Source of the DNA: a virus | Reading direction: 5' to 3' (one strand) | Virus record (IMG/VR): IMGVR_UViG_3300033144_002153 | Span: 1-32,066 of that record | DNA: 32,066 nt | Shown here: positions 1 to 32,066 of the stretch, piece after piece | How the letters are laid out: every line of letters begins with the position of its first letter | Position numbering within the stretch: position 1 is the stretch's first letter | Made by a program: the position numbers and the translations under genes | Notes under the pieces: generated by a model | What the model was told of the DNA's origin: nothing | What the model saw: only the letters and a program-made list of their open reading frames with translations | Databases searched by the model: none

Positions 1-75
1 GCTTCGGATATCCCCGTTAACAAACAATAACAATTGTTTCATTGCCTCAATCCCAGCCTGAGGTATGGTCGGAGC

Positions 76-219
76 ATGAGAAAAGCAATCATGATTATAT
101 TCTGGATAACGGTAGCAGGCGGTGCAGTTGCTTGGTCTGAGTTTAATGAGCAAGGCAATCGGACCGAGGACCAAGCGCCGGTGATAGTGCCAACGCCCGA
201 TTGCTGCGAGTGTTACTGA
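76..219 (+). CDS. small membrane or exported protein
   Basis: A 47-residue protein that I do not recognise. It begins MRKAIMIIFWITVAGGAVAW, a basic start followed by a hydrophobic stretch, as expected for a signal peptide or a single membrane helix. The remaining tail is polar and ends with a Cys-Cys-x-Cys cluster (CCECY). The ATG at 76 was chosen because GGTCGGAG lies just upstream; the frame also stays open further left, so a longer form is possible. Its stop codon overlaps the next start (TGATG at 217-221), so the two genes are probably translated together. Confidence 0.55.
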   Translation: MRKAIMIIFWITVAGGAVAWSEFNEQGNRTEDQAPVIVPTPDCCECY

Positions 220-647
220 TGGATTTGATATCTGCTGTAAAATCAGGAATGCCGTTTAGGCGCGAGGGTATCGATTATGCGTATCATACTGACCCAATGG
301 ACCTGGGGCCGCTAAGCTTTGATGACATTAATTCGACAGACTGGCAGCTCAAACCCGAGCCGAGGGAGGGTGAGGGCTGCGCAACGTGCGAGGCTGGCGA
401 GGGTCTCAGTCCGTTCCTTAAATCCATCGGTGAGCATTTCTTCAAAGCCGGAGTAGCAGCACACTTAGCTGAGTTCAAAGAGTTGGGCGAATGGCTAAGG
501 CTTGCGGTTAAACATAAAGCGGACAATGGATTGCGGGTTGCCACCCTGGTCGAGGCGTTGGAGGTGATTAAGGCAGAGGTAGAATACTGCGAATCAGCAT
601 GGTGTATCGCAGACGATGCCCTCAAGAAATTCAAAGGCGGGGAGTGA
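219..647 (+). CDS. hypothetical protein, 142 aa
   Basis: The function is not recognised. The ATG at 219 shares a base with the upstream stop, and the stop TGA (645-647) shares a base with the next ATG, so this is the middle gene of a tightly coupled set. The N-terminal half is acidic and has a CxxC pair (CATC). The C-terminal half looks helical and amphipathic, with one further Cys in YCESAWC. The small size, coupling and position left of the terminase suggest an accessory phage gene. An antisense frame over the same region is judged to be a shadow. Confidence 0.6.
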   Translation: MDLISAVKSGMPFRREGIDYAYHTDPMDLGPLSFDDINSTDWQLKPEPREGEGCATCEAGEGLSPFLKSIGEHFFKAGVAAHLAEFKELGEWLRLAVKHKADNGLRVATLVEALEVIKAEVEYCESAWCIADDALKKFKGGE

Positions 648-748
648 TGGAAAGAATCGAGATATGCTGCGCCGATGATTGTATCGGAACATCCATCATG
701 ACCGTTCATAAGAGTTTTTGGAAAACCATAGGCATGTGCTTGAACTAA
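647..748 (+). pseudogene. truncated small zinc-ribbon-like gene, 5' part
   Basis: The reading frame starts at the ATG coupled to the previous stop and encodes 33 residues with a CC-x3-C cluster and a late Cys. It ends at TAA 746-748, which is created at the junction of a 95-bp tandem duplication. If one copy is removed in silico, the frame continues as CLNCRRRSF and on to TAA at 892-894. That gives a 50-residue protein with two Cys clusters (C-x3-C and C-x2-C), typical of a tiny zinc-binding protein. I therefore read it as a gene broken by the duplication, although the short form could still be made. Confidence 0.5.
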
Positions 749-841
749 GAATCGAGATATGCTGCGCCGATGATTGTATCGGAACATCCATCATGACCGT
801 TCATAAGAGTTTTTGGAAAACCATAGGCATGTGCTTGAACT
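652..841 (+). repeat. perfect 95-bp tandem duplication
   Basis: Bases 652-746 and 747-841 are identical at all 95 positions, and similarity stops at both outer edges (651 differs from 746, and 842 from 747). The unit is not a multiple of three, so it shifts the reading frame of the gene starting at 647. Perfect identity means either a very recent duplication or an assembly artefact. Confidence 0.95.
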
Positions 842-894
842 GTCGCAGAAGAAGTTTCATACATCATAATGTTAGTGAGCCATCAAATGACTAA
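793..894 (+). pseudogene. 3' part of the split zinc-ribbon-like gene
   Basis: This is the in-frame remainder of the gene beginning at 647, after the duplication. The first ATG available in the second copy is at 793 and gives 33 residues ending at TAA 892-894. It keeps the C-terminal CLNC motif but has lost the first Cys cluster. No Shine-Dalgarno sequence is visible at 793, so independent expression is doubtful. Confidence 0.35.
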
Positions 895-1117
895 CAAACT
901 AACCAATCTGCGGGAGCTGGCTGAGAAAGTAAATAACGGTAAATTCAGGGTTGCTGAACTCACTGAGTTACGGGACTGGTCTGGGCCGGAAACAATCCTA
1001 AAACTAATCAAGGCAATAGAACTGCAGCAAAAGGTTTTAGATAACTATCACCACTCCGTATTTAATAAGGACCGGATGTTGCTTCGTGAGTGTGATCTGA
1101 TATTGGAGGACCTATGA
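887..1117 (+). CDS. small paralogue A, 76 aa, unknown function
   Basis: The function is not recognised. It is clearly related to the next gene: both start M-(T/S)-(N)KLT-x-L-x-x-LAE and share ETILKLI followed by ELQ-x-K-x-LD-x-Y. The start at 887 is preferred over an earlier ATG at 869 because it aligns with the start of the paralogue. The predicted protein is helical, charged and cytoplasmic. Its stop overlaps the next start (ATGA at 1114-1117). A shared 17-nt run (GAAACAATCCTAAAACT) in both genes points to a fairly recent tandem duplication. Confidence 0.65.
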   Translation: MTNKLTNLRELAEKVNNGKFRVAELTELRDWSGPETILKLIKAIELQQKVLDNYHHSVFNKDRMLLRECDLILEDL

Positions 1118-1356
1118 GTAAATTAACGGAACTCAAGGCTTTGGCTGAGAATGAAAGCATAGACACGAGAGAGTGGTCATGGTGCAATCACCGTGAAACA
1201 ATCCTAAAACTCATCGAGGTGGTGGAGTTGCAATCTAAGGCGCTTGATCATTATTGTTTTATGGGTGAGTTTGATTCGTTTTACGTTAGCAATGACGGTC
1301 ATGATATAGCCTCAAGCGCATCAGCAAAATGTAACAAACTCCTGGAGGAGCTGTGA
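1114..1356 (+). CDS. small paralogue B, 80 aa, unknown function
   Basis: This is the paralogue of the gene at 887, with the same N-terminal pattern and the ETILKLI...ELQSKALDHY segment, but with a longer C-terminal part. TTGGAGGACCT before the ATG provides a good Shine-Dalgarno sequence. Its stop overlaps a GTG start at 1353. No catalytic or binding motif is visible; a short helical regulatory or accessory protein is the most that can be said. Confidence 0.7.
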   Translation: MSKLTELKALAENESIDTREWSWCNHRETILKLIEVVELQSKALDHYCFMGEFDSFYVSNDGHDIASSASAKCNKLLEEL

Positions 1357-1442
1357 TTGACCTCCTCTGGATAATGAGCCACTATGACGTTAGCGACATA
1401 TTACACGAGGCTTTTATCGTGTACTTAATAGTAAGGAGATAG
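1353..1442 (+). CDS. very small hydrophobic protein, 29 aa
   Basis: A GTG start overlaps the previous stop (GTGA) and is preceded by CTGGAGGAGCT, a strong Shine-Dalgarno at proper spacing. The 29-residue product is mostly hydrophobic (MIDLLWIM at the start, AFIVYLIV near the end) and could sit in or on the membrane. It ends at TAG 1440-1442, six bases before the next start, so it fits the operon. It is too short to assign a function. Confidence 0.45.
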   Translation: MIDLLWIMSHYDVSDILHEAFIVYLIVRR

Positions 1443-1447
1443 TTATT

Positions 1448-1654
1448 TTGCCTACTTATGAATACGCATGTGAGACATGCGCCGATTTAAGGTTTGACAG
1501 ATTCGTTGAGTACGATGTGAGGGATGAGCCGCAAGTCTGCCCGAACTGTGCTAACGCTGAAAGCGTTAAGAGAAAGATGCCTATGTCATCATTCCAGTGT
1601 CGCGGCGGGTATGACGGTAGAATGAAGACCATCAAGGGATACAAAACCAAGTAG
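1448..1654 (+). CDS. FmdB-like zinc ribbon protein
   Basis: A 68-residue protein beginning MPTYEYACETC, the hallmark start of FmdB-type zinc ribbon proteins, followed by CPNC about 24 residues later; the four Cys should bind one zinc. The start is TTG, chosen because the MPTYEY motif begins there and because GTAAGGAGAT lies just upstream. Members of this family are small zinc-binding proteins of poorly defined, often regulatory, role. It is the last gene before a short non-coding gap (1655-1706). Confidence 0.75.
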   Translation: MPTYEYACETCADLRFDRFVEYDVRDEPQVCPNCANAESVKRKMPMSSFQCRGGYDGRMKTIKGYKTK

Positions 1655-1672
1655 CTTATAACGCACATAGTA

Positions 1673-1700
1673 ATGACATGGCCTAACGCTCATGTAAACT
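1673..1700 (+). promoter_or_regulatory. predicted leaderless promoter for gene at 1707
   Basis: ATGACA (-35, 1673-1678), a 16-bp spacer, and TAAACT (-10, 1695-1700) lie six bases before the ATG at 1707. A transcript would begin at or next to the start codon. No Shine-Dalgarno sequence is present. Confidence 0.4.
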
Positions 1701-1706
1701 ATTAAT

Positions 1707-1910
1707 ATGGCCAGGAAGGACACTCTAGAGGGCATCTCTGATGAGATCCACGCGATAAGAACAAAAGACCTAGAAAAGATAAAAGATAAGCTACACACCA
1801 TAGATAAAAAAGTATCGTTAGCATCACTAAGAATCAATGGGGCATGGGGAGCTATAGTCTTATTAGGCGGCGGGTTGTGGTTTATCGTCCAAACCATGCT
1901 AAACCAATAA
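1707..1910 (+). CDS. small coiled-coil protein with C-terminal membrane helix
   Basis: A 67-residue protein. Residues 1-40 are charged and heptad-like (IHAIRTKDLEKIKDKLHTI). The last 20 residues form one hydrophobic helix (AWGAIVLLGGGLWFIVQTML), so it should be a tail-anchored membrane protein with its coiled coil in the cytoplasm. Such small proteins are common in phages, sometimes as holin-like or accessory membrane proteins, but nothing here fixes the role. It lies directly before the terminase gene. There is no Shine-Dalgarno; see the promoter at 1673. Confidence 0.7.
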   Translation: MARKDTLEGISDEIHAIRTKDLEKIKDKLHTIDKKVSLASLRINGAWGAIVLLGGGLWFIVQTMLNQ

Positions 1911-1911
1911 T

Positions 1912-3216
1912 ATGGAGATCGAGTTATTCCCAGAACAGGACGCGTTTGTATTCTCTAACGCTAGGATTACTGGAGCTTTCTCAGGCAAGCGTGGTGGCAA
2001 GACTGAGGGTGGCGCAGTCAAGATAAGAAGATTAATAGAAGAAAAGTACGGATGGGAAGACAACGGTCGTGATCCATACCTTGCTATAATAGCAGCCCCG
2101 AACTTCCCTATGCTTAAACGTCTATCGTGGAAGAAGTTCAAAGCCTTTGCTGACAGATCGCTATACACAGAGAACAAACAAGAGATGTTTATGGAATGGC
2201 ATAACGGTGCCGAGGTGTATGGCATTAGTGGTACTCGTCCCGAGAATATGGAGGGTATGAAAGCGAATTGTGTTTGGATTGACGAGGTATTTCAGTTCAG
2301 CGAGAATTTCTTCTTGGAGGCTATGGCGAGGGTAGCAGATCAGCAGGGGTTGATTATATGTACTGGCTCTCTTGGGCAGAATATCGTCAACCCCAAAAAT
2401 CATTGGGCTTACAAGTACTTCAAACAGAACCCAGCTACTGGCACGGTCACATTTGAATGGCCGACAGCAGCTAACCCACACTTTCCCAAAGACGAGCTTT
2501 CCCGCATGAAAGAGAACCTTGACCCAAGGACTTTCAGACAGATGTTTGAAATTGACTGGGATGTACCGCCAACCAACATGATCTATGACACATTCTGTGA
2601 GCACAACGTTATTAGTGCTGCTGACTTTGTTATGAAGGATCACTACGAGATATCAATCAGCGTTGACTGGGGTTGGACCAATCCTATGAGTGTCGGCTTC
2701 TACGCATACGATGAGATTACCAGAACCGTTTACCGCTTTGATGAGATCTATAAGAGCAAGCTTAAGCTGGATGTGATGTGGAAGATGGTGCTTGAGAAGC
2801 TTGAGAAGTGGGATGTGCATCAGCTAACAGGTAAGTACTGTGATATCGCTGGCCTTCAATCAAGGGAGATGGTCGGTAGTAGTAACGTGGCTATAATGCG
2901 GGAAGATCATGGGGTTGACTTTGACTACAAGGCATCTAAAATAAACAAAGGAATCTCACTGGTTAGGAAGTTTATAATGGATGGCAAGGGCCGTACTAGA
3001 TACAAGGTAGTAGAAGAGAACTGCCCAGATCACTTGGATGAGATGCGGGGATACTGTTATCATGAAGTTAATGGCGTACTGCAAGAAGTTCCTAAACCTG
3101 GAATAAATGATCACAGCCTGGATGAGATGAGATACTATTTTATTAATCGTCATGATGACATAGCTAATCAGCCGTCTATGACAGAGTTCAACCGATGGGG
3201 TAAGCAATGGCGCTAA
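1912..3216 (+). CDS. terL: terminase large subunit
   Basis: The motor that cuts and pumps phage DNA into the prohead. It has 434 residues, typical for the family. The N-terminal ATPase shows a terminase-style Walker A (SGKRGGKT, residues 24-31) and Walker B (CVWIDE, residues 120-125, with the catalytic Glu). The C-terminal nuclease domain begins with an RNase H-like strand carrying Asp (SVDWGW, around residue 252). The stop overlaps the portal start by 10 bases. No small terminase subunit is recognisable in the window. The ATG at 1912 has no Shine-Dalgarno, but TAAACC sits six bases upstream, resembling the leaderless pattern seen at 1707. Confidence 0.93.
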   Translation: MEIELFPEQDAFVFSNARITGAFSGKRGGKTEGGAVKIRRLIEEKYGWEDNGRDPYLAIIAAPNFPMLKRLSWKKFKAFADRSLYTENKQEMFMEWHNGAEVYGISGTRPENMEGMKANCVWIDEVFQFSENFFLEAMARVADQQGLIICTGSLGQNIVNPKNHWAYKYFKQNPATGTVTFEWPTAANPHFPKDELSRMKENLDPRTFRQMFEIDWDVPPTNMIYDTFCEHNVISAADFVMKDHYEISISVDWGWTNPMSVGFYAYDEITRTVYRFDEIYKSKLKLDVMWKMVLEKLEKWDVHQLTGKYCDIAGLQSREMVGSSNVAIMREDHGVDFDYKASKINKGISLVRKFIMDGKGRTRYKVVEENCPDHLDEMRGYCYHEVNGVLQEVPKPGINDHSLDEMRYYFINRHDDIANQPSMTEFNRWGKQWR

Positions 3217-4760
3217 GTAAAGATGAGATCATAAAGATTATCGAAGACATTTCAGGAACTGAAGAGACCCAGCGTAAAGAGCTTGCCGAGCGTAGGCAGA
3301 ACATCTACGACGATGGTGGTCAGGTGTATCTGATTGATAGCCTTGAGCAAGAGTTTGGTAAAGACGCCATTGCTGAAATGAGACTTGCGCCTGTCAATCC
3401 GTTTAAGAAAATCGTAAACACCATCAGCGCGGTATACGACTCTGAGCCAGTTCGCAGAACAGAGTTACCTAAAGATCAAGAGATCGTAGACGCTTATGTA
3501 AAAGAGCAGCAGCTTGATAGCGTTGTATTCCCCAAGCTAAATAAGTACTATAATGCTTTTGCTAACGCTCCTATCATGATCGCACCCAAGGATGAGCTGC
3601 CGATGCCGATGGTTCTACCAGGATGGAAGTACAGCGTTGTCACTGACCCAAAAGATCCTATGGCAGCGTCGACATACATCCTGTCAATCATTCCTAAGCG
3701 TGGCGATGTTAAAAAGAGCACACGACAGCTATCAGCTACTGGTCACAACTCAGTTAGCGTTAACAATGCTGATAAAGATGTAGACGAGTCTAAAGAGAAC
3801 GAGTTTCATATCTTCTGGACTGATGAAGAGCATTTCATGGTTAATGGTAACGCCGTCAAACAAGAAGATGACCCAGCTAATGAGAAAGAGGGTAATAACC
3901 CTATCGGCGTACTCCCATTCGTAAACATCACAAGAGAGCGTGAGTCTTTCTGGTCTACTCAGGGTGAGGACGCTATCCAGATTACTATGCTTATTCAAAA
4001 GGCGTGGACTGATGTGTTTACTGTTGTAAAAGAGCAGGGATATGGAAAGCTGATCATTACATCTGCTGTTAAGCCAGAAATGATGACCTTTGGAACGAAT
4101 AAAGCAGCATGGTTGCAGACGAAAGAGGGTCAGCCAACACCTACCGCTGAGTATCTTACAAGTGGTGCCCCCATTACTGAGACAAAAGAACTCATCTTAG
4201 ACCTACAAAAGCAGCTGCTGATCACATACGACATCAGCCCGGCCACTATGTCAGGCGATGCTATGATGGCTAGCTCAGGATTTCAGCAGTTGCTACTAAT
4301 GAGTGACACCCTAAAATCAGTTAAACGGCAACAGCCCACCTTCTCTAGTATGGAGCGACAGTATTGGAAGATTAAAGCACGTTGGCATAACTGGATGCTT
4401 GATAACAAGCTACTAAGGAAAGACTTTGCAGCAATGGGTAAGATGTCAGAAGACATTGAGGTGGGCCTTACATACAGAAACCCTATGGCTATCGAGAGCA
4501 CAACCGAGATTATCAACGAGATCAAAGAGCTATCAGATATCGGCATGATCACAGAGATCGAAAAGGTTAAGAAGCTACACCCATCAATGACTGATGAAGA
4601 AGCAGAGGCTCATCTGCTACTACTCAAAGAAGAGAAAGAGGCTCGAATGAAAGACATGCAGAAAGCAATGGGTGGCGCTACCCCGTTCGGTGAGAAGAAA
4701 GACGATGAAGAAGAAGACAAGGACGAAAAGAAAGAGAACCCATTTGACAAGGATGAGTGA
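3207..4760 (+). CDS. portal protein
   Basis: A 517-residue protein in the position directly after TerL, with portal-like size and character. It has a mixed alpha/beta N-terminal half, a region around residues 330-370 rich in Met/Ser with a hydrophobic helix (stem and tunnel-loop candidate), and a strongly acidic and lysine-rich C-terminal tail. The portal forms the dodecameric DNA gate at one capsid vertex, binding the terminase outside and the adaptor afterwards. The identification rests on gene order, length and overall composition more than on a single motif. The stop overlaps the next start (TGATG). Confidence 0.82.
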   Translation: MALSKDEIIKIIEDISGTEETQRKELAERRQNIYDDGGQVYLIDSLEQEFGKDAIAEMRLAPVNPFKKIVNTISAVYDSEPVRRTELPKDQEIVDAYVKEQQLDSVVFPKLNKYYNAFANAPIMIAPKDELPMPMVLPGWKYSVVTDPKDPMAASTYILSIIPKRGDVKKSTRQLSATGHNSVSVNNADKDVDESKENEFHIFWTDEEHFMVNGNAVKQEDDPANEKEGNNPIGVLPFVNITRERESFWSTQGEDAIQITMLIQKAWTDVFTVVKEQGYGKLIITSAVKPEMMTFGTNKAAWLQTKEGQPTPTAEYLTSGAPITETKELILDLQKQLLITYDISPATMSGDAMMASSGFQQLLLMSDTLKSVKRQQPTFSSMERQYWKIKARWHNWMLDNKLLRKDFAAMGKMSEDIEVGLTYRNPMAIESTTEIINEIKELSDIGMITEIEKVKKLHPSMTDEEAEAHLLLLKEEKEARMKDMQKAMGGATPFGEKKDDEEEDKDEKKENPFDKDE

Positions 4761-5200
4761 TGGCAGTTGACGTAAAATTCATATTCGACCCGTTCGCTAA
4801 AGTGGTGGTCAAGACATCATCAGCTCAAAGGGCAGAGATCAAAGAACGCATCAAGAATGAGATACCAAACGCTATAACTGACATGATGAGTCAGAGTAAA
4901 TCGCCTGTTACTGGAAGAAAGTATAAAAAAAAGAAAGATGGAAAGGTGTCTAAGCTGTTGGACGAGGGAGATCTTTATAACTCAATCCAGATAGTCAACT
5001 CAAAAGGCAACAGCCTTAAGCTCACAGTAGACGCGGCGAATCAGGGTAAGGCTGATGGTCACAATAACTTCTCTGGCGCAAGTAAGCTACCCGCTAGACC
5101 TTTCATACCTAACGCTGAGAAGAAACAAAAGCTCCACAAGAATGTGCAATCGCAGATAGATGAAATCATCTCCGAGGTGCTAAATGGCACTGAGAATTAA
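4760..5200 (+). CDS. virion morphogenesis protein, HK97 gp10 / Mu gpG-like
   Basis: A 146-residue basic protein with KSPVTG-x-x-Y, then G-x-LYNSI, and near the C-terminus LPARPFIPNA. The ARPF(I/L) motif is typical of head-tail completion or virion morphogenesis proteins. The ATG at 4760 overlaps the portal stop; a GTG three bases earlier is also possible. The next gene shares the KSP-x-x-G...L-x-x-SG-x-L pattern, so the two look like diverged paralogues. It probably acts in head completion or neck assembly. Confidence 0.6.
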   Translation: MAVDVKFIFDPFAKVVVKTSSAQRAEIKERIKNEIPNAITDMMSQSKSPVTGRKYKKKKDGKVSKLLDEGDLYNSIQIVNSKGNSLKLTVDAANQGKADGHNNFSGASKLPARPFIPNAEKKQKLHKNVQSQIDEIISEVLNGTEN

Positions 5201-5645
5201 GAAGAAAGGCCTGGACGACACCATCAGGACGCTTGAGTCGTTAAGAAACCCGGTAGATAAGCGAACGGCTAAGAGCGCTGCTAATGCTGCGGTCAAAGAG
5301 ATGAAGAAGCTGATATCTGGAGGCAAGTCACCTATCGCTGGTATATCGTTCGACAAGCTGACTAAGAAGTACGCTGACTCAAAGAAGCGTGGAAACAGAA
5401 AACCTAACCTTAAACTATCGGGTAAGTTCTTAAAATCATTACAAGGTCGTGCAGCTAAGATAGGCAAGGCGTGGGTTTCTCGAATATCTTACACAACGAG
5501 CCTTTCTAAAGATAAAGAGAGATGGCATAGAGAGGCTAAGTCATCAAGGCCAACTATCCCGGAAGATGGTGAGAAGTTTAAAAGATCAGTAATAGACGCG
5601 TACATGAAAGTAATAAGGGCTGGCATTAAAAGGCGAAAAAAATAA
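5184..5645 (+). CDS. second virion morphogenesis-like protein
   Basis: A 153-residue, very basic protein (C-terminus AGIKRRKK). It contains KSPIAGISFDKLTKKYADSK and then LKLSGKFLKSL, the same order of motifs as the preceding protein (KSPVTG, then LLDEGDLYNSI), and RPTIPEDGEKF resembles the RPFIP segment. I read it as a gp10/gpG-type paralogue, possibly a tail or neck completion factor. It overlaps the upstream gene by 17 bases and is followed by a 75-base gap with a promoter-like -10. Confidence 0.55.
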   Translation: MALRIKKKGLDDTIRTLESLRNPVDKRTAKSAANAAVKEMKKLISGGKSPIAGISFDKLTKKYADSKKRGNRKPNLKLSGKFLKSLQGRAAKIGKAWVSRISYTTSLSKDKERWHREAKSSRPTIPEDGEKFKRSVIDAYMKVIRAGIKRRKK

Positions 5646-5689
5646 CGCATAAGACCTTGACCCTACGACATCGCACCATAGAATTGTTT

Positions 5690-5695
5690 TATAAT
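5690..5695 (+). promoter_or_regulatory. candidate -10 element before scaffold gene
   Basis: A perfect TATAAT lies in the 75-base gap before the scaffold gene. The best -35 is poor (ACGACA at 5665, spacer 19), so this is a weak candidate. An extra promoter here would suit the need for high scaffold and capsid expression. Confidence 0.3.
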
Positions 5696-5720
5696 GTTAA
5701 TCATAGGTTAAGGAGACAAT

Positions 5721-6338
5721 ATGTCAGACCAAAACGAAGCTCTAGAGAACTCTGAGCTAACCCCTGCGAATGCAGACAAAAAAGACGAGCTAGTACTAGA
5801 CGAATTGCCACAACTCACCGCAGCAGAATTGCAAGATGAGCTAGAAGCATTGAGAAAGACGAACAGTCGTTTACTTGATGAGTCAAAGGGCAACAAGACT
5901 AAATACCAGACTGGTCAAAAACAGTTGGAAGAGTTTGAAAAAGATAGGCTCAAAGAAAAGGAAGACTTCAAGTCTCTTAGCGAGAAATTGCAAGAGAAGC
6001 TTGATGCTCAGAATGTAAGAGTAGCTAAGGCTAGGATTAAGGAGGCAGTCGCAGCTCACGCTGATGGATGCTCTGATATCGAGGCGTTACTATTGCTGGG
6101 TAATCATAAGATGCTTTCTTACGATGAAGACGCCGAGTCAGTGGGTGGTGTAGAGGATTTTGTCAGGGCTGTAAAAGAGTCAAGACCATATCTATTCGCT
6201 GCTGTTGATAAGGAAGTCATTCATAATAGGCCCCCGACTGCTGGAAAGAAAATGGATAAAGGTGCTGCTTTGCGAGCGTGTACGACCCAAGCACAATTGG
6301 ATGCGTATCATGCTGGAGTTGAGGCAGCTAAACAATAA
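5721..6338 (+). CDS. capsid scaffolding protein
   Basis: A 205-residue, highly charged and helical protein placed directly before the major capsid gene, the usual spot for a scaffold. Residues about 30-115 are predicted coiled coil, dense in Glu, Lys and Leu (EELEALRK-like heptads, QKQLEEFEKDRLKEKEDF). The C-terminal part carries a short basic/proline segment (NRPPTAGKK) that could contact the coat. Scaffolds guide prohead shape and leave before packaging. TTAAGGAGACAAT gives a strong Shine-Dalgarno, identical in style to those before 31626 and 31835. Confidence 0.82.
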   Translation: MSDQNEALENSELTPANADKKDELVLDELPQLTAAELQDELEALRKTNSRLLDESKGNKTKYQTGQKQLEEFEKDRLKEKEDFKSLSEKLQEKLDAQNVRVAKARIKEAVAAHADGCSDIEALLLLGNHKMLSYDEDAESVGGVEDFVRAVKESRPYLFAAVDKEVIHNRPPTAGKKMDKGAALRACTTQAQLDAYHAGVEAAKQ

Positions 6339-6354
6339 TATAAAGGAGGCCTAA

Positions 6355-7281
6355 ATGGCTTTTACACTAAATATGACTGCTGCGGTTGATGTCGATGATT
6401 CTCTGATTCTAGAGTTTGATCAACAATTTATCGTAGCTTCTGGACAAGAAAACGTACTGGATCAGTTCGCTACTAAAAGGATGAGTATCGGCGCTGTCTC
6501 AATTCAACTAGCTAAGTATCCGAGACTAGCTCTTAATACAGCCCCGCTAGCTGAGGCTGATGATGTCGATTCTGTTAAACTGTCTGACACTCAGATCAAG
6601 TTGACACCTGCTGAGCACGGTATGGTTGTTACTACTACTGCGCTTGCTAACTTACAATCAGGTGGAACTGCTGACCGTGCCGCCGCTCGTTTAGTTGGTA
6701 TTCATCTTAGTCAGTTAACAGACCGACTCGGTTGTGAAGCTCTTGACGCATCTGCAAACGTAAGTGGACCAGGTGGCGTTGCTGAGGCATCACTTGCTGC
6801 ATCAGACGTAGTAACTGCCTCTTACTTGAATGAGCTTTACAACAAGCTTGCTCGTAGAAGTGTTCAACCTAATGCAAACGGTTTGTATTCGTTCATTGCT
6901 CATGACGACGTTATTCATGATCTGCGTAACGATGCAGGTTCTAACTCTTGGACAGAGATATCTAAGCACCAAAAATCTGAGGACGTTCTTAAGAATGAAG
7001 TCGGACAATTGGCTGGTTTCTCTATTGTAAGAGACAACCTGTCTACCCTCACTGCTGATGGTGGTGCTGCTACTGTAGATAGTTACCGTTCTTATGCCAT
7101 GGGCTTCAACGCTCTTGGTAAGGCTGAGTCTCAACCATCACAAATGGTTATCTCTGGCCCATTCGATAAATTAGCACGTTTCGCTAATATCGGTTGGAAA
7201 GGAACGATGGCTTATAAGATCATTGACCAGGACGCTCTTGAGCTAGCTGTCAGTGCATCAAGCGTAGGCGCTAACGTATAA
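6355..7281 (+). CDS. major capsid protein, N4-gp56-like
   Basis: A 308-residue protein with an HK97-fold coat character close to the N4-gp56 family. The recognisable pieces are FIAHDDVIHDLRND around the middle, then KNEVGQLAGFSIVRDN, and near the end GPFDKLARFANIGWKGTMAY. These match the family's conserved loop, 'GE(I/V)G-x-LAG' strand and late 'GWKG-x-x-AY' segment. Upstream, TAAAGGAGGCC is a near-perfect Shine-Dalgarno, fitting the most abundant virion protein. A strong terminator follows at 7293. Confidence 0.85.
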   Translation: MAFTLNMTAAVDVDDSLILEFDQQFIVASGQENVLDQFATKRMSIGAVSIQLAKYPRLALNTAPLAEADDVDSVKLSDTQIKLTPAEHGMVVTTTALANLQSGGTADRAAARLVGIHLSQLTDRLGCEALDASANVSGPGGVAEASLAASDVVTASYLNELYNKLARRSVQPNANGLYSFIAHDDVIHDLRNDAGSNSWTEISKHQKSEDVLKNEVGQLAGFSIVRDNLSTLTADGGAATVDSYRSYAMGFNALGKAESQPSQMVISGPFDKLARFANIGWKGTMAYKIIDQDALELAVSASSVGANV

Positions 7282-7292
7282 TTAAGTGATTG

Positions 7293-7317
7293 CTGGGGGC
7301 TTCGGCCCCCGGCTTTC
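7293..7317 (+). terminator. intrinsic terminator after capsid gene
   Basis: CTGGGGGC, a UUCG tetraloop and GCCCCCGG form an 8-bp GC-rich stem (7293-7300 with 7305-7312, one G-U), followed by CTTTCCCTT. The extra-stable UUCG loop and its place 12 bases after the capsid stop support termination or mRNA 3'-end protection. The U-tract is interrupted, so read-through into the next genes is likely. Confidence 0.75.
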
Positions 7318-7320
7318 CCT

Positions 7321-7326
7321 TATCAT
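7321..7326 (+). promoter_or_regulatory. -10-like element, leaderless start at 7333
   Basis: TATCAT lies six bases before the ATG at 7333, just after the capsid terminator, and no Shine-Dalgarno is present. No convincing -35 is visible because the terminator stem occupies that space. Confidence 0.3.
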
Positions 7327-7332
7327 TAAGAT

Positions 7333-7542
7333 ATGGCTCAGAACGTCCACCGCGTGCTACTACACTTCATTGCATCCGATCCTCTGGACGTTACCAAGAA
7401 GTGTATGGCCATCAATCACGTAAACAGAAAAGAATACGAGTATATGCAACCGATAAAAGACGGTAGCTCATGGGTCGTTTTCTTCTACGCCGATGCAACC
7501 AATATAGAACTACCTCCAGTAACAGGAGGATCAGATGGCTAG
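7333..7542 (+). CDS. hypothetical protein, 69 aa
   Basis: The function is not recognised. It is a small soluble protein with alternating hydrophobic and charged residues (VHRVLLHFIA; SSWVVFFYAD), suggesting a compact beta fold. It is the first gene after the capsid terminator and overlaps the next gene by 8 bases, so it belongs to the block of small genes at 7333-10473. A minor virion or decoration component is possible from location alone. Confidence 0.6.
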   Translation: MAQNVHRVLLHFIASDPLDVTKKCMAINHVNRKEYEYMQPIKDGSSWVVFFYADATNIELPPVTGGSDG

Positions 7543-8023
7543 TGGATCAGAGCATGGGTCGCACGTAGATGGTGCAATCAAGACAAAAGAAAGCAGAAAG
7601 TTTAAGCTAACTCCAAGCGATGAGTATGCGGTAAGGGTGTGCGCTGATGCTGACACGCCTATACCCACGTATGATGTTGGTGGCGGCGCGGGTGGTGTAC
7701 CAAAGTATTTCGATTTCTCAGGATTAACAGACAACACAGCTACAAAAACCCTAATCACTACAACAGTAGCGGTGGGAAAGATTCTAAACTTAGCGGCCCT
7801 ACATGTAAGCACTCGATGCAGTGGTAAAATCGAAGTAACTGCTGATGGTGATGTCATTGCTACTGGGCGTACTGCGCCTGGTAAACCTGACATCAACTTT
7901 GTCTGGGCATTGGATAGGCCAGTGGCTACGGGCGCGGTGGTTAATGTGGATTTCACACAATTCAGACCTAGCATAGACGTTGATATTGAGGCGTTTCTGT
8001 CTGGCTCTGAGACAAACGCTTAG
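7535..8023 (+). CDS. hypothetical virion-type protein, 162 aa
   Basis: The product has a polar N-terminus, a glycine-rich segment (DVGGGAGG, about residue 50) and then a beta-rich C-terminal half (KIEVTADGDVIATGRTAPG; TGAVVNVDFTQ), as in jelly-roll or Ig-like virion domains. AGGAGGATCAG is a strong Shine-Dalgarno overlapping the end of the preceding gene. It is likely a head-decoration or fibre component, inferred from composition and position. Confidence 0.55.
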   Translation: MASGSEHGSHVDGAIKTKESRKFKLTPSDEYAVRVCADADTPIPTYDVGGGAGGVPKYFDFSGLTDNTATKTLITTTVAVGKILNLAALHVSTRCSGKIEVTADGDVIATGRTAPGKPDINFVWALDRPVATGAVVNVDFTQFRPSIDVDIEAFLSGSETNA

Positions 8024-8034
8024 GAGAAAATAGA

Positions 8035-8577
8035 ATGGCAGACGAGAGAGAACTATTTAATACTTTAGAAGAATCAAACGGTGCGGGTGCAGCGCACGCA
8101 AAAAAACAAGAGGGCGATAGTCCTGCAAGTGCCAACGGTAGCATCGGCTTTGCATTTAAGGATAGCTCAGGCAATGTTATTTTACCCCAGCTTGATATCA
8201 ATGGTAAGTTACCCTTTTCAAGTGATGCGCCAGGTACTTGCAAGAGTGCAGTCGGTTCGGTAACGGTTGCTGCACTAGCTACTGAAGAAGCGGTTGCGAC
8301 TATCACACTTACGGCATCGGCTGTTCATACTAACATGAAAGCAAATGTTAGTTCAACTCAGCCTTGCAAGTGGCGAATGGAGCATAACGATAGCGGCACG
8401 CCAACGGTCATTGACCACGGTATTTCGGGGTCTGGACAATATACGATTAAAATGGAGCCTGGCTGTGATTTCACGGCTGGTGGTATTGGTACACAAGAAC
8501 TCAAAATCTTTGTTGAGCAATTGCGCGGAAAATTATCTGATGCACATGCATCGGTTTCAGTATTAGAAAAGGCATAA
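8035..8577 (+). CDS. hypothetical virion-type protein, 180 aa
   Basis: Low-complexity N-terminus (Ala, Gly, Ser, Asp), then SIGFAFKDSSGNVILPQLD and a run of Thr/Ser/Ala-rich strands (VTVAALATEEAVATITLTA), with two Cys that could pair. The overall appearance is a secreted-like beta-sandwich common in phage surface proteins. No family is identified. It lies 11 bases after its neighbour, with GAGAAAAT as a modest ribosome site. Confidence 0.5.
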   Translation: MADERELFNTLEESNGAGAAHAKKQEGDSPASANGSIGFAFKDSSGNVILPQLDINGKLPFSSDAPGTCKSAVGSVTVAALATEEAVATITLTASAVHTNMKANVSSTQPCKWRMEHNDSGTPTVIDHGISGSGQYTIKMEPGCDFTAGGIGTQELKIFVEQLRGKLSDAHASVSVLEKA

Positions 8578-8582
8578 TTTAG

Positions 8583-8900
8583 ATGGCTAATGAACTCCCG
8601 CAGTTTGAGACTCAAGACCGTGACGGTAGCACATCGCACCATAACGGTACTGCTACGAGTGTCGCTGCGGGAGTACCATCGGTCGCCGCTGGTTTTATCA
8701 CTGAGGTATTGATGACCGTGCCAAAACAGGCTGGCAGTGCAGCGGTCAAGATATCCTTTGACGGTGGTACTACTTACATAGAGGTAAAAGAGTTAGGTCA
8801 TATCGCCTGGAGCATGAAAGGTGATGTCACTCAAGTTTTTGTCAAGACCGACTCAGGTTCTTTTGATTATGAACTTATTTTAAATCGGGAGTCGCCATAA
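8583..8900 (+). CDS. small phage structural module, 105 aa
   Basis: It contains AAVKISFDGGTTYIEVKELGHIAWSMKG in outline: a SFDGGTT turn, then a strand, then a 'MKG-x-VTQVFVKT' strand pair, ending FDYELILN. This pattern recurs in many phage virion proteins as a small beta domain. I infer a decoration or accessory head/tail protein. Its start is five bases after the previous stop. Confidence 0.55.
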   Translation: MANELPQFETQDRDGSTSHHNGTATSVAAGVPSVAAGFITEVLMTVPKQAGSAAVKISFDGGTTYIEVKELGHIAWSMKGDVTQVFVKTDSGSFDYELILNRESP

Positions 8901-9443
8901 ATGTCACGCGCTAGTTTCGGTCAAATGCCATTCATTGATGACCTGCATGATGTTGATACTAGTACGACTACTCCCAGCACAGGCGATCACTTAGAGTGGG
9001 ATGGCACAACTTGGATTGCTGCTGCACCATCAGGCGGCGGCGGTGGTGGTGATGAAATTAAAACGCATCACATGTGGGTGGATAAAGCCAAAGACAATTG
9101 GGTAAAAAATGGTCATAACCACGGCAAGGAAATGGATAAAGTCCCATACATAATTTTGAATGATTGCATTGTAAATGGCATATACCTATCCGGCGAAAAG
9201 GATAGTAAAAATGTATCACTAGAGTTTTATGTTAATGGTACTGGGTCGGGTGATAAGGTTTACACCTATACACCATCATCATTCAGAACGCGCTATGAGT
9301 ACGGCGATATCAGCGCACTAACGCTGTCACAAGGCGATCTATTTAGAATTAAGTGTGGCAATGTAAGCGGTGAGCAAAAGAAGCTAGAAATCTGGATAGA
9401 CTTTAGGGTGACTAGTCATAACGTGGCATCGGGGGGGACATGA
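8901..9443 (+). CDS. putative head fibre or decoration protein with Gly linker
   Basis: Three parts are visible. The N-terminal 'STGDHLEWDGTTWIAA' stretch is a phrase typical of phage fibre attachment regions. A (Gly)6 linker follows at about residue 45-51. The C-terminal domain of about 125 residues has alternating strands (VSLEFYVNGTGSGDKVYTY; KLEIWIDFRV), which looks like a carbohydrate-binding-type beta sandwich. GGGAG before the ATG serves as ribosome site. The stop overlaps the next start (ATGA). It could instead belong to the tail. Confidence 0.5.
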   Translation: MSRASFGQMPFIDDLHDVDTSTTTPSTGDHLEWDGTTWIAAAPSGGGGGGDEIKTHHMWVDKAKDNWVKNGHNHGKEMDKVPYIILNDCIVNGIYLSGEKDSKNVSLEFYVNGTGSGDKVYTYTPSSFRTRYEYGDISALTLSQGDLFRIKCGNVSGEQKKLEIWIDFRVTSHNVASGGT

Positions 9444-10159
9444 TAGCAATCTATTTATATAATCCAGATATGGTTAACGAGATAACAGAATCAGGCCAAG
9501 TCATTGCAGCAGACTCATACTACTTAATAAGCAATGCCGAGCGTGAAAATTTCTCGCAAGATGATGACTTGTTATCAGACATCTCAAGCGGTGCATGTAT
9601 TGTATCAGAATCTAATAGCGCCGAGGGTCATATTCTAGGCATTAGTGATGCTATTGATCTACTTAAGGGTTCGCTACCATCCAGAGTTAGGAATGTGCTA
9701 GGCAATGAGGCGTTTGACATATCACCTAGATCAATGTCTTTTTCTGCTACGGCTGGCGCAACCACAGTGCATGATAAAGTTATCAACGCAGCGCTAGCTA
9801 TCAAGGCTGGTATTCTGTTTGCTGAGAGTGGGGCGATATCGTCCGACACTATAAAGATTGAGATCGTTGATACGCTTTATTTATTAAAGGGCATTGAGTA
9901 CCCTAGTGAGGTTGACGTTGGTGGTGGTACTATGCTGCCGATTGAAACGATTGCCCCTGATGGCGTGGTGTTAGCTGAGTATGTACCCGAATGGAATGTG
10001 CTGCCAGGGCCGCATCACATTAATAAACTGGTATCACAGAATGTCGGCAAGCTACCAGTTGCTAATTTGGTTATGAGATTAAGCTATACTAGCTCATCAC
10101 CTGTTGGCAGTCCTGACGTTGTTGGCAACTTAAACATTGTGGCTTATAGGGTGTCATGA
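9440..10159 (+). CDS. hypothetical virion protein, 239 aa
   Basis: The N-terminal half has a pattern I associate with phage fibre and appendage proteins: YYLISNAERENFSQDDDLL, then SDISSGACIV and an ISDAIDLLKG helix. The C-terminal half has long strands and a proline/glycine segment (VLPGPHHINKLVSQNVGKL). It is probably part of the same appendage as its neighbours. GGGGGG before the ATG may act as ribosome site. The stop overlaps the next ATG. Confidence 0.5.
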   Translation: MIAIYLYNPDMVNEITESGQVIAADSYYLISNAERENFSQDDDLLSDISSGACIVSESNSAEGHILGISDAIDLLKGSLPSRVRNVLGNEAFDISPRSMSFSATAGATTVHDKVINAALAIKAGILFAESGAISSDTIKIEIVDTLYLLKGIEYPSEVDVGGGTMLPIETIAPDGVVLAEYVPEWNVLPGPHHINKLVSQNVGKLPVANLVMRLSYTSSSPVGSPDVVGNLNIVAYRVS

Positions 10160-10473
10160 TGAGCAAGCGGCTGACTATCAATCTACTATCACTAGCTGGC
10201 TTTGTTGTTTTGTTTTTCCCGCTCTTATCAATAGTCGCATGGGGCTTATTCTGGACGCTTTACGGCATGGCTATTGGGTCTGAGTTTCTTAAACAGTATG
10301 GCGTAAGGGTTATGCTAAGTGCAGACCAATCGCTCAATACCATCTGGTTTGGATCAATCGACCGCACTATATCAACCCGCGCCGGTGCTGGGGAACTAGG
10401 ATGGCTATCAAAGCCATTGTGCAAGGTGTTAGATGCTATAGATGAGAACCATTGTAGAGATTCAAAAGAGTGA
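10156..10473 (+). CDS. small membrane protein of an uncharacterised phage family
   Basis: A 105-residue protein. Residues 8-42 form one or two hydrophobic segments (LLSLAGFVVLFFPLLSIVAW). The C-terminal half contains DQSLNTIWFGSIDRTISTRAG, then GWLSKPLCKVLDAID and ENHC. The order D-Q-S-L-N...D-x-T-(I/L)-S-x-R...ID...HC matches a short protein that I recall in many phages and prophages without an assigned role. It should be membrane-anchored. Its placement among virion genes is odd. ATGATG at the start allows two initiation points. Confidence 0.55.
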   Translation: MMSKRLTINLLSLAGFVVLFFPLLSIVAWGLFWTLYGMAIGSEFLKQYGVRVMLSADQSLNTIWFGSIDRTISTRAGAGELGWLSKPLCKVLDAIDENHCRDSKE

Positions 10474-10505
10474 TAAGATTTAAGTATGTTAGGGAGAATT
10501 GACGC

Positions 10506-11306
10506 ATGAGTTTACTACAAAGAGAGATCACTAGAACGATTCTAAACTCCGACGAGACAACTTCAAACACATCTAAGGTAGCATCAGATCCCCAAGCTTT
10601 TGTTTTACTCGCAGCTGATTCATTCTATGTAGGTTACAACGGTAGGTTTGCTGCCAGATACTTCGATCTTAGTACAGTAAACGCAAGCCCCTCCACTGTT
10701 AGCGTTTCTTATTGGGATGGTAGTCAATACTCGGCTGTCTCCGATCTTATTGATCAAACAGATGGTTTTACCAAGTCGGGGTTTATCTCGTGGGAGAACT
10801 CCACCAATTGGTCTAGTAAAGAGCAGTCGGGTGTTGATAAGTCTTTGTATTGGATCAGAATCAAGGTATCTGCTGACCTAGATGCTGGTACTGAGTTACA
10901 GAGCTGTGTAAATCTATTCTCAACCAATGAGCTACTACAGAGCTACTATTCTATTCTTGTTCAGGATACTAGATGGCTTCCAGAGGGAGAAACCAGCTTT
11001 ATTAAGAAGCATGTGGCTGCTAAGGATCTTGTGGTTAATAGGCTTAAAGAAAGGCGACTTATCCAGAAAGAGTCAGACATCATAGACCTTAATGCGGTAT
11101 CTGTTGCAGCTACACACGCTTGCGCCTACTTGATCTTACAAGAGACCGCCATTAGTGAAGACATCCAGCAGATCAGAGATTGGGCATATAAGAACTTTGA
11201 AGACGAGATCGACCAGCTGAAATTAAATGTTGATAAAGATCAAGACGGTGTTGTTGACGATTCAGAGGCTCAGGACTTTGGGATAATTGAGGTCAGACGT
11301 AGATGA
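10506..11306 (+). CDS. head-tail adaptor-type structural protein with EF-hand loop
   Basis: A 266-residue protein in two parts. The N-terminal 130 residues contain a beta module (VSYWDGSQYSAVSDLIDQTD ... SLYWIRIKVSADLD) seen in many phage structural proteins. The rest is helical, of a head-tail connector type, and ends with a perfect EF-hand-like calcium loop, DKDQDGVVDDSE (residues 243-254; Asp at 1, 3, 5, Gly at 6, Glu at 12). GTTAGGGAGAATT is the ribosome site. The stop overlaps the next gene. The adaptor role is inferred from order (before tail terminator and tube) and the C-terminal style. Confidence 0.6.
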   Translation: MSLLQREITRTILNSDETTSNTSKVASDPQAFVLLAADSFYVGYNGRFAARYFDLSTVNASPSTVSVSYWDGSQYSAVSDLIDQTDGFTKSGFISWENSTNWSSKEQSGVDKSLYWIRIKVSADLDAGTELQSCVNLFSTNELLQSYYSILVQDTRWLPEGETSFIKKHVAAKDLVVNRLKERRLIQKESDIIDLNAVSVAATHACAYLILQETAISEDIQQIRDWAYKNFEDEIDQLKLNVDKDQDGVVDDSEAQDFGIIEVRRR

Positions 11307-11743
11307 GTATTGTTGCTGATATCTTTACAAGCATACAATCCAAGGTGGCCGCCGACCTACCATCTTCATATCGAAAGCTGCGCAGAGTTATTGATCTGGA
11401 TGAGTCAGACCTAAAAGCCGCGCTTAATGGCGGGTGGGGTGTTAGACACGGTGCAGCTGGACCTGCTGATGGAATACTTAAAGCCGTGACACTTGATCAG
11501 ACTTTTGAGGTTGTGCTGTCTAAGTGCTTTGTGGACAAGCTGGACGATGATGCAAAGCAGGACGCTGTTAACGAGCTGCATACAAACTTTGAATCAATTT
11601 ACTGTGATTTAGTTAATACAAAGGCGGGCGTACCTTTAAACGTTCTGCTGGTGGATCAGCCGTCAATAGCTGACCCGGAATACTTTGATGCTACGGTCGC
11701 ATTGGTGTGCAGTTTCGTAGTAAAATTTAGAAAACCGCTCTAA
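11303..11743 (+). CDS. tail terminator / tail completion protein
   Basis: A 146-residue protein directly before the tail tube gene, where tail terminators of siphoviruses normally lie. The C-terminal strand pattern (FDATVALVCSFVVKFRKPL) and the central helix ELHTNFESIYCDLVN resemble gpU/gp37-type proteins that cap the growing tail tube and join it to the head. No single diagnostic motif is visible, so this is a positional call with supportive size. Confidence 0.6.
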   Translation: MSIVADIFTSIQSKVAADLPSSYRKLRRVIDLDESDLKAALNGGWGVRHGAAGPADGILKAVTLDQTFEVVLSKCFVDKLDDDAKQDAVNELHTNFESIYCDLVNTKAGVPLNVLLVDQPSIADPEYFDATVALVCSFVVKFRKPL

Positions 11744-11755
11744 GGAGATAATAGA

Positions 11756-12931
11756 ATGGCTACAGGTGTAAATAAGTTAAATAGTGTTATTGGGTTAGCA
11801 GAAGAAGTCACTGAGGGCGTGTATGTTGCACCATCCGCTTATATGCAGCCGCTTGAAGGCTTTGGTGCAGAGACATCAAAAGAAGAGCTAGAAAGACAGA
11901 TCATTACAGCTAACATCGGTACTCCAGTTCCAAGAACGGGAATGAAGTCCGCTAGTGTTTCGATGCCTCTAGAGTGGAAGGCCAGCGGAACTGAGGGAGA
12001 TGCACCAGAGTCCGACCTACCATTAAAATCTATGCTGGGTGATAAGAGACAGGTTGTGTCACAATCTACCACTAAGGCTGGAAACAGCACAACGGTTCTA
12101 CAGATTGAAGATGCAGATATATCTAAGTACGCAAAGGGTGACTCTATGGTCATCCTAGAGGCTGGCGATCACTCAGCACACATCATCACCGCTGTCGACA
12201 CCACTGGTGGATCAGCTAACGTTACATATCTTCCATCAAGATCAGCAGCACCAGCTGACAATGTGGCTGTATCAAAATCAACTACTTACTTCCCGTCTAA
12301 CACAGGTCATCCGTCTATCTCAGCGTCTATCTATTGGGGTGATGAGATCCTAGAAAAGGTTACTGGCTGTAAGATCGGATCAATGAGCTTAGATAATTTC
12401 TCTGTAGGACAGATTCCTAGCTTGAACTTTGCGTTCCAAGGTATGGACTTTGACCGAGAAGATGGGTCAAGCGCTGGAGCGACATACAGCTCTGGGCTTC
12501 CTTTCATCGCGCTTAAGGCATGTGTATTTCAGAACGATGTATCGCTTGAGTTAGAAACATTCTCTTTGAGCGTCACGAACGAGATCGGACAGATCAAATC
12601 TACGTGTGCTGAATCAGGTATTACTGCGCAGCGACACACTAAGCGCAAGATTGAGTTTTCAATGAACCCATACATGGATGACACCACATTAACGCAGTTC
12701 GACAAGTTCAATGATCAGGAGCTTTACTCTATCATTATCACAGGAGCTAACCCTTCTAGTGTTGCTGGAGAGTTCGATCTTGGGTCTGTGTGTACCATCT
12801 ACCTTCCAAACTGTATGACTACCGGCGACCCTATTGGAGATGTTGATAACATCCTAGTGGATAGCATCAGCGGTAAGGCGACTGTCGGGGCATCTGGTGA
12901 CGAGACAGATATATTTATGGGTTTCGTATAG
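11756..12931 (+). CDS. major tail tube protein
   Basis: A 391-residue beta-rich protein between the tail terminator and the tail assembly chaperones, which is the major tail protein slot. It starts NKLNSVIGLAEEVTEGVY, like many phage tube proteins (a 'G-x-A-x-E-x-x-x-GVY' opening), and is long enough for the tube domain plus an added surface domain. TAAGGAGATAATAGA is a strong Shine-Dalgarno, fitting a highly produced subunit. It forms stacked hexameric rings of the tail tube. Confidence 0.78.
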   Translation: MATGVNKLNSVIGLAEEVTEGVYVAPSAYMQPLEGFGAETSKEELERQIITANIGTPVPRTGMKSASVSMPLEWKASGTEGDAPESDLPLKSMLGDKRQVVSQSTTKAGNSTTVLQIEDADISKYAKGDSMVILEAGDHSAHIITAVDTTGGSANVTYLPSRSAAPADNVAVSKSTTYFPSNTGHPSISASIYWGDEILEKVTGCKIGSMSLDNFSVGQIPSLNFAFQGMDFDREDGSSAGATYSSGLPFIALKACVFQNDVSLELETFSLSVTNEIGQIKSTCAESGITAQRHTKRKIEFSMNPYMDDTTLTQFDKFNDQELYSIIITGANPSSVAGEFDLGSVCTIYLPNCMTTGDPIGDVDNILVDSISGKATVGASGDETDIFMGFV

Positions 12932-12932
12932 C

Positions 12933-12960
12933 TTGACATATATGCCCTATAGTTTATCGT
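12933..12960 (+). promoter_or_regulatory. predicted leaderless promoter for tail chaperone
   Basis: A perfect -35 TTGACA (12933-12938), a 16-bp spacer and TATCGT (12955-12960) lie six bases before the ATG at 12967. It begins two bases after the tail tube stop. TATAGT at 12948 is an alternative -10 but is too close to the -35. No Shine-Dalgarno precedes the gene. Confidence 0.5.
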
Positions 12961-12966
12961 TTCAAT

Positions 12967-13371
12967 ATGGCGATGATTATACGTGGTGGTAGTAAGCCGC
13001 AAGAACTAGTAATAGGTGATGTGACATTCACAATAAAGCCGCTTGAATGGCAAGAGCGGCTAGATCTGGGACAGTACATTAACCAGAAGCACGGAAAGAC
13101 CGTTGTCGATAAACACTCCTATACAAAAAAATTAATAAGTGTTTGCGTGAAAGACGTTAAAGGAATAACTGACCAGCACGGGGCTAAGTACACTTTGTCG
13201 CTAAATAGCTCAACGGGATACCTCACGGATGAGTGTGTCAGTGAGTTATGGCAGCTAAACTTCTTACCAGAGTTTCTTGAAAAGGCCATAGTTATAGCTA
13301 GAAGCCTAGTCCAAGACCCTAAATCAAAAGTCAAAGCGCTTAAGAAGCGGGCCTCTAAAAAAAAGAAGTAG
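12967..13371 (+). CDS. tail assembly chaperone, short form
   Basis: A 134-residue protein between tail tube and tape measure, the position of lambda gpG-type chaperones. It has a beta-hairpin start (QELVIGDVTFTIKPLEWQER) and a Lys-rich end. The last codons before the stop form the slippery heptamer A_AAA_AAG, so most ribosomes would make this short form and a fraction would shift -1 into the frame ending at 13853. Chaperones of this type bind the tape measure protein before the tube polymerises. Start chosen at ATG 12967 in line with the leaderless promoter. Confidence 0.72.
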   Translation: MAMIIRGGSKPQELVIGDVTFTIKPLEWQERLDLGQYINQKHGKTVVDKHSYTKKLISVCVKDVKGITDQHGAKYTLSLNSSTGYLTDECVSELWQLNFLPEFLEKAIVIARSLVQDPKSKVKALKKRASKKKK

Positions 13372-13382
13372 GGTCCTGCCCT
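13359..13382 (+). other. -1 programmed ribosomal frameshift signal
   Basis: In the chaperone frame the codons are TCT AAA AAA AAG AAG TAG. A_AAA_AAG at 13359-13365 is the classical dnaX-type -1 slip heptamer. Four bases downstream, AGGG (13370-13373) can pair with CCCT (13379-13382) around a 5-base loop as a modest stimulator. The -1 frame is open without a stop from here to 13853, through the codons ahead of the first ATG at 13413. Confidence 0.8.
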
Positions 13383-13853
13383 CCCCATGTTGACATAATA
13401 ACCGAGTTTGTTATGGATATGTCACAAATAAGCAACGACGAGTTCGCCACCATCATAGTTACCATGAGTACAATAGCCGACACTAAGGAGTTCTTTGTAT
13501 GCTCTAGGTGCCTGGTAACAGGGACAAGTGAAGAGATGATAGAAAAGAAGCGGGTGATTAGGTCTTGCCACGGCATGTCGGATGACCCCATAATGAAGTA
13601 CTCCTTAGATGAGATGGAAGTGTCTACCTTTACATGCCCCGGTAATATATTCAGCGCCGAGATCGCCAACATGGTTCCTGCGTTTAAGGCATTTAAACGA
13701 GGGGTTATGCCTTATGCGGGGCCGTACACCCAACAGCCGGCTAAGGTTATGGACGTTTTCGGCATCATGGAGCAATGGTATACTGATAGAGAAATGAAGA
13801 CAGCCAGAGATCAACAGGCTAAGCAGCGGGGAGCTAAAGGTTTTGGCAGATGA
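13365..13853 (+). CDS. tail assembly chaperone, frameshifted C-terminal extension
   Basis: After the slip, reading resumes at GAA 13365-13367 and adds 162 residues to the first 133, giving a fusion of about 295 residues. This matches the lambda G/GT arrangement. An ATG at 13413 lies in the same frame but has no Shine-Dalgarno, so independent initiation is less likely. The extension has several Cys (VCSRCLVTG, RSCHG, TFTCPG) that could bind a metal, and a C-terminal basic end. Its 3' end overlaps the tape measure start. Confidence 0.75.
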   Translation, partial: EVGSCPPHVDIITEFVMDMSQISNDEFATIIVTMSTIADTKEFFVCSRCLVTGTSEEMIEKKRVIRSCHGMSDDPIMKYSLDEMEVSTFTCPGNIFSAEIANMVPAFKAFKRGVMPYAGPYTQQPAKVMDVFGIMEQWYTDREMKTARDQQAKQRGAKGFGR

Positions 13854-16017
13854 GAAGATAATTATCCAAGTTGACGTCAAGGGCAACGCTGCGCGTGATC
13901 TGAAAAAGATCGAGTCTGGGTTTAAGAGCTGGTCAACTGCAGCCGATAAGGCATCTAAAAAAAGTACCAAAAGCATAAAAAAGGCCGAGTCTAGTTTCAA
14001 GAGCTGGTCTAAATCGGTTGATAAGGCGTCTAAAAAAAGTTCATCTGCCATAAGTAAGTCTTCTAAGAAGATAAAGAAGGACCTCGGCGGTGTAAACAAG
14101 GGATTAAAAAAGAGCGGCAAAGCAGCCAAGAAAACAGGGGATGATTTCAAGGACGCCGGTAAGGCTGCGGGCAGCGCTTTCGATGTATTCAAGGGAACTT
14201 TGGCTTCCGCTGGCGTGGTCGGTGCTTTCAATCTAGCCTCGGACGCGGCACGTTCCTTTTTTGGACTGCTGTCTGAGGGTGTCACGCTGGCAGAAGACGA
14301 GCAGAATGCAGTAACTGCTCTTAACAGCGCACTTATAAGAAACGGGGAGTTTAGTAAAGAAGCTTCGGACGACCTTGCATCGTTTGCTGACTCTCTTGAA
14401 CGTACAACTACCGTGGGCGCAGACGTAATTATCAGTCAGTTAGCACTCTCACAAGCATTCGGTGCATCGGCAGAACAATCTAAAATAGCAACAAGCGCTG
14501 CGCTTGAGCTTGCAGCAGCAGCCGATATATCACTAACAGAGGCAACCCGTCGTGTAGGGCGGGCTATGTCTGGGTCTACCGCTGATATCTCTAAGTTTGC
14601 ACCCGAGATCTTGAAGCTGACTAAGGCTGAGCTTGCGGCCGGTAAGGCTGCTGATCTTTTAGTTAAGGCTTTGGGCGGGACAGCCGCTGCAAAGCTTAAT
14701 ACTTTCGCGGGAGCCTCGGAGCAACTCAAGTCAGCAATAGAAGGGGTCCAGACAGAGCTTGGTAAGGTTGTTACTGAGAACCCGGCGTTGGCTGCGTTAA
14801 TGAAGCAGCTGACGAATGAGTTCAATAATCTTGCTGATGCTGTGACTGAGAACATAGACGAAATAAAAGCTTTCTCTGTTGATGCTCTGTTGGGTTTCGC
14901 CGATGCTTCCATTGTCGTAGTGGACGTTATATCTTCTATGGTAGAAGGTTTCGACAACATTAATATTGCTGTCAAGGGGGCAAGGTCCGCTTTTTCTTTT
15001 ATATTCCAGCCCATAGGCGAGCTTACTACAAAGTACAAAGAAAATAAGGCAGCACACGATGCTGACCTAGACGCGGCGATAGCGGGGGCTGAATCAAGGA
15101 AGAGAGCATTCGCCGGGATAGCTACCGCTGCTGAAAATCTGAGAGCGCGGCTAAAAGAATCGTCGGACGTTTCTGTAGAGGACCAGAAGGCGTTCAATGA
15201 GCAGATGGAAGAGCAGTCAAAAGACTCTGCTATAAAACAAGCAGAGTTTAAAAGAGAGCAAGATGCCATAGCTGCTCAAGAAAAGGAAACGAAGAGACAG
15301 TCCGATCTTGAGCGGGATATAGCAGACCTAGAAGCAAGAAACGCTGCTCTAAGTTCTATAGACGCAAAAAAGAATGCCGACGAGATAGCAGAGAATGAGA
15401 AGCTTATCCAGACTAAGTTGAGCATGGAGGAGTCCCATAGCACAAGAATTCTAAAGTTAAAGGCAAAGCAAGCCGAAAAGGAGCGAGAGATTGAGCGGTC
15501 CAAGCTGCAGACGGCAGCCGATGGTTTAGGCAACCTTACGTCTCTCATGCGTACTGGCAACAAGGATCTTTTTGAAATAGGAAAAGTTTCTGCAATTGCT
15601 TCCGCAACAATTAATGCCAGCGTGGCAATTACAAAGGCGCTTCGAGAAGGGGGTCCTTTCTTGGGTCCTTTCTTGGCGGCAACAATAGGGATCAAGACGG
15701 GCGTGGAGATTGCCAACATCCAAGCGACTAAGTTGGCTGGTGGTATCACTGAGGTTCCCAGCGGCTTTGACGAGAATAGGTCGGGCGGCGGCTTTCCCGC
15801 ATTACTCTCTAGTGGCGAGCGCGTGATAAGCGCAGAACAGAACTCTGACCTTAAAGACTTCATTGGTGGAGACGGCGCCATAACTCCACTGTTGCAAGAG
15901 ATATCTACAAAGCTGGATAGGCAGATCGTGTCTGTTGAGATAGGTGGGGAGCAGATAGTCAAGGCAGTCAACTCGGGCATTGAGGGCGGCACGCCGTTAA
16001 CGGTAGAACCAGTATGA
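13843..16017 (+). CDS. tape measure protein
   Basis: A 724-residue, mostly helical protein following the chaperones, the standard tape measure position. By the usual rule of about 0.15 nm per residue it predicts a tail near 110 nm. The N-terminus has a 25-residue repeat (FKSWS at residues 27 and 52, each followed by DKASKKS) in a Lys/Ser-rich segment. A hydrophobic segment follows at about 105-145, long coiled coil lies around 430-560, and a second hydrophobic segment is near 590-625. A perfect 12-bp tandem repeat at 15652-15675 encodes GPFLGPFL. The start is TTG, supported by GGGGAG nine bases upstream and by the MADEKI beginning. Confidence 0.9.
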   Translation: MADEKIIIQVDVKGNAARDLKKIESGFKSWSTAADKASKKSTKSIKKAESSFKSWSKSVDKASKKSSSAISKSSKKIKKDLGGVNKGLKKSGKAAKKTGDDFKDAGKAAGSAFDVFKGTLASAGVVGAFNLASDAARSFFGLLSEGVTLAEDEQNAVTALNSALIRNGEFSKEASDDLASFADSLERTTTVGADVIISQLALSQAFGASAEQSKIATSAALELAAAADISLTEATRRVGRAMSGSTADISKFAPEILKLTKAELAAGKAADLLVKALGGTAAAKLNTFAGASEQLKSAIEGVQTELGKVVTENPALAALMKQLTNEFNNLADAVTENIDEIKAFSVDALLGFADASIVVVDVISSMVEGFDNINIAVKGARSAFSFIFQPIGELTTKYKENKAAHDADLDAAIAGAESRKRAFAGIATAAENLRARLKESSDVSVEDQKAFNEQMEEQSKDSAIKQAEFKREQDAIAAQEKETKRQSDLERDIADLEARNAALSSIDAKKNADEIAENEKLIQTKLSMEESHSTRILKLKAKQAEKEREIERSKLQTAADGLGNLTSLMRTGNKDLFEIGKVSAIASATINASVAITKALREGGPFLGPFLAATIGIKTGVEIANIQATKLAGGITEVPSGFDENRSGGGFPALLSSGERVISAEQNSDLKDFIGGDGAITPLLQEISTKLDRQIVSVEIGGEQIVKAVNSGIEGGTPLTVEPV

Positions 16018-16808
16018 GCGTAAACTTTAGAGTCCTAGACGAAAACTACTTATTTGAATCACAGACCGACTTCACCTCTAGTGGTGTCGATGCCAGCTTC
16101 CCATTAAGTAATCTTAAGCATCAGTTTAGATCGAAGGTCGTTAGGCTAACACCTGTTGCTGCTGAAAACTGGATCGTATTCGACCTTAAGACGACTGAGG
16201 AGATCGACTCCATTGCTATGGTATGGCCAGCTCTTGATCTGTCTAAGCTGTCCAATGTAGCAACGATTAAGATGCAAGCTAATGCAACCGATGTATGGAC
16301 AAGTCCCGCAGTTAGTGTGGATATGACATACAATGAATTGTATAACATGGCCTCTCACTACTTCTCTGCTGATCAGTCATACAGGTTCTGGCGTGTTCTT
16401 ATCTCAGACCCGTTAAACCCTCACGGCTATATCGAGGTTCCCAAGATCATTCTAAGCAAGGCAAAGACTATGCAGTCGCCTAATACTGGCTTTGAGTTCT
16501 CTGAGTCAGATCAATCCAAAGTATCTAGAACTGAGTTCGGTCAAGAGTACAGCGATATCAATCCTATAACCAACAGCATCAAGTTCGCGTGGTCTTTCAT
16601 TAGTGAAGACGATATGGACACGCTGAGTAAGATCTACAACAACGTGGGTAAGACCGAGACTGTCTTTGTATCTCTTGACTCACAAGCGTCACTATTCAAT
16701 GACCGTAACAAATACGTCATATACGGTAAGCTTAAAGGTAAGATGAGCCACAAGCATACGCAAAGCATCTACTTCGATCCCAGCATGGAAGTCTTGGAGA
16801 CTATGTGA
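16014..16808 (+). CDS. distal tail protein with discoidin-like domain
   Basis: A 264-residue protein right after the tape measure, overlapping it by four bases (ATGA). The N-terminal 150 residues show a galactose-binding/discoidin-like pattern: FPLSNLKHQFRSKVVRLT, then NWIVFDLKTTEEIDSIAMVW and YRFWRVLISDP. The C-terminal part (TEFGQEYSDINPITNSIKFA) resembles the second half of tail-tip proteins. It probably forms part of the ring at the distal end of the tube and may bind host sugars. Confidence 0.6.
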   Translation: MSVNFRVLDENYLFESQTDFTSSGVDASFPLSNLKHQFRSKVVRLTPVAAENWIVFDLKTTEEIDSIAMVWPALDLSKLSNVATIKMQANATDVWTSPAVSVDMTYNELYNMASHYFSADQSYRFWRVLISDPLNPHGYIEVPKIILSKAKTMQSPNTGFEFSESDQSKVSRTEFGQEYSDINPITNSIKFAWSFISEDDMDTLSKIYNNVGKTETVFVSLDSQASLFNDRNKYVIYGKLKGKMSHKHTQSIYFDPSMEVLETM

Positions 16809-17269
16809 AACTACTTATAGAAGAGTTAGGAAAAGACGGTGTAAACGAGCTTGTCCAAGAGTTCAATTCCGGCGAGTCCATTCACATGTGCGAGGCTATT
16901 CGCGCTCACCTATACCTGCACAACACTCCCACCGGAACACTAAAGCTTGAGATTAGAGACAATCTCGATGTGCTGATAGCATCATCTGATACGCTAACGA
17001 TATCTGCCATGTACTCATCGGCTGGGTTTACTAAGCCATACGTCCACGGTGTTTTCACGTTTAACTTTGACAGCCCCATGTCTAAAGAGACAGACTATAA
17101 ACTAGCCCTTGTTGCTAGCGGTTACACGTTTGCTGAGTCTGCGTATGTTGGCTGGGCTAAAGATTTTGATTTAAGAAAGTATGACGCGAACTACTCGCCC
17201 ACTGCTGGGTATCAGAGTTCGTTTATGTTTGAAGTTTGGGATGACCAGAATAAGGTAAGGGTAAGCTGA
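16805..17269 (+). CDS. tail-tip accessory protein, carbohydrate-binding-like
   Basis: A 154-residue protein with GTG start (GTGA overlap with the previous stop) and CTTGGAGACTAT upstream as ribosome site. It has the strand pattern of a jelly-roll: IRAHLYLHNTPTGTLKLEI, VHGVFTFNFDSPMSKETDY, KLALVASGYTFAES. I recall similar small beta-sandwich proteins at phage tail tips. No catalytic residues are visible. It probably sits next to the distal tail protein and the fibre encoded next. Confidence 0.5.
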   Translation: MKLLIEELGKDGVNELVQEFNSGESIHMCEAIRAHLYLHNTPTGTLKLEIRDNLDVLIASSDTLTISAMYSSAGFTKPYVHGVFTFNFDSPMSKETDYKLALVASGYTFAESAYVGWAKDFDLRKYDANYSPTAGYQSSFMFEVWDDQNKVRVS

Positions 17270-18678
17270 TGGCTAGAATATTAGATTTTGCAGATGGTTT
17301 CGAGAGTAGTTCACAGCCTGACCAGGGATTGTTACTGGCTAGCGCCATAAAAGAGTTCGTTGATAACGCTGCTTTTGAGCTAGACAAGGGCGCTGCGTCT
17401 TCCGGTGGTGACGCTTACATCAATACCACAAGCGGTTTTCTGCAGTTGTATACGGGGGCAGCGTGGTCAAGCTATGTAAACGCAAGCGACGCGCAAACAA
17501 TTTCAGGAGTTAAGACGTTTTCGGATGACATGAACGTCTCCGGGAATGTCATTATCACTCAAAACCTTACGGTTAACGGTACCACTACAAGCGTAAACAG
17601 CACTGTCTTAGAGGTTGTTGACGCACAGATAACGGTAAATAAGGGCGGCACACAGGCATCAGCCGATCTTCAAGACGCCGGTTTCAAGGTTGAGATGTCC
17701 GACGCTACTGATGCTGGGGTTGGGTATGACTCCTCTCTCACCTCTAAGTTCATGGCGGGAGAAGAGGGATCTCAGCATGAGGTTGCTACGTTGGGACATG
17801 TCCAGACCATGACAGGAAAGACTTTAACCGGGCCTACGGTAAACGGCGGTGCTATTAACTCGTCCGATGTAGACTTTTCTAGCGCATCAAACTCGTCTAG
17901 GATAACTATGCCTAAAGATACAAAGGCGAACCTTGACATACTGACAAGAAAACAGGCTTCTATTCTATACGCTTCCGATGAAGACAAGCACTACTCGGAC
18001 AACGGGGTAGGCTTGGATGCTGTGGTAACTGAATCAAGATCTCAGTCGGTTTCTAATAAGTCTATTACGCTTTCTGACATCGATGGTGGCACGGCAACAG
18101 ACTCTTCTAGGGTCACTGTGGGTAAGGAGGACAAGACTGCTCTAGATGCCCTGACTAGAAAGGCTGCGACTATTGTCTTTGCCGACAACGAGAACACATT
18201 CTACGGAGATACGGGGGCCGCTCTTGTTCCTTTCGCAACAGCTGCTGCATTAGACTCAGAGGTATTCGTTTCAGCACCAACAGGATCTGGCCACGGGTCT
18301 ACTGGCACAAGAGTCAGGGTGTATAGTACGTCAAGTGTTACGGGAACAGATCTGACATACAACAGCGACAGTGTAAATGGCGACTTTATAACCGTAAACA
18401 CAGCAGGAGTTTACGCAGTTATGACACAGGACCAGTCATCAGCATCTTCATACGAGCATGGCGTGGGGCTTAACACTAGCGGTAAAACTACAACCAACTA
18501 CACAGTACTTACGCCCATGACCGAGGGTCTTGTCGGTGGCACAACACACCAGGACACGACGTCATATATGTCGCTGACACTCAGCTTTTCTGTTGCTGCG
18601 CAGATACGCATTCACACAGACACTGCTGTTAACAACGCAAACACCGCTGCATTCTTAAGAGTGGTAAGGATAAGATAG
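17269..18678 (+). CDS. tail fibre protein
   Basis: A 469-residue fibre. The N-terminal part leads into QTISGVKTFSDDMNVSGNV and NLTVNGTTTSVNSTVLEV, hallmark repeats of trimeric phage fibres with triple beta-helical shafts. The middle contains two copies of a roughly 65-residue unit (SSRITMPKDTKANLDILTRK and SSRVTVGKEDKTALDALTRK). The C-terminal 130 residues look like a C1q/TNF-type jelly roll (NGDFITVNTAGVYAVMTQDQ), a common trimeric receptor-binding head. ATG overlaps the preceding stop. Confidence 0.75.
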   Translation: MARILDFADGFESSSQPDQGLLLASAIKEFVDNAAFELDKGAASSGGDAYINTTSGFLQLYTGAAWSSYVNASDAQTISGVKTFSDDMNVSGNVIITQNLTVNGTTTSVNSTVLEVVDAQITVNKGGTQASADLQDAGFKVEMSDATDAGVGYDSSLTSKFMAGEEGSQHEVATLGHVQTMTGKTLTGPTVNGGAINSSDVDFSSASNSSRITMPKDTKANLDILTRKQASILYASDEDKHYSDNGVGLDAVVTESRSQSVSNKSITLSDIDGGTATDSSRVTVGKEDKTALDALTRKAATIVFADNENTFYGDTGAALVPFATAAALDSEVFVSAPTGSGHGSTGTRVRVYSTSSVTGTDLTYNSDSVNGDFITVNTAGVYAVMTQDQSSASSYEHGVGLNTSGKTTTNYTVLTPMTEGLVGGTTHQDTTSYMSLTLSFSVAAQIRIHTDTAVNNANTAAFLRVVRIR

Positions 18679-18681
18679 GTT

Positions 18682-21267
18682 GTGGCCAACACCTACGAAG
18701 ACTTTCAGAACGACCCAAACACCGACAAGATAGCTCTTGTCATCATGGACGCGTCTAGAAGACTAATAAACTTCTCTGTGTTCTCTGGTGATGTTTACTC
18801 GATACCGTTCGCTGACTCACAAGTAGTTTCAGAGGTGGCAGACAAAGGTGTTGAGCTTGTGTCTGTTGCAGATGCCGGGTCGGTTGTCGCTGGCTCTTAC
18901 TTCTTTGATAGACAAAACTCAGTGTTGTACTTAGAAACATCTGATTCAACAAGCCCAAACGAGCTTACCGATCACTTCATAGGCATCACGTTCAAACTAT
19001 ACTTTTCTAATCAGCCTGTAAACGTGGGCATATCCCCTGGCGAGTCATCGTCTGACTTTGAGGTTGAATACTTGGGAATGGTCAAGGGTATCGGTAATGC
19101 CAACTCAAGCATAGACGGTGAGAATATCGGCACCGCTAAAGAGGGGTCCGGCAAAGTTACTTTCTACAACGACCAGGAATACTGGTCTAAGATCTATGAC
19201 AAGTACTACTTTGAGAATAAGCAGATCCAGGTATTCTCTTGGAGTAGAAAGATCCCTTTGTCAGCAGCAAAGAAGCTATACAAGGGCAAGGTGTCTGCAA
19301 AGAGCTGGTCAAAGACTGGTGTTAGCTTCTCGATTAAAGATCCTATCAACGAGCTTAGAGAGCCTATCGCTCTACCCGAGATGTCAGAAGTATCGGGTGC
19401 TAGACTGACTGAGAGATTAAAGCAAGCAAAGCAGCGTAGGGTTTACGGTTACTTAACCGGCATGAGACCCACTAACATAGATGCACAACTAGATAACGGT
19501 TATCCCATAACAGGAACCACGGCGATCACAGTAGCATCCGATGTGTTATCCGGTGTCGGTTCGTCGTTCTTGAAAGAGTTATCGCCTGGTGATGAGATCA
19601 ACATTAATGGCATAGAAGAAAACGTAACCATAAAGTCAGTATCATCTGATACAACGGCGGTGTTGTCTGAGGCCTCCATACTGTCAACCGCTGGCGACAC
19701 TAATATCTTTCCAAAAGATCGGGGCATCCCATACGCTAACCGGGAATGGTTCTTAACCCATCATCCTATCAGCGAGCATATCTATACTGTTGTAAACTCG
19801 TTCGGGCCTAGTTACTTCACTCTAAACAGCGTTCTAGATATCAGAGTGGGTTCTACTTTGTTGATCAATGGCGAGTTGGCACAAGTTAGAAGAGTGCTGC
19901 CCTCTAATAACGGTGTAAGGCTAGAAACCAATCTATCTATAGAGCCTGGTAACGGTGACTCTGTTACTGTTGCTTCTGTCACTGGTGTGAAGATAGATGA
20001 CAATGAGCTTCAATATATAAGAGACTACACATACAACGCCGATGATTCTGGCACTGCTAGGCTTACACTGACTGAGCTTGCAGAGTTTAACATCGCTGCA
20101 ACAAGATCGGTTAACGGTACGCTTGACTTCACATCAGGATCTAACGCAGTCACTGGCACTAGCACTAGCTTCGATACACAACTAAAGCCCGGTGACTGGA
20201 TTAGGTCAGTAGGTCAGTCTGATTACTTTGAGGTCCTATCTGTAGACAGTGAGACTTCTATGCTGCTGAGATCAGATGCCACATACACTGCATCGGCTAG
20301 CGCACAATATAAGTCTCCCGCTTACTATACTAATGAGGCTGTGCTGTCTTGCAATCTAGTGGGCCGGACTGATGACAACACTACATCTGGTAGGTTGATC
20401 AAGAATGCCCCTATGATTATCTCTGATGTGGTTGACGACATCGGTCTTTCCGGTGACAAGAACGTAGATAGTTTCACAGACAACGAAGACATCGTGCCCC
20501 AGCTGCTAGGCATGGTTATTCCAGAAGACTTCGACGACAACACCACACAGAAATCCAGGACTATAATCAACCGTGTAAACCGATCTGTGTTCTCAAGTCT
20601 GGTCATGGATGTAGACTACAAGCTTAAGTTCACAGTAATCAATCCTAGTAGGCCATCCGATGCTTTCAAGATAAGAGAAGACGATGACTTGGGCTTCTCC
20701 ATACAGTCTAAGTCAGACAAGATATCGTCTAAGGCTATTGTTTCTTATGACAGAAGAGAGTACGACCCAGAGTCTAAGTCATCGCTGTTCCCGCAACAAT
20801 CTGGCACAAGTAATAACGCGCTGTATCTAGCAAAAACGGACAGGTCATTCGGTATTGAGACCGTACTTGTCCGGTCAATAGACGCTGAAATATACGCCGC
20901 ACGCTGGGCATTCTTATTTGAGACATCATCATCTACGATCAAGTTTAAGTCTAAGATGCAGCTTTCCCAGCTTGAGGTTAATGATGTTGTAGATCTTGAC
21001 CACCGAAAGCTATACGAGAGAATAGGGTCATCATCCAAGAGAAAGTTTATGGCTGTGCAGAAAACGTCTAGATCCCACAAGAGCACCGAGCTTGAAATGC
21101 TTGATCTGTCCAACTCACTTAGCAGGTGTGGCATTATCACAGACAACTCGGCTAATGGGTATGACCTGAGCCTAGAAGAGGAGCGCTTCCTAAGCACTTA
21201 CATCACCGATAACACGGGACTAGTTGACTCAGATATAGACAAGTTCGGTATCAACTTAATATGGTAG
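18682..21267 (+). CDS. tail hub / tail-associated structural protein
   Basis: An 861-residue protein, the largest gene of the tail tip. It starts with GTG at 18682, three bases after the fibre stop, with TAAGATAGG upstream. The N-terminal 250 residues and C-terminal 250 residues look like halves of a hub fold (FEVEYLGMVKGIGNANSSID; VSAKSWSKTGVSFSIKDPIN). Two copies of a small beta domain appear between them (GVGSSFLKELSPGDEININ and GTSTSFDTQLKPGDWIRSV). It probably closes the tail tube and carries the fibres; the exact hub family is not certain. Confidence 0.6.
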   Translation: MANTYEDFQNDPNTDKIALVIMDASRRLINFSVFSGDVYSIPFADSQVVSEVADKGVELVSVADAGSVVAGSYFFDRQNSVLYLETSDSTSPNELTDHFIGITFKLYFSNQPVNVGISPGESSSDFEVEYLGMVKGIGNANSSIDGENIGTAKEGSGKVTFYNDQEYWSKIYDKYYFENKQIQVFSWSRKIPLSAAKKLYKGKVSAKSWSKTGVSFSIKDPINELREPIALPEMSEVSGARLTERLKQAKQRRVYGYLTGMRPTNIDAQLDNGYPITGTTAITVASDVLSGVGSSFLKELSPGDEININGIEENVTIKSVSSDTTAVLSEASILSTAGDTNIFPKDRGIPYANREWFLTHHPISEHIYTVVNSFGPSYFTLNSVLDIRVGSTLLINGELAQVRRVLPSNNGVRLETNLSIEPGNGDSVTVASVTGVKIDDNELQYIRDYTYNADDSGTARLTLTELAEFNIAATRSVNGTLDFTSGSNAVTGTSTSFDTQLKPGDWIRSVGQSDYFEVLSVDSETSMLLRSDATYTASASAQYKSPAYYTNEAVLSCNLVGRTDDNTTSGRLIKNAPMIISDVVDDIGLSGDKNVDSFTDNEDIVPQLLGMVIPEDFDDNTTQKSRTIINRVNRSVFSSLVMDVDYKLKFTVINPSRPSDAFKIREDDDLGFSIQSKSDKISSKAIVSYDRREYDPESKSSLFPQQSGTSNNALYLAKTDRSFGIETVLVRSIDAEIYAARWAFLFETSSSTIKFKSKMQLSQLEVNDVVDLDHRKLYERIGSSSKRKFMAVQKTSRSHKSTELEMLDLSNSLSRCGIITDNSANGYDLSLEEERFLSTYITDNTGLVDSDIDKFGINLIW

Positions 21268-21275
21268 GATAAATT

Positions 21276-21782
21276 ATGGCTTTCGATGCAATAACCACGG
21301 CTGAAACTCTACCGGGTCAGCCAACAAAGACAGAACTTTTTACTAAAACAAAAGATAATTTTGATGACCATGAGTCACGCCTAGCCATTTCAGAAGCATC
21401 TCTTGGTAGGTTTGCTCCTGCTGAGTTTGCTGTAGTGGGTCCAACACAGACAACGGACGCCGATTTAGTTAAGAATGAAGTGCTAACGTGGCGCGTGCCT
21501 TTCGATATCACTGTGCTGGGCACTAGGCTTTTGATCTTATCGTCTGGAGTGTCGGGTAGTACAGAGATAGACATAGAAGTTAAACAAGGCGTTTCGGCAT
21601 TCACAACAATACTTGCTTCCCCTGTTTCTGTTGCGTTCGGATCTGGTGACTACGCGATAGGATCGGCTTCACTGGGAGCGTTGACAGCCTTAGATGGTGG
21701 CGACATAGTAAGGCTAAATATAAACGCTGTTCAAGAGAATGGCGAGTCTTTCACAGTTTATATGGAGTATGAATCACGATGA
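21276..21782 (+). CDS. fibre-associated structural protein
   Basis: A 168-residue protein starting with ITTAETLPGQPTKTELFTKT and then KDNFDDHESRL, an attachment motif seen at the start of several phage collar, fibre and spike proteins. The rest is a beta-sandwich-like domain with strands such as FDITVLGTRLLILSSG and EIDIEVKQGV. It is likely a small appendage bound to the hub by its N-terminus. Its stop overlaps the start of the glycine-rich gene (ATGA). Confidence 0.6.
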   Translation: MAFDAITTAETLPGQPTKTELFTKTKDNFDDHESRLAISEASLGRFAPAEFAVVGPTQTTDADLVKNEVLTWRVPFDITVLGTRLLILSSGVSGSTEIDIEVKQGVSAFTTILASPVSVAFGSGDYAIGSASLGALTALDGGDIVRLNINAVQENGESFTVYMEYESR

Positions 21783-22423
21783 GTTCGCATAACACCTACC
21801 GAGAAAATCTGGTGATGGATGAGTTTCTAGTTAACGGTAACTGGACTTGTCCTGCTCATGTTACGACTGTTCAGCTAATCGGTGCTGGCGGTGGCGGCGG
21901 TGGCGGTGGCGGTCAGGGTGGCAGTGACTCGGCTGGTGGCGGTGGCGGCGGTGGCGAGCACTCAGAGTTTTTATCTGTAACGCCCGGAACGTCTTACACA
22001 ATAACTGTAGGCGCTGGCGGTGGCGGTGGCGGTCCTGGTGGCGGCGGCGGTGCTGGTGGTACAACCTCCTTCGATGGTGCTGTGGACTTTTCTGGGGGCG
22101 GTGGTGCTGGTAACGGTAGGGCTGGCTTCGGTGGTGTTGGTGGATCGGGTGGTGGTTCCGGTGGTAATGGTGCAACGGCTGGCGGTCTAACACAAGTAAA
22201 TGGTGCTGGATCAGGTGCAGGTGGCGGCGCAGCAGGTGCGCTGGGTTCTGTTACTGGATCAGGAGCAGGTGGCGGCGGTGTCGGTGATGGTGGTAATGGC
22301 TCAACAGGTAATGGCAGCGCTGGTGGTCTTGCGGCTGGTGGTTCGGGTGGTGCTACAGGCGCTCATTCTGGTGGTGCTGGTGGCAGCGGTAGATTAAGAA
22401 TAGTTTACAGCGCGAGGGTGTAA
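21779..22423 (+). CDS. glycine-rich fibre tip / adhesin
   Basis: A 214-residue protein. The first 45 residues read FLVNGNWTCPAHVTTVQLIG, the standard lead-in of glycine-rich phage and bacterial tip proteins. About 150 residues then follow in which most are Gly (runs of up to nine), interrupted by short Ser/Ala/Asn turns. Such sequences can pack as polyglycine-II helices and vary at the turns to change receptor specificity, as in T-even gp38-type adhesins. The DNA is dominated by GGN triplets and prone to slippage. A second in-frame ATG at residue 13 is possible. Confidence 0.75.
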   Translation: MSSHNTYRENLVMDEFLVNGNWTCPAHVTTVQLIGAGGGGGGGGGQGGSDSAGGGGGGGEHSEFLSVTPGTSYTITVGAGGGGGGPGGGGGAGGTTSFDGAVDFSGGGGAGNGRAGFGGVGGSGGGSGGNGATAGGLTQVNGAGSGAGGGAAGALGSVTGSGAGGGGVGDGGNGSTGNGSAGGLAAGGSGGATGAHSGGAGGSGRLRIVYSARV

Positions 22424-22707
22424 TGGCTAAGAAAGTATCGAAGAAAGTAAAAAAGAAACCCAATAGAACAAAGAGCGCTCCTTCTGTTATCTCAGACAAG
22501 AGGTTATCGGGCAGCGTGGACATCCCTTGTTTGTCTTGTTCCGTGACATCCCCTGCTAAAGACTGGATGGACGTAGACTACGACTGCTCACACTGTTCTG
22601 AGCAGTTCGATTCAGGAAAACACATGGCTATCGAGTGCCCCTTATGTGGTGCTGAGTCGCGATGGAGTTATCAATGCGAGAAAGAGTTTCCCTTTGAACC
22701 CGTTTGA
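22423..22707 (+). CDS. zinc-ribbon protein with basic N-terminus
   Basis: A 94-residue protein. The first 20 residues are strongly basic (AKKVSKKVKKKPNR), and the rest has CLSC, CSHC and CPLC motifs plus a late Cys, enough for one or two zinc sites. This may bind nucleic acid. It lies between tail-tip and lysis genes with its start overlapping the previous stop (taATGG), and it overlaps the transglycosylase gene. The function is otherwise unknown. Confidence 0.6.
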   Translation: MAKKVSKKVKKKPNRTKSAPSVISDKRLSGSVDIPCLSCSVTSPAKDWMDVDYDCSHCSEQFDSGKHMAIECPLCGAESRWSYQCEKEFPFEPV

Positions 22708-23206
22708 CGATGTAGACATAGAAATACTAGAGGCCATCGAAGACATCTCGGCGCAGTCTGGAGTCAACGAGTTATTAATGAAATGCCTTATTATGAATGA
22801 GTCTGCGTTTGAGCCGCTAGCAATGCGTTATGAGGTGAATTATCGCTGGGTGCAAAGTGACGCAAAGGTAAGACGACACGCTAAACGGTGCAACATTTCT
22901 CAAGATACAGAAGATCAATGCCAACGGTTCTCTTATGGCCTTTGCCAGATAATGGGAGCCACCCTGAGAGATATGGGGTTCAAGGATCCCCTGGTGTACG
23001 CCTTCGATATAGAAACTAATATTGAATGGGGTTGCAAAATGATCGGCAACGCCATGCGTAGATATGACAACGACATTGATCATGTGCTCGCATCATACAA
23101 CGGTGGACATGGCGCGGTGATCCATAAAAAAAGACATGGAATATACTCTGAGGATGTGCGAGATTATATAAGTGATGTGAAAAGTCACATGAAACATCTA
23201 ACTTAG
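22694..23206 (+). CDS. SLT-type murein transglycosylase (endolysin or tail lysozyme)
   Basis: The core follows the soluble lytic transglycosylase plan: LIMNESAFEPLAMRYE with the catalytic Glu at residue 36, SYGLCQIMGATLRDMGF (the G-L-x-Q-I-M motif), a helix NIEWGCKMIG, and ASYNGG near the C-terminus. It cleaves the glycan backbone of peptidoglycan to release progeny or to help DNA entry. There is no signal peptide. The start is uncertain: TTG 22694 is preferred (GAGAAAGAG upstream, short overlap with the previous gene), but GTG 22646 is also open. Confidence 0.8.
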   Translation: MNPFDDVDIEILEAIEDISAQSGVNELLMKCLIMNESAFEPLAMRYEVNYRWVQSDAKVRRHAKRCNISQDTEDQCQRFSYGLCQIMGATLRDMGFKDPLVYAFDIETNIEWGCKMIGNAMRRYDNDIDHVLASYNGGHGAVIHKKRHGIYSEDVRDYISDVKSHMKHLT

Positions 23207-23216
23207 GGAGAGAGTT

Positions 23217-23609
23217 ATGGCTGGACAATATTCGGTAAAAGAAACAAAAGAAGTTTTAGATCTAGGGTTCGCGCTGACTGGTGCAATCATCGCATCAAAA
23301 GAATCTAACGGCGGTTTTGGTATGGAAGACTTAGGCAATCTAATGATTGTGTGGCCTTCTGTCTCAGGAGCTGTTGATAAGATCGGTGACGTTCCTAAAG
23401 AGTTGGGCGAGTTAGACGCGGCTGATGTCGCAGAGTTACTTGCTCATGCAAAGTCTAAGCTGGGTGATCATTTGACAGACGATGTTCTGACTAAGAGAAT
23501 CTCAGCTGTATTAAAATTAGTTTTAAGTGGTGCAGAAGCAGTATCGGAATGGCAAGACGCAGCGCCAGCAGCGCTGCCAAATGCCGTACCAGTACCGGCA
23601 CCAGTATAA
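23217..23609 (+). CDS. small helical protein of lysis region
   Basis: A 130-residue protein with TAGGGAGAGAGTT upstream. It reads as helices: SVKETKEVLDLGFALTGAII, then a segment ending VPKELGELDAADVAELLAH, then TKRISAVLKLVLSGAEAV and a Pro/Ala-rich tail. I recall similar short proteins (KE-x-KE-x-L-x-LG start; ELG-x-LD-x-A-(D/E)-x-AELL centre) near lysis genes of other phages, without assigned function. No clear membrane helix is present, so it is not an obvious holin. Confidence 0.6.
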   Translation: MAGQYSVKETKEVLDLGFALTGAIIASKESNGGFGMEDLGNLMIVWPSVSGAVDKIGDVPKELGELDAADVAELLAHAKSKLGDHLTDDVLTKRISAVLKLVLSGAEAVSEWQDAAPAALPNAVPVPAPV

Positions 23610-23637
23610 TAGTTGTTTCGTCGCAACCGAGGTCAGT

Positions 23638-24411
23638 ATGAGATTGTCCATTATATTAGATTCGTTCTTTAGAGTGGTCATTTTCGTGCTGGCTATCGCT
23701 GCTATTTGCAGCTTTTCCGGGTGTGGCGGTCTCTCTAAAAAAGAAACTGCAAAGCTCATACCCGCTGTACACTATGCCTATGACGCAAGAATCTGGATTA
23801 CTAATACAGAGCATTTTGACGATGCACTTCCTGTACGCGGCTATGGGGTCGCTGACTATAGTTCTAATGGTACATACTGGATAAAGGTAAAGTCACACAA
23901 CGACAAGAAATTAATTGATCAGTTAACCTTTGCCTCATGCTCACGCGATGACCAGGTGGTATTTGATAAAGCACAGCGAGAGGTCAAGTACGAGTTCACA
24001 CCTACTGAGGATGAGAGAAACGGATGTCCATTAGAGATATACTCGCTATCAAAAGAGGGTAAACATTCTTGGGGTAAAATTTTCTTCCAATCGCCTGATA
24101 CATACTCGCTTCCGGCGTGGATATCTTGTGGCGGTATCGCTGGCTGGAGTGGTGCTAAGTCTCAGAACAACGCGGGTGTGTCGGCATGCATGGCTAGAGA
24201 TGGCAGCTTGCAATCAATAAGATTCGATGACCCGGTTGAGTATTATGCAGATGGAAAGTGTGCCACCGCTGCTAGTGCTGATAACAAAAAGTGGTCGTAC
24301 CACATGCCTAACCGAGACTGCGAAATGTTATTTAAAGATATCAAGACTGGCGCCATGCACTTGTTGTATCTGATCGGCTGGGAGAAACACATGTACAGGG
24401 GATCTGACTAA
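23638..24411 (+). CDS. phage lipoprotein, 257 aa
   Basis: The N-terminus has a signal peptide (FFRVVIFVLAIAAIC) followed by the lipobox F-S-G-C with Cys at residue 29, so it should be lipidated and held in the host envelope. The mature domain is about 230 residues, soluble, with several Cys that could form disulfides and beta-rich stretches (NGTYWIKVKSHNDKKLID). The ATG at 23638 is chosen because GAGGTCAGT gives a ribosome site and the signal starts there. Possible roles are outer-membrane exclusion or receptor blocking; it is larger than usual outer spanins. Confidence 0.7.
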   Translation: MRLSIILDSFFRVVIFVLAIAAICSFSGCGGLSKKETAKLIPAVHYAYDARIWITNTEHFDDALPVRGYGVADYSSNGTYWIKVKSHNDKKLIDQLTFASCSRDDQVVFDKAQREVKYEFTPTEDERNGCPLEIYSLSKEGKHSWGKIFFQSPDTYSLPAWISCGGIAGWSGAKSQNNAGVSACMARDGSLQSIRFDDPVEYYADGKCATAASADNKKWSYHMPNRDCEMLFKDIKTGAMHLLYLIGWEKHMYRGSD

Positions 24412-24638
24412 TGGAAGCAGGAATAGGTTTACTAATGACTGTGCTCGGCTGGGTGTTTAAGCGCCTGGTAGCTAACGGAGCTGTGTCAGAACAGCAGATG
24501 AAGAACTTTGAATCGTGGCGTGACGCTGTTGAGAAGAGAACTAAGAAACTATCGGCAACACCTAGCAGGATCAACAAACTACTGGGGAGAGCGCGTGCAT
24601 CGAAGAAAAAAGACACCAGAACAAATAGTAAAAGGTGA
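24411..24638 (+). CDS. small membrane-associated basic protein
   Basis: A 75-residue protein. Residues 3-22 are hydrophobic or amphipathic (AGIGLLMTVLGWVFKRLVAN), and the rest is basic with a Lys/Arg-rich end. One short helix could insert into the membrane, which would fit a holin-like or pore-forming helper next to the lysis genes, though it is short for a classical holin. The ATG overlaps the lipoprotein stop (TAATGG), and the 3' end overlaps the nuclease gene by 44 bases. Confidence 0.55.
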   Translation: MEAGIGLLMTVLGWVFKRLVANGAVSEQQMKNFESWRDAVEKRTKKLSATPSRINKLLGRARASKKKDTRTNSKR

Positions 24639-24996
24639 GGTGCTGGCATGGTTCGATCTTGTCTTCCCTCGGATGGTCATTTGGGTTAACTCAAATACTG
24701 GTGTGTTTGACCCTAAGACTAGAGGATTTAGAAAACGAACGGGTCGATACTACCCTAACGGAATATCGGACCTTCTAGGCGTACTTCCAGATGGAAGGTT
24801 TCTTGCAATTGAACTCAAGGCGGGTAAGTCAAGCCGGGCCACTAAGGAGCAGATCGTCTTTATCGACCGCATCAACAACGCGGGTGGGCTTGCTTTTGTG
24901 GCTCGCTCTTCTGATGACTGCGAGAAGTTTATGGCAGAATACTTAGTTCCGAACACATCCGGGTCGGGTGCGTCTTGTCCGGGCGACTGTGCTTAG
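24595..24996 (+). CDS. VRR-NUC domain nuclease
   Basis: A 133-residue nuclease of the PD-(D/E)xK type with VRR-NUC layout: Glu15 in an N-terminal helix, ISDLLG with Asp59, FLAIELKAG with Glu73-x-Lys75, and a helix with Gln (EQIVFIDRINNAGG). Standalone VRR-NUC proteins of phages act on branched or junction DNA, a role useful in recombination or packaging. The GTG at 24595 is preferred because GGGGAGA lies six bases upstream; a longer frame from 24508 is also open. The 3' end overlaps the convergent gene by 68 bases. Confidence 0.82.
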   Translation: MHRRKKTPEQIVKGEVLAWFDLVFPRMVIWVNSNTGVFDPKTRGFRKRTGRYYPNGISDLLGVLPDGRFLAIELKAGKSSRATKEQIVFIDRINNAGGLAFVARSSDDCEKFMAEYLVPNTSGSGASCPGDCA

Positions 24997-25780
24997 TCCA
25001 GTTGTAATACGTGTCGAAAACCTTGTCCAAACCGCCGCGAATAGCAACACTGATTGTCCATGTCGCATTACAAGACGAGTATATCCATAGCCAGTACTTT
25101 CTAGGCTTTCCATGCTTCTCCCAAGAAAGCTCGATGTTCTTAGTTCTAATGTAGGACAGCTGATGGCACGATGACCTCGGGGCGATGGCATAGCCCAATG
25201 TAATGATTGTCGCTCCCGCATACCAAAGGGCTTCAACAGCTGTAGGCTTAAACCCGGCGCACATCATATAATAACCAGTCTCACTGGGAACCTTGATCCT
25301 GCTGATGTTGGGATTGTCTGGGTTCTGATTGTCTAACACCCAATGAGTCTCTCTACCCTTGTCGCATATCTCCCTTGCATAGGGCAGATCGAACCTAAGT
25401 GACAGCGAGCAGATGCCGTTATAGTTGTCGTGTGGGTTTGCTGAGTCAGCACCGGCTGATTGTTTTCTGTGGTACAGCCCCTTTATTCTGTCTCCGTTTT
25501 TGTCGTAGACGAAGCAGGACTCGATTGCACTAATCGCGTGTTCTCTAAGGGGACTAACATCGTATCCCTTATCGACGAGCCTTTGCACAACCGCTGCGAA
25601 CCATACCGGCCAGTTGTCGGAATCGGCATCTGCAATTGGGACTTTATGTCGGTCAAGCTGCATGCACCCATTTTGTGCAAGATAGTATTTCTTGATGTGG
25701 GTAATCGGGTCTCGCTTAAACTCTTCGATTTCTTTTCTTTGTAGCTCAATCTCTAGCTCCCTGTTGTTTGTTGCTGCCAT
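24929..25780 (-). CDS. uncharacterised 283-aa phage protein
   Basis: The function is unknown. The first 35 residues are a charged helix (RELEIELQRKEIEEFKRDP). The body contains KYYLAQNGCM, PHDNYNGICSLSL around residue 120, ETHWVLDNQNPDNPN, a hydrophobic ALWYAGATIITLGYA segment, and several conserved-looking His, Asp and Cys. I recall the H-D-N-Y-x-G-(I/V)-C-x-L-S pattern from other unassigned phage proteins; the repeated helical hydrophobic segments could be an alpha/alpha barrel. The start overlaps the upstream stop (TAATG), with AAAGG as ribosome site. It is the last gene of the minus-strand operon. Confidence 0.7.
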   Translation of the reverse strand: MAATNNRELEIELQRKEIEEFKRDPITHIKKYYLAQNGCMQLDRHKVPIADADSDNWPVWFAAVVQRLVDKGYDVSPLREHAISAIESCFVYDKNGDRIKGLYHRKQSAGADSANPHDNYNGICSLSLRFDLPYAREICDKGRETHWVLDNQNPDNPNISRIKVPSETGYYMMCAGFKPTAVEALWYAGATIITLGYAIAPRSSCHQLSYIRTKNIELSWEKHGKPRKYWLWIYSSCNATWTISVAIRGGLDKVFDTYYNWTKHSRPDKTHPTRMCSELSILP

Positions 25781-25974
25781 TATTTTATTACCTTTGATCT
25801 GCATTCCTGACAGCACCTGTTGTGGTTGCCCTCACTTGTAAATCTTACACCACACGTTATGCACTCCCGCTTCTTAAACAGGTTGCCGATGGGTGGCATG
25901 TCTAGAAGCTCACGCATGATGTTTATCGATGTCTTAGCCTGTATATAGTTGTTTGGTTCTCTACCTGTTGTCAT
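25780..25974 (-). CDS. small zinc-ribbon protein, 64 aa
   Basis: Positions 38 onward carry CITCG...CCQEC, a four-Cys zinc ribbon, after a helical N-terminal part (SINIMRELLDMPP). ATG at 25974 is preferred, with GGGGGGCAG before it; the frame is also open to a GTG at 26022. Such short ribbons often bind nucleic acid or a partner protein. It is coupled to the following gene by TAATG. Confidence 0.6.
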   Translation of the reverse strand: MTTGREPNNYIQAKTSINIMRELLDMPPIGNLFKKRECITCGVRFTSEGNHNRCCQECRSKVIK

Positions 25975-26105
25975 CTGCCCCCCAGCAAAAAGTTTGGTGA
26001 CGACCCACGAAGGGCCGCGCACCAGGCTTGTTTTGGATAACAGCTAAGCCACAACGCTATTGCTCTATTTATATACATTACCGCTGAGCAAGCGGCACCC
26101 GCGAA

Positions 26106-26438
26106 CTAAAAAGGTATATCGTCTTCTGTAAACTCCGGCTTTGGAACAGCGCCTTTAACTTCAAGCGGCGGCTGGTTGGCTGGGGCTTGATAATTAGCCT
26201 GGTTGTTTGGCTGCATCTCTTTAACCTCATTGTATATGCCCACATGTGTATGTTTGCCCTTACCTTTGTCATCATCCCTTTTTGTGAAGATAGATGTCTC
26301 AAGCTCAAATTTATGCTCGCATTGCGGGCATTTTATAAACCGAATAAACAGCTTAATAAACCGCGCTCCTGTTGTCTTGACTGTATAGGCGTAACCCCTC
26401 ACTAATGGGCCGTCTTTAAATTGTTCGTTGTCGCTCAT
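26106..26438 (-). CDS. SSB-like protein with acidic C-terminal tip
   Basis: A 110-residue protein ending FTEDDIPF, almost identical to the conserved tip of bacterial single-stranded DNA binding proteins (DDxPF) that recruits repair and replication partners. It is preceded by a flexible Pro/Asn/Gln-rich linker, also as in SSB. The N-terminal 65 residues are beta-rich (GYAYTVKTTGARFIKLFIRF) with a CPQC pair and a Lys-rich loop, which is short for a standard OB fold. Its start overlaps the Rad52-like stop (ATGA). ssDNA binding is inferred, not shown. Confidence 0.6.
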   Translation of the reverse strand: MSDNEQFKDGPLVRGYAYTVKTTGARFIKLFIRFIKCPQCEHKFELETSIFTKRDDDKGKGKHTHVGIYNEVKEMQPNNQANYQAPANQPPLEVKGAVPKPEFTEDDIPF

Positions 26439-26941
26439 AACCATTCGTCTCCATCTTGTTGTGCTTTAGGCTGTGCATTGTTTTGATTAGCCGGGTGCTG
26501 TTGTTTCTGTGTTTGTTTCTTAGGCGGTGTCACGTTACCTTTATAGACCTCATTACCGATACCAAACCAAGACGCACACTTTGACAAGCAATCGGTCTTA
26601 GCTGACTTGTATGAGTCGCCCTCGTTAGCCTTGAATACGGCGTACCCGATACCAGAATGGGATGCGTTCCAGCTTTTACCCTCAGTAGAACAGTTGATAA
26701 GTCCCACTCTTAGTTCCCCGAAGTAAAGTATGCCGTTCTGACCCTGGTCAAACTTGCCTACTTGCTCCCATCCATCGTAACCGAATACCTGATTAAGTCG
26801 TTCAACAACACATTGAGCCTTAACCGATGTCAGCGGGAAACCTCTAGAGTTATCCAAGGTCATCGCATCATCGGGAAAGTCTTTAATCAGTCGCATGTAT
26901 GTTGTGTCTGGTTCTTTTTTTATTACTTTTGTATCTTCCAT
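26435..26941 (-). CDS. Rad52-like single-strand annealing protein
   Basis: A 168-residue protein with the compact Rad52-type annealing core: FPLTSVKAQCVVERLNQVFG near residues 35-55 (the VxxRLNxVFGxDGW motif), strands around YFGELRVGLI, and SYKSAKTDCLSKCASWFGIG followed by NEVYKG. The last 35 residues are a Gln/Asn/Pro-rich tail. It would anneal complementary ssDNA in phage recombination, together with the SSB-like protein next to it. Start ATG 26941 fits the motif spacing and the leaderless promoter; the frame is open further upstream. Confidence 0.8.
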   Translation of the reverse strand: MEDTKVIKKEPDTTYMRLIKDFPDDAMTLDNSRGFPLTSVKAQCVVERLNQVFGYDGWEQVGKFDQGQNGILYFGELRVGLINCSTEGKSWNASHSGIGYAVFKANEGDSYKSAKTDCLSKCASWFGIGNEVYKGNVTPPKKQTQKQQHPANQNNAQPKAQQDGDEWL

Positions 26942-26947
26942 GAGCAC

Positions 26948-26976
26948 TAGATACAACGACCCGTAAACGAGATCAA
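26948..26976 (-). promoter_or_regulatory. predicted leaderless promoter for Rad52-like operon
   Basis: Read on the minus strand: TTGATC (-35, 26976-26971), a 17-bp spacer, and TATCTA (-10, 26953-26948) lie six bases before the ATG at 26941. No Shine-Dalgarno precedes the gene. Confidence 0.4.
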
Positions 26977-26988
26977 CAAGAAAATGTA

Positions 26989-27017
26989 GTGACACTAAAA
27001 TAATAATAGTGTACTGT
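26989..27017 (+). promoter_or_regulatory. predicted leaderless promoter for gene at 27024
   Basis: GTGACA (-35, 26989-26994), a 17-bp spacer and TACTGT (-10, 27012-27017) lie six bases before the ATG at 27024. It diverges from the Rad52-like promoter; the two -35 elements are 12 bases apart. Confidence 0.4.
26992..27012. promoter_or_regulatory. operator-like inverted repeat between divergent promoters
   Basis: ACACTA (26992-26997) and TAGTGT (27007-27012) form a perfect 6-bp inverted repeat around an AT-only 9-bp spacer. It overlaps the plus-strand -35 and touches its -10, so a bound dimer would block that promoter and could affect the divergent one. Confidence 0.4.
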
Positions 27018-27023
27018 AGTGGT

Positions 27024-27395
27024 ATGGAAGCTACCGAATGCCCAACATGTCAGTATGTGTCATCTAACGACACATGCCCATACTGCCTGTATACCCGGAT
27101 ACAAGACAGCGGCGCTAAGGGGCTAAACACCGCAAAGAGGCGCAAGGATAGGGCAGTGGGCATAAGGGCCGCTATAGGGGCCATCAAGGGCTTGGGGGCT
27201 ATGCTGCTGCTCACATCACTAGGCTGTGGCGTGGTTAAAACGAATGATTCGATATCGGACGACTACGCAACCGAAATAGTTTACCAATACGAGCTTAATC
27301 ATGTATTGACATATAGTGATAGAGTTGCTCTAAGAGACATAGCAAAAAGACAGATACTCACAGCAATAGAGGAGCGAGAAAGTAATGGATTATAA
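27024..27395 (+). CDS. zinc-ribbon protein with internal membrane/lipobox segment
   Basis: A 123-residue protein. CPTC (residues 6-9) and CPYC (18-21) make an N-terminal zinc ribbon. A basic stretch follows (TAKRRKDR), then a hydrophobic helix GLGAMLLLTSLGC (about 56-68) resembling a lipoprotein signal with Cys68, and a polar helical C-terminal domain of about 55 residues. The full-length form would be a membrane protein with cytoplasmic zinc ribbon. Alternatively an internal GTG at 27156, with a signal-like start, could make a small lipoprotein. No family is recognised. Confidence 0.55.
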   Translation: MEATECPTCQYVSSNDTCPYCLYTRIQDSGAKGLNTAKRRKDRAVGIRAAIGAIKGLGAMLLLTSLGCGVVKTNDSISDDYATEIVYQYELNHVLTYSDRVALRDIAKRQILTAIEERESNGL

Positions 27396-27413
27396 AGGGA
27401 ATGGAACTAGTAC

Positions 27414-27575
27414 ATGAGTATCATCAAACAGATCAGAGACAAGTGGCTGCAAACGCGCGTGAGCAAAGAAGAGAAGCGGCTTTACTCGCTGCTGTCAAAG
27501 AAGAGAGAGAAAGATTTATCAGTAATAGTTAGAGAGCTTTTGAATAAGGAAGTTAAAAAGGAGAAAGTAGCATGA
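27414..27575 (+). CDS. small ribbon-helix-helix-like protein, 53 aa
   Basis: The protein reads TRVSKEEKRLYSLLSKKREK then DLSVIVRELLNKEVKK: a strand-helix-helix order with L-S-x-I-V-R-E-L-L in the last helix, typical of Arc/MetJ-type DNA-binding dimers. It is highly charged. It overlaps the next gene by four bases (ATGA), so both are made from one message. A repressor or regulator is likely; the palindromes at 26992 and 31578 are candidate targets. Confidence 0.55.
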   Translation: MSIIKQIRDKWLQTRVSKEEKRLYSLLSKKREKDLSVIVRELLNKEVKKEKVA

Positions 27576-27823
27576 CAGTACCGATGACTGAGCAATCAAT
27601 GATGAGCCTAAGAATGCACCGACTAAGCGCAGCGGCTGGTAAGCTGGTAAGTTTAATGAACGGTGTCAAACCAATGAGTGAAGTACACCAGGACTTTAAA
27701 TACGCCACCGAGCGCAGAAGACATGACGCAGCTATGAAGACACTGGCTGACCTAGAAGAAGAGGGCGTGCTTTCTTTTAAGACTTACTTGGATGTAGAGA
27801 CTAAATCAACCGAGACTTCTTAG
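27572..27823 (+). CDS. small helical, possibly DNA-binding, protein
   Basis: An 83-residue protein coupled to the RHH-like gene, with AAAAAGGAGAAAGTAGC before its ATG. The centre and end (SEVHQDFKYATERRRHDAAM, then KTLADLEEEGVLSFKTY) look like a helix-turn-helix with a following strand, as in small winged-helix proteins, but this is a visual impression only. The pair organisation also resembles toxin-antitoxin or antirepressor couples. It overlaps a convergent minus-strand gene by 23 bases. Confidence 0.55.
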   Translation: MTVPMTEQSMMSLRMHRLSAAAGKLVSLMNGVKPMSEVHQDFKYATERRRHDAAMKTLADLEEEGVLSFKTYLDVETKSTETS

Positions 27824-27947
27824 GTTTCTTCTTAAAGAGATACTTGTAGCACGCTGCACAGACGAACAGCTCCATACTCACGTTGATAGCGATGAATAGC
27901 GCCTGGATGAATAACATAATATAACTAGGCTGATAAACGAGATCCAT
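27801..27947 (-). CDS. small minus-strand membrane protein, 48 aa
   Basis: On the minus strand an open frame of 48 residues contains one long hydrophobic helix (YIMLFIQALFIAINVSMELF, residues 9-28), a CAAC pair and a basic C-terminus (YLFKKKPKKSR), obeying the positive-inside rule. It has no Shine-Dalgarno, but a perfect TATAAT lies exactly six bases before its ATG, as in other genes of this phage. It is convergent to, and overlaps by 23 bases, the gene ending at 27823. Confidence 0.45.
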   Translation of the reverse strand: MDLVYQPSYIMLFIQALFIAINVSMELFVCAACYKYLFKKKPKKSRLI

Positions 27948-27953
27948 CTATTA

Positions 27954-27959
27954 ATTATA
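27954..27959 (-). promoter_or_regulatory. -10 element, leaderless start of 48-aa gene
   Basis: TATAAT read on the minus strand lies six bases before the ATG at 27947. No clear -35 is visible 16-18 bp further upstream. Confidence 0.35.
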
Positions 27960-28042
27960 ACATGGGTAGGCAAGACCACCCCCGGCTTTTCTTATTGATA
28001 AAGACTCCGTAGGGTGGTATCTATTAACTTAGTGAAAGTAAA

Positions 28043-28078
28043 GATAGACCTAGAGTTACATTCTTAACTCAATCTATC
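28043..28078. other. two-tier hairpin
   Basis: GATAGA (28043-28048) pairs with TCTATC (28073-28078), and inside it GAGTTA (28053-28058) pairs with TAACTC (28065-28070) around a 6-base loop; a 4/2 internal loop separates the stems. All twelve pairs are Watson-Crick. No U-tract follows, so it is not an ordinary terminator. Confidence 0.6.
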
Positions 28079-28106
28079 AAGATAAAAAGCAGACACTCAC
28101 AGGATT

Positions 28107-28130
28107 TACCGTAGCTGTCTAAACACGGTA
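28107..28130. other. hairpin TACCGT / ACGGTA
   Basis: TACCGT (28107-28112) and ACGGTA (28125-28130) form six perfect pairs around a 12-base loop. It lies in the same non-coding stretch as the two-tier hairpin; it could act as RNA structure or as a protein-binding inverted repeat. Confidence 0.45.
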
Positions 28131-28228
28131 GTTCGATCGTAGCCTTAGAGAAATCTAGCGGTCAGGTTAATTTTATCAACATGCGAAGGTAGCTCAGTAG
28201 TAGTACTGGGCGAGTGGGATAGATTGAA

Positions 28229-28531
28229 ATGAAATTGCATACAAAAGAAATAGTGTGGGAACACAATCGTGATGAGTATCTACGGAGGGTCGCTGTACCC
28301 GGTGGATGGATTTACACTGAGTTTCTTCATACTAAACTTTCTTCTGTATTCGTTCCAGATCAGTCTGTAGGGGAAAAGCAAAGCCCAGCCCGTGATGATA
28401 GGACTAATTCAATTACAGATGAGTTGCGAAAGGAAATACAGCGTTGTGACGTATGTAATAACATTGGAGATGTTTTTACTCTTTGTTTTATACACAACGA
28501 CACCGTTTCTAAGCAACTCAACCTGATATAA
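28229..28531 (+). CDS. hypothetical protein, 100 aa
   Basis: The function is not recognised. The N-terminal half reads like a real beta domain (KEIVWEHNRDEYLRRVAVPG, then GWIYTEF). The C-terminal half has CDVC and a further Cys-x-x-His (CFIH) that could bind zinc. There is no good Shine-Dalgarno and no clear -10 at the usual distance. Just beyond the middle of the stop region another frame stays open to 28605 and looks protein-like, so the C-terminus may be frameshifted. It is flanked by non-coding DNA on both sides. Confidence 0.5.
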   Translation: MKLHTKEIVWEHNRDEYLRRVAVPGGWIYTEFLHTKLSSVFVPDQSVGEKQSPARDDRTNSITDELRKEIQRCDVCNNIGDVFTLCFIHNDTVSKQLNLI

Positions 28532-28807
28532 CGGCTCAAGAGTTTGTCGGCTGGTATAACGACCACCGATTTAATACAGTAGGTTCTACTGAGGTAAGAA
28601 TTTAGGTCTGGTGTCTCAGGAACACTGGTTAAAACCCACCTTATGAAAAGGGTGCCTTACTTCTTTTCTGAGTAGAACTCCTGTAGCGGCTTAGTATTGG
28701 GATACTCGTTGAGAGTTACAAGTCTAAATCCTATAATGCGTAAGCACAGTAGGGTAGGGGAATAACGTTAGTTCGCCCCAAGGTAGAACCTGACAAAAGA
28801 GGACAGA
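28532..28807. other. non-coding stretch before HNH gene
   Basis: No supported gene is present. It holds hairpins, for example CTGGTGT with ACACTGG (two G-U pairs) near 28610, and AGTAT (28693-28697) with ATACT (28702-28706), and it ends in a strong promoter (28709-28737) and a leader of about 65 bases to the HNH gene. I looked for group I intron core elements and could not find them. Confidence 0.5.
28709..28737 (+). promoter_or_regulatory. strong sigma70-type promoter for HNH gene
   Basis: TTGAGA (28709-28714), a 17-bp spacer and a perfect TATAAT (28732-28737) match the consensus in 11 of 12 positions. Transcription would start near 28744, giving a leader of about 64 bases with AGAGGACAGA as ribosome site, unlike the leaderless starts elsewhere. 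Confidence 0.7.
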
Positions 28808-29128
28808 ATGAAAAGAATCTCTATAAAAAAAAGACTGCAAGAAAAGATAGAAGTCCACATGTGCAACGAGGAGTGGTTCGATGGTTGCTGGGAATGGAAG
28901 GGGTGCAGGAATGAACTCGGGTACGGAACTCTTTGGGATGACGGGAGGATGAAGAAGGCCCACCGGGTTAGCTACGAGGTGTACGTTGGTGCGATCCCAG
29001 ACGGTAAGAAGGTCCTGCATAGCTGCCACAACAGGTGGTGTGTAAACCCAGGCCACCTACGGACAGGAACACAGAAGGAGAACGTGAGGGACATGATAGA
29101 AGCGGGAAGGGCTAAGTTCCAGAAATGA
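28808..29128 (+). CDS. HNH endonuclease, HNH_3 type
   Basis: A 106-residue protein with the full HNH_3 plan: CWEWKG (27-32), GYGT, AHRVSYE (51-57), G-x-IP-x-G, then VLHSCHNRWCVNPGHL (69-84) holding the metal- and DNA-cutting His/Asn residues, and the C-terminal GTQKENVRDMIEAGR helix. Such genes are usually free-standing homing endonucleases that spread among phages. It has its own promoter at 28709 and its stop overlaps the next start, which argues against location in an intron. Confidence 0.88.
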   Translation: MKRISIKKRLQEKIEVHMCNEEWFDGCWEWKGCRNELGYGTLWDDGRMKKAHRVSYEVYVGAIPDGKKVLHSCHNRWCVNPGHLRTGTQKENVRDMIEAGRAKFQK

Positions 29129-29415
29129 AAACATTCAATGAATACTACAAAGAAGGCGACAAGATGAAACCGCAAGAAGAACTAGGCAGCTATGCAAAGC
29201 CACAAGATAAGATCAATCTGAATGGCACAACGTGGGATGATGCCGTTGCTCTTAGAGCTAAGGTGCATGACATACATAGTCGTTGGAAGACATCAGCAAC
29301 ACTAGAAGAAAAGGGCTTTCTTAATACTATGAAGAACCTGATGGGTGAAAGCTATATGAAGAAACTTCTAGAAGCTCATAAGAAAACTATTGCAAAGGGT
29401 TGTATTGACGAGTAA
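29125..29415 (+). CDS. hypothetical helical protein, 96 aa
   Basis: The function is not recognised. ATG 29125 overlaps the HNH stop, but ATG 29164 (residue 14) has a better ribosome site (AAGAAGGCGACAAG) and may be the true start, giving 83 residues. The body is charged and helical (DDAVALRAKVHDIHSRWKT; EEKGFLNTMKNLMGESYMKK), suggesting a small soluble helical bundle. It is in an operon with the HNH gene. Confidence 0.6.
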   Translation: MKTFNEYYKEGDKMKPQEELGSYAKPQDKINLNGTTWDDAVALRAKVHDIHSRWKTSATLEEKGFLNTMKNLMGESYMKKLLEAHKKTIAKGCIDE

Positions 29416-29425
29416 CGTCCTGATC

Positions 29426-29725
29426 ATGGACAGACTACTTAATTTAATTGCAGCCGCAGCTATCATCATCACAACTTACATGTTGATCAATGAGGCTAGT
29501 GCTTATGACTCAACACCAGACCAGGTTGTGACAATGCCTGTTGTGGAGAACCCGTCTGTTTACACAGAATGCAATCGTAGGTTTATCAATATAGACCGCG
29601 TATCATTTGTAGATGTCTGCAGGTTTACTCCCGACGGGGACTGGTATTTGATCTCATCGCGTGGCGGTGTGGAAAGGTTAGGCAGACTCGTTGTTACAAT
29701 GGAAGACGCGGTCAATCAGCTATAG
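29426..29725 (+). CDS. exported or membrane-anchored protein, 99 aa
   Basis: The N-terminus LLNLIAAAAIIITTYMLINEASA is a good signal peptide with a possible cleavage after Ala-Ser-Ala, leaving a periplasmic domain of about 73 residues with two Cys (YTECNRR, FVDVCRF) that could form a disulfide. No family is recognised. The ATG at 29426 lacks a ribosome site; a TTG at 29405, five bases after AAAGG, would extend the n-region by seven residues. Confidence 0.55.
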   Translation: MDRLLNLIAAAAIIITTYMLINEASAYDSTPDQVVTMPVVENPSVYTECNRRFINIDRVSFVDVCRFTPDGDWYLISSRGGVERLGRLVVTMEDAVNQL

Positions 29726-29792
29726 GCTGGAGATCAGGGAACTAAACTTAAGAAACAACGCCCTGGTAGGTAGATCTCTGACATGGAGCACG

Positions 29793-29903
29793 ATGTACTG
29801 GGATCGGGTAAGGCTTGCGCCATATCACTGGACCCACGGGTTCTTTTGCGGCTTCATCGTAACGCTCATTGTCTTAACCCTCGGCGGCGTGATTAGGTTA
29901 TAA
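29793..29903 (+). CDS. tiny single-helix membrane protein, 36 aa
   Basis: ATG 29793 follows GGAGCACG and gives 36 residues: a short basic/aromatic head (YWDRVRLAPYHW) and one hydrophobic helix to the end (FFCGFIVTLIVLTLGGVI). The frame is open upstream to about 29691, so a longer product is possible. It resembles small phage membrane proteins of unknown use. Confidence 0.4.
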   Translation: MYWDRVRLAPYHWTHGFFCGFIVTLIVLTLGGVIRL

Positions 29904-29915
29904 ACATTAGTTGTG

Positions 29916-29921
29916 TATAAT
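29916..29921 (+). promoter_or_regulatory. -10 element, leaderless start at 29929
   Basis: A perfect TATAAT lies seven bases before the ATG of the phosphoesterase gene, which has no Shine-Dalgarno. The best -35, TTAGGT at 29893 (spacer 17), is weak. Confidence 0.4.
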
Positions 29922-29928
29922 CTAGTTA

Positions 29929-30645
29929 ATGAGCTTTTTTCATGGTGATTCAAAACGCTGGCTGGCTATATCTGATCTACAGATTCCCTTCCAGCACCCG
30001 CAAGCATTAAGGTTCTGCAAAGATCTTATGAGAGAGTTCCGCATCAGTCCCCAGAACGTATTGAACTGCGGAGACGAAACAGACCAGTATTGGGGCAGCC
30101 TATATGATCATGATCCAAATGCTAACCTATCAGCAGTAGAAGAGATCAAACAATCCAAAGAGATCCTAAAAGAGTGGTACTCAGAGTTCCCTTATATGAA
30201 GCTATGCACATCTAATCATGGTGACAGATGGAAGCGTAAGGCGTTTGCAGGTGGCATACCTCAAGAGCTAATGCGTAACTATGAAGATGTGATGGAGTCC
30301 CCTGATACCTGGATATGGAAGAAAGCATGGCACATTGACGCAAAGTTTCCTTTTATGATAGAGCACGGTGACGACTGGGGGGGCCAGTACCCGCATCAGG
30401 TTGCTGCCATCCACAACGGAAAATCTACCATCATGGGGCATCATCATTCAAAAGCTATCGTTACTCACATCCAAAGGAAGGGGGGGCTTGATCCTATCTG
30501 GGGTGCAGTTAGCGGCGCGTTAATTGATTTCGAGAGCTACGCCTTTCACTATGCGAGAAAAGCTAAGTACCACCCCGTTATGGGAGCCACAGTGGTCATT
30601 GATGATGGCCGCACACCTCTCTTTATTCCAATGGGTGATAATTAA
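29929..30645 (+). CDS. calcineurin-like metallophosphoesterase
   Basis: A 238-residue protein with the family's metal-binding motifs in order: SDLQ (residues 15-18, variant of D-x-H), NCGDETDQ (46-53, GD-x-x-D), SNHGDR (variant of GNH-(D/E)), MIEHGDDWG (GD with a preceding His) and GHHH (about 169-172). It would hydrolyse a phosphodiester or phosphomonoester with two metals; phage members have been linked to nucleotide or DNA processing, but the substrate cannot be read here. A Gln replaces the usual His of the first motif, as in some phage homologues. Confidence 0.8.
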   Translation: MSFFHGDSKRWLAISDLQIPFQHPQALRFCKDLMREFRISPQNVLNCGDETDQYWGSLYDHDPNANLSAVEEIKQSKEILKEWYSEFPYMKLCTSNHGDRWKRKAFAGGIPQELMRNYEDVMESPDTWIWKKAWHIDAKFPFMIEHGDDWGGQYPHQVAAIHNGKSTIMGHHHSKAIVTHIQRKGGLDPIWGAVSGALIDFESYAFHYARKAKYHPVMGATVVIDDGRTPLFIPMGDN

Positions 30646-30653
30646 TTATTGTA

Positions 30654-30682
30654 TTGACGTTTGAACTGTATAAATATATATA
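30654..30682 (+). promoter_or_regulatory. sigma70-type promoter after phosphoesterase
   Basis: TTGACG (30654-30659), an exact 17-bp spacer and TATATA (30677-30682). Its RNA would start near 30689 and run into the hairpins at 30693 and 30720 before the next gene. Confidence 0.55.
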
Positions 30683-30692
30683 ACTGTCACTC

Positions 30693-30706
30693 CACCTATC
30701 AAGGTG
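30693..30706. other. small hairpin CACCT / AGGTG
   Basis: CACCT (30693-30697) and AGGTG (30702-30706) pair around ATCA. It would be close to the 5' end of RNA from the promoter at 30654. Confidence 0.45.
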
Positions 30707-30719
30707 ATGTGTGTCTACA

Positions 30720-30761
30720 GGGTAGCCGCATAGGTTGATCGCTTGACCTATGTGGTTACTT
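30720..30761. other. long 19-bp hairpin in leader
   Basis: Bases 30720-30738 can pair with 30743-30761 without a gap: 13 Watson-Crick and 6 G-U pairs, closed by a TCGC loop. All six wobble pairs are of the kind that favours an RNA-level structure on the plus strand. No U-run follows at once, so simple termination is not indicated. The 3' arm contains the TTGACC used as -35 by the next promoter. Confidence 0.7.
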
Positions 30762-30770
30762 AGTTATCCT
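30743..30770 (+). promoter_or_regulatory. predicted leaderless promoter for gene at 30777
   Basis: TTGACC (30743-30748), a 16-bp spacer and TATCCT (30765-30770) lie six bases before the ATG at 30777, the same geometry as at 12933. The -35 is buried in the 3' arm of the long hairpin sequence. Confidence 0.45.
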
Positions 30771-30776
30771 TGTACT

Positions 30777-30971
30777 ATGGCAAAGGATGACTACCCAGAT
30801 GATGATGATACTGAGCTAGGACCGCGCAACACCCTTTTCTATGAACGCTACAAAACCAAGTATGAGCGCAAATGTATGGGTCCAGATGATTGCAAGCGTG
30901 AGTTCACCACATTCAATCAACACAGACGCCTTTGTAATAAGTGCCGGAAGCATCCTGTATACGATCTATGA
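30777..30971 (+). CDS. small acidic zinc-finger-like protein, 64 aa
   Basis: The N-terminus is acidic (DDYPDDDDTEL), followed by an aromatic/basic helix and two Cys pairs, CMGPDDC (C-x5-C) and CNKC, which could bind one zinc. ATG 30777 is chosen over an upstream in-frame ATG at 30750 because the latter lies in the hairpin and would add a non-conserved-looking leader. No Shine-Dalgarno. Function unknown. Confidence 0.6.
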   Translation: MAKDDYPDDDDTELGPRNTLFYERYKTKYERKCMGPDDCKREFTTFNQHRRLCNKCRKHPVYDL

Positions 30972-30973
30972 TC

Positions 30974-30979
30974 TATAAT
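30974..30979 (+). promoter_or_regulatory. -10 element, leaderless start at 30986
   Basis: A perfect TATAAT lies six bases before the ATG at 30986, three bases after the preceding stop. No -35 match is visible, and there is no Shine-Dalgarno. Confidence 0.35.
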
Positions 30980-30985
30980 TGATCT

Positions 30986-31192
30986 ATGGATGATGAGACT
31001 TTTGAGATCGAAGAGCTTGATGAGAACGCATGGCACGAGATTAGAAGCTACGCGTTAGTCTACTATAAGAATGGTGATTTCCAGGGTAATCAAATGAAAT
31101 CAAGCATTAAGGCCTTTATCACATACTTGAGTAAGACAGAGAAACAGATCATTATCGACCACGATGACTATATAGATGGTGTTTTCCATTAA
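30986..31192 (+). CDS. small acidic protein, 68 aa
   Basis: An acidic helical protein (DDETFEIEELDENAW; AFITYLSKTEKQIIIDHDDY) without recognisable domain. It is one of three consecutive short genes (30777, 30986, 31202) that each follow a -10-like hexamer. The negative charge would fit a protein-binding inhibitor or DNA mimic, but this is speculation. Confidence 0.55.
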   Translation: MDDETFEIEELDENAWHEIRSYALVYYKNGDFQGNQMKSSIKAFITYLSKTEKQIIIDHDDYIDGVFH

Positions 31193-31201
31193 ACTATATC
31201 T

Positions 31202-31462
31202 ATGCCAGATATCGAACTCCCCACGCCTGACCACGATTTAGATGTAGACCACCTAGAAGATGATGAAGACGAGGAGTCTTATTATATAGGAGAGTCGCGT
31301 ATCTTTGCCTTTGGTGAGCACGAGATAACAGGCTTAGTAGAAGAGACATTCACAGAGCTAGGACATCCTACATATCGTATTAGAGATCAAAGATCGGGGA
31401 AGCTGTATGACATTAAGGCTGTTGATATCTTGTGGTCAAGCCCAGTAGAAGAGAAAGATTAA
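31202..31462 (+). CDS. small acidic protein with SH3-like end, 86 aa
   Basis: The first 30 residues are extremely acidic (DHDLDVDHLEDDEDEESYY). The rest forms strands (HEITGLVEETFTELGHPTYRI, then SGKLYDIKAVDILWS) like a small SH3/KOW-type barrel. TAAACT lies six bases before the ATG, as at 1707, and no Shine-Dalgarno is present. The role is unknown; the acidic tail plus barrel suggests a protein-binding regulator. Confidence 0.55.
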   Translation: MPDIELPTPDHDLDVDHLEDDEDEESYYIGESRIFAFGEHEITGLVEETFTELGHPTYRIRDQRSGKLYDIKAVDILWSSPVEEKD

Positions 31463-31559
31463 GTCAACCCGCCGAAAACTGATATGCGCCTAGTCAAAGG
31501 ATCATCTCAAACGTAGTAGAGTACGCTCCCAATATCCAGACATCTTAACATCTGTATTC

Positions 31560-31588
31560 TTGACTAATGTAGTCAGGGATAGTACTAT
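31560..31588 (+). promoter_or_regulatory. promoter for gene at 31626
   Basis: TTGACT (31560-31565), an exact 17-bp spacer and TACTAT (31583-31588). The start site would be near 31595, giving a leader of about 30 bases with ACTAAGGAGACAAG as ribosome site. The remaining stretch from 31463 to 31559 shows no gene. Confidence 0.6.
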
Positions 31589-31589
31589 C
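31578..31589. promoter_or_regulatory. perfect palindrome over -10: operator candidate
   Basis: GATAGTACTATC is a perfect 12-bp palindrome covering the -10 hexamer. A further half-site GATAGT lies at 31605-31610, between the start of transcription and the gene. A dimeric repressor bound here would shut the promoter. Confidence 0.55.
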
Positions 31590-31625
31590 TATGTATAGAC
31601 ATTCGATAGTAACTAAGGAGACAAG

Positions 31626-31838
31626 ATGAGCGTAAAAAAACGAACAAAGAAGGCAAGTAGGAAGACAATAGTTGTGCCAAAACAGGTACAGCTATATCTA
31701 TCCCCAGAAGAGTTTTATCTGGTGTACAGCACAGTAATTGCATCTAAGCAGCAGGACTGGGTTCCAAGCGATGTATTCAATAGCCTGACAGATGCGTTGC
31801 TGACTGGGTGGATTGAACTAACTAAGGAGACAATATGA
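31626..31838 (+). CDS. small basic-then-helical protein, 70 aa
   Basis: The N-terminus is basic (SVKKRTKKASRKTIVV), followed by a strand and helices (QVQLYLSPEEFYLVYSTVIA; DVFNSLTDALLTGWIELT). A strand-helix-helix layout with a basic arm could be a small DNA-binding protein, but this is not certain. ACTAAGGAGACAAG is an excellent Shine-Dalgarno. Control by the palindromic operator is likely. The stop overlaps the next start (ATGA). Confidence 0.6.
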   Translation: MSVKKRTKKASRKTIVVPKQVQLYLSPEEFYLVYSTVIASKQQDWVPSDVFNSLTDALLTGWIELTKETI

Positions 31839-32066
31839 AAAGCATGAGATCACAAGACGACATACTACTTGCACTTGAGTACACACAACTTAAGAAGAGA
31901 TCACTTAAAGATGGTAAGAGGCTCAAAGAGATAGGCGACTTATTCAGGAGCAAGTGCGCCGTGGGCTTGACTAAGTGCGGCGAGAGCATCATAGATATCT
32001 CTGTGCGTAAAAGTGAGACTGTAGACAAGCTCAAGCTAATAGCAGAGCTAGGCGATAAGTCTAAAA
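31835..32066 (+). CDS. partial gene running off the window
   Basis: The open frame starts at ATG 31835, preceded by ACTAAGGAGACAAT, and is still open at the last base (77 codons visible). The protein is helical and basic (LEYTQLKKRSLKDGKRLKEI), with two Cys around residues 41-48 (KCAVGLTKC). No family is recognised. It is translated together with the upstream gene. Confidence 0.6.
   Translation, partial: MKSMRSQDDILLALEYTQLKKRSLKDGKRLKEIGDLFRSKCAVGLTKCGESIIDISVRKSETVDKLKLIAELGDKSK

Follow-up and report, generated by a model that had tools for sequence, protein, structure and literature searches.

Does a phage begin several of its transcripts at the start codon itself, and are these starts more than a scatter of chance hexamers? 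The question is raised by IMGVR_UViG_3300033144_002153, an uncultured IMG/VR virus contig of 32,066 bases and 46% GC, analysed here over its whole length (the window), whose gene content suggests a siphophage (Table 1). The original prediction held that ten of its genes without a Shine-Dalgarno sequence (SD), on both strands, carry a -10-like hexamer just before the ATG and are transcribed from the A of that ATG. All ten hexamers are present in the sequence as described, six bases from the ATG in nine cases and seven bases at 29929 (genes are named here by the position of their start codon). As a list of leaderless starts it is three or four sites too long: six of the ten are good (1707, 12967, 27024, 29929, 30777, and 30986), whereas 27947 on the minus strand, 7333, 26941 on the minus strand, and 31202 are doubtful. 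The six genes, or about that number, are mostly heads of transcription units, and they are probably served by host sigma70-type promoters from which leaderless mRNAs are predicted.

Table 1. Promoter-like elements and annotated genes of the contig, in order of position. Spacings are in bases; percentages give the rank of the -35 element among random sites.
Feature	Positions	Strand	Remark
Promoter ATGACA(1673)-16-TAAACT(1695-1700)-6-ATG(1707)	1673..1709	+	predicted leaderless; -35 top 2.9%
Terminase large subunit (TerL)	1912-3216		
Leadered promoter TTGACC-16-TAGAAT before SD-led 5721	5657..5723	+	contrast
Major head protein	6355-7281		
Hairpin 7292-7313, then TATCAT(7321-7326)-6-ATG(7333)	7292..7335	+	doubtful: terminator-like hairpin
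Minor tail protein	11756-12931		
Promoter TTGACA(12933)-16-TATCGT(12955-12960)-6-ATG(12967)	12933..12969	+	-35 top 0.1%
Tape measure protein	13843-16017		
Tail-fibre and lytic tail proteins	21779-23206		
Rad52-like annealing protein	26435-26941	-	
TTGATC-17-TATCTA-6-ATG(26941), Rad52-like gene	26939..26976	-	doubtful: conserved final T of -10 missing
Promoter GTGACA(26989)-17-TACTGT(27012-27017)-6-ATG(27024)	26989..27026	+	-35 top 2.3%
Extended -10 TGT-TATAAT(27959-27954)-6-ATG(27947)	27945..27962	-	motif present
Leadered promoter TTGAGA-17-TATAAT before SD-led 28808 (HNH endonuclease)	28709..28810	+	contrast
HNH endonuclease	28808-29128		
TATAAT(29916-29921)-7-ATG(29929), metallophosphoesterase gene	29916..29931	+	-35 absent
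Metallophosphoesterase	29929-30645		
Promoter TTGACC(30743)-16-TATCCT(30765-30770)-6-ATG(30777)	30743..30779	+	-35 top 0.8%
TATAAT(30974-30979)-6-ATG(30986)	30974..30988	+	-35 absent
TAAACT before ATG(31202)	31190..31204	+	doubtful: TAA is the stop codon of the 30986 gene (31190-31192)
Leadered promoter TTGACT-17-TACTAT before SD-led 31626	31560..31628	+	contrast

In a list of 53 genes checked by hand, TANNNT lies 12 or 13 bases 5' of 11 gene starts, and at the same distance from 47 of the 1154 ATGs that are not gene starts (p = 8e-6). The predicted enrichment over shuffled sequence was also found: among the 22 SD-less genes that begin with ATG, 11 carry the hexamer against 1.5 ± 1.2 expected from dinucleotide shuffles of the 40 upstream bases, a count that none of 3000 shuffles reached. 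When 7333, 29125, 29426, and 31202 are left out as doubtful or coincidental matches with another explanation at hand, 7 remain against 1.3 expected, a number reached by one shuffle in 3000. The hexamer had further been expected to distinguish SD-less from SD-bearing starts, and the two classes do differ (11 of 25 versus 0 of 28, p = 6e-5), but part of this contrast is to be expected, as an SD would fill the same bases. At the predicted leaderless genes the start codon is always ATG and an SD is absent. With operon heads defined by a gap of more than 20 nt to the previous gene or by a divergent neighbour, the 17 such genes have TANNNT six times at distance 12, and between 8 and 59 no second distance has it more than three times. 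The proposal that the pattern marks operon starts has exceptions in 30986 and 31202, which begin just 14 and 9 nt behind the preceding gene. Of 36 genes inside operons, 24 agree with the accompanying statement that such genes carry normal ribosome sites, and four operon heads (5721, 10506, 28808, and 31626) are themselves SD-led.

A blind procedure that makes no use of the original list gives a similar picture. It calls genes, takes all SD-less candidate ATGs, and compares the count of TANNNT at 12/13 with the mean count at 16-45, and it was applied alike to the window, to known phages, and to relatives of the contig. In the window it returned nine matches against 1.5 expected (P = 2e-5), of which we leave two or three (8925, 9470, and 29125) unclaimed, as alternative starts that are internal or coupled. 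The first 50 kb of Thermus phage phiYS40 gave 10 against 1.2 (P = 6e-7), Thermus phage P23-45 gave 3 (P = 0.07), Pelagibacter phage HTVC111P gave 4 (P = 0.1), and Streptomyces phage Kumquat gave 1. The single match in lambda was cI, a known leaderless gene transcribed from PRM, which has TAGATT-6-ATG without an SD; the layout is the same as here, with one such gene in lambda and several in the contig phage. The test thus tells known positives from negatives and, since the controls behave as expected, finds what it should; the window resembles phiYS40 in having many genes with a -10 adjoining the ATG.

The -35 region separates the sites further. Scores were ranked against 1109 random TANNNT sites, and four of the ten sites (1707, 12967, 27024, and 30777) fall in the top 3% (binomial p ~1.5e-4), with the -35 at 16-17 bp in places where the -10 is weak. 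A -35 had been claimed for a fifth site as well, 26941 on the minus strand, where it is marginal (5.7%). The remaining five lack one, among them all three perfect TATAAT boxes (29929, 30986, and 27947), and a rank test that takes in all ten sites does not reach significance (p = 0.19). The strongest case among the predicted leaderless starts is 12967. The gene at 1707 encodes 67 amino acids and has a positive coding score; the promoter of 27024 is divergent to 26941; and the -35 of 30777 falls within a hairpin of 19 pairs (-26 kcal/mol), the gene itself having only a weak family match.

The doubtful sites are weak for different reasons. The open reading frame at 27947 is probably not a gene: it has 48 codons for amino acids, a coding score of -19, and zero family matches. 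At 7333, no -35 is present because the terminator-like hairpin fills the region; a similar arrangement occurs at 33442 on the minus strand of P23-45, where a hairpin runs into the -10 and ATG. Both 7333 and 31202 have neither a -35 nor a TATAAT or extended -10. The start of TerL at 1912, which had been said to show TAAACC at the same distance, was dropped as a leaderless candidate: this hexamer lacks the final T and belongs to the end of the 1707 coding sequence, the stop codon of which leaves a gap of 1 nt to TerL, and coupling explains the start better. An archaeal TATA-box reading of the pattern was rejected because the signal lies at -12, whereas such a box would be looked for around -26 to -30.

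On the reading we favour, the RNA polymerase of the host, carrying its main sigma factor, would bind at a -10 located -12 to -7 from the ATG (once -13 to -8), and the discriminator of 6-7 bases would set the start at the A of ATG or within 1-2 bases of it. The mRNA, having no leader, would be bound at its 5' AUG by 70S ribosomes, a mode of initiation known for other leaderless mRNAs (PMC9031893). Downstream genes of each unit would be translated via their own SD or by coupling, and the 5721, 28808, and 31626 units would use ordinary promoters and SD-bearing leaders beside the leaderless ones. The leaderless habit of the phage probably matches its host, and would follow from a host rich in leaderless genes.

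Other accounts of the hexamers can be weighed against these data. SD-less starts are frequently A+T rich, and the hexamers could be a by-product of A+T-rich, unstructured initiation regions, with transcription beginning upstream and the mRNA leadered or made by read-through. Three or four of the ten sites are indeed otherwise explained by a hairpin, a stop codon, or coupling, and relatives of the 7333 gene start just after a hairpin with neither SD nor -10. However, the excess is restricted to distance 12, with a small share at 13, it persists against shuffles that keep composition, and four sites have a -35 at the proper spacing, so we consider this account unlikely. That the whole pattern is chance, TANNNT being short and the cases having been picked by a reader, seems highly improbable. 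Sigma70-like sites over the whole window are not above shuffles (24 versus 26.6 and 20 versus 25.9), and three or four of the chosen cases are weak, but the blind procedure reached its result without the reader's list, and the excess survives removal of the weak cases.

The promoters could also be real while transcription starts 2-6 bases 5' of the ATG, or initiation occurs at a later in-frame codon, giving very short leaders. Bacterial start sites vary by 1-2 bases, and homology does not settle where small genes begin: 29929 and 30777 align with their relatives only from residue 10 on. In the related contig L045, the gene at the place of 12967 lacks a proper SD and has TTGATT-15-TATACT-9-ATG, a spacing that would suit such a leader. 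Against this, with the spacing of 6-7 in the contig the usual +1 falls on the A of ATG, and A is among the favoured initiating bases; we regard very short leaders as very unlikely.

If the starts are leaderless, as we favour, the contig phage has company. In phiYS40 most middle and late mRNAs are leaderless (PMC3594737), and their preferential translation has been proposed to go with more IF2 and less IF3; in Cluster O mycobacteriophages (Corndog and others), transcription from a divergent promoter pair is predicted to begin, on either side, with the first base of the flanking gene (PMC4351075). Among bacteria, TANNNT about 12 bp 5' of the start is a published mark of leaderless genes, whose mean share in the genomes that have them is 39% in Deinococcus-Thermus, 26% in Aquificae, 19% in Actinobacteria, 16% in deltaproteobacteria, and 13% of genes in Acidobacteria (PMC3160421), and mutation in Deinococcus showed that TANNNT acts as a -10 element (PMC12340547). 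These precedents contradict the view that it is unusual for a phage to have a class of leaderless mRNAs, and the contig phage is a further, statistically supported candidate of a known strategy. The parallels are nevertheless incomplete. P23-45 likewise has at least 3 starts where exactly 6 nt separate TANNNT from the ATG, one of them directly after a hairpin, but phiYS40 and P23-45 infect thermophiles, have different genomes, and show leaderless genes as entire temporal classes, whereas the contig phage has single operon heads. The Cluster O phages have high GC and three such promoters, which are predictions there too. The bacterial leaderless genes of Deinococcota, Actinobacteria, deltaproteobacteria, Acidobacteria, and Aquificae share the hexamer, the distance, and the mixture with SD-led genes, and they belong to cellular genomes, unlike this phage contig. 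By analogy with phiYS40, leaderless mRNAs might instead be a separate regulatory class in a mostly SD-led host, favoured when infection alters the initiation machinery, which we think quite unlikely. Phages for which several leaderless genes are predicted are few, and the contig adds to them a siphophage of 46% GC. Gene callers that rely on the SD may misplace such starts, and applying the TANNNT-at-12 test to phage collections could hint at host lineage.

The relatives of the contig are other metagenomic contigs, with head proteins at 33-59% identity and, in the closer matches, terminases at 42-46%; searches for closer relatives via the Rad52-like protein and an 861-aa tail protein found none. 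The seven full or near-full relatives have 8 matches against 8.1 expected, and 52 further contigs of the head-protein family, most of which span the structural region only, have 10 against 21; neither shows an excess. Terminase relatives have no convincing excess, the best of them, L127, giving 4 against 1.2 (P = 0.03, uncorrected for ~20 tests). Altogether, the capsid and terminase relatives number more than 60 contigs and have no excess. The property is therefore peculiar to the contig phage and not to its family, conservation cannot support most sites, and the habit, not being common to capsid and terminase relatives, may come or go with the host. A host search with the capsid protein over genome contigs matched only a Leptothrix contig (47% identity), at whose locus the TANNNT-before-ATG signal is absent, and a Hyphomicrobiaceae fragment; tRNA, Rfam, and plasmid searches of the contig gave zero matches. 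Relatives of the 12967 gene in G015 and G008 follow a terminator-like hairpin and have a good SD. Conservation of the layout is clear only for the metallophosphoesterase gene: it is absent in L024 and possible in L023 (TATAAT-8-ATG or TAATTT-6-ATG), and in G015 the orthologue has TTGCAA-17-TACAAT-6-ATG without an SD, the layout of 29929.

Between the metallophosphoesterase gene and the gene starting at 30777, the RNA can fold into a hairpin of 19 pairs (-26 kcal/mol). A T-rich stretch comes right after it, and transcription of the metallophosphoesterase unit probably terminates here. Because the -35 of the predicted leaderless promoter of 30777 lies within the 3' part of this hairpin, terminator and promoter overlap. 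The small gene following the major head protein gene starts without a Shine-Dalgarno (SD), immediately after a terminator-like hairpin, and the same arrangement, again without an SD, occurs at this place in three related metagenomic contigs (G001, G005, and L003). In the divergent 26941(-)/27024(+) region, the -35 of 27024 is overlapped by the dyad TAGTG-A-CACTA, a candidate operator and the only such dyad in the window.

Features of the window and their positions
Feature	Position	Remarks
68-aa protein gene	1448-1654	SD-led, TTG start
67-aa product gene	1707-1910	directly before TerL
Hairpin and small-gene start	7292-7335
Dyad	26987-26997
Hairpin	30720-30761

Upstream of the terminase large subunit gene (TerL), the 68-aa product, with the N-terminus PTYEYACETC and a CPNC pair, appears to resemble FmdB-type zinc ribbons. 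The 67-aa product, which has a charged N-terminal part and a single hydrophobic segment on its C-terminal side, had no match in Pfam or PHROG. A strong ribosome site, AAGGAGACAA(T/G)ATG, is near-identical at the three starts 5721, 31626, and 31835.

Follow-up and report, generated by a model that had tools for sequence, protein, structure and literature searches.

In phage T7, intergenic hairpins are cut by RNase III, at sites that usually contain an internal loop. Pairs of a long untranslatable and a short translatable transcript are represented by the LUTI RNAs of yeast and by tisB of E. coli, whose long mRNA form is inactive. In most relatives of the phage studied here, a hairpin and then a T-run, that is, an intrinsic (Rho-independent) terminator, stand at the 3′ end of the capsid gene, and leaderless mRNAs are exemplified by the lambda cI mRNA, named as such in a review (PMC9031893). 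The locus described below resembles each of these in part.

The locus belongs to a linear virus record of 32,066 bases, all of which was analysed and which we call the window. Terminase and capsid genes were identified in it by family search, and its right end carries small early-type genes. No DNA relatives of the window were found in the phage collection. Relatives of the capsid protein turned up in dozens of contigs from uncultured viruses, and also in genomes of Variovorax and Leptothrix; this suggests a phage group with proteobacterial hosts, without pinpointing the host of this particular phage. Between two genes on the same strand we find what is most likely a terminator-like intergenic hairpin next to a leaderless promoter. 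The features of the locus are as follows.

29929–30645, plus strand: upstream gene, a metallo-phosphoesterase (phrog_221; PHROGs E 5e-41)
30654–30682, plus strand: outer promoter-like site, TTGACG-17-TATATA, matching 9/12 consensus positions; predicted start ~30689
30693–30706, plus strand: small hairpin of 5 bp
30720–30761, plus strand: stem-loop of 19 pairs with loop TCGC and six G-U pairs, from sequence, folding and shuffles
30743–30748, plus strand: putative inner −35, TTGACC, with which the 3′ arm of the stem begins
30762–30793, plus strand: second predicted hairpin of ~11 pairs, the AUG lying in its loop or directly next to it; it forms only in RNA that comes from upstream
30765–30770, plus strand: putative inner −10, TATCCT, 6 nt before the ATG, within the second hairpin's 5′ arm
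30777–30971, plus strand: gene 30777, encoding a 64-aa four-cysteine zinc-ribbon-like protein (phrog_13335, E 7e-5; homologue in the related phage locus L002)

Starting 75 nt past the stop codon of the phosphoesterase gene, the stem stops 15 nt short of the ATG of gene 30777. Its arms (30720–30738 and 30743–30761) form 13 Watson-Crick pairs, six of the 19 pairs being G-C, together with six G-U and no A-C pairs. Folded alone it reaches −25.2 kcal/mol (z −6.9), and the 111-nt region around it also folds better than expected (z −5.2). The reverse complement reaches only −12.8 kcal/mol, so the structure is better in the rightward RNA. No other uninterrupted stem in the window is as long, the runner-up on the plus strand having 12 pairs, and when the whole window was shuffled 400 times (first-order Markov), one shuffle reached 19 pairs. 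All six positions that depart from Watson-Crick pairing read G·U on the plus strand. Had a perfect DNA repeat decayed by transitions without selection on RNA, half of these would be expected to read A-C, and six of six G-U would arise in about 1 in 64 cases; the pattern thus moderately favours an RNA role for the stem. On re-reading, the positions and letters that an earlier note on this DNA had given for both promoters, the stem and the ATG proved exact, and its unbroken stem with six G-U pairs was confirmed. The small hairpin that it placed before the stem does exist as five base pairs, but is not beyond chance (z −0.7).

Like the intrinsic terminators that follow the capsid gene in the relatives, the stem is a strong, stable, G+C-containing stem-loop lying in the coding strand of an intergenic region just past a gene. 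It differs from them in being long, in having six G-U pairs, in lacking a clean U-run and in overlapping the promoter of the next gene. The sequence after it (TTAGTTATCC or AGTTATCCTT) is a weak U-tract. The stem passes a loose terminator scan and is the sole terminator-like match between 30600 and 31700, where 0.5 would be expected. Its calculated terminator score is borderline, ranging from −18 to +5 with the point at which the stem is cut. Downstream of its capsid gene this phage has another strong hairpin (~7291–7313; −25.9 kcal/mol for the 43-nt region), whose own T-tail is poor (TTTCCCTTAT), and the poor tail at 30761 is therefore compatible with termination. The capsid hairpin adjoins gene 7333, which itself has a TANNNT-6-ATG start. 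As a long, predicted double-stranded stem between phage genes, it also resembles the RNase III hairpins of T7; unlike most of the T7 sites, it is unbroken.

Gene 30777 has no Shine-Dalgarno sequence in the 20 nt preceding its start, and its putative promoter has the layout TTGACC-16-TATCCT-6-ATG, with 9/12 consensus matches. In the −10 placed 6 nt before the ATG and in the missing Shine-Dalgarno sequence it resembles the genes of leaderless mRNAs (PMC9031893); from this layout the inner promoter would be expected to fire so that the mRNA begins at the AUG or right beside it. It differs from them in that its promoter elements are also arms of RNA hairpins, and here the likeness comes from the DNA letters only. 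The pattern NTGAC[AC]-16-TANNNT-6-ATG, formulated post hoc after the gene starts had been viewed, occurs three times on the plus strand of the window (1673–1709, 12933–12969 and 30743–30779) and nowhere on the minus strand, compared with at most one occurrence in each of 300 shuffles. The three genes concerned (1707, 12967 and 30777) all lack a Shine-Dalgarno sequence, and we regard their starts as a candidate leaderless promoter class. The suggestion of the earlier note that the inner promoter is of a leaderless type gains strong support from this architecture, which genes 1707 and 12967 share exactly and which shuffles seldom produce. Among gene starts picked by hand, TANNNT lies 6–7 nt before the ATG in 8 of 17 that lack a Shine-Dalgarno sequence vs. 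1 of 21 that have one, and before 3.8% of other ATGs. An automatic set of ORFs (≥80 aa) gives a weaker excess, with the motif at that distance in 5 of the 23 ORFs lacking a Shine-Dalgarno sequence. The phosphoesterase gene starts with TATAAT 7 nt before its ATG, and a Shine-Dalgarno sequence precedes the capsid gene. Among the relatives taken together there is no such excess, and leaderless architecture as a trait of the whole phage group was rejected on that ground.

The double use of bases proposed in the earlier note, for RNA structure and for a promoter, holds, the −35 lying within the 3′ arm of the stem. The second hairpin is by itself modestly unusual (z −2.8). When a long RNA is folded, both hairpins form and the bases flanking the AUG at 30777 are paired on both sides, whereas an RNA beginning at 30777 can form neither. 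Because of these paired flanks and the lack of a Shine-Dalgarno sequence, RNA entering from upstream is probably not translated in this folding model, in agreement with the earlier suggestion of an untranslatable upstream transcript. A predicted untranslated upstream RNA beside a shorter translated form is the arrangement seen in LUTI RNAs and tisB; the long RNA here is putative.

We consider it about an even chance that the stem is a hairpin marking a transcript boundary between two phage genes of the same strand and adjoining the leaderless promoter of gene 30777. From the established sequence, predicted folds, statistics and recurring promoter architecture, we infer the following course of events. 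RNA begun at the weak outer promoter, or arriving from the phosphoesterase gene, would fold into the 19-pair stem just past that gene, and the stem would terminate the RNA or shield its 3′ end. In RNA that reads through, the AUG of gene 30777 would sit between paired bases with no Shine-Dalgarno sequence and be poorly translated. Gene 30777 would be transcribed from its own leaderless promoter, packed into the hairpin, and the RNA beginning at 30777, free of both hairpins, would be translated from its 5′-terminal AUG. Promoter and hairpin may share bases for compactness. The locus is a compact assembly of familiar parts and not a new type of system. A stronger version, in which one stretch of bases is promoter, terminator and translational lock together, with the leaderless −35 and −10 within the arms of two hairpins and transcription from upstream crossing the promoter to yield an untranslatable mRNA, appears to us very unlikely. 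As a hypothetical further step, the 64-aa zinc-ribbon protein may bind the stem and so regulate itself.

The earlier note had read the locus as two stacked promoters giving either a leader or a short regulatory RNA. Its base sharing and leaderless-type promoter stand, its separate small RNA gained no support here, and a terminator or 3′-end hairpin of the phosphoesterase gene had been left unweighed. In such a reading a regulated RNA starting near 30689 would exist in order to be an untranslatable leader, or would end at 30765–30775 and be released as a hairpin RNA of ~80 nt; we judge this unlikely. A promoter-like site does stand at a fitting distance, the inner promoter elements sit in two hairpin arms that form only in a long RNA, and the plus strand holds 15 promoter matches of the TTGAC type vs. 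4.7 in shuffles. A purpose-made leader or small RNA requires a real outer promoter, however, and the candidate is weak. The outer elements (TTGACG at 30654–30659 and TATATA at 30677–30682, with a spacer of 17) have the letters claimed, but they match the consensus at 9/12 positions in sequence of ~80% AT, where the opposite strand does better (10/12). The short regulatory RNA is further disfavoured by the absence of a conserved copy in the viral contigs and related loci searched, by the lack of any Rfam 15 match in the window at the gathering score, and by the lack of antisense complementarity of at least 11 nt to the rest of the window (nothing exceeded 10 nt). A known RNA family or a tRNA was considered and rejected, no match being found. 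Base composition at the hairpin gave no signal of a replication origin.

The stem could instead be the trace of a DNA operator, with a repressor on the dyad CATAGGT-N10-ACCTATG (its centre ~36 bp upstream of where gene 30777 starts) blocking the −35 and the RNA fold being secondary. Three ATAGGT half-sites lie within 60 bp at the locus, and a second dyad lies over a −35 at 31555–31581 (TTGACT in TGACTAATGTAGTCA). In L099, a related phage contig, the promoter of a weakly similar zinc-ribbon gene contains a palindrome (ATTATTACTCTAGTAATAAT), and the gene is divergent from a small protein resembling an XRE-type repressor. We nevertheless hold the operator to be quite unlikely as the explanation: it leaves unexplained 12 further pairable positions and the all-G-U pattern of the plus strand, and no repressor gene was recognised adjacent to the site within the window. 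The locus could act as promoter, hairpin and operator at once. A chance inverted repeat without function is favoured by the one whole-window shuffle with an equally long stem and by the failure to find conservation, either in a pattern scan of viral contigs for the stem core (no matches) or with a covariance model, built from the single sequence, that found only the window itself in 0.98 Mb of related phage loci. Its intergenic place between a gene end and a gene start, the G-U pattern and the folding energy make chance highly improbable all the same. Since no relative with the hairpin was found, covariation lends the stem no support. Around the closest relatives of the two flanking genes the layout is different; the surroundings of the phosphoesterase relatives in L002, L003 and L095 were read and contain no such hairpin, and it is also absent at the zinc-ribbon homologue in L002. 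A weak match of the covariance model, L040:8843, was rejected as lying inside an ORF, and another match, L070:1781, as a different, near-perfect DNA palindrome. A transcript-boundary hairpin beside a leaderless promoter remains the reading we prefer.

Several neighbouring arrangements were seen alongside these searches. The phrog_13335 family occurs twice in this phage, as small zinc-ribbon proteins at 25780–26022 on the minus strand and 30777–30971 on the plus strand, and no hairpin comparable to the stem was found at the former. No protein relatives of gene 30777 were returned from the viral contigs or the phage collection search. At 31555–31612, TGACTAATGTAGTCA and a second dyad, ACTATC-N17-GATAGT, lie around the promoter of gene 31626, which is led by a Shine-Dalgarno sequence; these are possible operators. 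The divergent pair in L099 spans 1080–1641, its repressor-like ORF being XRE-like by eye, and the palindrome there is 20 bp long and lies between −35 and −10. L070, from a related phage, has three successive near-perfect palindromes (1748–1845), within and beyond a promoter and all ahead of a 140-aa gene.

If the reading we prefer is true, the phage packs the end of one transcript and the fresh leaderless start of another into ~60 bases, and some phages mix genes led by a Shine-Dalgarno sequence, such as the capsid gene, with a leaderless set that has its own promoters. The set of leaderless genes will probably prove more useful than the hairpin, because its 5′ ends are predicted to single-base precision.
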